Below are positions 1 to 64,000 of a DNA stretch of 64,000 bases, one piece after another. Origin of the DNA: Apoderus coryli (Eukaryota; Arthropoda; Insecta; Coleoptera; Attelabidae); contig OU452199.1 of the NCBI GenBank assembly GCA_911728435.2, positions 22,020,860-22,084,859 of the forward strand, read 5' to 3'. Every line of letters starts with the position of its first letter. Within the stretch, counting starts at the first letter, position 1. Both the position numbers and the translations under genes were made by a program. The notes below the pieces were generated by a model, which worked only from the letters and a program-made list of their open reading frames with translations, was not told where the DNA came from and did no database searches.

Positions 1-1285
1 CGTAATTTTCTTTCCTTTTTAATTTAGATTGTATTAGATTTTTCCGAGCATCATTTTGCAATTGTGCAAAATAAATCATAGAATGTAGTGGTACATAATA
101 AAAGGTACCCGATTTTTCAGTTATTTTTTCACTAAATTTGGAGAGTTCTTTAGTTGACAAAAGTCTAAGTTCAGTGATGTTTTTTGGAGTTTTAAGAATT
201 TCCACAACATTGGGTTGATCAGGCCTAACATTTATAGTAGTCCTTTCATCCAACTCACACTCTTCGTCATTCGATACTTTACTCTGTGCCCTTGTCATAA
301 CATTCATTACATTCTGGCTCATACCTTTTAATTCATCAGATGTTATAACTATTCTAGATAATGCGTCCGCTTTGACATTTTCCTTACCTTTTACATACTC
401 TACATGAAAATCGTACCGTTCTAATCCTAGTCGAAATTTAATTAACCTGCTTGATGGATACTTTAAATTAAATAAATATAACAATGGTTTATGGTCTGTA
501 AAAATTTTAAAGTGGCGATCAAATAAGTATGGTCGGAAATATCTCACGCTCCAGTATATAGCTAAAAGTTCTTTTTCGATGGTCGGGTAATTAACTTCCG
601 CCTTGTTTAAAGGTCTACTTGTATAAGCTACGGGTTTTCTATTTTTATTTAGTAAAACTGCACCTATTGCAATATTTGAAGCATCAGTTTCTACTATAAA
701 TTCATTTTCCTTAGAAAAATCTGGATAATCTAATACTGGAGGTTTTGAAAGAGAATTTTTCAGAAAATTAAAAGATATTTCACATTCATCCGTCCATTCA
801 AATCTAGCATACTTTCTACACAACTTATTGAGGACAACCGTTTTTTCAGAAAAATTTGGAATACATTTCCTATAGTAATTCGAAAATGCCACAAATCTTT
901 TCACTTCCTCTGCATTTTTAGGCCTTGGATATTGTTTAAGGGACTTAATTTTTTCAGGATCTGGCAAAATACCATTATCTGTAATAATGTGACCCAAATA
1001 TAAGATTTGTTTCTTTAGAAATTCGCATTTCGATGGATTTAATTTCAAATTTACCTTTCTAAGCCTACAAAAAACTTGCATAAGATTTTTGTTATGCTCA
1101 TGAAGAGATCTTCCAAATACTATGAGGTCGTCGAGATAAACAAAACATTTTTCATAATTTAATCCTGACATTGCTACAGTCATTAATCTTGAAAATGCAC
1201 TAGGACTAATTTTTAATCCCATCGGAAGTCGTTTCATTTGCCATTGCCCTCGATCAGTAGTGAAAGCTGTATATTTTCTGCTACT
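1..1285 (-). pseudogene. Gypsy pol, RT C-terminal half and RNase H (runs off the left edge)
   Basis: Reverse transcriptase and RNase H part of a gypsy-type LTR retrotransposon polyprotein, which copies element RNA into DNA in cytoplasmic particles. The minus strand translates without stops from about 1285 to base 1. It shows the RT palm motif YLDD (CFVYLDDLIVFG), the segment RLPMGLKISPSAF, a connection region, and an RNase H start with FIVETDASNIAIGAVL, followed by FTDHKPLLYL. This frame is shifted by -1 relative to the upstream pol frame, which stops at 1234; the shift lies near 1275-1285 and breaks the polyprotein. The integrase would lie beyond the window edge. Family assignment is secure from these motifs; the finer clade was not resolved. 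Confidence 0.88.
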
Positions 1286-2475
1286 TTATTTAATTCTACT
1301 TGATAATATCCTTGACTGAGATCTAAATGAGTAAAATAAATTGCACCTGCTAAAGAATCTAGAATGTCGGTTATGTTCGGAAGTGGAAATTTGTCGTCTT
1401 GAATTTTAGAATTTAGTAATCTATAGTCGATAACAAGTCTACTCTTTTTTTCTCCACTAGAATCAACCTTTTTGGGAACTAGTAAAACTGGTGAGGACCA
1501 TTCACTTTGTGCATGCTCTATTATACCATCTTCACACATTTTAGAAATATGTTCATTTATTTCCATTTTTTGTGATTGTGGAAGCCTATATGGTTTGACA
1601 TAGGATGGAGAGACATTATCTTTTAATGCAATGGATTGATTATAAATATTAGTTACAGACAATTTATCTCCCGGTAAATGAAAAACATCTGCAAATTTTG
1701 CACAAATAGCCTCAATAGAATTTTGTTCGTCTTTGTTTAAATAATTTAAGCCCAATAAATTAAATAAAGATTTCACTCTCTCTACAGATATATTCTCACT
1801 GTCATACTTACATACATTATACTCACTCGCTTTCTCAATTTTTGGAATATAGTTTTGTAAACAAACCTCACTTTCTCTCGTATTTAACAATTTCACAGGG
1901 ATCTTTCCTTCTGTCGGTTTAGCTAGTACTCCTGCGACAAATACTCCTTCGCACACTTCTGTCGGACGTACCACGCAATCTTCATTCAAGCCTGTATCCA
2001 GATAATGAATAATTTCACATCTTGGGGGGATAATTAAAATATTGTCGCCGTTACTATTTAAAGGTAATGTTATTTTATTTTTGAAGTGGGTAAGTGTAAG
2101 ACTATGGTTCTCGTAATTTATAATTCCGTTAAATTTTCGAATAAAATCATCACCAATAATGCCTTCTGTTGCACAAGGTAATGACTTAAAAACATAAAAT
2201 TATTGGTTAAAACTAGTGTTTCCTATCTTTAATTTTAAAAATTTAAATCCTTCTGCACGTAAAGTTCCACCTATACCTTTGATTTCTATTTCTTCTTTAT
2301 GTAAAGTAAATTTAGATCTTAATTGTTCAGCTTTGATTGCACATAAAGTTGCACCAGTATCTATTAAAAATTGAAAATTAGCATTCTCTACTGAAAATGT
2401 AACAGAAATGGAATTGTTATTGGAATATGCAAAAACATGATTTAACCTCTTGCCTTTAGGCACGAAAAAAATCAC
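1234..2475 (-). pseudogene. Gypsy pol, aspartic protease and RT N-terminal half
   Basis: First part of gypsy pol. The aspartic protease motif FLIDTGATLCAIKAEQL is at about residues 36-52, with the second protease landmark IIGDDFIRKF downstream. The RT N-terminal blocks follow, including PYRLPQSQK, WSSPVLLVPKK, RLVIDYRLLN and FTHLDLSQGYYQVEL. A single in-frame TAA at 2200-2202, just after NTSFNQ, interrupts the frame between protease and RT; the same frame then runs on to a stop at 1234, after a frameshift near 1280. The first codons overlap the end of gag by 20 nt in another frame, the usual gypsy arrangement in which pol is reached by ribosomal frameshifting. As it stands it cannot give an intact enzyme. 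Confidence 0.88.
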
Positions 2476-3583
2476 TAGAAGTACTTGGAACTACTTCTGT
2501 TGTTTCCTGAAATAAGGAATCTTGATCTAGAGTAATGTTATTTTGTTGTGCAAGTCGTACATTATGTGACGCTGTCCTTGAACCTCTCCTATTACCTCTA
2601 TAAACTTGTTGTCTAAAATTTCTATTATTATTATAATGCTGATTATTATGATTTGTTGTACGGGTGTTATTTTGATTATAGAAATGTCGCCTTTGGATAT
2701 TGTTTTGTGAAATATTACGGCCACCGGTTCTAGGACGAAAATTTCCACGCGGAACACGTTGCCTACCTCTTGCGGAAACTCTAAACATTTGCGGAGAACT
2801 TCGTATTGTAGTTGTTTCCTCATCTATTGCAGATCTGATTGCATCCTTCAGGAACAAAAAATTTGTAGATGCCACTATTGTACTTAGCCTCTGATTTCTC
2901 AAACCATCAGCAAACCTTTTAATAGCTACCTTTTCATTTATGGGTTTTAAAACAGAATAAGAGTCGGCGTTACCATTCGCTTGAGATATTGTTAAATTTA
3001 CAAACAAGTCTTCGAATTCCTTTGCGCGATATAATTTTGCTTGAAGTGCTGTATCTGATTGACGTGTAAGAAGATATGATTTCATGTCGTTAATTAAAGC
3101 CGCGATAGTAGTGTAATTCTGATTTAGTCTTAATTTTGCACCACTGGATAAGCGTGTTTTTAAAATAAAATTGATTAACAATTGCTTACCTTCAGGATCT
3201 AACATAGAATCATACAACTCTACAGCATCAATTAATTTTTTCGTGGTTTCTTCATAATCGTCCATGGTAGGTAAAAGACTAACAGCAGTTTTTATATGAA
3301 AAGAAGTCATTTTGTTAACTTCCTCGTTTCTATCAAATTGTAAAATTTCGTTATAAAGGGATTTAATTTTTGAAATTAAGTCTTTTATATCAGTTATTTC
3401 AGAACTTCCTATTTCAGATTTTTCAGCTTGTTTATTAATAATTTGTATTTCTTTAGATAAATTAGAATATATAGCTCTTGCTTCGTCAACTTTTTTCGGT
3501 CTCCTATCTATATTATATTTACTTACTTTTGATCTAATCTGTAATAAAGATTGGTAAATTTCCGAAATTTTATTAATAGCCAT
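2456..3583 (-). CDS. Gypsy Gag protein
   Basis: Structural capsid/nucleocapsid protein of the gypsy element. The 375-residue frame opens with ATG and is uninterrupted. The N-terminal two thirds are helical and lysine- and glutamate-rich, as in retrotransposon capsids. The C-terminal third, about residues 270-350, is rich in Arg, Gly, Asn and Gln (RVPRGNFRPRTGGR) and lacks a CCHC zinc knuckle, as in insect gypsy relatives whose nucleic-acid binding uses basic RG-rich tails. It lies between the small membrane ORF upstream and pol downstream, overlapping pol by 20 nt. It is the only long uninterrupted frame left in this element. Confidence 0.85.
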   Translation of the reverse strand: MAINKISEIYQSLLQIRSKVSKYNIDRRPKKVDEARAIYSNLSKEIQIINKQAEKSEIGSSEITDIKDLISKIKSLYNEILQFDRNEEVNKMTSFHIKTAVSLLPTMDDYEETTKKLIDAVELYDSMLDPEGKQLLINFILKTRLSSGAKLRLNQNYTTIAALINDMKSYLLTRQSDTALQAKLYRAKEFEDLFVNLTISQANGNADSYSVLKPINEKVAIKRFADGLRNQRLSTIVASTNFLFLKDAIRSAIDEETTTIRSSPQMFRVSARGRQRVPRGNFRPRTGGRNISQNNIQRRHFYNQNNTRTTNHNNQHYNNNRNFRQQVYRGNRRGSRTASHNVRLAQQNNITLDQDSLFQETTEVVPSTSSDFFRA

Positions 3584-3818
3584 CCAAGTTATTGAGCTAA
3601 ATAAGCTTAGTATGTTAAAAAAATTTATTATATTTGTATACCAAAAATTAAATTTAAAATATCTACTTAAATATTTTAAATTGTTACTAAATTTAATAAA
3701 TATGATTACATAAACAAATTACTTATAATAGTCCACATAAACTAAAACACTGGGCCCATGCACACGTTGCACATTCCATAGGTCATCAACTTTATTGTAT
3801 ATACAGTGATTTGAATTT

Positions 3819-4073
3819 TCATACCTGATCTTCGTGATTTAATATGTTTAGGGATTTTCTTAATTCGTGCTTATTAATTTCTCGTCTTATTGTTCGTTTC
3901 ATACCCTTTTTATACCTTTGCATCAATACATATACCAAACCCAACAATACCATTACTACCAAAATTATTAACAACCATTCTGCCAATGTCAATCCATGAT
4001 TTAAATTTGCTGCTGCATCGCCACTTGCAGTTTGCGCTATCACAACTTGGTCTTTTGATTGCTTAGTGCCCAT
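3819..4073 (-). CDS. Small membrane protein ORF in gypsy 5' leader
   Basis: An 84-residue ATG-started frame between the primer-binding site and gag, on the element's coding strand. The start MGTKQSK fits the MGxxxS pattern recognised by N-myristoyltransferase. Residues about 29-51 (LAEWLLIILVVMVLLGLVYV and onward) form one strong transmembrane segment, followed at once by a basic stretch (RYKKGMKRTIRR) as expected for a cytoplasmic side. The gap to the gag ATG is about 235 nt. I do not recognise a family. Its role is inference: it could help target particles or RNA to membranes, or it could be a translated leader ORF. An intact reading frame next to broken pol hints at, but does not prove, selection. 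Confidence 0.55.
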   Translation of the reverse strand: MGTKQSKDQVVIAQTASGDAAANLNHGLTLAEWLLIILVVMVLLGLVYVLMQRYKKGMKRTIRREINKHELRKSLNILNHEDQV

Positions 4074-4117
4074 TATGCCATATATGATATTATATTTTTA
4101 ACTAAAATAATGAAAAA

Positions 4118-4135
4118 GGGCTGGCAGGATCGCCA
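4118..4135 (-). other. Primer-binding site of the gypsy element
   Basis: On the minus strand TGGCGATCCTGCCAGCCC directly follows the LTR end. TGG right after the LTR is the usual start of a tRNA primer-binding site for minus-strand DNA synthesis. The tRNA species was not determined. Confidence 0.65.
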
Positions 4136-4394
4136 TGTAATAAATTTAGATTTGATTTGGGGAACTTGTAATGTTCCATAACTTTACTTAGTAAATTAAA
4201 GACAGACTACATCATGTATATTTTCTTTATTAATTAAAGTACGTCTAATTCGTATCGTCTGTCGTTCTGTTCTGTTCTTCGGTCATCGTTCCTTGTCCTA
4301 CATTTTGTCCAAAACATATTTTGATTACAACTAATAACAATTATTTAAATATTTATAAACATATAAAATTTAAACAAATACTTACTCTACAGGG
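4136..4394 (-). repeat. 5' LTR of the gypsy element (outer boundary uncertain)
   Basis: The inner edge is set by the primer-binding site at 4118-4135; on the plus strand the LTR starts TGTAATAAA. A minus-strand AATAAA polyadenylation signal lies at about 4229-4234. The outer end is guessed at the CA of ctctaca near 4394. No second LTR is in the window to confirm the length, and no target duplication was identified. Confidence 0.5.
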
Positions 4395-5187
4395 TGTACG
4401 TACCATATTACAGAAGTGCTAGAAGAAGGTTGAATTTATAAAATATATATAAAAATCTCTGACGTTATTGGTTTGGGTAAAATTCTTTCTATACTAATTG
4501 TTCCATAATTAAGATGATTTTTCGTAATGCTTCTAAATTTTGTTCTCTTAATTGGTGTTAAATTCGGATAGCTTTTGTTGAAAATTCTGCTTGTTCGACT
4601 TATAATTCTCTGGCGTTGGCCAAGAATAAAAAATTAATTTAATATGTCCCCATTTGTATAATAATATTAATTAATATAATATAATATTAATCCTACTTAT
4701 ACAAATAAGTAGGATTAATATTATCAAGTTTTGAGAGAATATTTATTATGAAAATTCTAACTGACATTGACAAGCGCCACCATATAAACATAGTTTTACT
4801 TGGTTAATCTTCGCCATCATGGCCCACTAACTAAATGAATGCTAAAACATGAAAGTCATAGCATTTTTACAATAGAAAAATGTTAAATTGCCAATATTTC
4901 GAAAACTATAAATTTTTTAAACAAAAATCCTTATACTAAGTCATAGTTATTTTTAAATTATCATTTAAAAAATTGAGTTTATACAGTTTTTTCAACATAA
5001 TTAGTATCCGCCGTTTTTGTTCATGTTCAACAAACATATATTAAAGTAAGCCTTTCGTTATAGGAAAAAATATAATTAAGTGTTGGCCTGTAAACGTCAT
5101 TTTTGACGCAAAATGTCAAAAACGGTTATAATTAGGTATAGCAATTTGTCTAAAATTGTATGTAGAGTCCAATACTGAAATAATATA
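4395..5187. other. AT-rich intergenic stretch with a perfect hairpin
   Basis: I see no gene here. One perfect 18-bp inverted repeat occurs at 4683-4700 and 4705-4722 with a 4-base loop (arm AATATTAATCCTACTTAT). Confidence 0.6.
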
Positions 5188-5568
5188 CGGGGTATCCCAT
5201 TTGAAATAAGCTAGTTGACACCTACTTCCGGTATAACTGAAAGTCGCACTACGTCGCTGTTATTTCATCTGAGGCAAGCGTCATTAAAGATCATATTATT
5301 AAAATTTTCAGAATCTATATGGCTTTATGTCCCGAGATTTTCTAATGTTACGGTTACCGTGAGACATATTATTTATAATTTTTATTTTGTTCAAATAAAA
5401 TTTTGTTAAATTTTAATTCTTTTTAAAATACCAGCACGCCTTTGGCGTACTATTTTCAGTGTAAACGAATAACACTATAGGGATAACAATAGACAATTGA
5501 CCCTAAACCGGGTGCCTGAACCAATACCAAAATACGAAAGTGGCCGAAACTATTGGTGGGTCACCCTG
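5188..5568. mobile_element. Short MITE flanked by TA
   Basis: A 381-bp unit with imperfect terminal inverted repeats, CGGGGTATCCCA on the left and the complement of CAGGGTGACCCA on the right, with TA on both sides. TA duplication and no coding capacity fit a Tc1/mariner-type MITE. The sequence after the left end (ttgacacctacttccgg) has the look of a dispersed insect repeat, but that is impression only. Confidence 0.5.
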
Positions 5569-8067
5569 TAGGTTTTTTGCATACTCAATAAGGTTTTATT
5601 ACTCTAGACACTTCTGAAATAAATTATAACATTTCGCAACTTTGCGTGAGAGCGGTTAAACGTTCCACCACGCTCACGCAAAGTTGCTCTGAAGAAGCCG
5701 ACAGGATAATCAGCGAAACATTAGCTTGTATAAAATTGCCACAGGATTCATCCAGAAGTTTCTATATATCAAAACTATTAAGATTTTTTTTTTGGATTAC
5801 AATGTACATACTTTTCATCTAGAATATAATATAATTAGTCAACAATAGTAAATAACTATAAGAGATCTACCTGGGAAACAAAGTTCATCATCTCTTGGAG
5901 ACGAAACGTCCCTTCTCCTAACAAAAGTCAAAAGGAGCAGGCCTTGGAAATTCAAGGGGGCTTAGTAAACGCCCCTATAGCTAGAAGCACTGGTAAAACC
6001 CCACCAGATTTATAAGCCCACTGTTATCAACCCAAACACGGACCAGCGCAGGTATTTATAGTCAATGATATAAAAGAACGGCTGTAGCAACTTTTTCAAG
6101 TAGTAAAACTAAAACAAAAATAGAATCTCTAAATAATAATATTCATTGATTTGAGTTTAAGTAAATTAATTCATTTCAAATTACATTTTTTTCTTCTTCT
6201 TATTGTGACAATAAGTATATCTAAATCTGGGTTTCAGGGGGATTTTTGTTACTTGCAATATTTTGTTTGATCTATGCACATTTACGCGCTCTTGTGAAAA
6301 AGCAAAATAATATGTTTAAAATATTTTATAGTGGATTTTATTCCAATTCGGAAAGTATTATTTTTAAACGATTAATATTTAAAATGTAAAATGTTGTGAA
6401 ATACCCAAATATAGTCTTAATCGATTCGCGCCACAACAAACATAAAAAGCTACCTAATTAGATCATGAAAGGTTGTTCCAGGAAAGTCTAGCATATAAAG
6501 TTTCTCATTTTTTAAATAGAATACGCTGAGAAATTTTTTATTCGTTAGATCGAATCAAGTTAAATTGCTGTTATGATTCTGATACCTAGAGCACACGTTA
6601 CTGAAATATTTTCATTTGTTAAACAAAAATTGTGTTGTTTTATTTTTGCAAATGAATTTATATACAATTATTCCAATAAATAGGATGAAAGGTTTACAGT
6701 GTAAGATTAAATTTAGTACAAGGGGCAATACAAGTATTTCCTATTTTTCACATGTCGATTTAAGTCAAAATTCTCTTTAAACTGATGCCAGGATTCCTTA
6801 GATTTAGCCGTCATATTTAACTGCCACGATTTTCTAAGACATAATTGTTTTGTTTAATTCAAATTGGTTAATTAAATTATTTTCAAGCTCCATCACGAGT
6901 ATATGATTCGATTTAGAAACACATCATCAGTGAATTAAACGTTATTCTTCTTTAAATTAACAACACATTAGAATTTAACATTCACCTACAGTAAAATATT
7001 TTACATATTCTATTTTGTTTGAGTATAACAGATCAAAGGTATGTAGAAGTCAAACAAATTTTAAATAAAAAAATTCCAACCAAGATTTATTTTATCATAC
7101 AAGATCAACCCGTTAAATCTAATTATTTAACATTCTAGTTATTGCGAGATATGTTTTTCCAAAATAACATGTCAAAAAAATCTCAATGGCAGCCAGTAGG
7201 AAAAGTAGATTTTCGATTTATATATTTTTTATTTATACTTAGTCTACTCACCCACTATTAATAAACAAATAATAGAATATTCTGACAGTCGCCAAATATA
7301 ACCGAAGTGTCATATTGACAGTTATTTTCACTGAAATACTATAATACATACTACGTAAGTAGGGTCTTATTGTTATTTCACAGATGTTTATTTGTCAAAA
7401 ATAATTACAGGTGTGGTGATGATATTTTTTTTATTTTTTGTTACTTTTTATTGACTTACATTGAAAAAACATGAAAAAACTCTCCAAATATACATTGCAG
7501 ATTTAAGTGCTCTATCGTTTGATATGTAACATCGGTATTTTCTATTAACAAGAAAAAAAATATGATTGTTTTCAAACGTTGACAGGCCGCTATTTTAAAA
7601 TTAGCTCTCCGATTTTAATCGCCAACGAACTCACGCGGTTCGTTGACCTAGCCGATTTTTTAACCAAATTTTGTTTCGATTGGTCAAAAAATGCGGCCTA
7701 GAACGTGCCGCAAAATTTGCTATATCCCATATATCTAGTGTTGCCACGAGAAGGGACGAGACGAGACGAGACAGGGTCGAGACGAGACGAGACTAAAGTT
7801 CGTCTCGTCTCGTTTTGTCTCGTTTGTGTCGAGTAAAATACTATCAAATTATAAATGTGTACATTGGAAACGCTATCATAAATCTATTCTTTTTTATACA
7901 AAAAAAGGAAACAAATCAATTTTAAATAAATGATGTAGGTGGCCAAATGATAGAACGGACAAAAAATAAAAATCTCCAATCATATGTATGCCCAAAATTC
8001 AACATTCACACTACAGGGGCTTCCTACAATTAAATTTAAGATTTAGAAGTTTAGTGAGATTTACAAA
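5569..8067. other. AT-rich stretch without recognised genes
   Basis: No convincing coding frame on either strand. It contains an inverted repeat with 15-bp perfect arms at 5636-5650 and 5673-5687 (arm GCAACTTTGCGTGAG), and the ACGAG pentamer block at 7746-7833. The rest is low-complexity A/T-rich DNA. Confidence 0.6.
7746..7833. repeat. ACGAG pentamer runs in inverted orientation
   Basis: Runs of the pentamer ACGAG (GACGAGACGAGAC) are followed within about 30 bases by runs of its complement (CGTCTCGTCTCG). The two halves can fold into a long GC-rich hairpin in otherwise AT-rich DNA. Confidence 0.75.
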
Positions 8068-8890
8068 TTAGTTTAAAAGATTGCAATAAATGACACTCAA
8101 CTGGCTAATGTCTGACCTGGAGTTTATTGCAGTAGGTGTTTTATTAGTGTGCAACATCTCTAGAAACAATCGTTTGTTCAGATTGCTGTCAACATCCAGA
8201 ATCGATGGCTCATTAAAATTAAAATGATGATCAAAATTCAGCGAATGGTTAGTCAGAGCACAAGATTGCTTTCCTATTCGAGTGTCCCTTTTCTGTTGAG
8301 TTATCCGTTGTTTGAGATTTTGCGTTGTTTGTCCTATGTAACAACTATTACAGTCAATACATGCGATCTTGTAAACGACATTACTATTCTTCAACAAGGG
8401 TGGTGGGTCTTTCAATTTGGTAAATAAATTGTGGATTGTTAAGTTGTTATACTTTGCGATTAATATGTTGGGAAATTGCTTGGCATTTTTTATAATATTG
8501 TCAGAAAGACCTTCAATATAAGGTAGTTTCTTATATCTAAAATGGTTTGGATTAACTGGTTCAGTTGGACCATCAAAAAAATTTGAATTAAAAATTAACT
8601 GTTTAAGTATTTTTTTTAGGATACCCGCATTGTTTAGAAATATGTGGTAAAGCTTTTTTAGATTGTTTCGCAAGAATTCATTATCGGAAATGTGTACTAT
8701 TCGATTCCTCATGGCTAGAACAGTATTATATTTTTGATTCTTTGGATGGTTAGAAAAAAAGTTAATAAATCGGCCAGAGGATGTGGGTTTAGTAGACCAA
8801 TCTAATTTAATTTTGTTATTTTCGGCTCTTATTACCAGGGTATCCACAAAGGGACTGTGTTATTTGTTTCTGTTTCCATGGTAAACTGAA
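8068..8890 (-). pseudogene. Penelope-like element, linker and GIY-YIG endonuclease
   Basis: C-terminal part of a Penelope-like retroelement protein, whose reverse transcriptase is fused to a GIY-YIG endonuclease that nicks target DNA. The frame from about 8847 to 8068 shows the linker signature TKPTSSGRFINFFSNHP and then the endonuclease core VYKIACIDCNSCYIGQT followed by LKQRITQQKRD, with the two Cys residues typical of this family. The matching upstream peptide (FTMETETNNTVP) lies in another frame at about 8850-8885, so a frameshift occurs near 8850. The RT domain is missing: the copy is 5'-truncated and meets the jockey fragment at about 8890. A Penelope RT piece at 25670-26350 is on the same strand but need not be from the same copy. 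Confidence 0.85.
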
Positions 8891-8894
8891 CGTG

Positions 8895-9175
8895 ATTACT
8901 GATAGTAGCAGAAAAAGTATAGTGCTGCTAACTAATATTATCAATTCTATTATAAAATATCAATAATTTTCTACTAAATGGAAAGAGGCTATTATCATTC
9001 CATTACCAAAACCTGGCAAACCAATAATTGATACTAATAGCTATAGAACGATCTCCATGTCCAAAGTAGCCGAAAAAGTATTGCTAACAAGACTTGACGC
9101 AACTGACAAAAAACTAAGACTGACACCTAATGAACAGTTTGGTTATAGGAACGGACATAACACAGTACTATTGAC
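8895..9175 (+). pseudogene. Jockey-type RT fragment left of the P element
   Basis: Translates as a jockey-clade reverse transcriptase N-terminal region: KWKEAIIIPLPKPGKP, then SYRTISMSKVAEKVLLTRL and NEQFGYRNGHNTV. One in-frame stop occurs before FSTKWKEA. The reading ends exactly where the P element begins. The next RT residues (LLTSKIVHD) are found at 43840, to the right of the second P copy. It lacks the EN domain and ORF1. Confidence 0.8.
9168..9175. repeat. Target-site octamer CTATTGAC at the P element left end
   Basis: CTATTGAC stands immediately left of the P terminus here and immediately right of the other P copy at 43840-43847. If the element begins with the final C (CACAG), the duplication is 7 bp; otherwise 8 bp. 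Confidence 0.7.
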
Positions 9176-9445
9176 ACAGTATAATAAATAATACAGTATT
9201 CTGACTTTCCGCTTACGAGCCGTCCTGCGCATATCGTCGCGCATGCCGCCATTATGGGTTAAAACGTCACAATAATCGCATAGACGTAGATAGATACCGT
9301 TCACTCCTGTGTTCAATATTGTCGGCGTGTACGAGATAAATAAATATTGTGTTTGTAATCTAATTCTGTGTTTTGTGTTTTTGGTATAGTGTTTGTGAGA
9401 ATTAAAAGGATTTTATTTTTATTAACGTGTCTTGTGATTAATACA

Positions 9446-9544
9446 ATGAACAATCAGGGAGGACATGTGTGTGCTGCAAAATGTTGTCCCAATAAGCGGT
9501 ACACTTGCTCTAAACATTTTTTCGCTTCCCACAGATCCTGTTAG
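9446..9544 (+). pseudogene. First exon of a THAP-domain P transposase
   Basis: The ATG opens MNNQGGHVCAAKCCPNKRYT, which matches the start of a THAP zinc finger (C2CH), the DNA-binding domain at the N terminus of P-element transposases. The second copy at 42658-42757 continues in a shifted frame as FFRFPTDSGR, the THAP FxFPxD motif, and both copies meet a splice donor GTGAGT. A one-base frameshift separates the two parts. The catalytic domain is absent. Confidence 0.65.
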
Positions 9545-9802
9545 GTGAGTAATAAGTAAAAATAAAGATGAATACTACATAATTTTACGTTTATAACAAC
9601 TATTTGTATAACCCTAAAATTTATATTACAAAATGGCAGTATCTAATATGTTTTTAACTAAATGAACGTAAAACATAAACACAAGTTGTCTCGTGGCGAG
9701 ATAGCATGATAACGCAATCAGCTAGGGGTTATAATAATAATAATAATATATACAAGTTGTCTCGTGGCGAGATAGCATGATAACGCAATCAGCTAGGGGT
9801 TA

Positions 9803-10044
9803 TAATAATAATAATAAAGGACTTTATTAAAGGGCGAGTTTCAGTACAGTGGCAGATGTCACTGTTCTGTTCAGCTACCCCTGAAAATATAACATAATGT
9901 TACAAACAAAAAATTTGCTACCAAAGTACAATCATTACAATATTTTTTTTCTGAAACATACAATAATAATAACATACAATTATAAAATAGACAATACAAA
10001 ACTAGGTACAACTCAAAGCTCATTAATCCAATCAAAAAAGCCTA
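9803..10044 (-). other. 3' end of a minus-strand non-LTR retrotransposon
   Basis: On the minus strand this ends with an AATAAAG signal followed by a (TTA)n tail, as in many jockey/CR1-like elements. It probably belongs to the element whose EN and RT start lie at 19816-21600; the rest of RT would have been lost when this region was rearranged. The adjoining left copy of the large element also lacks its outer terminus, so one deletion could explain both. Confidence 0.5.
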
Positions 10045-13000
10045 CCTGTTTACATTTAGAACGGATTTAATATGGTATTATAAGCAAATCCAAATGCAAA
10101 AGCTATTGGGATTAATTTGTAGTTTTCAGATTCTATCAGGATTGCCCAATAGAACCTGTTTACATTTAGAACGGATTTAATATGGTTTTATAAGCAAATC
10201 CAAATGCAAAAGCTATTGGGATTAATTTGTAGTTATCAGTTTCTATCAGGATTGCCCAATAGAACCTGTTCACATTTAGAACGGATTTAATATGGTATTT
10301 TAAGCAAATCCAAATGAAAAAGCTATTGGGATTAATTTGTATTTATCAGATTCTATCAGGATTGTCCAATAGAACCTGTTTACATTTAGAACGGATTTAA
10401 TATGGTTTTATAAGCAAATCCAAATGCAAAAGCTATTGGGATTAATTTGTAGTTATCAGTTTCTATCAGGATTGCCCAATAGAACCTGTTTACATTTAGA
10501 ACGGATTTAATATGGTTTTATAAGCAAATCCAAATACAAAAGCTATTGGGATTAATTTGTAGTTATCAGTTTCTATCAGGATTGCCCAATAGAACCTGTT
10601 CACATTTAGAACGGATTTAATATGGTATTATAAGCAAATCCAAATGCAAAAGCTATTGGGATTAATTTGTAGTTATCAGTTTCTATCAGGAATGCCCAAT
10701 AGAACCTGTTTACATTTAGAACGGATTTAATATGGTTTTATAAGCAAATCCAAATGCAAAAGCTGTTGGAATTAATTTGTATTTATCAGATTCTATCAGG
10801 ATTGCCCACTAGAACCTGTTTACATTTAGAACGGATTTAATATGGTTTTATAAGCAAATCCAAATGCAAAAGCTATTGGGATTAATTTGTAGTTATCAGT
10901 TTCTATCAGGATTGCCCAATAGAATCTGTTCACATTTAGAACGGATTTAATATGGTTTTATAAGCAAATCCAAATGCAAAAGCTATTGGGATTAATTTGT
11001 AGTTATCAGTTTCTATCAGGATTGCCCAATAGAACCTGTTTGCATTTAGAACGGATTTAATATGGTTTTATAAGCAAATCCAAATACAAAAGCTATTGGG
11101 ATTAATTTGTAGTTATCAGTTTCTATCAGGATTGCCCAATAGAACCTGTTCACATTTAGAACGGATTTAATATGGTATTATAAGCAAATCCAAATGCAAA
11201 AGCTATTGGGATTAATTTGTAGTTATCAGTTTCTATCAGGATTGCCCAATAGAACCTGTTTACATTTAGAACGGATTTAATATGGTTTTATAAGCAAATC
11301 CAAATGCAAAAGCTGTTGGAATTAATTTGTATTTATCAGATTCTATCAGGATTGCCCACTAGAACCTGTTTACATTTAGAACGGATTTAATATGGTTTTA
11401 TAAGCAAATCCAAATGCAAAAGCTATTGGGATTAATTTGTAGTTATCAGTTTCTATCAGGATTGCCCAATAGAACCTGTTCACATTTAGAACGGTTTTAA
11501 TATGGTATTATAAGCAAATCCAAATGCAAAAGCTATTGGGATTAATTTGTAGTTATCAGTTTCTATCAGGATTGCCCAATAGAACCTGTTTACATTTAGA
11601 ACGGATTTAATATGGTTTTATAAGCAAATCCAAATGCAAAGGCTATTGGGATTAATTTGTAGTTATCAGTTTCTATCAGGATTGCCCAATAGAACCTGTT
11701 TACATTTAGAACGGATTTAATATGGTTTTATAAGCAAATCCAAATGCAAAAGCTATTGGGATTAATTTGTAGTTATCAGTTTCTATCAGGATTGCCCAAT
11801 AGAACCTGTTTACATTTAGAACGGATTTAATATGGTTTTATAAGCAAATCCAAATGCAAAGGCTATTGGGATTAATTTGTAGTTATCAGTTTCTATCAGG
11901 ATTGCCCAATAGAACCTGTTTACATTTAGAACGGAGTTAATATGGTTTTATAAGCAAATCCAAATGCAAAAGCTATTGGGATTAATTTGTAGTTATCAGT
12001 TTCTATCAGGATTGCCCAATAGAACCTGTTTACATTTAGAACGGATTTATTATGGTTTTATAAGCAAATCCAAATGCAAAAGCTATTGGGATTAATTTGT
12101 AGTTATCAGTTTCTATCAGGATTGCCCAATAGAACCTGTTTACATTTAGAACGGATTTAATATGGTTTTATAAGCAAATCCAAATGCAAAAGCTATTGGG
12201 ATTAATTTGTATTTATCAGATTCTATCAGGATTGCCCAATAGAACCTGTTTACATTTAGAACGGATTTAATATGGTTTTATAAGCAAATCTAAATGGAAA
12301 AGCTATTGGGATTAATTTGTATTTATCAGATTCTAGCAGGATTGCCCAATAGAACCTGTTTACATTTAGAACGGATTTAATATGGTATTATAAGCAAATC
12401 CAAATGCAAAAGCTATTGGGATTAATTTGTATTTATCAGATTCTATCAGGATTGCCCAATAGAACCTGTTTACATTTAGAACGGATTTAATATGGTTTTA
12501 TAAGCAAATCTAAATGCAAAAGCTATTGGGATTAATTTGTATTTATCAGATTCTAGCAGGATTGCCCAATAGAACCTGTTTACATTTAGAACGGATTTAA
12601 TATGGTTTTATAAGCAAATCTAAATGCAAAAGCTATTGGGATTAATTTGTATTTATCAGATTCTAGCAGGATTGCCCAATAGAACCTGTTCACATTTAGA
12701 ACGGATTTAATATGGTATTATAAGCAAATCCAAATGCAAAAGCTATTGGGATTAATTTGTATTTATCAGATTCTATCAGGATTGCCCAATAGAACCTGTT
12801 TACATTTTGAACGGATTTAATATGGTATTATAAGCAAATCCAAATGCAAAAGCTATTGGGATTAATTTGTATTTATCAGATTCTAGCAGGATTGCCCAAT
12901 AGAACCTGTTTACATTTAGAACGGATTTAATATGGTTTTATAAGCAAATCCAAATGCAAAAGCTATTGGGATTAATTTGTATTTATCAGATTCTATCAGG

Positions 13001-13145
13001 ATTGCCCACTAGAACCTGTTTACATTTAGAACGGATTTAATATGGTTTTATAAGCAAATCCAAATGCAAAAGCTATTGGGATTAATTTGTAGTTATCAGA
13101 TTCAATCAGGATTGCCCACTAGAACATGTTTATATCTAGAACGGA
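10045..13145. repeat. 110-bp tandem array, about 28 units
   Basis: Successive copies begin cctgtttacatttagaac at exact 110-base spacing (10045, 10155, 10265, 10375 and so on). Units differ at a few positions. Several variants recur 550 bases apart, for example aaatacaaaag at about 10535 and 11085, and gctgttggaatt at about 10763 and 11313, marking a five-unit higher-order duplication. No open reading frame runs through it. Confidence 0.97.
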
Positions 13146-16100
13146 TTTAAATGTAAATCCCTGTATATTATTATAAATAAATTATAACTCTTCAATTTTG
13201 TTGAAAAACGTTAAGGTCTATAGTATTATAGGATTACTTACCTCTTCGTCGAATTAATTTTCATTTATTATTATTATTTTTTATATATGTCTAGAATTAT
13301 TGTTTTAAAAAACCATAACTTTGGGATTTGTGGAAGCAAAAAAAAGTCTGCACTCGGTTACATGTACTTTTTTTCTATTTTAAAATTACATGTCAATATT
13401 TATCTCAATGTTCACCTAAAACAAAATATAAAATATTTTATATAGCAAAATATTAATAATACTTAATCGATGAGTAGAAACAAGTACGTTTTATCACTTC
13501 ACCAAACATAATTTTTTTAATGTATACGCGCGTTTTGGTAACAATGTTAGCATCTTCAAAAGAGAACTAAAATGCTTAGTCAACATCACTTGAAAATAAA
13601 ATAAAAGTGATTTGAAATGAAGTGGTAAGACGTGTGCTTAATTGTCTAATAATTACAATTAATAAAATAGTTTATTCTCACAGTATAGTAGTAGTAGTAG
13701 TATAGTAATAACACAAATAACGTCAATTTTATCAAATGACATAAAAACGGTAGCAAAACATGTTTCGTAAGTAGAAACTGTAATCATTAACATTAGGTAC
13801 ATACGAAAACAAAGATATCAAAATCATAATTCAATTATGTTTTATTTAGAACATATTAATATTCTTTGAACTAACATATATTTTTTTGTCATACATATAT
13901 TATGTGAAATGATGAATACTAAATTTTTACGCGAAATGAATAATCATAATATACCTAATTATTTAATTTATATCAGGCAAGTGTCTGGTCTTTTAAAATC
14001 ACCACACTGACGTAGGCGTAAAGAAGTTTAAAGACGTCTTGTCTTGGGTTTCAATAATAATCTGATTATGGAAATGTTTTAGAAGATAGATATTGTGAAC
14101 TAAATAAGTAGCCATTTAAGTTTTAGGGCTCCATAATATATTGAGCGGCTAAGTTTAATGAAAATTATTTTTGGAATGTTATCATAAATAAGTGTTTTAG
14201 GTCATTTTATACGTAAATAAGTACTTGTTGAACCAAATTTGGTAAACCATAAACATTTCTAAGTTCTGAACTTTTGGCAAAATAAAAAAAAAACATAACT
14301 ACCTAAAAATCTTACTGGGCTTGCCTGAAGACAGTAGATACACCACATAGCCACATAGTAAACTTGGTCTACATACGCGATATAAAATGAGTGCCTTAGA
14401 GAATCCCGTGAAAAGTGTATAAAACGAATAAACCCAATATTTTTGTCGACTATAAAATAAAGATGTTAGGACTTTTTTTATAGAAAAAAGTATAACATAA
14501 AATTGTTATTGAATAATACTAACTTTCCGTTCCTCATGTCTTATTGTCTAAAATATCTTCACTCTCTACGTTTATTTCTTCAGAGGTTTCCGTATTCTCT
14601 TTTAAATTATTATTTTTCATCCCATCTAAAAAGAATTTCAAGTCATGACTAACTTTTTGTGGAAAAGTTAGACATTGGAATATTAAAATATCAGTTATGA
14701 AAATACTGTTAAGCAGTTCATTACATAAACAATACTTTTATTTAATTGGTACTTACCACAGCTCTGCCGGGGCGCCCTATTAATATCGGATATCTTTATC
14801 CCAATCCAGGTATTTACTTTTGATAACTGGGTACGCATGGCGAATTCATCAGTCCCTTTTTTAATTAAATAAAATGTTGCATTATCTGAAAATGCAAAAC
14901 GAATCAGTTCCATGTATTGGCTTCAGATATGCCATCTAAATATGCCCAAACAGAAATAAAATTAGAATAAATAAGCCATTCTTACAGCGAGCGGTGTGCA
15001 ATTTTAATAGCAAAGTAAAAAACAAATGTCACCACAAATATGTTTTATATTAACGCCTTTATAGAGACACGTTTCGAGAGTATAATACACTCATCATTAG
15101 CCTGCAGCAACCTAGTGCTGGAAAACCGAACAATTAAACATTCACATTTCAATGCAGAACCTGTTCTGGGGAGCATTTAAGAGTTTAAATGGTAAAACGT
15201 AAGTATTTACAATACAAACATTGTAATAACGGTATTTATATTGCTACAGACTGATGATGAGAGTGATATATCACAGAAACATGTTTATATAGTAATTCCG
15301 ACTAATATCTGCATTGATAATTAAAGTATTATTAGAATCATGCTGCTAAAAAAATTGGAGATGTCATCGGACAGGGTTCTTGTTAATTTTCCAGACTGAA
15401 TAAGAGATATTATAATTAGGTGGATGAGACAGAAATGTACTTGAAGATTGATATTGAAATATAGAAAGAATCTTCCAGATGACAAATTTGCCCACAAACA
15501 AAACCTTATATTGCAGACGTACAAGAATCATAGAACAACGGCAGACTTATCGCACTGAATACAAAATTTGTTTAAAAACATTGCAAAGAATAATAAATTA
15601 AATTATTGGTGTGGAAATAAAATAAACTTCCTGAATTGGTTTTTTTACCTTTGTGTCATAAGGAAAATCTGCCTCACGATCATAATGAAACCTATAAAAC
15701 GGTAGCAAGTGAGAACCTAAAAGTTCCATTTTAGTCATGATATCAATGATACTTGAACGTTCAAAATTATACGGTTTTCAAAATACCAAAGCTACCTTCT
15801 AAGGAGAAACTGTGTTCTTGGTAAGGTTTCTACAAAAATAGCAAGCAAACACTTTATAAACTACTAAGTACTAGATGGATAAAGCTAAAAAATATGATTT
15901 CACTCTTACTTAATTTTGAAACAACGTCGAAGACATTTTTGGCAACCATTGAACATTTAATAACTCATTTGTTGCTTTCAGTTGTTCCCTCAAATTATTT
16001 AGTCTCATTGGCTTTCGTGAATTTTCTTTCAGAATTTCCTCTGGGTTTAACATTTTAATTCGCTTTTCCCTTATCTGCGTTTTTTTCGCTTATCTGCGTT

Positions 16101-18684
16101 TTCAGAGCATCAATATCGCCTAAAACAACATGATTTATTTAGATTTACAGACGAATATAAATTTAAAAAGTAATCAATAATAAAAATAGCAAAAATACCT
16201 TCAATATATAAAATACATGCATCATAGTACTGCTGCTCTACTGGCCACTTTAATTTATATTTTTTATAAAACATTATATTGTAAGTTTTTTTATATCATC
16301 GGTGATTCCAATCTCCTGTACTATATCATCATCAAGGAATCTGAGATAAGCATACCCCATACTAAAAAGTGTAAAAAGTTCTTAAATATTCTCATTAATT
16401 CTCAATTATTAATATAATAATAAATTATCATTAATTCTTTAGATCTTTCATCTCCCAAAAGTCTTGAATGCGTGTATAAATTGAAGAAAATTTAATAAAA
16501 TAAAAATTGTTAAAATAACAACAAATAATGTTCAATATTTCACCGTTTTGGAAAATTTAACACATTTTTTTTATTAATTGATTGTGGTGAAATATCTATT
16601 ATTACAGTACCTATATGTACAGGGTGTATTCTGGTTGATGGTATACACTTTGTTTTGTTGTTTTGGGAAAAGTAACTAAGTACGAATATTTTGAAAATGT
16701 AAGTCAATACTTAAGTTGGATTTTTTCGATATAGTTAATTAGGTAGACAACTATTAAAACGTTTTTTTCTTTATTCACGTTGATAATGTTCACAAGAATA
16801 AGTGTATTCTACCACTTCACCCAAATTACATATTATAGTGACAATATTGTAGGCTGATAGATTAGGTATTAGTACAGCTAATACACACAATTAGCTGTCG
16901 TATTAGGTTGATCTGAATAATCACTTACATTTTCAAAACAATCGTATGGTTACTTGTCGCAAAACTTCCAATATACCATCGACATCGACCAGCAATCAAC
17001 CTGTATCTTATACAAATAACCATAGGTACCAAAGATTAATATACATAATATATTATTTATATTAATCTTTGCCTATACTGTGTATCTACTACATTGCGTG
17101 CGTACTAATGATAATGATTACTATAATATTATATTAGCAGAGCATAGGCCATGTTTTTATTCCTTATAAAGACAATCATATACCTTGGTAAAAAGAATAA
17201 TTTATTTGCTTACCTGCCTCTTATAATTCGGAATCAATTTTCTCACACCGTCGTTAACAAATCACAACACAACCCACAACACAAAGTTATTTAGTTATTT
17301 TATGCTGTTAGATAGTCATAGATAAAAGATATTATAATATATATTTAGGTTAGCATTTACACTTATTTTATTACACAATTGAGATAGAGTAATTAACATA
17401 TTATTGATAATGAAAAACAAAACATAAACCGACGCCATAACAAAACACGATGCTAGAAATGGAATTTGGGAATTCCCCTTTGTTGTTTGTGTGTGGGTGT
17501 GTGGTATGGTCCGGCTAGGCTAGATTAAGTAAAAAATTGTACCGCAGCAGTGTTTGTCATAGGGAATTATCAAATTGTAACATATTTTATTTGACAATTC
17601 CAAAATCAAGATTATTACAGACCTTGTTGTCTGATTATTATGCATGAGTTTATTTAGTTGACGATAGTTTTTTATTGTTTTCTGGAATATATAATGACGA
17701 CATAGAGATTGCAACAGATGTTTTAATTACATTTAGATATTTTGACTTTTTATATAAAGACAATAACAAAATATGCGCCATAGCAATTAATATAATACTA
17801 GATAATAGGTATATAAATATACGCTATTATTGTTATAGATAGAGAATAGTAGGTATTAAATAAGCTACCAAAATTGAGTTATGACGACATACATGTTGTA
17901 TTCAGACACACTTCTGGATGTGATTGTATTAATATTCATGTCTTCACCCATTCTATAATAATTTTGAAATATACTATGATTATGGTATAATTCTATACCG
18001 TGTCAGAAGTCAGCTGCAATCGGCAACACTGAACTCTGAACTATTCCCAAGCGTCAAGCATAAACCACTATACCTACTTACTAGTTGCCAGATTTAGGTC
18101 AAATCCGCAGTTTTGTCGCGATTTTCTTAATAAAATATTCAAATATATTTGATATATTTATTATAAACTAAAATATAAATGGTGATATATATTATAGGTT
18201 GTCCATTATTTCAATTTTAGTTTTTTTCTTATTAGTTATTTTTTTATTTATTTAGTTATCATGTCATAGGCAAAACCAGGAGCAAATGTATGTTCATGCC
18301 AACGCAATTGTGACTCTTTTGATATACTTTGCTATTTTTTCTTATGCAAAAAAATGTAATTAAACTTTGAATACCTATCTGTGCGTTAGTAAAATTTACT
18401 ATGTATATAATTATGTATATAGGTAGGTAATATCAAAGATTAATGTCTTTGGTAATAGTGAAGGCTATACCTCGGCAACACTGAGTATTAGTAAATGATC
18501 AGCGTTGCCGGTTGTAACATAATAATTATTACAATTTTGCACTAAATCTGGTACTAAATTTGTACTGTAAAATGAATTTAATGAATCTGTACTAGGATTT
18601 TTTATATACTAAATTGGCCAACAATTGACCTTTTTTTCTTGGTGACGTAACATAATATGTTGTAAAATCTGAGCAGCTTGGAAT
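13146..18684. other. Body of the left copy outside the gene
   Basis: Mostly AT-rich DNA matching 29640-35834 in reverse. Contents I can support besides the gene at 14533-16355: a MITE-like unit at about 16610-17030 with imperfect inverted ends (cagggtgtattctggttgat and its counterpart), a hairpin at about 17034-17085 around caaagattaatat, and two facing hammerhead-like motifs at 15071-15100 and 15251-15279. Short frames elsewhere look accidental. Confidence 0.55.
14533..16355 (-). pseudogene. Spliced gene of unknown family in the left copy
   Basis: Minus-strand exons with plausible splice sites. The last exon is 14533-14625 (ends DILDNKT, stop). The one before it, 14757-14885, lies between an ATTTTCAG acceptor and a GTAAGTACC donor and encodes FYLIKKGTDEFAMRTQL and WIGIKISDINRAPRQSC. 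These two join in frame (Cys then Asp). An exon ending at 15649 encodes MELLGSHLLPFYRFHYDREA. An exon starting at 16119 encodes MLNPEEILKENSRKP and LREQLKATNELLNVQWL. A short exon starting at 16199 encodes KWPVEQQYYDACILYIE and joins the previous exon in frame through Gly-Asp. A further stretch at about 16290-16355 encodes YLRFLDDDIVQEIGI, loosely SAM-like. Frameshifts and a short internal duplication (ACGCAGATAAG repeated) show decay. I do not recognise the protein; captured host gene and element-encoded accessory gene both remain possible. Confidence 0.5.
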
Positions 18685-19545
18685 CTGGAGATTTGGAATA
18701 CCTTATTGAAACCAATAAATTGCAAATAAAGAATTTCCTATTAATCCATATTGAAACCAATTCGTTTTGTGGCAATTTTTATTCAGTACTTCCATATTAA
18801 ACGCAATTGAAATAAGCAGTTTTATGCCGCATAAAAACTAATTCAAACTGATAAAACCAAATTAAACATTTGATTTGGAATACCTTATTGAAACCAATAA
18901 ATTCAAAATAAAGAATTTCTTATTAATCTATAATGAAACCAATTCGTTCCATGGTAATTTTTATTCAGTACTTCCATATTAAACGCAATTGAAATAAGCA
19001 GTTTTATGCCGCGTAAAAACTAATTCAAACTGATAAAACCAAATTAAACATTTGATTTGGAATACCTTATTGAAACCAATAAATTCCAAATAAAGAATTT
19101 CTTATTCATCCATATTGAAACCAATTCGTTCCATGGTAATTTTTATTCAGTACTTCCATATTAAACGCAATTGAAATAAGCAGTTTTATGCCGCATAAAA
19201 ACTAATTCAAACTGATAAAACCAAATTAAACATTTGATTTGGAATACCTTATTGAAACCAATAAATTCCAAATAAAGAATTTCTTATTAATCCATATTGA
19301 AACCAATTCGTTCCATGGTAATTTTTATTTAGTACTTACATATTAAACGCAATTGAATAAGCAGTTTTATGCCGCATAAAAACTAACTCAAACTGATAAA
19401 ACCAAATTAAACATTTGATTTGGAATGCCTTATTGAAACCAACAATTCCCAAATAAAGAATTTCTTATTAATCCATATTGAAACCAATTCGTTTTATGGC
19501 AATTTTTATTCAGTAATTCCATATTAAACACTATTCATTTTAACC
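18685..19545. repeat. 182-bp tandem array, about 5 units
   Basis: Repeated blocks starting tttggaataccttattgaaa, each with a ccgcataaaaactaattc segment, at about 182-base spacing. Inverse of the array at 27640-29630. Confidence 0.95.
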
Positions 19546-19815
19546 TATTAAATCCGTATAAAACCCACTTTGTTTTGAATCTGTAATGGCATATTAGATC
19601 TAATCATATTTAAAACTTATAGAGACCAATACAATTCCATTGATGTGTTTTATATGTATATCCAAATAAACCCAAACCATATTGAATCATATAAGATTAC
19701 TATTAAAATAACATAGAGCTTGTCAAAGCCAGATTAAAAACTAGGTATATTCACTTATAGATACTTATAGATCCAGATCAAGTTTTAATATGATTCTATA
19801 CGGTATTTTCAACAG

Positions 19816-21600
19816 GGGCAGCGGCATCACCATTGCTCTCTTCCAGGATTGCGGGAAGACGGAGTTTAAAAGACAAAAGTTCATCACATGAGTGATATAG
19901 GGCAAAAGGTAAGGCCGAAATAAGAAAAGGGTACTAACATTGACCATCGCTTCCTGTTGCTTTCGTTTTTATTTTCCTTGTAACGTTCACTGCTACAAAA
20001 TTAAATTGCTCAGAACTCAAGTCATGAACCAAATTGTCGTACTGGGAGAGAACATCATCGCTGGGCTTCAAGCTGGGAACAGAGTTGATAAAATAACTAT
20101 TATTCGAGTCAGCGTTGAAGGCAATTCCGCAGATACTTTATTTTTTATATTTAAAAATTTGAGAGCACTCCATGTGTCTTTCTGATCTGTAATATTAAGT
20201 TTGTGACAGTAATATGCCTTTTTTTCCCTGCGAACCGCAGCTGTAAACATATTTCTCAAAGTTTTATAGTTATTTCTATCTGCTTCGATCCTTGTTTTTT
20301 TGTATTTGGTCATAGCCTTATCTCTGTTTTTTTTTTAATGCACGCAAACCCAAAGTCAACCATGGTGCATAAGGTTTACTGATTCGAAACGTACGATAAG
20401 GTGCATAAATATTAAGTAACTGTAACATACTAGGGAGTTAAGGCAAAGCCAGTGACGTATACGTAAACGTATCTTTTGACATCTACGGATGCGCTCTTTA
20501 AATTTATGATACGTTTAACGATACGAAGGCCGTAAACATATGTACCTCTACGCGTATCGTATACTTAAACGTATTGAGCCGATTGTTGTCGGAATTACAT
20601 GAACTTGTACGAATATCTATATTAAAAATTAAGCTAAGCTATTTTGCAATAAATACTTTATTATTATAATTAGTAGTAGTTTATTTTGTAACAATTATAT
20701 ACATTTTTCTGTTATTGTTTATAGGTATACATAATAAAATATATAGGTATATGGTTAATAATTAAAAAAAAAATAATATTAACAACATAGTAAATGGAAG
20801 TAGAAAAATCTAAGAGTCTTTTTCTCAAGTAAAGTGTTATCTCTACCTTCCGCATATACGATACGTATTGGATGGCACCTTAACTCTATTTTGAATGACT
20901 GCTTATCTAGTGTAAACATAACCAAAATCTCACGTTTACGTATGGAGATACGTATACGTTCTCGGTTTTGCCTTAACTTAATATTTACATTAAAATCTCC
21001 CATACATAATATGTGATCCACCGTACCCATAAATGATGAAATAGTATTTTCAAAGACTTGTAAAAAGGCTGTAAAATTGTCTCTGGGATGATGGTACACA
21101 ACACCTATCGCTATTTTAACACTCCCCAACTTCACCTGAATCCACAACTGTTCAATTTCATGACTACTATTAACCACGATGTAATCAATGTCTGTTCTGA
21201 CATAAATCCCAACACCACCTCCCCGTCCAACTCTGTCCACTCTGACGAAACTGTAACCAGGTATACCGATAGCTCTATCCGAAATATTGGCATCCAACCA
21301 ACTTTCTGTGAGCGCCATAATATCGAAACATTTATCACTCAGGACACCACAAAAATTGTCAAAATGAGCTATAAGCGACCAAACATTTAGGTGTGCACAA
21401 TTGAAATAGTTCTCATACATAGTGCTTATTTAATAACAATAAAAAAAGAAAAACAAAAAAATATTAATCAAACAATTTGTTAAATACAGAATCAAAAAAC
21501 AAAATAACCGACAGTTATAATAAAATATAAAATATTATAATAAAAATATAAATTTCTACGAAATTTGGAAATGAAAAGATTAATAAACGCTTATACAAAT
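19816..21600 (-). pseudogene. Jockey-like non-LTR element, EN and start of RT
   Basis: The N-terminal endonuclease begins at about 21420 with NCAHLNVWSL, MALTESWLDA, GRGGGVGIYVR and ends at CMGDFNVN. Such APE-type endonucleases nick target DNA so that the RT can prime from it. A 531-bp TTAA-flanked MITE interrupts it at 20442-20972, and part of the second half of EN is missing. Reading resumes at about 20425 with APYRTFRISKPYAPWLT, then DRNNYKTLRNMFTAAVRREK, ATGSDG and MNFCLLNSVFPQSWKRAMV, all typical of the EN-RT linker and first RT block. RT is then cut at 19816 by the large element. Frames change several times. Its 3' UTR may be the piece at 9803-10044. Confidence 0.8.
20442..20972. mobile_element. 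TTAA-flanked MITE inside the endonuclease
   Basis: TTAA at 20438-20441 and 20973-20976 flanks a 531-bp unit with ends GGCAAAGCC and GGTTTTGCC (imperfect inverted repeats). The interior has many TACGTATACG and AAACGTATC motifs in both orientations. TTAA duplication is typical of piggyBac and Kolobok superfamilies. It carries no gene. Confidence 0.75.
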
Positions 21601-21623
21601 TAAGAATTAAATTAAATTAAATA

Positions 21624-22237
21624 TTATTGACAATATATATATGGCCCTTGTTTGACTAAAATTGCTGAGAACAGGATTCAGTTGATGCAGAATTCAGGCA
21701 CACGGCTTGTATGTGGAATTCGTAGGGGTGAAAGAGGCTAGCAATAAGATTAAGGAAATCGGCTGGTTAAGAAAGAAACAACGTCGGATTTTCATTCACT
21801 AATTTTGATTAAGAAAAATCATCAGATGGAAATAGGTGGAATACTTATATGAAATATTGAAGTTTCGGGGTTCGGTGTATGATGTGAATATTCCTCATAA
21901 AACTGTCATTACGCCACCGCTAGACTCAACATCAATCCTTGAGCGGTCATTTTTCTATACGGTTTCAAAATATTTCAACGCTCTACCGGAGAATATAAAA
22001 AGTTTACAGGGGTTTTCGTTTAAGAGCGCTGTCTGACACGTAATAGAACAAATTAATTTGTAAACATAAGCTACCTACTTAATTTGGCCAGTGATGTAAA
22101 ACGATTTTCAGATAGGTTTAAGCTAAAATGTAAGTTACGTTTAGGTTAAGTTAGGAAGCACTGCTTCAACTTTTATAAACATTTCTTTTTTACTAATAAA
22201 GTATTTATTATTGTTGTGTTTATTATTATTATTATTA
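21624..22237 (+). pseudogene. Non-LTR 3' fragment carried within P copy 1
   Basis: 5'-truncated non-LTR retrotransposon end. It encodes the C terminus of an RT protein (STSILERSFFYTVSKYFNAL, then PENIKSLQGFSFKSAV and a stop at 22036), then a 3' UTR with gttaagttaggaagcactgc, an AATAAAG signal and a (TTA)n tail. The RT core is absent. The same fragment, at the same place, occurs in P copy 2 at 42948-43562. Confidence 0.75.
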
Positions 22238-22582
22238 AAAATCACCCAATCATGTCAACATTTAACTGATACCACCACTCAAGGCTGTTTTCAATCACTA
22301 CGACACACCACAAATATTTCTGAAATTGACAGCGAAATTATTATGTACTTAAATATTTTTACAAAAATGAAAATACAGTACTGTGGTTAGAAACCGAAAA
22401 CTATAACAAAATGGCGGCGTCATACGTCACAGTTTATTTCAAAGTGCCAACGTGGAGTCGGAATGCTGTACTTATTAATGCTGTGCAAAAACTATATTAT
22501 GACAACTGTCAAAGTCAAAGAGAACTGTGTCACGGATTATTATATAAGCAGATGCGACACATATATATTTTAAACTAATTAA

Positions 22583-22866
22583 TGTTGGATATTTACGTTT
22601 TATTAAGTTAAGTGTTTCAGTCGTCACTAGAGGCGCCACATGTATGTGTTAGGAAACCATATGACTGTATCTACTTCTTTTATATTATACTTAGGTTTCA
22701 ATGTAATGTCAAATATCTTCACTACTGTCAATTGAAATTATATTTTAATGCAAGTTGTTATTGTTCTCTGTAAAATTGTAAAAGACTACTATAGTAGTAG
22801 TATAATAAAAGTTGCTGTTTGTTTAGCCATTAGAACCAAAATTCTTAAATTATTTATCAAATAACA
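22583..22866 (-). repeat. 3' LTR of a copia element
   Basis: 284 bp starting TGTTGGATATT and ending AACA on the plus strand. On the coding (minus) strand it is directly preceded by the polypurine tract CTAGTGGGGG (22867-22876), which fixes its inner edge. The segment outside it, 22486-22593, recurs at 25433-25541, including the first 11 bases of this LTR, so the LTR could really extend further left. Confidence 0.65.
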
Positions 22867-22913
22867 CCCCCACTAGTTTAAAATGTCCAAACACCAAAAT
22901 ATAAACTTAGAAA

Positions 22914-25250
22914 CTACAACTTTGAAACACCTAACATATTTAAAAACTTATAATGCTTATTTGATCCTAAAGCTTTTGTTAACGTATCAGCAGGCATTTC
23001 ATTTGTCTGTAAATACTGTGTATCAATTAAGTTATTAGCTATTGACTCTCTAATGAAATGGTGACGCACATCAATATGCTTTGACCTTTTATAAAACATA
23101 GGATTATTTGAAAGTTTTAACGCACTTTGGCTATCACTGAATAATGTACCAGATCTGTGTTGTCCTATCAAATTTCTAAGATATATAGCTTCCTTAGCTG
23201 ATTCTGACAAAGCCATATATTCCGCTTCAGTACTTGAAAGAGCCACAGTCTTTTGTTTGCTACTTTCCCACGAAATGCCACAATTGGAAAGTGTAAAACA
23301 AAATCCTGTATACGACTTCCTGTCGACCACATTGCTGGCCCAATCGGCATCGACGAAAACCTCTAGATATTTAGAATCTTTTTCAAACTTTAAACAAAAA
23401 TCTTTTGTATTCTTTAAGTATTTTAATACTCTTTTTGCGGTTTGCCAATGTGTTTTATCAAAGCAATTATTGAATTGGCTCAAATAACTAACACTGTCCA
23501 CCGATTAATTGTTGATATGGATATGCAAATTCGCAGTTTTCACACCTCGTGAGATTTACATTTTTCTCCAGGTGTGTCAAATAAAAGACATCTGCTTTTC
23601 TCTACTAATGTTCTGTTACACCGTTCTGCTAGGCCATTTTGCTGAGGCGTATACACATTTGTAGTTTGGTGAATAATGCGTTCCTTTTTCAGGTAATTTC
23701 CAAATTCTGTACTGCAAAATTCCCCACCTTGGTCTGTTCTGAAACTCTTAATTTTCTCCATAGGTGTGTCTACGGGTTTCCAATCGACCAAATTAATTTT
23801 TTTCAAAAACTCATTAATATATTGCCTTTGATCCAATGTTATGGCTGCTTTATCAATGATTATGTTCATTCCTAAAATCTGTTTAGCCTGACCAGAATCT
23901 TTTAGTTTGAAATTTGTCGCTAATTCCCTTTTAAGACTTTTCGACTCTAACACGTCATTCGAAAAAATAAAGAAGTCATCAACATACAAAGCAATTATTG
24001 TCATTAAATCTTTACTTTTAGATTTTATGAATGCCCAAGGTGCAAAATCTGATTTTTTATATCTCAAATTCGTTAGTACGTCTTCAACCTTTTTGTACCA
24101 AACTCGCGAAGACTGTTTTAACCCATAGATAGCTCGTTTCAACTTTAAAACTTTATCTTCTTCGTTAGATTTTATGAAACCATCTGGTTGTCTCATGTAG
24201 ACAGTCTCCTGCAAGTGGCCATGCAAAAAAGCTGTTGTTACGTCTAAATATTCAAACCTAAATTAACACGTATAGCTACTAATAGTCTTAATGTCGAATG
24301 CCTAACAACAGGCGAGAACATGATAATCTATACCTTCTTTTTGGGTAAACCCTTTCGCTACTAACCTAGCACGATATGATTTATTATTTTCACTATCAAC
24401 TTTTATTTTATAAACCAACTTACACTCTACTAACGCACTATCTGTAGGTAGATTCGTTAATTCCCAAGTGTCGTTTTCTTCTAGGGATTGCATTTCTTCT
24501 TCCATTGCACGCCTCCACATTCTGCTATCACTTCTTGATAATGCTTCTGTTACCGAGGTTGGAAGTTGATCATTGTTGACTGTAGACTTTGAGAGAAGTT
24601 GACATCTGCTTTTCTCTACTAATGTTCTGTTACACCGTTGTTCTAGGTCATTTTGCTGAGGCGCATACACATTTGTAGTTTGGTGAATAATGCCTTCCTT
24701 TTTCAGGTAATTTCCAATTTCTGTACTGCAAAATTGCGCCTTGGTCTGTTCTGAAACTCATAATTTTCTTACGTTTCTGATTTTCTACCATTGACTTGAA
24801 TTGAACAAACTTATGGAAAACATCACTTTTATTTTTGAGAAAATAGATAAAAGACATTCTGCTGTAGTCATCAACTAGTAACAAAAAATATTTCGATCCG
24901 CCTATGGACGTGGTTTCCATTGGTCCGCACACGTCGCGTATCGGTACTACGCGTACCTATATGCGTAAACGGTAGCCTGGATTGTTTACCTTCACAACAC
25001 ACACTACAGTTATTCTTGTCAATCTACTTTTAAAATTTAAATCTGTAACCCAAGTTTTCATTTTTACAAGATCTTTAGAGCGAGTCGCCTATGCCAAATC
25101 TCTGAGTCGTCACACACGCCTAGCATACACTCTTCAGTTTTTATATTAAGTTTATATATAATGTCTTTACCATAAATTAAACAACCATTACTTGTAAAAT
25201 TAGAGAGACAAAGGGCTAATGTATCTTACTTAACATTACCGGGAACTACA
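22914..25250 (-). pseudogene. Copia pol remnant with shuffled domains
   Basis: Ty1/copia polyprotein pieces on the minus strand, in coding order: GAG-pre-integrase (about 25250-25040; IYGKDIIYKL, WHRRLA), zinc-binding segment with VCCEGKQSRLPF, integrase (24932-24600; CGPMETTS, LVDDYSRMSF, SFRTDQG), RT start (about 24570-24302; RRAMEEEMQSLEENDTW, YRARLVAKGFTQKEGIDY), RT core (24226 to about 23770; LKRAIYGLKQSSRVWY, LYVDDFFIF), a second integrase piece (about 23755-23570; RTDQGGEFCS, QQNGLAERCNRTL), and RNase H (23501-22914; VDADWAS, SSTEAEYMAL, SDSQSAL). The second integrase piece is an extra copy of about 170 bp, closely matching 24600-24770. Gag, protease and the 5' LTR are missing. Several frame changes make it nonfunctional. 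Confidence 0.85.
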
Positions 25251-25432
25251 GTTTCGTCAATAGGTACTTAACATTAATTGTATCTTATGAGCACTACTTC
25301 ACTGCACGAGATTGCGCTGAGTTAGGCTGGTCCCATAACTTGATATTTTTAAGTATATTTGAAGTAATACTCTTTCGTTTGGAGTAATTCAACTTGTTTT
25401 TATTATACATCCAAACTTGTATACAACGCTTT

Positions 25433-25541
25433 CAAAAACTATATTATGACAACTGTCAAAGTCAAAGAGAACTGTGTCACGGATTATTATATAAGCAGAT
25501 GCGACACATATAAATTTTAAACTAATTAATGTTGGATATTC
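25433..25541. repeat. Uninterrupted copy of the P copy 1 right flank
   Basis: CAAAAACTATATTATGACAA and the following ~90 bases match 22486-22593 nearly perfectly. At 22486 the same sequence begins right at the P terminus; here it is preceded by gcttt, so this looks like the unoccupied site. It may be LTR-derived. Confidence 0.65.
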
Positions 25542-25669
25542 TGTTCTGTTTATAAAAGTTACCATCAAAGGAAAAATAGCAGTGGTTAAAGACAAAAGTC
25601 AGGAGTAAGACAAAATTATGTTTGGACAAAGTAGTGCATTTTGATACCTTGCCTTAACCTATTGACTTT

Positions 25670-26350
25670 CTATGGTATCATAACTATCAGATCAAGCGGA
25701 ATGTTGGTGAACAATGACACCACGTCCAATGACACAAGATTATAATTCGCAGGCACCGTTCTATTCTGCATGGAGTTCACAAAGGAAAAAGTGTTCGAAA
25801 CATTGTAGCATTACACTCCACAAAGCCTCACTTAGGATTTTGGATAAATAGGTCGATAAATTGTACGTGATGTTGTTAACACAACTCACAAACGGCCTAA
25901 GGGGAACATTTACTTTATGAATTTTTGGGAGGCAATATAATTTAGCCGGCACAGCATTATATATCGTTAGAAACTTTGCTGTTTCCGTGTCCATTTAAAT
26001 TTGTGATTTCAATGATCTAATTAATTGATTTAGCTTTTGTGTAAACGTGCTTGTAGGATCCCTATTTAATCGTTCGTAATTATTAGCGTCACTTAAAAGA
26101 TCAGTGTTTTTTTTTATATAGTCTCTCTTGTTCATAGCTATAGTACATCTGCCTTATCTGCCTGTACTATTATAATTCTGGGTTCTCCCTGAGAAACTTT
26201 TTTGTTTTTTGATATGTTTTTTGAATATTAGTTAATTTGCTAGAATGTGACTTATTTTTTCATCTACATCCATTTTGAACTGTTGTGTTGTTGTCATTGT
26301 TATGTGTTTTAAATTTTATAACAAGTTGGCCTAGCTGACTCTCAATGTAA
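25670..26350 (-). pseudogene. Penelope-like element, N-terminal region and RT start
   Basis: The minus strand reads VQADKADV, AMNKRDYIKK, NNYERLNRDPTSTFTQKLN, then VPAKLYCLPKIHKVNVPLRP and, after a frameshift near 25760, LVSLDVVSLFTNIPLDLIV. These are RT blocks of Penelope-like retroelements. An in-frame TAA lies just before the MDTETAKFLTIYNAVP segment. The RT palm, linker and GIY-YIG parts are missing. Confidence 0.82.
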
Positions 26351-27179
26351 GTTTTGGTTTTTTGTTGTTTTCGTGATGATTTTCTTTATTGTAAAACTCA
26401 CAATTTTAGCTTTTCCTCCTGATGAAGTCAACGATGTTTGACGAAATATAGAGGCTTTTAGATTAAATGAGTTGTTTTTTAATGAGCTAACAGACCGCTA
26501 ACCCGATAGCTTTGATATACAATACTACGTATAAGTACGGTCGAGATATAATAACAATATATAGATATATCTATAAAAATAGACTGTTTCTTGAAATTCG
26601 TCATATTTATAGAGAAACAAATAGCATTAATTACAAACCTGATATTCAGTTGAGCAACATATATTGTAACATTTTAAAGTCCATTTAATTTAATTATTTT
26701 GCTGATACATCCTGTATCTTTCAACCTTTTGATAATGCCCCTTTTTGTAATTTTCTGCATGCACTAATGTAAAAGTAAAATAATAAAAAAAACCATATAT
26801 TCTAGTCGATACCCAAAACTATTCACTTTCTAATCTAACTATACAAATTTTTAGAACTGGACTGAGTGAAATTGTTAATGTGTTTGGATTGTTTTAATAC
26901 TCTAATCTGTAAGCATTTATTTTATTTCTAATGTTTTGCTGTTTCATCATCGTTATATTTGTTGTAATTGTATTAAAGCTAATTTGGAATTTTTGTAGTT
27001 TACTCCTGATGATGACGGAAATAAACATCGAAATATGGAGGTAATAAAGAAAAAAAGAGTTACTTATAAATTAATCACAGACCGAACACCTGATACTCCC
27101 GTTTCCAGTTAAATATTGTGCGGTCGATAATACTAGCAAGATTATATAAGTTGAGTGGTAGTCTTTGCTGGCTAGTTAA
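26351..27179. other. Region with two hammerhead-like terminal motifs
   Basis: No coding frame supported. On the plus strand CCTGATGAAGTCAACG...GACGAAA (26418-26446) and CCTGATGATGACGG...ATCGAAA (27005-27033) both sit in a similar context (followed by tat-gagg, and cagaccg about 70-80 bases later). They look like the ends of two related repeats. Confidence 0.45.
26419..26446 (+). ncRNA. Hammerhead-like ribozyme motif (tentative)
   Basis: CTGATGA, a 5-bp stem GTCAA/TTGAC with a 6-base loop, then GAAA, the core order of a hammerhead ribozyme. Known Penelope-like elements carry minimal type I hammerheads in their terminal repeats. It lies next to, but antisense to, the Penelope piece at 25670-26350. 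Stems I and III were not convincingly modelled. Confidence 0.35.
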
Positions 27180-27639
27180 TAGATAACTGTGTTTCTTGGG
27201 TTGATCAGCAAATCTTTTTGAATAAAACTATTTTTCGTTATGCCAAGCTTTCGATATATTTTTATATCTTCCTCGGGGCTACAAATATAAGAGTAAGCTA
27301 AGTATAAATATATATAAAATTTAAAAATATGTTTACCTTAGTATACGAGGTAACCCTGTTGAAAATACCGTATAGAATCATATTAAAACTTGATCTGGAT
27401 CTATAAGTATCTATAAGTGAATGTAGGTTTTAATCTGGCTTTGACAAGCTCTATGTTATTTTAATAGTAATCTTATATGATTCAATATGGTTTGGGTTTA
27501 TTTGGATATACATATAAAACACATCAATGGAATTGTATTGGTCTCTATAAGTTTTAAATATGATTAGATCTAATATGCCATTACAGATTCAAAACAAAGT
27601 GGGTTTTATACGGATTTAATAGGTTAAAATGAATAGTGT

Positions 27640-29630
27640 TTAATATCGAATTACTGAATAAAAATTACCATAAAGAAATTCTTTATTTGGAATTTATTGG
27701 TTTCAATAAGGTATTCCAAATCAAATGTTTAATTTGGTTTTATCAGTTTGAATTCGTTTTTATGCGGCATAAAACTGCTTATTTCAATTGCGTTTAATAT
27801 GGAAGTACTGAATAAAAATTACCATGGAACGAATTGGTTTCAATATGGATTAATAAGAAATTCTTTATTTGGAATTTATTGGTTTCAATAAGGTATTCCA
27901 AATCAAATGTTTAATTTGGTTTTATCAGTTTGAATTAGTTTTTATGCGGCATAAAACTGCTTATTTTAATTGCGTTTAATATGGAAGTACTGAATAAAAA
28001 TTACCATGGAACGAATTGGTTTCAATATGGATTAATAAGAAATTCTTTATTTGGAATTTATTAGTTTCAATAAGGTATTCCAAATCAAATGTTTAATTTG
28101 GTTTTATCAGTTTGAATTAGTTTTTATGCGGCATAAAACTGCTTATTTCAATTGCGTTTAATATGGAAGTACTGAATAAAAATTACCATGGAACGAATTG
28201 GTTTCAATATGGATTAATAAGAAATTCTTTATTGGGAATTTATTGGTTTCAATAAGGTATTCTAAATCAAATGTTTAATTTGGTTTTATCAGTTTGACTT
28301 AGTTTTTATGCGGCATAAAACTGCTTATTTCAATTGCGTTTAATATGGAAGTACTGAATAAAAATTACCATGGAACGAATTGGTTTCAATATGAATTAAT
28401 AAGAAATTCTTTATTTGGAATTTATTGGTTTCAATAAGGTATTCCAAATCAAATATTTAATTTGGTTTTATCAGTTTGAATTAGTTTTTATGCGGCATAA
28501 AACTGCTTATTTCAATTGCGTTTAATATGGAAGTACTGAATAAAAATTACCATGGAACGAATTGGTTTCAATATGGATTAATAAGAAATTCTTTATTTGG
28601 AATTTATTAGTTTCAATAAGGTATTCCAAATCAAATGTTTAATTTGGTTTTATCAGTTTGAATTAGTTTTTATGCGGCATAAAACTGCTTATTTCAATTG
28701 CGTTTAATATGGAAGTACTGAATAAAAATTACCATGGAACGAATTGGTTTCAATATGGATTAATAAGAAATTCTTTATTGGGAATTTATTGGTTTCAATA
28801 AGGTATTCTAAATCAAATGTTTAATTTGGTTTTATCAGTTTGAATTAGCTTTTCTGCGGCATAAAACTGCTTATTTCAATTGCGTTTAATATGGAAGTGA
28901 TGAATAAAAATTACCATGGAACGAATTGGTTTCAATATGGATTAATAAGAAATTCTTTATTTGGAATTTATTGGTTTCAATAAGGTATTCCAAATCAAAT
29001 GTTTAATTTGGTTTTATCAGTTTGAATTAGTTTTTATGCGGCATAAAACTGCTTATTTCAATTGCGTTTAATATGGAAGTACTGAATAAAAATTATCATG
29101 AAACCAATTGGTTTCAATATGGATTAATTAGAAATTCTTTAATTGGAATTTATTGGTTTCAATAAGGTATTCCAAATCAAATGTTTAATTTGGTTTTATC
29201 AGTTTGAATTAGTTTTTATGCGGCATAAAACTGCTTATTTCAATTGCGTTTAATATGGAAGTACTGAATAAAAATTATCATGAAACGAATTGGTTTCAAT
29301 ATGGATTAATAAGAAATTCTTTATTTGGAATTTATTGGTTTCCATAAGGTATTCCAAATCAAATGTTTAATTTGGTTTTATCAGTTTGAATTAGTTTTTA
29401 TGCGGCATAAAACTGCTTATTTCAATTGCGTTTAATATGGAAGTACTGAATAAAAATTATCATGAAACGAATTGGTTTCAATATGGATTAATAAGAAATT
29501 CTTTAATTGGAATTTATTGGTTTCAATAAGGTATTCCAAATCAAATGTTTAATTTGGTTTTATCAGTTTGAATTAGTTTTTATGCGGCATAAAACTGCTT
29601 ATTTCAATTGCGTTTAATATAGAATTGCTG
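27640..29630. repeat. 182-bp tandem array, about 11 units
   Basis: The landmark tttcaataaggtattccaaa recurs at 27701, 27883, 28065 and 28247, exactly 182 apart. Two variants (ttattagtttc at about 28059 and 28605; attgggaattt at 28231 and 28777) recur 546 bases apart, marking a three-unit higher-order duplication. Confidence 0.97.
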
Positions 29631-29817
29631 AATAAGAATTGCCACGATGCGATTGGTTTCAATACGGATTCAATAAAAAATTTCATTCATGTTCGTTATC
29701 CTAAATAATGCAGATTTCTTGAGCTCCTTATTTTAAGAAATTATTGCATAAAACAACACGGCGCGGCGTCTTAAGTTATTAAAATAAAATATATACCTAA
29801 ACATTAATAATGTAAGG

Positions 29818-30251
29818 GTTATTCTTTCGTACTGAACTAAGTGAACAATCTGAAAATTGTCAGTTCATTCACGATTGTGCGTATTGTTTCGACATCGGTC
29901 ACTTCTAACAAACTGATTAAAATTCCTACCCCCGTTGCCGCTTACTGATCAACCTCTAGGTACCGGTTAATTCGTTCAGTTAACAGCTAACCTCTAAAAG
30001 TATTGAGAGATAATAATTGGCATATGATTTCGAATCAAACCAATAAATTGTAAAAGTTTAAAACATGGATAATAATATCATGGAAGAAATAATTTTCCAG
30101 TTTTCAGAGCAGATTTGGTTGTTTTCGAGGTTAAGTGAAAGACAATCACAAAAAAGATGATCTTTCGGTTTCGCCAAATATTCAGTTCAGTATAATCACA
30201 TTCAGTTTAATCACATTCACTTGTTCAGACCAATCACTACGAAAGAATAAC
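29818..30251. mobile_element. 434-bp MITE present only in the right copy
   Basis: Bounded by GTTATTCTTTCGTA and its complement TACGAAAGAATAAC. It lies in about 740 bp (29650-30390) that has no counterpart in the left copy. A short frame (MDNNIMEEIIF) inside is probably fortuitous. The target duplication was not resolved. Confidence 0.65.
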
Positions 30252-33200
30252 GCTATAGATAGATGAGGTCATTGTCTTTATAAAGACAACTACTACTTTG
30301 TTTTTTGTGTTTTGACAAAATAGTTATGATTTTCTTACCGTATCCACTGTTGCCGATAACATGCTTAAACATAATATTATAATGTTATAGCTGCTCAGAT
30401 TTTACAACATATTATGTTACGTCACCAAGAAAAAAAGGTCAATTGTTGGCCAATTTAGTATATAAAAAATCCTAGTACAGATTCATTAAATTCATCTTAC
30501 AGTACAAATTTAGTAACAGATTTAGTGCAAAATTGTAATAATAATTATTATGTTACAACCGGCAACGCTGACCATTTACTAATACTCAGTGTTGCCGAGG
30601 TATAGTCTTCACTATTACCAAAGACATTAATCTTTGATATTACCTACCTATATACATAATTATATACATAGTAATTTTTACTAACGCACAGATAGGTATT
30701 CAAAATTTAATTACATTTTTTACATAAGAAAAGATAGCAAAGTATATCCAAAGAGTCACAATTGCGTTGGCATGAACATACATTTGCTCCTGGTTTTGCA
30801 TATGACATGATAACTAAATAAATAAAAAAATAACTAATAAGAAAAAAACTAAAATTGAAATAATGGACAACCTGTAAAATATATCACCATTTATATTTTA
30901 GTTTATAATAAATATATCAAATATATATGAATATTTTATTAAGAAAATCGCGACAAAACTGCGGATTTGACGTAAATCTGGCAACTAGTAAGTAGGTATA
31001 GTGGTTTATGCTTGACGCTTGTGAATAGTTCAGAGTTCAGTGTTGCCGATTGCAGCTGACTTCTGACACGGTATAGAATTATATCATAGTATATTTCAAA
31101 ATTATTCTAGAATGGGTGAAGACATAATACAATCACATCCAGAAGTGTGTGTGAATACAACATGTATGTCGTCATAACTCAATTTTGGTAGCTTATTTAA
31201 TACCTACTATTCTCTATCTATAACAATAATATCGTATATTTATATACCTATTATCTATTATTATATTAATTGCTATGGCGCATATTTTGTTATTGCCTTT
31301 ATATAAAAAGTCAAAATATCTAAATGTAATTAAAACATCTGTTGCAATCTCTATGTCGTCATTATATATATATTCCAGAAAACAATAAAAAACTATCGTC
31401 AACTGAATAAACTCATGCATAATAATCAGACAACAAGGTCTGTAATAATCTTGATTTTGGAATTGTCGAATAAAATATGTTACAATTTGATAATTCCCTA
31501 TGACAACACTGCTGCGGTACAATTTTTTATTTAATCTAACCTAATACAATACCACAGCCACACACAAACAACACGTGTTTTGTTATGGCGTCGGTTTATG
31601 TTTTGTTTTTCATTATCAATAATATGTTAATTACTCTATCTCAATTGTGTAATAAAATAAGTGTAAATGCTAACCTAAATATATATTATAATATCTTTCA
31701 TCTATGACTATCTAACAGCATAAAATTACTAAATAACTTTGTGTTGTGTGTTGTGATTATTATTATAAGAAGCAGGTAAGCAAATAAATTATTCTTTTTA
31801 CCAAGGTATATCATTGTCTTTATAAGGAATAAAAAACATAGCCTATGCTCTGCTAATATAATATTATAGTAATCATTATCATTAGTACGCACGCAATGTA
31901 TTAGATACACAGTATAGGCAAAGATTAATATAAATAATATATTATGTAAATTAATCTTTGGTACCTATGGTTACTTGTATAAGATACAGGTTGATTGCTG
32001 GTCGATGGTATATTGCAAGTTTTGCGACAAGTAACCATACGATTGTTTTGAAAATGTAAGTGATTATTCAGATCAACCTAATACGACAGCTAATTGTGTG
32101 TATTAGCTGTACTAATACCTAATCTATCAGCATACAATAATATTGTCACTATAATATGTAATTTGGGTGAAGTGGTAGAATACATTTATTCTTGTGAACT
32201 TTATCAACGTTAATAAAGAAAAAAACGTTTTAATAGTTGTCTACCTAATTAACTATATCGAAAAAATCCAACTTAAGTAATTACTTACATTTTCAAAATA
32301 TTCGTACTTAGTTACTTTTCCCAAAACAACAAAACAAAGTGTATACCATCAACCAGAATACACCCTGTACATATAGGTACTGTAATAATAGATATTTCAC
32401 CACAATCAATTAATAAAACAAATGTGTTAAATTTTCCAAAACGGTGAAATATGGAACATTATTCGTAGTTATTTTAACAATTTTTATTTTATTAAATTTT
32501 CTTCAATTTATACACACATTTAAGACTTTTGGGAGATGAAAGAAGATCTAAAGAATTAATGATAATTTATTATTATATTAAGAATTGAGAATTAATGACA
32601 ATATTTAAGAACTTTTTACTCTTTTTAGTATGGGGTATGCTTATCTCAGATTCCTTGATGATGATATAGTACAGGAGATTGGATTGGATTGGATCACCGA
32701 AGATATAAAAAACTTACAAACCTTTGTATTTTATATATTGAAGGTATTTTTGCTAGTTTTATTATTGATTACTTTTTAAATTTATATTCGTCTGTAAATC
32801 TAAATAAATCATGTTGTTTTAGACGATATTGATGCTCTGAAAACGCAGATAAGCGAAAAAAACGCAGATAAGGGAAAAGCGAATTAAAATGTTAAACCCA
32901 GAGGAAATTCTGAAAGAAAATTCACGAAAGCCAATGAGACTAAATAATTTGAGGGAACAACTGAAAGCAACAAATGAGTTATTAAATGTTCAATGGTTGC
33001 AAAAAATGTCTTCGACGTTGTTTCAAAACTAAGTAAGAGTGAAATCATATTATTTAGCTTTATCCATCTAGTACTTAGTAGTTTATAAAGTGTTTGCTTG
33101 CTATTTTTGTAGAAACTGTGTTCTTGGTCCTTACCAAGAACACAGTTTCTCCTTAGAAGGTAGCTTTGGTATTTTGAAAACCGTATAATTTTGAACGTTC

Positions 33201-35834
33201 AAGTATCATTGATATCATGACTAAAATAGAACTTTTGGGTTCTCACTTGCTACCGTTTTATAGGTTTCATTATGATCATGAGGCAGATTTTCCTTATGAC
33301 ACAAAGTTAAAAAAACCAATTCAGGAAGTTTATTTTATTTCCACACCAATAATTTAATTTATTATTCTTTGCAATGTTTTTAAACAAATTCTGTATTCAG
33401 TGCGATAAGAAGTCTGCCGTTGTTCTATGATTCTTATACGTCTGCAATTTAAGGTTTTGTTTGTGGACAAATTTGTCATCTGGAAGATTCTTTCTATATT
33501 TCTATATTTCAATATTAATCTTCAAGTACATTTCTGTCTCATCCACCTAATTATAATATCTCTTATTCAGTCTGGAAAATTAACAAGAACCCTGTCCGAG
33601 GACATCTCCAATATTTTTAGCAGCATGATTCTAATAATACTTTAATTATCAATGCAGATATTAGTCGGAATTACTATATAAACATGTTTCCGTGATATAT
33701 CACTCTCATCATCAGTCTGTAGCAATATAAATACCGTTATTACAATGTTTGTATTGTAAATACTTACGTTTTACCATTTAAACTCTTAAATGCTCCCCAG
33801 TACAGGTTCTGCATTGAAATGTGAATGTTTAATTGTTCGGTTTTCCAGCGCTAGGTTGCTGCAGGCTAATGATGAGTGTATTATACTCTCGAAACGTGTC
33901 TCTATAAAGGCGTTAATATAAAACATATTTGTGGTGACACTTGTTTTTTACTTTGCTATTAAAATTGCACACCGCTCGCTGTAAGAATGGCCTATTTATT
34001 CAAATTTTATTTCTGTTTGGGCATATTTAGATGGCATATTTGAAGCCAATAAATGGAACTGATTCGTTTTGCATTTTCAGATATTACAACATTTTATTTA
34101 ATTAAAAAGGGACTGATGAATTCGCCATGCGTACCCAGTTATCAAAAGTAAATACCTGGATTGGGATAATGATATCCGATATTAATAGGGCGCCCCGGCA
34201 GAGCTGTGGTAAGTACCAATTAAATAAAAGTATTGTTTATGTAATGAACTGCTTAACAGTATTTTCATAACTGATATTTTAATATTCCAATGTCTAACTT
34301 TTCCACAAAAAGTTAGTCATGACTTGAAATTTTTTTTAGATGGGATGAAAAATAATAATTTAAAAGAGAATACGGAAACCTCTGAAGAAATAAACGTAGA
34401 GAGTGAAGATATTTTAGACAATAAGACATGAGGAACGGAAAGTTAGTATTATTCAATAACAATTTTATGTTATACTTTTTTCTATAAAAAAAGTCCTACC
34501 ATCTTTATTTTATAGTCGACAAAAATATTGGGTTTACTTTTTATCCGTTTTATACACTTTTCACGGGATTCTCTAAGGCACTCATTTTATATCGCGTATG
34601 TAGACCAAGTTTACTAGGTGGCTATGTGGTGTATCTGCTGTCTTCAGGCAAGCCCAGAGATTTTTAGGTAGTTATGTTTTTTTTATTTTGCCAAAAGTTC
34701 AGAACTTAGAAGAAATGTTCAGTAGTATGGTTTACCAAATTTGGTTCAACAAGTACTTATTTACGTATAAAATGACCTAAAACACTTATTTATGATAACA
34801 TTCCAAAAATAATTTTCATTAAACTTAGTCGCTCAATATATTATGGAGCCCAAAAACTTAAATGGCTACTTATTTAGTTCACAATATCTATCTTCTAAAA
34901 CATTTCCATAATCAGATTATTATTGAAACCCAAGACAAGACGTCTTTAAACTTCTTTACGCCTACGTCAGTGTGGTGATTTTTTAAAAGACCAGACACTT
35001 GCCTGATATAAATTAAATAATTCGGTATATTATGATTATTCATTTCGCGTAAAAATTTAGTATTCATTATTTTACATAATATATGTATGACAAAAAATAT
35101 ATGTTAGTTCAAAGAACTATCAATATGTTTTAAATAAAACATAATTGAGTTATGATTTTGATATCTTTGTTTTCGTATGTACCTAATGTTAATGATTACA
35201 GTTTCTACTTACGAAACATGTTTTGCTACCGTTTTTATGTCATTTGATAAAACTGACGTTGTTTGTGTTATTACTATACTACTACTACTATACTGTGAGG
35301 ATAAACTATTTTATTAATTGTAATTATTAGACAATTAAGCACACGTCTTACCACTTCATTTCAAATCACTTTTATTTTATTTTCAAGTGATGTTGACTAA
35401 GCATTTTAGTTCTCCTTTGAAGATGCTAACATTGTTACCAAAACGCGCGTATACACTAAAACATTATGTTTGGTGAAGTGATAAAACGTACTTGTTTCTA
35501 CTCATCGATTAAGTATTATTAATATTTTGCTATTTAAAATATTTTATATTTTGTTTTAGGTGAACATTGAGACAAATATTGACATGTAATTTTAAAATAG
35601 AAAAAAAGTACATGTAACCGAGTGCAGACTTTTTTTTGCTTCCACAAATCCCAAAGTTATGGTTTTTTAAAACAATGATTCTAGACATATATAAAAAATA
35701 ATAATAATAAATGAAAATTAATTCGACGAAGAGGTAAGTAATTCTATAATACTATAGACCTTAACGTTTTTCAACAAAATTGAAGAGTTATAATTTATTT
35801 ATAATAATATACAGGGATTTACATTTAAATCCGT
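30252..35834. other. Body of the right copy outside the gene
   Basis: Matches the left copy body in reverse. Contains the same MITE-like unit (about 31950-32400), the same facing hammerhead-like motifs (about 33685-33715 on minus, 33865-33895 on plus), and a right-copy-only palindrome with 18-bp arms at 33111-33128 and 33133-33150. No other gene is supported. Confidence 0.55.
32629..34431 (+). pseudogene. Spliced gene of unknown family in the right copy
   Basis: Counterpart of 14533-16355. Exon pieces: 32629 to about 32715 (YLRFLDDDIVQEIGL); from 32823 to about 33030 (MLNPEEILKENSRKP; LREQLKATNELLNVQWL); ending near 33308 (LLGSHLLPFYRFHYDHEA); 34081-34208 (KKGTDEFAMRTQLSKV; DINRAPRQSC); 34340-34431 (ENTETSEEINVESED, stop). 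The last two join in frame across GTAAGTACC and TTTTTTTAG. The donor after DTK is AAGGTAAAA in the left copy but AAGTTAAAA here, so this copy has lost a splice site. The exon KWPVEQQYYDAC seen on the left is deleted here. Two independent decays of the same gene model support it being a real former gene. Function unknown. Confidence 0.5.
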
Positions 35835-36712
35835 TCTAGATTTAAACAGGTTCTAGTGGGCAATCCTGATAGAAACTGATAACTACAAATTAATCCCAAT
35901 AGCTTTTGCATTTGGATTTGCTTATAAAACCATATTAAATCCGTTCTAAATGTAAACAGGTTCTATTGGGCAATCCTGATAGAAACTGATAACTACAAAT
36001 TAATCCCAATAGCTTTTGCATTTGGATTTGCTTATAAAACCATATTAAATCCGTTCTAAATGTAAACAGATTCTATTGGGCAATCCTGATAGAATCTGAT
36101 ATGTACAAATTAATCCCAATAGCTTTTGCATTTGGATTTGCTTAGAAAACCATATTAAATCCGTTCTAAATGTAAACAGGTTCTATTGGGCAATCCTGAT
36201 AGAAACTGATAACTACAAATTAATCCCAATAGCTTTTGCATTTGGATTTGCTTATAAAACCATATTAAATCCGTTCTAAATGTAAACAGGTTCTATTGGG
36301 CAATCCTGATAGAAACTGATAACTACAAATTAATCCCAATAGCTTTTGCATTTGGATTTGCTTATAAAACCATATTAAATCCGTTCTAAATGTAAACAGG
36401 TTCTATTGGGCAATCCTGATAGAAACTGATAACTGCAAATTAATCCCAATAGCTTTTGCATTTGGATTTGCTTATAAAACCATATTAAATCCGTTCTAAA
36501 TGTAAACAGGTTCTATTGGGCAATCCTGATAGAATCTGATAAATACAAATTAATCCCAATAGCTTTTGCATTTGGATTTGCTTATAAAACCATATTAAAT
36601 CCGTTCTAAATGTAAACAGGTTCTATTGGGCAATCCTGATAGAAACTGATAACTGCAAATTAATCCCAATAGCTTTTGCATTTGGATTTGCTTATAAAAC
36701 CATATTAAATCC
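35835..36712. repeat. 110-bp tandem array, about 8 units
   Basis: Inverse orientation of the unit at 10045-13145, spaced at 110 bases (ggttctattgggcaatcctg). The outermost end degrades into the element's unique terminal DNA. Confidence 0.96.
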
Positions 36713-37380
36713 ATTTAAGATTCTATTGGATTCTTGTGGGTATTCCTGATTCATACTAATTATTTCAAATATGTTTTTAGTTTGGAATTGCTGTTTCAAA
36801 TACACACTATGAACCGTATTAATCCATATTAAATATTTTTTTATATGGTTCTATCTGGCATTTTCAACAGGGAAGTTTTACATTGGTAAAAATAATAAAA
36901 ATTGTAAATTAAAGAACATCCATTGAAACTTTCTTGTCAACTTTGTAAAATAATGATTAAAATTTAACATTTTTAAGTTAATTGAATTTTTTGTAATTGA
37001 CACTGACATGTTTATTCAAAAATATTTTTTTTTTTACCACAAATAAACTAAACAAAATATTTTTGAATAAACATGTCAGTGTCAATTAGAAAAAATTCAA
37101 TTAACTTAAAAATGTTAAATTTTAATCATTATTTTACAAAGTTGACAAGAATGTTTCAATTGATGTTCTTTAATTTAAAATTTTTATTATTTTTACCAAT
37201 GTAAAACTTACCTCGTATACTAAGGTAAACATATTTTTAAATTTTATATATATTTATGCTTAGCTTACTCTTATATTTGTAGCCCCGAGGAAGATATAAA
37301 AATATATCGAAAGCTTGGCATAACGAAAAATAGTTTTATTCAAAAAGATTTGCTGATCAACCCAAGAAACACAGTTATCT

Positions 37381-37402
37381 ATATATATATATATATATAT
37401 AA
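37381..37402. repeat. (TA)n run
   Basis: Simple AT dinucleotide run directly after the second foldback arm. Confidence 0.9.
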
Positions 37403-37764
37403 ACTTTTGAACTGAGGTCATTTTTAGGATCCAGGGGTCATGAAATGAAAAACCGCATACAAAGTTTTCAAAATTTCGGTTGTGTCGATCTCCTGAATAG
37501 TTAGATTTTTTTTGAAAATCTACTAAAAACTAAAATACATTGTTTATTATATTATATTTCTACTTTGATTATGAATTACTAAAACCTTGATTTAAGATGT
37601 TATTAAAAGGTTTTGTACATGTGAGTAATACCTACTAAAAAATTCGGTAAATGTATATTACAGAAAATAAACCATGATGAACAGCAGGGCAATCAATATT
37701 TTAAATAAAATAAGTCTACTCCACAAAATAAAATTTACTTAGTCTAGTATTCTATTATTATTAC

Positions 37765-37882
37765 CTGTCACTACTGTCCACTACATATATAATTCCTTGG
37801 CAATCTTTATAGTAATGTTCCCATAAGTCTCTATATCTTCCATGTCCAGACATATCAAAAGCAGTGAATGCAACAGTGTTAT
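37765..37882 (-). CDS. Arl6: ARL6 exon 2
   Basis: 118-nt exon of the ARF-like GTPase ARL6 (BBS3), which recruits the BBSome coat to membranes for ciliary cargo transport. It encodes [20 protein letters not shown] and then [14 protein letters not shown]. This holds the G3 motif, which is DMSGQG in the human protein; here the Gln, which positions catalytic water in ARF-family GTPases, is His. The acceptor is a T-rich tract ending AG at 37883-37884 and the donor is CAG/GTAATA. It joins exon 1 in phase 1 (codon A|AT). Exon 3, which should carry the G4 (NKMD) and G5 motifs, was not found downstream in the window. Confidence 0.92.
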
Positions 37883-40275
37883 CTAAAAAAAATAAAAAAA
37901 AAACTAGTTCCAACAAGATGAAACTGCCTATATTCCACTTAAAATTTATCCAGGCAGAAATTTTGTCCTAAATTGCGATAGCAATTTTCCGGAGGAATAA
38001 TCAAAGGTTGTCATGATTTGGTTGTGAACATCATATCTGAATAGATCTGGGTTTGTCCAAATATAATACTCCTAAATAGAGTTACAAAACATTTTGCGCT
38101 TAATTTCTCACGTAACTAGGTTTGTTTTCACAGGCTTCCAAAACCACCAGGAACAGTCTGAATTGTACGAATAACGTTCACACACGGTGTAATTAATTTG
38201 CGCAGAATCGTGGCGTAACCTAGAATACCGACTGTCACCTGTACAATTATTATAATGCAGATTTTTCCCGTAAGGTTATTAACCGTATTTTTGTATTCGT
38301 TTCTGTTTACATTTTGCGATGACCTAATTGTAAAATATGACCGATTTAAGTAAAATAAAAAGGCATTTTTAGGCTTGCGGAAATATTTTATTATTAGTGT
38401 TTGTGTGTTCAATATGGGAAAATATCGTATTAGCAGTTTGCAAAAACGAAGAAGTAATAAGTATACCTACAAAATTGCAGTGATCCGGATCGACTGTTAT
38501 TGATCAGGTATTATAAGACTGAAGACGTGAACATTTTACGGGGGTCGTATACGGGCCCTGGGTAATAGCAGCAAGTTCATAGTTTAATATTTCGTTTTAA
38601 GTAAAATAAACGGACATTTTAGTGTGCTTTTGGAAATCTTTTGTTATTCGTGTGAGCGTATTGAATATGCGAAAATATCGTTTTAAGAGTTTGCAGTTTG
38701 CAAAAATGAAGAAGTAATATACAATCCTGCAGCAATCCAGATGGACTAGTGCATTAACACACACATTAGTGCATACCTATGCGTCTGTATTTTTACTGAT
38801 ACAAATAAAACGAACAATGGAAAATGTTAACGTAATTTATGACATTTTTCTATTGTGATTAACCAAATAATGTAAGCCATTTTAAATTCCCGAGCGCTCT
38901 TAGTTTTTAACATAGTCCATCTAATCTTGAACCAACCACTCCTTCCCATTTTCTTGTTCATAGAAACATTCCCTCGATACCTGATTACGATTACTTTATC
39001 CGTCCTGAAAACAGACGCACTAGATTTTAGCAGTTGTACAAGAGATTTTGGAAACGTTTTTCCAATAAATACATTAGGCAGCTTCACTAGTATATTGAAA
39101 TTGACATTCCCAAATATTAAAAAGGTGCTATTTGTTTTTGGTAAAAGAGGCTACAACGCCGCCTTGCAATTGCTGCCACGGAATAGTCAAAAAATCTTCC
39201 CTAGGTAAATATGGTATTGTTCGTCTTGCAAAAATAAAAACCACTACTGAAACATTTAAGATCATCTTCGCTCAAAATAGGTTTTTCTATTAGTCAGACC
39301 TAATTTTTTTATATTTCTTCAAAAATATGGCAGACTGACATCAAAAAGGTTAGCCAGGTGATGCTAATTATTTTAATAAACAAAATACAGTTAAATTAAG
39401 ATTTCAAAAAAATTAATGAAAACATCAATAAATACTTATTACTGAATTAATTTAACCAAATTAATAAATGAATGAGATATTAGTGACATTACGTGTATAT
39501 ACAATATTCTCCATAATTAGATTTGCATTCCAGGTACTAGGCGAGCCTTCTTGATTTACGTGATATGAGATTCAGAGCATTGTTACAGGTAGAAATTATC
39601 TATTAATAATTTTTATAGATTTTCATCTATTAACCAGTATAAACCGTGAGAGCCCTTATTTACCCTAATCATCAACGAAAACGAATAAAAGTTCATATGT
39701 ATCTCCTCCGAAGAAAAATAATTGTAAAATATGTCATGTGTTTTAACATAAAGCTAAATATTGAGAATAGGCATTAGGCTACCTTTGGTGAGGCTCCTTT
39801 GAAGGGAAACATTTTTAAAATAGTTTCCAAATCATCACATTTTTCATTAAAGTAAAGTCAGTAGAAAAGAAAACAGATTTGTGTGTTATTCTTATGGAAT
39901 CTACTCGATTAAACAACATACCAACTTACAATGCTTTGCTTCGCACTTATTATTCGCGCAATAGCTTAATTAAACTGCAACCTATTTAGACCCGACACAC
40001 CCCAAGATGTTTAATTAAATATAATCTTAATTTCCCCAAGTTTATTTTATTTTACCTTTGCTAAAATAATTTCGTTGGTGAAAAAATCCATATTATTCAT
40101 ATGCCATTCATTCAAATTCCGGCAACAATGAAGAAAAGATGAGAAATACGCGGATGCCACACTTTATTTGAACATTTTCATTATAAACATATTCCTGCAT
40201 AGTTTCGTCATCAAATCCACACAATACGCAATATGGAACATGATTAGATACTTGATTTTCCAACAAATTTAATTT

Positions 40276-40344
<69 letters not shown>

Positions 40345-40574
40345 AATATTAAAATATTATTATATCTAAAAAAACTCCTAATGTATGCGTATTTTTATTT
40401 TAATGCTATCATCAACGAAATCTGGCAGAATTGCTTTTAAATAACACAAATTGACACATTTGACGTTAGAATATTGATTTTTTAACGACTTCACCATCTA
40501 CGTTCCGAGCGTCTGCATTTAAAGGCGATTTTAAAAAACCAACCATGGAATACCTGTTAGCCAATTGGGGAAAC
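37883..40574. other. ARL6 intron 1, distal part
   Basis: No further ARL6 exon here. A diverged direct duplication of about 150 bp lies at about 38335-38470 and 38585-38735 (shared core gaaaatatcg with flanking aagtaaaataaa). A minus-strand frame at 38827-39087 (VIVIRYRGNVSMNKKMGRSG) is long for this composition but unrecognised. A (TA)n run of about 65 bases lies at 40278-40343. Confidence 0.6.
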
Positions 40575-40774
40575 GTTTACTCTGCTGACACCACGGGTAT
40601 GCAGACCGCCGTAGCGAGTGCATGTGGCTAGCTATCAGTACGACTTATTTATCATTCAAAATCGTAGAAATTTTATTTTATACACACATAGTATTAAAAG
40701 TAAATTTTAAATTATTCGTGTTAAAGATATTAACTATCTTTCAACACTAAAAACTTTTTTTGCTCGGCGTCTGA

Positions 40775-42482
40775 CATGGCGTCGGGTGAAACAACGCCAA
40801 TCGAAAAAAACACATTGGATGACACAGAAGCATAAAACAGTTAACACCGCTGAGAAATTTAAATACAGGGACCATCCCAAAAGTTAAATCTCAAACAGTA
40901 TGTGAACGCTGCATCGATTTAAAATCAAAACTAAAAGATACCAAGATCGAACCTGATTCAAGAAATAAAATACATCAAAAACTCGATAAACATATAAATG
41001 AGTTTCACCGACCAAAGAAGATGCCATATGAGAACATCGGACCGAGAATTGATACGGGAAGCAAGGAAGCACAAAAACAACACAACACTGCAACCACCAA
41101 AACAACACAAAGCAACATTGAATTTGATGACGTAGAAATGTTCACAAGCGTAGGATCAGAGGCCAGCTTTGTCAGCAACCAAATAACACAAATGGCTAAT
41201 GCAGAAAACGGATTTGAGATCCCAAAGAAGACGACGACAATGGCAAGACTGCTACAACGAACGTCACCGACCAACACGGTTAAAATTGCGAATAGATTCG
41301 AGAAGCTGCCAATCGAAGAACAAATCAGAGATGCTGCGGTAAGAACAATACCTAAACCACCCACGAGAGAGCAAAGTCTAACAACATATAAAAATAGCAC
41401 ATCTGATTCCGATAGCGACATGGACACTCACACAGGTGACACAACAAAAACGAACAAAATACCACCAATTGTCCTCAGAGGCGTAATTGAAGATTTGAAT
41501 TTGTTGCAGAACTAAAAAACATTATTAAGAATGGATTCACAGTCAAATACGCCTCTGGACAAATATGATTTATATTAAAGATATGCACGAATACAAAACA
41601 TACAAACACCTAATAGAAACAGAAGGACTTATAGAATTTCACACATATACCCGTCCTGAGGACATATGCATTTGTTCTCAGGTGCCTCAATGGTATTGAC
41701 ACAAAAGACATCACAGAACACTTGCGACAGGACTTACAATTACCAATCAAACGTTTATACATGATGAAAACTAAATCAGCCAAACCTTTATATCTAGCAA
41801 TCATGACAAAGGACTATAATTTACGCACACTAAATACACAAGCAAGGGTGGTACTGAGTACTAGAGTCATTTGGGAACGTAGAAAAAATGATCAACGTAT
41901 TACGCAGTGTAGAAGGTGTCAAGGATGGGGACAAGCGACTTCGAACTGCGGTCGAGTACCGAGATGCCTCAAATGTGCTGAGGGCCACCTTACATACACC
42001 TGTCAAAAAAGTAAAAATACACCCGCCAAATGTGCTAATTGTCAAGGTGATCATCCTGCACATTATACAGGGTGTGCAGTGTATATTATACGTAAGGAAT
42101 ACATAATGCAACAGACTCAAAACAACAACAAGAACAAACAGACAGACAGACAAACTAATGCTCCACTACCAACCACTAACGCATGGACTGTGAGACAGCA
42201 AAACATACAGAAAGAAAAACACTTACAACAAACCGCAGCATCTGTGGAAAGATCGCACGAGGGGGTGGATCTCTTAACAGTAACAATAGTGAAAAGGTAT
42301 TATTAGGCATTCAGGCATTAACAAAGATATCTGGCAGTATATCCGAAAAGATTAACCTCAGTGTGGCTGTTAAAGCTTTGGCAAAACTAAACGACATGCT
42401 TGAGGGCGTGACGGACAAAATGACTAAACTGTGCGTCCTTCAGGGCTTTGCTCAAAGCGAATTGACAAAATTTGACTTTTAA
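40775..42482 (+). pseudogene. Jockey ORF1 (Gag-like, three zinc knuckles)
   Basis: RNA-binding Gag-like protein of the jockey element. From ATG 40775 (MASGETTPIEKNTLDD) the frame changes several times. The middle part, 41021-41515, is hydrophilic. The part at 41722-42306 has three CCHC knuckles in series: CRRCQGWGQATSNC, CLKCAEGHLTYTC and CANCQGDHPAHYTGC. A tail in another frame (42260-42482) ends QGFAQSELTKFDF. The jockey-type knuckle spacing makes the assignment firm. At least three frameshifts are needed to read it through. Confidence 0.8.
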
Positions 42483-42518
42483 AATATCAGTTAAAATTGC
42501 ATCGTGGAACGCAGATTG
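42483..42518 (+). pseudogene. Start of jockey ORF2 endonuclease
   Basis: Reads VKIASWNAD, the conserved N-terminal strand of APE-type endonucleases with the metal-binding Asn. It is cut off at 42518, where P element internal sequence begins; about 1.5 kb of ORF2 is missing. Confidence 0.65.
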
Positions 42519-43839
42519 TGTGTTCAATATATAGTTCATTGTCGGCATGTACGAGATAAATAAATATTGTGTTTATAATCTAATTCTGTGTTTTTGGTAT
42601 AGTGTTCGTGAGAATTAAAAGGATTTTATTTTTATTAACGTATCTTATGATTAATACAATGAACAATCAGGGAGGACATGTGTGTGCTGCAAAATGTTGT
42701 CCCAATAAGCGGCACTTGCTCTAAACATTTTTTCGCTTCCCCACAGATTCTGGTAGGTGAGTAATAAGTAAAAATAATGATGAATACTAGATAATTTTAC
42801 GTTTATAACAACTATTTGTATAACCGTATAATTTATATTACGAAATGGCAGTATCTAATATGTTTTAAACTAAATGAAAGTAAAACATAAACACAAATTG
42901 TCGCGTGGCGAGATAGCATGATAACGCAATCAGCTAGGGGTTATAATATTATTGACAATATATATATGACCCCTTGTTTGACTAAAATTGCTGAGAACAG
43001 GATTCAGTTGATGCAGAATTCAGGCACACGGCTTGTATGTGGAATTCGTAGGGGTGAAAGAGGCTAGCAATAAGATTAAGAAAATCGGCTGGTTAAATGA
43101 AACAACGTCGGATTTTCATTCACTAATTTTGATTAATAAAAATCATCAGATGGAAATAGGCGGAATACTTATATGAATGATTGAAGTTCCGGGGATCGGT
43201 GTATGATGTGAATATTCCTCATAAAACTATCATTACGCCACCGCTAGACTCAACATCAATCTTTGAGCGGTCATTTTCGTATACGGTTTCAAAATATTTC
43301 AACGCTCTACCGGAGAATATAAAAAGTTTACAGGGCTTTTCGTTTAAGAGCGCTGTCTGACACGTAATAGAACAAATTAGTTTGTAAACATAAGCTACCT
43401 ACTTAATTTGGCCAATGATGTAAAACTATTTTCAGATAGGTTTAAGCTAAAATATAAGTTACGTTTAGGTTAAGTTAGGAAGCACTGCTTCAACTTTTAT
43501 AAAAATGTCTTTTTTACTAATAATGTCTTTATTAATGCTGCGTTTATTATTATTATTATTAACAATCACCCAATCATGTCAACATTTAACTGATACCACC
43601 ACTCAAGGCTGTTTTCAATCACTATGACACACCACAAATATTTCTGAAATTGACAGCGATATTATTATGTACTTAAATATTTTTACAAAAATGAAAATAC
43701 AGTACTGTGGTTAGAAACCGAAAACTTTAATTATTCTTAGTCAGGACCTGACTTGTAACCCAAAATGGCGGCGTCATACGTCACAGTTTATTTCAAAGTG
43801 CCAACGTGGAGTCGGAATGCTGTACTTATTAATGCTGTG
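42519..43839 (+). mobile_element. THAP-type P element, copy 2 (5' end deleted)
   Basis: Matches 9309-9812 and 21624-22485 of copy 1, including the THAP exon start and the passenger non-LTR fragment, but lacks the first ~130 bp with the left terminus. The right terminus is intact (complement ACAGCATTAATAAGTACAGC) and is followed by CTATTGAC. A short stretch (42531-42537) is inserted relative to copy 1. About 33 bp at 43725-43760 (ending gacctgacttgtaaccc) are absent from copy 1. Confidence 0.78.
42948..43562 (+). pseudogene. Non-LTR 3' fragment carried within P copy 2
   Basis: Counterpart of 21624-22237, differing by scattered substitutions. It keeps the RT C-terminal coding tail, AGGTTAAGTTAGGAAGC and the (TTA)n tail. 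Confidence 0.75.
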
Positions 43840-44853
43840 CTATTGACATCAAAAATTGTTCATGACGTTAAACTAGCATTTAATCAGAACCTTGTAACAG
43901 ACCTTCTTCTCCTAGATATGGAAAAAGCGTTCGATACAGTCTGGCATCAAGGACTTCTGACAAAACTCCAGACCTTGAAATTCCCTATTCATTTTATCAC
44001 ATTAATTAAATCATACTTAAATAATAGAACCTAAAAAGTGCACATAAACAATACCTACTCAAGACCCAGGTCACTAAGAGCAGGAGTACCCCAGGGTACG
44101 GTTTTAGCTCCAAAATTATATACATTATACACTTCCGACATTCCTAAACATCCACACACAAAGATCGCCCTATATGCAGACGATACAGCAGTATACTCCC
44201 AAAGCTTTCATGCAAACACAGCTAACAGACACATACGATTACACCTGAAGGACCTAGAACGCTATTATGAAACATGGAAAGTAAAAATTAACCCAACCAA
44301 AACCGAACAAGTTATACTGACGAAGAAGCGAAAAAACATCACAATATTTGAAAAACTTAAAATCAACAATATAACAATAGAGCCCAAAACAACCCCCGTC
44401 ACCCATCTTGGGGTCAAGTTAGATAAAGGATTATGTTTTAAAGCAAACACCAGTCACTCAATACAGAAAGCGTATGCAGCAGTTCACAAGCTATATCCCA
44501 TCATAAACACGAATAGCGTTCTAGCCACAGACAACAAACTGGCTATTTACAAAACTATATTCCGACCGATTATGACTTATGCAGCGCCAGTCTGGTGCGG
44601 AATGAGTAACACACAAAAGCAAAGGCTCCAGGTTATGCAAAATAAGATTCTAAGACATGCCACGAACAGCGACAGAAATACAAGAATAACAGACTTACAC
44701 AGGACTGCAAAAATACAATACGTTACTGACTACATACAAGAAACATCACAAAAATTTTATACGACACAAATATTAAAATCACCTTTGACCAGATGCATAA
44801 CGACATACAGAATTACCTACAGCCAAAACCCATATATCATATGCAGCAAATGA
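43840..44853 (+). pseudogene. Jockey ORF2, distal RT domain
   Basis: RT of the jockey element from just before block 3 onward: LLLLDMEKAFDTVWHQGLL, then SLRAGVPQGTVLAPKLYTLY, the catalytic box YADD (IALYADDTAVY), NPTKTEQVIL, VTHLGVKLD, IYKTIFRPIMTYAAPVW and the C-terminal helix region. One in-frame TAA at 44032-44034 splits it (YLNNRT, stop, KVHINN); the frame is otherwise open to 44853. The N-terminal RT residues that should precede it occur at 8895-9175. Confidence 0.88.
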
Positions 44854-45143
44854 CTGCCAGTATCAACAAGTAATGCCCGGAGAAAATTATTGGGAGCCAG
44901 GGCCGTAGCATGTCAAGAAATGAAACATGGACTAAGTAACTATTGAGTAAAAGAGCGATCCACCTCGCCTACCTAGGAAGATATTATCTACGGGGTCAAA
45001 ACGCGTAACATTGTAACGCCGCTTAAAAATTTTGTTTGTAATATATTGTTTATATATATGTATATAGTTAAATGTTTGTGATATGTAAGTGACTATAAAT
45101 AAAGCTTTGTTGAATTTGAAATTTGAATTTTGTTTACTCTGCT

Positions 45144-46081
45144 AATCGTAAGGTTGCAAGTTCAAAACAGGGTCATGGAACTCTTTTTATTATTATTGAA
45201 AACTGGGTCATTGAACTTTTTTTTAGATTTTTTTATATTTTAAATTAAGAATATATTAGGGTGAAACTATAAAAATCTATGTTAACAATTTTATTTAACA
45301 TTTTATAATTAATAGTATTATTAGAGCAAAATAACTAGAAATTCTACAAAAATATAATCAAGTGCTTCCATCTAGCGCACGATGGAGGAACTATACAATG
45401 AATTTTTATAGATTACCGTTGTACCATATCCAAAAATAAATACAAGTGTTTGAAAACTGCAATTTCACGTCATTGACATTATCCTTTAACGAAGTTTATG
45501 TCGCAATAGAGAAAGAACGCGTAAAAAATTTGTCGATAGTGTTTTTGATTATTTAAATAATGGTAATAAAAACGCAAGAAATGTATAAATATATTCCATT
45601 CGATCTCAATATCTTTTTAAGATTAAACTGTTGTCTCAAGGATTGCAACTGAGTCCATTGGCCACTTGTATAAATATAATATGTTTTGAGAAGCTAAATA
45701 AAGTTATAAATAGCTTCCTCTGTGTGATATTTTGGATAGTTAAGGTTTCTGTTCTTGTTAAGTTTGTTGTTGTTACCACAGTAGAATATTCCTTCTACAT
45801 ACCATGTTGTTACCCTGTACATTATTTTGATCTTCATAAATATCTGATTTAATGTGTACAGTAGAATTAGTTTCAACATTTGAAGAAAGTTGGTCAATGT
45901 TGGTATACACCAAAGGTATTACTGTTTTCACTAGTAGAATTTTTAAGTTTGTTTATATATTACTTAATTGTAAAAACATAATTATATATGTACTCGCATA
46001 TTCGTAGAAATAAACATTATTTGTCAGCGTTATACAATACACATGATTATATGAAATACTATATTTTATTTGGTGACTTAC
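45144..46081. other. ARL6 intron 1, proximal part
   Basis: AT-rich intron without recognised exons or elements. Two overlapping short frames at about 45631-45897 on opposite strands are not supported. Confidence 0.6.
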
Positions 46082-46259
46082 TTTGAAATTTCTCTACTGA
46101 AAATCCCACTGTAGGCACAATTTCGTCAACCCTTTGATTACAGTCTTTAAAATTGTTAATTATGGTAGTTTTACCACTATTATTTAAACCAACAACCAAT
46201 ATTGTAACCTCTTTTTTTCGCGTACTTAAAAAGTTGACCAGTTTATTAAAAAATTTCAT
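46082..46259 (-). CDS. Arl6: ARL6 exon 1 (start codon and P-loop)
   Basis: First coding exon of ARL6, 178 nt, ending at a GTAAGT donor (46076-46081). From ATG at 46259 it encodes MKFFNKLVNFLSTRKKEV, an amphipathic N-terminal helix, then the P-loop GLNNSGKT that binds the GTP phosphates, and the switch I segment IVPTVGFSVEKFQ with the effector Thr. It splices to exon 2 with codon A|AT (Asn), restoring the family alignment [14 protein letters not shown]. Like human ARL6 it precedes a membrane-binding helix; unlike many ARFs there is no Gly at position 2 for myristoylation. The upstream stretch has a TATA-like tatataaag at 46348-46356. Confidence 0.93.
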
Positions 46260-47190
46260 ATTTATAAATATTTTATAGAGTCAGTCAAATACTTTAATAT
46301 ATTATACATTTGAAACAAATAAAAGGTTTTCAGCGTCTTAGTTTGTATATAAAGTTGCCTTGGTTACGGGTTAGATCTCATATCACTTACGTAGCAGTGT
46401 TGTCGTTTTACACATAATTATCGAATTTTAACATAAGTACGTAATTCTTACAAGTTCATAGACAATTAAAATGTTGTTTTCTTGACCATTTTCTTCGCTT
46501 GTGCAGTGCGATATGTAATTTACATAAATATGTAAATACATTAAATTAATTTAGGTTGTTTTATGCTGGAGGACATGGGTGTTAGATTCTGTGCATGTCT
46601 GTATTCTATTTTGACATTGAAAGTAGTTATCAAATTAACATTTTTGTAGATCGAGATATTTTTAACAGTTTTAAATAATAATTCTCAATGTGTGTCTTGA
46701 GGAATATTCCAGGTAGAAATCCAACGCTGAGGGTGGTGACGAATATGCTGCATTGTATACAAAAAACAAGAAGAGATGAACCTGTGATTATTGTGGCACA
46801 TTAAGTCATAAAAAACCGAAATGTCCCAAATAAAAAGTTGACACAAGTACCTCAATTAGGCATATGCCGTCCGAATTAAAAATGCTCAGCTGCGTAAATG
46901 TGGAATATGCTGGTCCGTACCTACCTGTCCCAGCAGAAATGGAATAATTCCGAAAAATGTCCCAGCCAAAGATTTGATATCAGATCAGTTGTTTTTAGTG
47001 GTTGCAACTAAAGGAATTATTTTTTATTTATTTAGTTTCTTTACAAAGTACCTACTAAAATAGGTAGGGAGCTAGTATAGCTTTTTGGTTACAAATAACA
47101 ATATTTGTTTATGCTAATGGAAATGTGAATCAATATTTTCAGCTTATCTGTATGTTTCGTTTATTTTCTTACCAGACTATGAAAAAAAGA
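46260..47190. other. ARL6 upstream flank with a decayed zinc-knuckle fragment
   Basis: Promoter-side region of ARL6. At about 46785-46835 the plus strand reads CDYCGTLSHKKPKCP, a CCHC knuckle as in Gag proteins, between stops; it is probably a retroelement relic. Confidence 0.45.
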
Positions 47191-47194
47191 GTTT

Positions 47195-47531
47195 ACAGAC
47201 TCTACCGGGCAAAGATGAACCACGCTACGAGATTTGTGCAGCTTTGGTGCACAGAAGTGTATTTGTGTCAGCTATTTATTTTTTAGGAGAAATGGACCGT
47301 CAAGAAGAGTATAGATTACAAAACCTTGTGGACAAAGTTATTACGAGGCAGAGTGAGTTATATCAGTCGGAACCTTTCAGCAGCGACGACGATATTGCAG
47401 ACCAAAATTTAATTGCGGAACATTCATACGGCAGTAAGAGTGAGTTGAATGGAGTCACGAACAGTTCCTTGATTTCGCTGACCAGAATATGGTCTTCTTT
47501 TCTTTTTATTTACTACTTTGTTTTTCTTTAG
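47195..47531 (+). CDS. Hypothetical ORF, possible exon
   Basis: After a good acceptor-like tract (ttattttcttaccag) the frame reads LPGKDEPRYEICAALVHRSV and onward through MDRQEEYRLQNLVDK to DDDIADQNLIAEHSYGSKSE, ending at 47531. The acidic middle is unlike random AT-rich DNA. I recognise no domain. It could be a host exon, or the N-terminal part of a transposase. Confidence 0.3.
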
Positions 47532-48316
47532 CAGAGTAGGATTTCGCAAATGACCAGTAGAATTTAATGTTTTCATCCATGCTACTAGATTATTAACTTC
47601 ATGGGATACATTAATAATTTTGTCGTTTCTGTGAACTAAATTTTAACTAACTCTTCATTAGGTACAGTATTTATTTACCGATTCTGTTATATAAGTTTCC
47701 TCCTTTGAGCTTCTCCATCTATTTCTTGTTCTATATCGGTTACAGTGGATTAATTACTCTATAGTTAATCAATTTCTGCAATTTTAATTTGGTCATATAA
47801 CTTCACTAGTTCCTTCTGTCTTTCGAATTCTTGTATTTCGCGTTCAATTCTTCTTCTATTTCATGTTTCTTTTTAGTTGCTTTAAACTGTATTATACTCT
47901 AATCTTATTCTTGAATAGCTTGAAGTACAGGTCTTGTTACGAATAGTTAACTATTTTAAAGTATTATTATTTATATCACTTTGTATTTCTTATATTTCAT
48001 ATTATATCAAGTTGTTTAATGTATATTTACTGTCATCCAAAAAGAAAAATTAATTTAAAATAAACGTCAGGGAATTTGTGAGAATTGTAACGGAAAGAAA
48101 CAGTAAGTGTACATTATATTTTAATAGTTTTGTTAGTTATTAATATTTATTATTTTTAGGAATTTGAGTTGCTGTGTTTTATTTGTATACCTACATAATA
48201 TTAAATCATACATAAAACTACTACTGCGATTCTATTTATTCGTTCCACAATTCCTACAAAGCTCAAATTCTGCGCAACGATTCATTTGGTACGGCACATT
48301 ATTTGACTAGGTCAAG
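47532..48316. other. AT-rich leader left of the BEL element
   Basis: The minus strand at about 47780-47900 reads coiled-coil-like peptides (EIQEFERQKELVKLYDQIKI) broken by stops, probably a decayed Gag. The BEL 5' LTR should lie here, but I could not define its ends. Confidence 0.4.
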
Positions 48317-49320
48317 ATGGGTCCATCAGTAAAGGTACGAACCAATAATGATCTATGTCCCGTGTGCTCCGGACCATATAGAGACGAATGTATGGTAGAA
48401 TGTACGCAGTGAAAAAAATGGTCTGTTATGAATGCGCTGATATACAGGATGACACAGACATATCATGCAACGATACATGGAAATGTCCTCTCTGTACAAC
48501 AAATATCATCACTAGATCATCCAAGTCCAAATGTAGGAGTTCTAAGAAGAGTACCATTAGTAGTAAAATACAAATGAAATTGAAGCTTCTGGAAAACTAA
48601 AGAAAATTAATACGTCAAGAAATCGAGTTAACCAGAGAATCACGAAGGATTTTGGAAGAAGATAACGAAAGTGATGAAGAGGACATCAAAAGAAGTGATC
48701 CATTGGTGAACGAATTGCTGTCACTGCAAATCAACCAACCACCAAAACATAATTCCACACCCCGCCCAAAGTTGCGGAACCTACTTTAGCTTATGGTGGA
48801 AGAGGTTCAGGTATGTCTTTCGGTGCAAGGCGAAGTCCAGGTGAGTTGCCAATGTTTAATGGTAATCCTTATGATTGACCTATCTTTATAAGTAGTTATG
48901 AATTATGTGGTCTAGATAATTACGAAAATTTATTAAGATCGCAAAGATCATTGAAAGGAACTGCTAAAGCCAGTGTTTCAAGTTTTTTAAGTTTGCCACA
49001 ATGTGTTCCTCAAATAATATCCACATTAAAAATTTTGTATGGAAGACCAGAACAAATAATCGAAGCTCATATTAATACTATTCGCCGTCAACCATCACCA
49101 AAGGCTGAAAAACTTGAAACATTGGTTGAATTTGGTTTGGCAGTTAAAAATTTCAGCAGAAGCAGCAGCTAATTTAAAAGAATATTTGAATAATCCTACG
49201 CTTCTTCATGAATTAATAGATAAACTCCCATCAGAACTTAAAGTCAACTGGGCTATGTATCGTAATTCTCTTAATGGTTTTAAAGGACTTACAGACTTTT
49301 CTGACTGATTGTATGGTTTG
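48317..49320 (+). pseudogene. BEL/Pao Gag
   Basis: Gag of a BEL/Pao LTR retrotransposon. From ATG 48317 it reads NNDLCPVCSGPYRDECMVEC and, after a frameshift at about 48410, VCYECADIQDDTD and WKCPLC: a PHD-like zinc-binding N terminus as in many insect BEL Gags. Next come a charged linker, then LPMFNGNPYD with ISSYELCGLDN and LRSQRSLKGTAKASV, and KAEKLETLVEFGLAVKNFS, all typical of the BEL capsid region. Several frameshifts and stops occur (for example at 48598, 49170 and 49306). Confidence 0.8.
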
Positions 49321-51911
49321 GCAACAAACGTTTGTTTAGCCCTACCTTGTCTAACACTTTGGGACAATAAAAATAAATATTTTAATAATGAACGATCAAA
49401 CGTTCATCAATCTGAGTTTGATGTTAAAAAATTTAAATGTATATGTCAACAAAACTGTACCAAAATAGCTAGCTGTCCAAAATTTCAAAAACTTTCTGTA
49501 TCGAAAAGGTGGGTGAGCGATAAAAGATTAAACTTATGTAGGCTTTGTCTAAAACGATATAGATATCCATTTCCAACTAAATGTGAGAAAGATAACTGCC
49601 AAAAGAAACATCACTCTCTTCTTCATTTGGTCCATCTAAAGATGATTCTTCCAATAATAATACTAACGAGAACCCAGGATGTTCATGTAAAAATTCTGAG
49701 TCTATACATGTTAGTGTGTCCACGGAGAGCAATAAAATGTTAAATAGTGTCCGGTTTAGAATAATTCCTGTTGTCTTAAAAAATAATAATATTAAAGTTC
49801 ATACATATACATATGACATTGCAGAAGAACTACAACTGAAAGGTGAAGCTGAGCAGCTTTGTCTAAAATGGACTGGAGATCAAGAACGATTGGAAAACCA
49901 ATCAGAACGGATACAGTTGTCAATTGCCGGCGACTATCCAGGAGCCAAAGAATTTCACTACCAGTTAGTGTACTAAGTTTACCCAGACAGTCACTAAGTG
50001 CTGAAACAATTAAAGAATCATTTTCATATCTGCAAAATATACATTTTCAATCTTACAAAAATGCCAAGCCTCAAATATTAATAGGCCTTGATAACTGGGA
50101 TTTAGCTTTACCTATGCGTGTAAAAGAAGGTTTGGAATCCCAAACAAAAACCGCTGCCAAATGTGGACTGGGCTGGATCATTTTCGCACTTTTTTCAGAT
50201 AATAATTACAAAAATTATGCTTATCATATATGTAACTGTGAGAATAATAAAAATATCAGTAATCAAGAGCTTTTCAATTTAGTTAAAGAATATTTCTCAG
50301 TTGAAAGTTTAGGAATTCAGTCTTTAAAACTGTCTGTATCAAGAGAAATACAAAGAGCAAATGAACTTCAAGAAAAGACATTGAGGCAAGTAGGCAACCA
50401 ATACCAAATTGGATTACTCTGGAAGTACGATGAAATCATACTACCAGACAGCAAACCCATGGCATTACAAAGGTTAGTGATAATAAATTCGTTAACACTT
50501 TGCGCTACGTGAAATAAAACACCCGGGATCTACAAAATTTGTGTTGTATTAGATTAATAGGTCACACTGTAGAAAATTTTATGTTATCTAACACTACGAA
50601 TAAAACTAACAAGAAATATTATGATAAATATAACAAATCAAGAACAATTTTTACAGAACAACAATAATTAATAATTTTTCTAACACTTGTCAAATTCAAA
50701 CAACAACGACGCTTTTGTTTTTCGAGCGCGCAACTGGATTTCGCTCTCTTCGTCATTTTCATTGGCATGCCCGCGGCTGACTGGGTTTATACTACAGGGC
50801 ATACTATTTGTCAGGTTGTGCTACATTTTTACCAGTTAGAATGTTTAGAAAAGAGAATAAAGAAAAATCCAGAGTTGGGCGAGAAAATGAATGATCAAAT
50901 TGAAGATTGAAAAAGAAATATATTAGAAAATTACCTAGAGAAGAAATTATTGACTGGAACGAAAATGTGTGGTATCTTCCAATATTTCCTTTATTTAATC
51001 CAAAGAAACCTGGGAAGTTCAGAATTGTCTGGGATGCAGCAGCAGTGAAAGGAATATCTTTAAACACAATGCTACTTCCAGGAGACGATCAACTTGCTTC
51101 ATTGTTAAGTGTATTGATACGTTTTCGGGAAAGAAAAATAGGTTTTTCTGGAGACATAAAAGAAATGTTTCTGCGAGTAGGAATAATAGACAAAGACCAA
51201 CATGCTCAAAGATTTTTGTGGCGAAATGGTAATTCCCAAAACGATCTACAAACGTACGTAGTAACTGTAATGACCATTGGAGCCACATGCTCACCCAGCT
51301 CTGCACAATTCGTAAAAAAATTTAACGCCAAAAAGTTTAGTGCACAATATCCAAGAGCCGTTGAATGTATATTGAACAATCATTATGTGGACGATCTTTT
51401 GGATTCTGCTGATACAGAAGAAGAAGCTATCAATAACGCAAAAGATGTCAGACACATTCACGCGGGAGGGAATTTTGAAATTAGGAATTGGCGATCTAAT
51501 TCTGAAGACCTCATGAAGTCTATGAATAACGAAGAGAGGAATAGTAAATTTGAAGTTAATTTAAAGTTAGGAAACAATTCATCCGAGAAAGTTCTAGGAA
51601 TGTGGTGGAACTTAAAAACTGATAGGTTTCATTTTAATTTAAGTTTTAACAAAGGCAAGGAAGATGTTTTCAAAAGGGAGAAAAAAGCCGACAAAGAGAG
51701 AAGGTCTACAAATCTTAATGTCGATATATGATCCTTTCGGATTAATTTCGAATTTTATAATTTATTTAAAAATACCTCTCCGGGAGATATGGCGAAGCAA
51801 TATATCATGGGGTCAACCAATTTCCGAAGAACAAAATATAAAATGGCTTATTTGGTTGTTCCAAAGTTGGAATGGATTTCAATTCCTAGAGGTCTTCTTA
51901 CAAATATCCAT
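49321..51911 (+). pseudogene. BEL/Pao pol (zinc-binding, protease, RT)
   Basis: Pol pieces in order: a Cys/His region (CLCLKRYRYPFPTKCEKDNC, HHSLLHL) that precedes BEL proteases; a protease remnant in which FRIIPVVLKNNNIKVHTYT runs directly into DIAEELQLKG, so the segment with the catalytic Asp-Ser-Gly is missing; KPQILIGLDNWDLAL; and the RT (KPGKFRIVWDAAAVKGISLN, FSGDIKEMFLRVGI, NNHYVDDLLDSADT). It continues with SIYDPFGLISNF, WRSNISWG and IPRGLLTNIH to 51911. A solo LTR interrupts it at 50478-50834 and a copia element cuts it at 51912. Frameshifts occur at about 49860 and 51660 among others. Confidence 0.85.
50478..50834. mobile_element. Solo LTR inside BEL pol
   Basis: 357 bp starting TGATAATAAA and ending TTTTTACCA, flanked by the 5-bp duplication GTTAG at 50473-50477 and 50835-50839. 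Deleting it rejoins BEL pol (MALQRL to RMF). TG...CA ends and a 5-bp duplication mark an LTR left after LTR-LTR recombination. Its family is not identified. Confidence 0.85.
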
Positions 51912-52127
51912 TGTTGATATACACAATGTAACAGTTCCATCCTCATATTCACATCCCTATTATAAGTGACACAGTTGTCAGTTCCTTTTGCTAGTAAGTA
52001 AAAAGATATATTCTAAGATTCTAACCTACTTAATAAGCACGTTGAATATATGATTTTGTTCTTTTATTATTAAATGCAATAAATAATTAAAACAACACAA
52101 GTTTGCATTAATTACAACACTAACAAC
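51912..52127 (+). repeat. Copia 5' LTR
   Basis: 216 bp starting TGTTGATATACAC and ending ACAACA, directly followed by the primer-binding site. The left edge is set by the end of readable BEL coding sequence. Confidence 0.75.
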
Positions 52128-52141
52128 AGGTTATGGGCCCA
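52128..52141 (+). other. Copia primer-binding site
   Basis: GGTTATGGGCCCAG, complementary to an internal part of initiator Met-tRNA, as used by Drosophila copia. Confidence 0.8.
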
Positions 52142-52192
52142 GTTGGAACGCAGTAAATTAATGTATACTTGGAATAACTGATAATTTTGGTC

Positions 52193-53188
52193 ATGGCAGT
52201 CCCAAATTAATCAGTAGAGAAATTTGGTATAAATCAGTTCGACGGTCGATATTTTGATCATTGGAAATTCCGAATGGAAACAATCTTGGATCACAATGAT
52301 GTCAAAGTATGTATTGAACGAGAGGTCGATGTTACTAAACCTGAAGAAGTTAAGTTAGATAAAAAGTGCAAGTCACTCATTGTTCAATGTATCAGTAACT
52401 CTCACTTAGAATATATAAAGGACAAAAGTACAGCTTTTGAAATGTGGGCAGCCCTGGAAAAAGTTTTTCAACGTAAGGGAATTGCAAGCCAACTATATTT
52501 AAGAAAACAACTGTTAACAATGAAACTACAGCCTAAAGAATTGCTGGAAAGTCACTTCATCAAATTCGAAGAAACAATTAGAGAATTAAAGTCGGTAGGT
52601 GTTACATTACAAGAGGTAGATATAGTATGCCATCGCCTCTTAACATTACCTGAAAAGTATGATGCAATTGTAACTGCATTGGAAACTTTGGAACCCGATA
52701 AATTGACGCTCGAATTTGTAAAAGGTAAACTTCTGGATCATGAGATGAAAAAGAAAAATATTGCAATTGAAAATACATCAACTGAATCTTCAGCATTTGC
52801 TAGTTTTGTACCAAGAAAGAATTTCAAGAAGAAAGTAGACACCATAGACAATAGTGGCAATCGTCAAAGTAATCAAGAATTTAAGTGTCACAACTGTGGT
52901 AAAGCGGGACACTACAGGAAAAACTGTTGGCTGCTAAAAAAAAATAAGCAAGCAAATCAAGTCACAAAAGACGAACAACACATAGCTTTCATTGCTGCTA
53001 TGAATTGTCAAGCGTTGCAAGAAGAAGAAGAAAACGTTATACGGTTTATTGTCGATTCAGGTGCTACCGATCATATGGTGAATACAGAAAAGTTCTTCTC
53101 CGAAGTAAGAAGCCTCGATGGTGGTGATATGTATATTGCAGTGGCGAAAATAAATGAGTCGCTACAAAAATTGGAAACGTACAGGTAA
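52193..53188 (+). pseudogene. Copia Gag and protease
   Basis: Starts at ATG 52193 (MAVPN) with a TAA as codon 6; the same frame then continues as FDGRYFDHWKFRMETIL. It has the UBN2-type Gag fold region (KSLIVQCISNSHLEYIKDKS), a CCHC knuckle CHNCGKAGHYRKNC at about residue 205, and the protease motif FIVDSGATDHMV near the end. A frameshift at about 53158 separates it from the integrase part; after it the other frame reads IGNVQVKLHTQEECTGEIKY. An ATG at 52274 is in frame and could start a shorter product. Confidence 0.85.
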
Positions 53189-54555
53189 AACTACACACTC
53201 AAGAGGAATGTACAGGTGAGATAAAATATATTCTTTATATCAAAGAGTTAAGACATAATTTGTTATCTGTTCAAAAATTAGAAATGTGTGGACTCAAAGT
53301 TTGTTTCGTTAATAATTCTGTGTTTATTTATAAAAATAATAGACTCATAATTAGAGGTAGCAAGTTGAATAATTTGTACGTTGTTGATTTTACAGTAATA
53401 AATAAATGTTCAAATATTTGTGAAAAAGGAAAAGATATAGATTTTAAGTTATGGCATTCTAGATTAGGTCATTTACATAATAATAGTTTACAAAAATTAT
53501 CTCATATGGTTGAAGGTCTTGGAAAAATTGAATGTAGAGAATCTGAAGTTTGTTCAGTTTGTGCTTTAACAAAGATTACGCGATTACCTTTTACTAATTC
53601 TAAAACATTTACTATGAGACCTTTGGAAATAATCCATACAGATATTTGTGGACCTATAACGCCATCCATCCATGACAATAAGAATTACTTTGTTACATTT
53701 TTAGATGATTTTACTCACTTTACTGTTGTATACTTACTCCAACATAAAAGTGACATGCTTGAATGTTTTAAAGTTTTTGGAGCCTTAGCCACAAATCAGA
53801 CGGGATACAAGGTTGGTTCAATTCAATGTGATAATGGTGGAGAATACTCCTCTCGAGAATTTGTGAATCTTTGTAAAGCCAAGGGCATACAACTACGTTA
53901 CACAGTTCCATATAACCCGGAAATGAACGGTAAGGCAGAGAGACTAAATAGAACGCTACTTGAAAAAGGAAGAGCGATGTTACTGCAGTCAGAGATGCCG
54001 AAATATATGTGGGGTGAGTCGATTTTATGTGCAACCTATCTTTTAAATAGAAGTCCTACGTTTTCTCTAAGAGATTGTACACCCGCAGAAATGTATTATA
54101 AAAGAAAACCGAACCTTAAAAATATTAGATTGTTTGGATCACTTGTATATAGTCATATACCTAAAGAAAAACAATCTGGAAAGTTTGATCCTAAATCAGA
54201 TATCACTATAATGATTGGTTATGCTAATAATGGTTATCGATTGTGGGATCCGGTTAAAGAAAGGGTAGTAATTGGTAGGAATGTTATTTTTGATGAGACT
54301 AAAAATATAAGTAATATACAGATTAATGTAACAGAAATTGAAGTAGCTAATGTTGGAAATTTAGATAGGGTTAATGAAACTAATATAGACGAAATTGATG
54401 AAAACAATGATGAACATGTAAATAGTGAGGTGATAGATACAAGGAAAAGTACTAGGGTAAAGAAAAAGCCTAATCATCTTAGCGACTATTTGACAGATAA
54501 TGACTTCGAACATATGGCATTAAATGTAGAAGCTTTTGTAGAAAATGTACTTTAA
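53161..54555 (+). pseudogene. Copia GAG-pre-integrase and integrase
   Basis: Continues the polyprotein in the shifted frame. It holds the pre-integrase zinc finger (LWHSRLGHLHN and CSVCALTKITRLPF) and the DDE integrase core: HTDICGP, QCDNGGEYSS and NGKAERLNRTL carry the three acidic residues. The C-terminal region reads LFGSLVYSHIPKE and then an acidic stretch. It ends at a TAA at 54553-54555, just before the RT region, and this stop is inside a 219-bp tandem duplication. The catalytic residues are intact, but the polyprotein is not. Confidence 0.87.
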
Positions 54556-54779
54556 TCTTTAGTAGCTAATGTTGGAAATTTAGATAGGGTTAATGAAACT
54601 AATATAGACGAAATTGATGAAAACAATGATGAACATGTAAATAGTGAGGTGATAGATACAAGGAAAAGTACTAGGGTAAAGAAAAAGCCTAATCATCTTA
54701 GCGACTATTTGACAGATAATGACTTCGAACATATGGCATTAAATGTAGAAGCTTTTGTAGAAAATGTACTTTAATCTTT
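54342..54779 (+). repeat. 219-bp tandem duplication in copia pol
   Basis: 54342-54560 and 54561-54779 appear identical (starting agtagctaatgttgg). 219 bp is 73 codons, so frame is kept. Each copy ends with the same TAA (FVENVL, stop). Confidence 0.92.
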
Positions 54780-55980
54780 AGAAGAAGCAAAAAGTACTTC
54801 TGATTATAAATTTTGGAAAAACGCGGTAGATGAAGAAATAAATTCTTTAGTTAAAAATAATACTTGGTCAGTTGTTGAGAAACCTGAAAATGTTGGGTTA
54901 ATAGGATTTAAATGGGTATTTAAAATTAAAAAGGATGAAAAAGGCAATTTAGTCAAATATAAAGCAAGACTTGTAGCGAAGGGTTTTATGCAGAAAGAGG
55001 GTTTTGATTTTACAGAAACGTACGCGCCTGTAGCCAGGCTTACTACTGTTAGAACTTTGTTAGCTGTTGCGAATTTTAAAGGGTTTAACATTCAACAAAT
55101 GGATGTTAAGTCTGCTTTTTTACACGGACAAATTGAAGAAAACATATATATGACAATCCCAGAAGGTTTTAAAGGCAAATTAAACAAAGCACTGTATGGC
55201 TTGAAACAAGCACCATACTGTTGGAACAAAAGATTTGATGAATTTGCTAAAAAAGAAGATCTAATTAAGTCAAAAGGCGACTTATGTTTATATATTAAAA
55301 ACTTAAAGTCAGGTATTTTAGACCTACTTCTTGATGTAGACGATATCCTTATAGCCAGTAATAATAACTATGAAATTGAACAATTAAAATGTAAGCTTAA
55401 AAAGGAATTTGAAATGCAGGATCTAGGCGATATAAAGACTTTTTTAGGAATTAATATTAGGCGAACAGAAAATGGTATGTATTTAAGTCAAAAGAATTAC
55501 ATACAGAACTTACATCAACGATTCGACATGAGCAACTGTAAAGAAATAAGTACGCCCATGGAAGCGGGTCATGTAAATTTTGAAAATATTAAAAGTTGTG
55601 TTAAAAACGTTGAGGTTAAACCTATACGAGAGCTAGTAGGGTGTCTTATGTATTTAATGCTCGCAACCCGACCTGATATTAGTATTTCTGTTAATCATTG
55701 TAGTAGATACCAGAATAGGCCTTCAGAACAACTATGGAAATGTCTTAAACGAATTTTGAGATATCTAAAAGGTACAATGAATTTGGAATTATTCTTTCCA
55801 AAAAGCAATAACACTCAGTTGGTTGGATACGCAGATGCAGATTGGGCAAGTGACGAAATTGACAGAAAATCAACGTCCGGGTATATTTTTCAAATCTATG
55901 GAAGCACAGTCTGTTGGGCAAGTAAAAAGCAAACTTCTGTAGCCACCTCTTCAACAGAAGCTGAATACGTTGCACTTTGA
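54780..55980 (+). pseudogene. Copia RT and RNase H (truncated)
   Basis: RT domain from FWKNAVDEEINSLVKNNTW through KARLVAKGFMQKEGFDFTET, MDVKSAFLHG and YGLKQAPYCWNKRFDE. The catalytic box reads LLLDVDDILIA: the Tyr of the family YVDD is Asp here. Then come FLGINIRRTENGMYLSQ, RPDISISVNHCSRY, RNase H with GYADADWASDE and SSTEAEYVAL, and a TGA at 55978. The frame is open across this stretch, but the substitution, the upstream stop and the lost 3' end leave it inactive. Confidence 0.87.
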
Positions 55981-56004
55981 GAAACAGCAAAAGATGGTGT
56001 ATGG

Positions 56005-56470
56005 TGTAGCCCCATTAAAGCTGAAAACAATTCCTCGATTGGAACTTGATGCCGCTGTGATAGGAGCCAGATTTTTTTTCCAAAAATCTTTTTCAACATC
56101 TGTGAATAAAAATTTCTGAGACCTTTTACTGGTCAGATTCTATAATCACTCTGCGTTGGATAAGAAATGAAGATTCGAGGAAGTTAACAAAGTACGTAGC
56201 TTACAGGGTTGCGGAGATCCAGGAAAACTCAGTAGTTGCAAATTGGAGATATATTCCAACCAAACTGAATGTAGCTGATGACGCAACTAAATGGTCAAGT
56301 CAAACAAGTATAAAAATAACTGATCGATGGTTTCAAGGGCCGGAGTTTTTGTACACAACCGAAGAAAACTGGCCTGCAGACGCCAGCTTAGATCAAGAAG
56401 AGAAATGCCACTATACCTTGACTCGACATCAATACGAATTAGCAGATTATTGTTCGTTCTCACATGAAAA
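56005..56470 (+). pseudogene. BEL pol resumed, right of the copia insertion
   Basis: Reads VAPLKLKTIPRLELDAAVIG, then in shifted frames RNEDSRKLTKYVAYRVAEIQ, VVANWRYIPTKLNVADDATK and WFQGPEFLYTTEENW, which are the RNase H end and linker of BEL pol. The BEL integrase and 3' LTR are absent: homology ends near 56470. Confidence 0.83.
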
Positions 56471-56699
56471 CATAATAAATTAGATATATACTAATTAAAA
56501 AATTGTGAATTATCGCAAGTGCTTCAAGTGATAGTGTCTGCATTGATGGGTTTTTGTTAAAGTGAACATAATCAACTATAGTATGAATGATTGATAAAAA
56601 AGTATATTTAAATTGGACACCACAGACTATCGAAGTGCTATATAGGTACGTACCAGTACTATCATAGATAGAAGGCATATATATTTTAACTGGCATTAA
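56471..56699. other. Spacer between BEL and the CR1-type element
   Basis: AT-rich, nothing recognised. Confidence 0.5.
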
Positions 56700-56824
56700 A
56701 ATATTGCTATTACTTGTCCATCATTTGCTGAGGTATACAGGCCAGGACTTGATTTTTTTCTCTGCACATAATCAGGAATTGTTGAGTTGTTATATTATAC
56801 TATTAATTGGAAATTGATATTGTT

Positions 56825-57640
56825 ATGGGAGACAAAAAGGATGTAACAATTAAGGATGTATATAGTCTAGTTAAGGACCTCCTCGTAAAAAATAGCGAGT
56901 TACAAGAACAGAACAAACAATTGAAGGATGACTTAAAAACTGAAATACGTTCCATTAAAACCGATTTATCCGGCGAAATCGATTATTTAAAGAAAGAGAA
57001 TACCGAAATTAAACAGGAGTGTGATGAACTGAGAAATCGTCTAACTGCTCTGGAAAGACAGGTGAGAAAGTACACCGTGATATTTTATGGTTTGGATGAG
57101 ACTAATTCTGCAGAGGAGGAAACCGACAAGTTACTGGAGTTTGTTAATTCAAAATTAACGATTAAATGCCACAAACAAGATGTTCGAGATGTATATCGGT
57201 TAGGTAAGAGACAAACGGAAAACACAAGACCATTGAGCGTGGAATTTGGATCATATACCCTTAAAGTGGAAATTTTAAAAAATTCTTCAAAGTTGAAAGG
57301 AACAGGTGTTTTTGTTAACAAGTACTATACATCTGATGATTTGGAGGTACAAAAAACACTTAGATACCATATGAAAGACGCAAGATTGAACGGATTTGAC
57401 GCGAAAATCAGGAACAACACACTATATGTTGATGGTGAAGCATTCTCGTATGACGACGTAAGGCGTAAAGAGCTTGGTCAATGGAAAGGCTTAGCATCAG
57501 ATACTGAAGCACTATCCCAGAACGTTGACCCCAAATCTGCATCGGATCCATACACAGAAAAGAAGAGAAAATTTCTCGAGTCACCAACCACCAAGCAACC
57601 AACAAAACGACAACTTAGGGGACGTACCAAGACAAATTAA
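56825..57640 (+). CDS. ORF1 of the CR1-type element
   Basis: RNA-binding chaperone-like protein of the retrotransposon particle. I chose ATG 56825 (MGDKKDVTIKDVY); the frame is open upstream only from a TTG. Residues about 15-90 form a coiled coil with heptads (LVKNSELQEQNKQLKDDL, KKENTEIKQECDELRNRL), followed by an RRM-like region (RKYTVIFYGLDE, VRDVYRLGKR) and a C-terminal domain with VFVNKYYTSDDLEVQKTL, then a basic tail (KQPTKRQLRGRTKTN). This order matches L1-like ORF1 proteins also found in insect CR1-group elements. The frame is intact over 271 residues. Confidence 0.83.
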   Translation: MGDKKDVTIKDVYSLVKDLLVKNSELQEQNKQLKDDLKTEIRSIKTDLSGEIDYLKKENTEIKQECDELRNRLTALERQVRKYTVIFYGLDETNSAEEETDKLLEFVNSKLTIKCHKQDVRDVYRLGKRQTENTRPLSVEFGSYTLKVEILKNSSKLKGTGVFVNKYYTSDDLEVQKTLRYHMKDARLNGFDAKIRNNTLYVDGEAFSYDDVRRKELGQWKGLASDTEALSQNVDPKSASDPYTEKKRKFLESPTTKQPTKRQLRGRTKTN

Positions 57641-57783
57641 TAGTGTAGTTATGTTTTGTTTTTAATTTTGCTTTATTTTTGATATTCCGTCTATTTAGTT
57701 CTCTAATTATTTATTTTCTGAAGTGGTGAAAGGTTAAGTATTTCATATATATTTTCATTTGTTTTGTTTGTTTAAGAATCAAG

Positions 57784-60489
57784 ATGGATTCATATGTTAG
57801 GGATTTCAGACCTCTCGAATTTGACACAAAGATTATTGACTCTGTTGAAAATTTAAGACAGATGTTGCTAGAGCAGAAGTATCAAAACTTTAAAATATTC
57901 CACACTAATATTCGTAGTGTGGCGAAAAACTTTTCTCAATTTGAGATTATTCTTTCACATTTACAGGTACCTTTCGACATTATTATATTATCTGAAACAT
58001 GGCAGATACCACCATCGGGAACTTTTGAATTGAAGGGTTACCACAAGGTATATAATCAGGGCGATATAAATAAGAATGACGGTTTGCTGCTGTATATAAG
58101 ACACAACCTCAATTATAAGGCCGGCATTGAGCCAATATTCACTTCAAAATGTATAAGGGTCGTTGTTACAAATGGTACTAAAACAATTGGTATAACAGCT
58201 ATTTACAAATCACCTACAATAAGTAATATAGAATTTATACAATGTCTAAATAGATACTTAAGGGAGAATAATAAGAGTGATGTAGAATTGTTAATTGGTG
58301 ATATGAACATAAACTTATTAAACGACTCCTTGGATACAAACGATTATCAAAACACTTTACATGAATATGGCTACATTTCTCTAATAAATAAAATAACACG
58401 AATTCAAAATAACGCGGGATCCTGCATTGATCATATATTCTTTAAATCAGATTCTGTATTAACTAGTGAACTAATCCCAGTCATACTACAGTCACCAATT
58501 ACAGACCATTTTCCGACTCTACTAGTTTTCCCTATGAAAAAAGGCATCATTCGGTCGACAGAAGTAGAATTTAAAAGAATTGACTACAATCAACTAAAAT
58601 TAAATGCGAACCAAGAAATGTTTACGAGAGTATACACCGATAACGTGGATACGGCAACAAATTCTCTTATAGAAATACTTAATAACTTGATTCAACAGAG
58701 CTCAAAAGTTATAAAATACAGGGTAAAGAATAAAAAGAAAGAATGGATAACTGCTGGTTTGATTAGATCAATAAATCAAAGAGACAAACTGTATAAAAGT
58801 TGGATGAAAACTAAAGAATTAAATAAGTACCAAGAATACAAAACATACAAAAATAAACTAGAAAAGCTGATTCATAAAACGAAAAACAATTATTACCGTG
58901 AAAAAATAAACGAATATTGGAACAATACAAAAAAAATTTGGGAAACAGTGAATGAATATGCTAACAAACGCAGAAATCGGATTTCGGAAATTAAGGAAAT
59001 TACACTTCCTTCAGGTAAGAACACTGAAGATCACTTCCAGATTGCAAATGCCTTCAATAATCATTATTGCCCTGTAGGTGAAAAAATGGCAGCAAAAATT
59101 AGGGATGTTGTGTCGAGTCAGAATCTAGTCGACTTGGAGTACAATAGGAACGTTCCGAATTCTATGTTTTTGAGATGTACAGATAGAGAGGAAGTGTTAA
59201 AGTTTATAAACGAGCTAAAAATTACCTCATCTGCTGGAATAGACGGCATCGATGTTAGAGTGCTTAAGACAATTGCGACGGAAATAAGCGAACCAATAGC
59301 GTACATTGCTAATCTCATTATCTCTCAGGGCGAGTGGCCGCAGCATTTTAAAGAAGCAATTATTATACCTGTATTCAAATCCGGGGACAAACAAAATATC
59401 GAAAACTACCGTCCTATCAGTCTGCTCTCGAATGTTGGCAAAATAGTCGAAAAAATTCTGAAGGTGAGACTCGTTAATTTTCTAAGAAAGAATTTAATTT
59501 TATCAGAGAAACAATTTGGGTTTACGGAAGGAAAAAGTACGTCGGACGCTATAGCGTTTCTTGTCCGAAGAATTTATGAAGCATTGGATGAGAGTAAGCC
59601 TTGTGCAACAGTTTTCATCGACCTGGCCAAGGCTTTCGACACAGTGTGTCACAATAAATTGACGGAGAAATTATTTAATGTCGGTATTAGGGAGCTCGCA
59701 CTACAGTTATTCAAATCCTACCTAACAAACAGAAATCAGATGGTCAAACTAAATAAAGCCTATAGTAGCTCCAAAAGAGTGTCCTTTGGAATTCCACAGG
59801 GGACAGTGATTGGTCCGATATTATTCCTCACTTATATAAATGGTCTATTGCAATTGGATTGTACTGGAGATGTATTTTCCTTCGTCGATGATACTGCATT
59901 GTTTGTAGAAGGGACAAATTGGGAGGAAGTCGGGGGCAGAATGAAGGACGTTCTGCGACAAATTTGTCATTGGTTTGATAAAAACTTGCTTACAATTCAC
60001 TTGGACAAAACGACGTACGTAAATTTCACAAACAATAAAACTAAAGTTCCACCAAACAGTAAGATTACAATTGACCTGCCACAAAGAAATCGCTCTTGGG
60101 AAATTCAACGAAGAGATTGCGCTAAATATTTGGGCGTAATGGTGGACAGCCATATGAAGTGGAATATTCACATCCAGAATCTGACGAAAAAATTACGATC
60201 GCTAATATATATTTTTAAACAGACTACTCACATTCTCACAAAAAAACAAAATTTATCCCTATATTATGCATTGGTCCAGTCTCTATTGTCCTATGGTATA
60301 ATTGTGTGGGGCGGAGCTTATAGTGAACACTTAAAGCCATTGATCTTAACACAGAAGAGGATATTGAAGATAATTTTTAAATTGGACACTAGATTTCCTA
60401 CCGCCAGATTGTTCGGACATTGTAGCGTCCTGACCATCAGGGAAATATTTTATAAATGTTCTATAGTACACCTAAACAAACACAATTGA
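57784..60489 (+). CDS. ORF2 of the CR1-type element: endonuclease and reverse transcriptase
   Basis: 901-residue frame. The N-terminal APE-like endonuclease has IFHTNIRSVAKN, ILSETW, LLIGDMNINL, SCIDHIF and ITDHFPTLL, matching the conserved Asn, Glu, Asp and His sites. The RT starts at about residue 480: SSAGIDGIDVRVLK, ENYRPISLLSNVGKIVEKIL, QFGFTEGKSTSDA, VFIDLAKAFDTV, GIPQGTVIGPILF and the catalytic box FVDD (more often FADD/YADD), then YLGVMVD. It ends early at HLNKHN: the conserved C-terminal tail lies in the +1 frame at 60482-60707 (FLVVGHKLFNLLPNELRL). That single frameshift near 60482 appears to be the main lesion. Confidence 0.88.
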   Translation: MDSYVRDFRPLEFDTKIIDSVENLRQMLLEQKYQNFKIFHTNIRSVAKNFSQFEIILSHLQVPFDIIILSETWQIPPSGTFELKGYHKVYNQGDINKNDGLLLYIRHNLNYKAGIEPIFTSKCIRVVVTNGTKTIGITAIYKSPTISNIEFIQCLNRYLRENNKSDVELLIGDMNINLLNDSLDTNDYQNTLHEYGYISLINKITRIQNNAGSCIDHIFFKSDSVLTSELIPVILQSPITDHFPTLLVFPMKKGIIRSTEVEFKRIDYNQLKLNANQEMFTRVYTDNVDTATNSLIEILNNLIQQSSKVIKYRVKNKKKEWITAGLIRSINQRDKLYKSWMKTKELNKYQEYKTYKNKLEKLIHKTKNNYYREKINEYWNNTKKIWETVNEYANKRRNRISEIKEITLPSGKNTEDHFQIANAFNNHYCPVGEKMAAKIRDVVSSQNLVDLEYNRNVPNSMFLRCTDREEVLKFINELKITSSAGIDGIDVRVLKTIATEISEPIAYIANLIISQGEWPQHFKEAIIIPVFKSGDKQNIENYRPISLLSNVGKIVEKILKVRLVNFLRKNLILSEKQFGFTEGKSTSDAIAFLVRRIYEALDESKPCATVFIDLAKAFDTVCHNKLTEKLFNVGIRELALQLFKSYLTNRNQMVKLNKAYSSSKRVSFGIPQGTVIGPILFLTYINGLLQLDCTGDVFSFVDDTALFVEGTNWEEVGGRMKDVLRQICHWFDKNLLTIHLDKTTYVNFTNNKTKVPPNSKITIDLPQRNRSWEIQRRDCAKYLGVMVDSHMKWNIHIQNLTKKLRSLIYIFKQTTHILTKKQNLSLYYALVQSLLSYGIIVWGGAYSEHLKPLILTQKRILKIIFKLDTRFPTARLFGHCSVLTIREIFYKCSIVHLNKHN

Positions 60490-60707
60490 ATTTACCGGAA
60501 TACCGTCATTTAACAAGGCAAAGATCACTCCATAATGTGCGTGTTCCCCGAGCAAGGAGAACTATTGGACAAAGAATGTTTCTCGTGGTCGGACATAAGC
60601 TGTTCAATTTGTTGCCAAATGAGCTACGATTATGTATCTCGCGTGGGTCTTTTAGGTATAAAATATCAAGCTGGCTAAAGGAAAATAATCCTACCTTGTT
60701 GAACTGA
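60482..60707 (+). pseudogene. Frameshifted C-terminal tail of ORF2
   Basis: Reads LNLPEYRHLTRQRSLHNVRV and FNLLPNELRLCISRGSFRYK, the usual end of CR1/jockey-group RT proteins, in the +1 frame relative to the 901-residue frame. Confidence 0.8.
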
Positions 60708-61165
60708 TGTAACTGTGTTTTTTTTTCTGTAATGGTCGATAATTCGAAAAGCTGAAGTCTCCATGGGTTATTGTTTTTTTTTTTTTTCAATATAAGAATA
60801 TGTTTTTTTTTATATATTTTTTTGATAAGTTATAGAAAACGCTTTATTTAATATTTGATATTTTTTAAGTCAATTAGAGTGGCTATAATGTACTCTTTTT
60901 TAATATGAAACTACACGAGCTGTATAACACAATATTATTTATAAGTGCGATACTCTTTTTGCGCGTATTTAGCGGACAAGCGCATCAGCGTTTTTGCTAA
61001 ATGCGAGCATTTTGATTTCTTTAGAAAATTTCATATTTATCTATAAGGAGATATTTGTTTCTCTAATGTTTGTTTCCACTCATTCTGATATTATATGTAT
61101 ATGTTGATTTGTATTTGTATTTGGAAATTTGGAAATAAATATTATTATTATATTATTATTTATTA

Positions 61166-61265
61166 CCTTAGAATTAGAAAAATCTTCTTTTGTTCTTATA
61201 CAGCTAAATCGATTTAGCAAATTTAAAAGACTCTTAAGAACTACTGCATATGTATAATAATAATA
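61166..61265. repeat. TAA/AAT simple repeat junction
   Basis: (AAT)n run at about 61257-61290 directly before the R4/Dong-like fragment. Confidence 0.8.
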
Positions 61266-61805
61266 ATGATAATAATAATAATAATAATAAAATATCAGAA
61301 CAACCTATTCCACCGCAACCAACGATACTTCTATCGAAAATTATTGGCACCGCAAGAGGATCAAGAACAAGGGGAGCAACCTGATGCAAACACAGCAAAG
61401 CAATACTGGGCAAGTATATGGGAAGACCCTAAAATACACAATCAAAATGCTGAATAATTAAGAACTGAATCACGCAAGACACAGAACATCACAACAATGA
61501 AGTACAACACTATTGATGAAAAAGATGTCAAAAAAGCAATTAACAATACACATAATTGGAAGTCCCCAGGACCTGATTCCATTCACAACTTTTGGCTTAA
61601 GAAATTCCACACTCTCCATGCAATTCTTGCAAAACTACTAACCGAAGTGATAAGAGAACCCGAAAAAACACCGCAATTTCTAACAACAGGCGCTACTTAC
61701 CTGCTACCAAAAACTAGTCCGTCTGTACCTGATCTATCGAAATACCGACCCATTACTTGTCTTCCAACGCTGTATAAACTACTTACGTCAATTCTATCCC
61801 AGTAA
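61266..61805 (+). pseudogene. R4/Dong-like non-LTR RT fragment
   Basis: Coding remnant with YWASIWEDPKIHNQNAE, then after a stop WKSPGPDSIHNFWLKKF, TTGATYLLPKTSPS and KYRPITCLPTLYKLLTSIL. These are the pre-RT and first RT blocks of R4-clade elements (R4, Dong). It stops at 61803, so most of RT and the restriction-like endonuclease are missing. Dong of the silkworm is known to insert into TAA repeats, and this fragment abuts such a repeat. Confidence 0.72.
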
Positions 61806-61859
61806 ACACACATACGTTTGTTTAACGTTTTTTCATTACAAAACACCTTTTCAAAAAAA

Positions 61860-62240
61860 GGTACATTAAATACGTACATTTTACTTTTATATGTCGCGCT
61901 TTTTCACGTTCCAGAACACTAATAACGAAACGTTAGTTAAATGGTTTAATAAAACGTGTATTGAACGTATTTATTATATATATTCAACGGTGAAATCAAA
62001 CGTTATTAAAACGGTTCTAAAATACGTTAATAATACGATTACACAAACGTTAATTCTTAGCTTTTAAAAAACGCCAAATGCATGTATTAGATATACATGC
62101 ATTTATCGTTTTCTAAAAGCTAATAATTAACGTTTGTGTAATCGTATTAATTACGGAATTTAGTAACGTTTAAATAACGTTTGATTTCACGTTATTTAAT
62201 GTTGCTTGTATATATTTTTGTAACGTGAAATATACTCGTA
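61860..62240. repeat. ACGTT-rich foldback repeat
   Basis: Imperfect palindrome centred at about 62088-62095: arms around aatacgattacacaaacgtt (left) and aacgtttgtgtaatcgtatt (right), with atgcatgta/tacatgcat next to the loop. Similarity extends outward to gtgaaatcaaacgtt on both sides. aacgtt-like words recur throughout. No coding capacity; probably a MITE, ends undefined. Confidence 0.7.
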
Positions 62241-63844
62241 CGTTGATAAAATGTATCGAATAAATCAATAAAACTACCAGATTTCCATTGTTGGGTTGGT
62301 ACAAAAGTTTGATGAAAAAATAATGCCCTTTTTCTTAAATAGTTAAACCAAAAAATATAAACATTTGGGTGTTTTTTAATATTAAATATTGTGGTCAAAT
62401 ATAACTTAACAATTATACGATACAACAATGCACATTTCGGCCAACTATGCCGCTTTCGCCGAAACTTACGTTGTATCGAATACTTTTGTAATTTCTTTTT
62501 GACAATATTTTATATAAAAATATTGAATAACACAAAAAAACAAACGGATTTTTTATTTGTTTTTAATATATTTACAACCAACAATCCAACTTTTTGGTTT
62601 AACGATTTAGGATATTGGAGACATACTTTTAGCATCGAACCTTGTCCGTTACTTTATTAGGATAAAAACAGTTTACATTTTTTGTTGTATATAATTATAA
62701 CAAAATGTTTTAGAATCATCACTATTGTAAAATGTAAGATAATAAATTGTCTATAAATATGTAATTTATTCTAAACATAGGAACATTTTTGTAATAACAA
62801 ATAGAAAGTTAAATTAAGCAACAAATAATTCGTTCATATATTAAGAAGAATAAAATACAAAATTATGCTTAAATTTTGACTACTTCTTAACCGCTTACGA
62901 ATTTTAATTAATTTAAAAAATCAATAAATCTTAAATCTAATACATAAATAATGCTTGCAAATCATTTTTCTGGTGCACGGGAAAGTTCAATTTGACTGCT
63001 GCTAGATGCGTATAGATATTTCATACATTTTTAAGCAAAAGTAAAAGATTTTTACTTTTAATCTAAAATTATATTTTCTGAGTGCAAAAAACCTAACACC
63101 CAGTAAATTCATTGCATTGTAATTTGACAATTTTAAATAAGTTTATTTCCTGTGAATTTTTTCAAATTTTAGGTATATTCTAATTTTTATTAGTGTTCTA
63201 AAAGCAAAATATCGAGTGGTGTGGCTGGCTGATGAGTACAAACGAGTACGATATATGCGTATATAGTAGTCTCTACTAGATATTTTGAAACAACAAACTT
63301 GAATAATTCAATAGTAAGTAAAGTGTGTTTTATTTTTTTCTCTTAAATACTTTAAAAGTGTTAATAATAATGATAAGAATCCAACTACTTAGTATGTAAA
63401 TCAAATGTGCTATTTAAAAAATTAAAATAAGCTTGGTACGCGTTGTTTTTATGGTATACCCTGTAAACTTATTTTAAAAAATATGGACTTTGGTAGGACG
63501 CATAATATTTATTTATAACATTTTTCTGCAAATATGGTGGCAAATAATGCGTAAATGGATCTTAACGCACTAATTTTATACCCTGTGTAAATATCAAATA
63601 TGTTTAAGCCGTTTTAGTATCTTAATAAAATTTTGCCGTTTTCTATCTTATTGACTTGATTACTTATTACTTACCTAAAATAGTGCTCATAAGTGTCAAT
63701 TTTGTTGAAGCGACCTTTACAGTTGAAATTAATTCCATTGGTTGGTCATTAAAAACGTCATAATTCTTCTAGAAACTTCCTCAGTTAATTTCTAATAGTT
63801 ATAAACTTCTTAAATCTTTTTTAACTAGTTGTAGCACTTTATTT
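62241..63844. other. AT-rich stretch without recognised features
   Basis: I see no gene, repeat or element that I can support here. Short frames on both strands look accidental. Confidence 0.55.
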
Positions 63845-64000
63845 TTATTATAATAATAATAATAAAAGACTTTATTGTAAAAATATAATATTTTACAAAA
63901 GGCGAAGTTGAAGCTGCAGCTTCCTCACTTAACCTAACTAAAACTATAAAGAAACATTTATAAATCAATCATTAACACCCAAATGAAAACAATTTTGATA
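63845..64000 (-). other. 3' end of a minus-strand non-LTR element (runs off the right edge)
   Basis: On the minus strand it reads ggttaagtgaggaagctgca, then caataaagtc and a (TTA)n tail. It resembles the 3' UTR at 22130-22237 (ggttaagttaggaagc) and so is probably a related family. Confidence 0.6.

Follow-up and report, generated by a model that had tools for sequence, protein, structure and literature searches.

Related satellite arrays behind the two ends of probable non-autonomous CACTA/EnSpm-type transposons in the beetle Apoderus coryli

The animal TRC elements described by DeMarco and colleagues have CCC ends, 2-bp duplications and a Transposase_21 domain; SmTRC1 of Schistosoma, which has relatives in Tribolium and Aedes, shows 2-bp direct repeats in 7 of 14 copies (PMC1636069, accessible part). 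The family described here, found in a window of 64,000 nucleotides (that is, the whole stretch of Apoderus coryli DNA that was analysed), resembles them in terminal inverted repeats that start with CCC, in 2-bp repeats, in Transposase_21 and in the presence of truncated copies, and SmTRC1 too contains tandem repeats, close to its 3′ end. It differs from the TRC elements, as far as the accessible part of that report describes them, in carrying two different arrays, one behind each end, with a relationship both between the arrays and with the termini, and in that several classes of gene are combined with the same ends (PMC1636069). Spongebob of Hydra and insects, assigned to TRC/CACTA, shares the CCC ends and, in the Hydra element, the 2-bp duplication, but is 5.8 kb or shorter, and the accessible part of its description mentions no satellite arrays (PMC4298943).

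Plant CACTA elements require a transposase together with an element-encoded protein that recognizes subterminal repeats (PMC2613891, accessible part). The CACTA/En-Spm elements of plants (for example, Tgmt* of soybean) share with the present family Tnp2, asymmetric subterminal repeats and large elements accompanied by deletion derivatives, whereas they have CACTA ends and a 3-bp duplication in place of the CCCTG and 2 bp found here; in the same excerpt, their subterminal motifs measure 12 bp (En-1) to 17–20 bp (Tgm1) and the Tgmt* regions 159 and 732 bp, compared with units of 110 and 182 bp that span about 1–3 kb here (PMC2613891). The initial annotation knew of no named family with this layout, and the two-array layout was indeed not found in the literature searched (Repbase and most subscription papers lay outside its scope); the superfamily, however, is a known one, TRC of CACTA/EnSpm (PMC1636069, accessible part). 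The available portion of a survey of pea aphid satellites contains no 110- or 182-bp family (PMC12241859).

The right-hand copy of the element in the window, delimited by its ends, self-alignment and empty-site comparison, is complete at both ends (27354–36872, + strand; 9,519 bp), with CCCTGTTGAAAAT at both termini. Its 35-bp terminal inverted repeats (ACC side, 27354–27388, + strand; GCC side, 36838–36872, − strand) are imperfect, being identical at 30 of 35 positions. A search with up to two mismatches places CCCTGTTGAAAATNCC at three positions of the window (19802−, 27354+ and 36857−), where 0.11 matches would be expected and none of 100 shuffles reached three. The copy sits in one arm of a palindromic host repeat of about 690 bp, recognized by self-alignment and split by the insertion (27179–37382, that is, 27179–27353 and 36873–37382), and the other arm preserves the empty site, GAGGT-AA-GTTTTAC. 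Comparison with the occupied arm, which reads GAGGTAA-element-AAGTTTTAC, sets the element boundaries at CCCTG...CAGGG with two bases duplicated and, because the empty site can be read in the undisturbed arm, the target duplication is exactly AA, 2 bp (27352–27353 on the left and 36873–36874 on the right). Target duplications made by RAG1/Transib are 5 bp long. RAG1/Transib (PDB 5zdz and 6pqx) belongs to a different superfamily from the element here. The inverted terminal repeats and 2-bp duplications also refute, to near certainty, a Helitron or Helentron with satellite-like arrays as in oysters: Helentrons are known carriers of such arrays (PMC7492417, accessible part), but insertion in that group proceeds without duplication.

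Behind the ACC-side repeat lie a single-copy subterminal stretch (27389–27672, + strand) and an array of 182-bp units (27673–29682, + strand; 11 copies, 11.0), and behind the GCC-side repeat a second single-copy stretch (36713–36837, − strand) and an array of 110-bp units (35825–36712, − strand; 8 copies, 8.1). The left copy, delimited by arrays, ends and self-alignment, is inverted (10044–19817, − strand). It retains the ACC end, located by end search (terminal inverted repeat, 19783–19817, − strand), and both arrays, with 4.6 copies of the 182-bp unit (18690–19529, − strand) and 28 copies (28.2) of the 110-bp unit (10044–13150, − strand), and is broken off at 10044, within the latter. The matched ends of the right copy, the two arrays near opposite ends and the shared inverted body that the initial annotation had reported are therefore all found, the body at 93.9% identity in self-alignment (12173–18678 against 36792–30389); its two inverted copies of about 9.5 kb are likewise present, except that the left one possesses the 182-bp-side end only. 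Some 0.7 kb of the right copy (about 29683–30388) has no counterpart in the left one, and outside the arrays the two bodies differ by 117 substitutions over 5,370 aligned bases.

The two satellite units are themselves related. Aligned in the inward sense, the 110- and 182-bp units score 76 against a best of 61 in 300 shuffles, whereas the score in the opposite sense was equalled by 108 of 300 shuffles. Each unit also has a diverged relative in the single-copy stretch at its own terminus, the 5′ stretch (27354–27672 tested) scoring 121 against the 182-bp unit (best of 300 shuffles, 72) and the 3′ stretch (36713–36872 tested) scoring 60 against the 110-bp unit (best of 300, 39). A motif, TTYAATATGG, is repeated in both subterminal regions of both window copies and points inward, with one occurrence in each single-copy stretch of the right copy; altogether the right copy has 20 on its 5′ side and 9 on its 3′ side, all inward, and none in its body, the left copy has 9 and 26, and the 44.7 kb outside the copies contain it once. 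We rejected two further candidates, namely special conservation of the motif within the units (21 of 110 windows of the 110-bp unit, and 34 of 182 windows for the motif pair of the 182-bp unit, were less variable, neither being significant) and repetition of the whole terminal inverted repeat within each unit (in eight comparisons, one was matched by 2 of 500 shuffles, one by 10 of 500 and the rest by more).

Inverted subterminal tandem repeats on both sides, with units related in the inward sense, would also be in keeping with a foldback-type element with long inverted tandem-repeat arms, such as Tetris of Drosophila virilis, a source of satellite DNA whose terminal inverted repeats contain tandem repeats of about 220 bp (PMC4079207, accessible part). 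Tetris, however, has one named repeat family (TIR-220) and, according to the same excerpt, satellite arrays that also formed apart from it, and the arms of the present element hold different and remotely related repeats (182 and 110 bp) rather than near-identical ones. As relatives with the same ends encode a Tnp2-like transposase (see below), we regard the foldback reading as largely refuted and very improbable.

Across the genome (428 Mb in 129 contigs), the exact 16-base end has 298 matches (151 forward and 147 reverse), compared with none for the reversed control. Pairing of ends rests on the 100 matches listed, the other 198 having no located position: 88 of the 100 form 44 elements, including the right copy of the window, in each of which an ACC end faces a GCC end, and 12 are unpaired, the last of these perhaps only because it is the last match listed. 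The 43 paired elements besides that of the window measure 6.1 to 24.7 kb, ten of them 10,504–10,528 bp. Flanks were read for 42 of the 43, and the 2-bp duplication is exact in 39 (TA in 23, CA in 4, AA in 3, GA in 3, TG in 2, AT in 2, CG in 1 and CT in 1); of the three without a clean duplication, one adjoins a stretch of N, another shows a 3-bp match and the third shows none. Two of the 42 elements, L166 and L168, have common flanks and are probably a single insertion within a duplicated segment.

Array order is constant: in all 14 copies checked (four by both ends and ten by halves), the ACC side has the 182-bp array and the GCC side the 110-bp array, and in the four copies checked by their ends neither array occurs in up to 1.4 kb outside them. 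Because a different array lies just inside each end, movement of the element carries both satellites. Searched from the side of the satellites, a 29-base piece of the 110-bp unit has 2,600 genome matches, the first 100 of which define seven arrays; six of these have an exact end no more than 2 kb away, and the seventh has an ACC end at a distance of 8.7 kb with a 182-bp array between, its GCC end having no exact match. A 37-base piece of the 182-bp unit has 581 matches, and the first 100 define 23 arrays, all within 2 kb of an exact end. Of the 30 arrays located from these matches, 29 therefore have an exact end at 2 kb or less, the remaining one is inside an element and none is free-standing.

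These counts agree with what the initial annotation had proposed, namely a mobile element with many copies and 2-bp duplications (among the matches listed) that spreads two satellites at once, the satellites not being found apart from the ends. The family has probably moved recently in this genome. The converse order of events, in which a transposon captured two pre-existing satellites, is highly unlikely, as the 30 arrays located from the matches listed provided no evidence in its favour, lie near or within elements as just described, and consist of units that are mutually related and that each have a relative in the single-copy stretch of their own terminus.

The element interiors examined fall into three classes, which we term the window type, the 10.5-kb type and the big type. 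Window-type loci (L120, L121, L122, L125, L126 and L133) contain 90% or more of a 2-kb stretch specific to the window, which is partly present in five other loci. The 10.5-kb type comprises ten copies (L098–L117) that differ on average by 0.06% across a 2.4-kb piece, as well as L123, L124 and L134, and encodes a 236-amino-acid piece of a Tnp2-like protein, read along the element sense, joined to remains of an accessory gene. This piece occurs in at least 47 genome copies with 99–100% identity over at least 234 residues, a lower bound from scoring 150 of 259 candidates, and two copies have an internal stop. One locus (C1:27160301) has an uninterrupted 721-amino-acid frame that includes the 236-amino-acid piece, and its DNA is 95–99% identical to the 10.5-kb type where the two overlap; the frame matches DUF4218 at 7e-4, below the Pfam curated cut-off, and there is no exact end or array near it (C1:27160) among the matches listed.

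Members of the big type (19, 22 and 25 kb) have the same ends, TA duplications at three different sites and long colinear matches at 99.8–100% identity; all three contain the 110-bp array, and the 182-bp array is present in both members for which the examined pieces extend to it. On the opposite strand they encode an uninterrupted Tnp2-like frame of 742 amino acids, preceded by a frame of 157 amino acids. The 742-amino-acid frame matches Pfam Transposase_21 at 1.8e-6 (27.7 bits, 0.9 below the cut-off) and DUF4218 a little below the curated cut-off; Transposase_21 is found in 29 of 61 homologues, and in one that is 36% identical (P0012) it scores above the cut-off, at 30.8 bits. The 721- and 742-amino-acid enzymes are about 23–29% identical. 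A nested element around the 742-amino-acid gene was considered and rejected as far as family-type ends are concerned: L127 contains no second set of such ends, the search for extra ends giving a single match with 2 mismatches, as expected by chance, and the inverted repeats near the gene are imperfect, save one 24-bp pair outside it. Taken together, ends starting with CCC, a duplication of 2 bp and a Tnp2 transposase assign the family, on sequence grounds, to the TRC branch of CACTA/EnSpm known from animals.

The window copies themselves yielded no transposase: ten stop-to-stop body pieces of the right copy match no Pfam family above the cut-off, no homologue was found for a 75-amino-acid piece of the left copy, and five tblastn queries have no match within the window. 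As the initial annotation had supposed, the window copies are accordingly non-autonomous, and the longer relative with a transposase that it had envisaged exists in the big type. The right copy does contain a broken multi-exon accessory gene with interrupted frames (32609–34428, + strand), recognized by stop-to-stop pieces (32609–32776, 32853–33029, 34106–34267 and 34228–34428) with homologous pieces in the big class. Two pieces of this gene are common to the window, 10.5-kb and big types and another two are confined to the window and big types; those of the window have no Pfam match above the cut-off.

A remnant in the right copy (29688–29895, − strand) points to the origin of the window copies. 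It aligns with the 5′ flank of the big-type transposase gene (L127:3197–3389; score 151, best of 100 shuffles 54), starting at the start codon of the 157-amino-acid frame (the presumed first exon); the coding part is absent, and the 182-bp array directly adjoins the site of the lost start codon. The 10.5-kb type has the same stretch at 98.5%. Given this retained 5′ transposase flank without its gene, the window and 10.5-kb types are most readily explained as products of internal deletion in a big-type ancestor, and we infer that the 721-amino-acid type of enzyme arrived after those deletions.

We therefore read the window copies as non-autonomous members of an animal CACTA/EnSpm (TRC-type) family, with a probability of roughly 0.8 for family, mobility and derivation together. 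Their transposition would depend on Tnp2 transposase from intact relatives, which may cut and paste other copies in trans. The arrays themselves are likely to be a hugely expanded CACTA subterminal repeat region, in which one ancestral subterminal sequence may have given rise, through unequal exchange, to two diverged satellites facing each other. We lean towards a function of the arrays in transposition. By analogy with plant elements, an element-encoded protein would bind them, with the inward TTYAATATGG motif as the candidate for the likeliest contact and the accessory-gene product, pieces of whose gene are common to all three element classes, as the best candidate binder. More tentatively, the ends and both arrays could serve as a conserved platform for recognition, with distantly related Tnp2 transposases replacing one another behind it, such that the accessory gene rather than the transposase would set which elements move, by binding the satellites.

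The same CACTA-type transposon could instead carry its arrays passively, as products of slippage and unequal exchange with no function beyond a few end-proximal copies. Array length does vary between the window copies (4.6 against 11 units and 8 against 28), and the motif shows no special conservation inside the units. On the other hand, both arrays are present in every one of the 14 copies checked, the motif points one way on each side, and the unit consensus is better kept across classes than the body: between the big type and the others 5 of 110 and 5 of 182 positions differ, whereas body pieces 250 bases or more in length show 68–90% identity and most of the big-type body is unaligned at that length. 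This consensus derives from 150 (110-bp) and 101 (182-bp) units in which both the anchor word and the spacing are exact, a selection that favours similarity as non-fitting units are excluded and many units come from near-identical copies. Conservation of the units across classes could reflect selection on the arrays or exchange between elements, as both fit, and the latter would suit passive arrays; we consider passivity possible, although distinctly less probable than a function in transposition.

If the functional reading is true, it would enlarge the CACTA subterminal repeat region, so far one of short motifs, to arrays of kilobase size in an animal. The origin of satellites is an open question, and much of what connects them with transposons comes from ancient remnants. 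Here both satellites lie within one mobile family with copies only 0.06% apart. The order from shared subterminal sequence to two diverged arrays to spread by transposition is thus open to direct testing, as is the retention of a satellite because it is a transposition signal. As side observations, a phage search gave two short matches (67 bases), and the 16-letter end matched 89 loci in viral contigs, a pattern so short that chance matches are expected.

The right copy of the CACTA/EnSpm (TRC-type) element entered a near-perfect palindrome of ~690 bp, the two portions of which now lie at 27179–27353 and 36873–37382, and this palindrome (perhaps itself a miniature inverted-repeat element) serves both as the insertion target and as an internal empty-site control for that copy. 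The two parts of a retrotransposon-like sequence found at 42538–43840 flank the inverted left copy, at 9318–9752 and 21620–22486, as if the copy lay within a larger block that had entered the retrotransposon-like sequence. Adjoining this truncated copy is a perfect 71-bp unit present in 1.9 copies (9681–9817).

The 742-amino-acid Tnp2-like transposase frame of the big-type relatives with the same ends aligns to the sawfly Tnp2 protein P0012 as far as residue 834 of the latter, which carries a predicted C-terminal BAH-like domain (residues 755–869). The BAH-like fold is familiar from readers of histone marks, and the predicted domain of P0012 could bias insertion towards a type of chromatin. 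Elsewhere in the host genome, uninterrupted frames of 693 and 713 amino acids (G000:C16:12261845 and C22:7957405), with ~31–32% identity to the 236-amino-acid Tnp2-like piece carried by the 10.5-kb element type, are additional Tnp2-like lineages.

Two further element copies (G000:C5:21523673–21535280 and 21600580–21612188), 77 kb apart, are almost equal in length and have identical 20-base flanks, and probably represent a segmental duplication that includes the element. In the window, a Copia-like frame contains an internal, perfect 219-bp tandem duplication (54342–54781).
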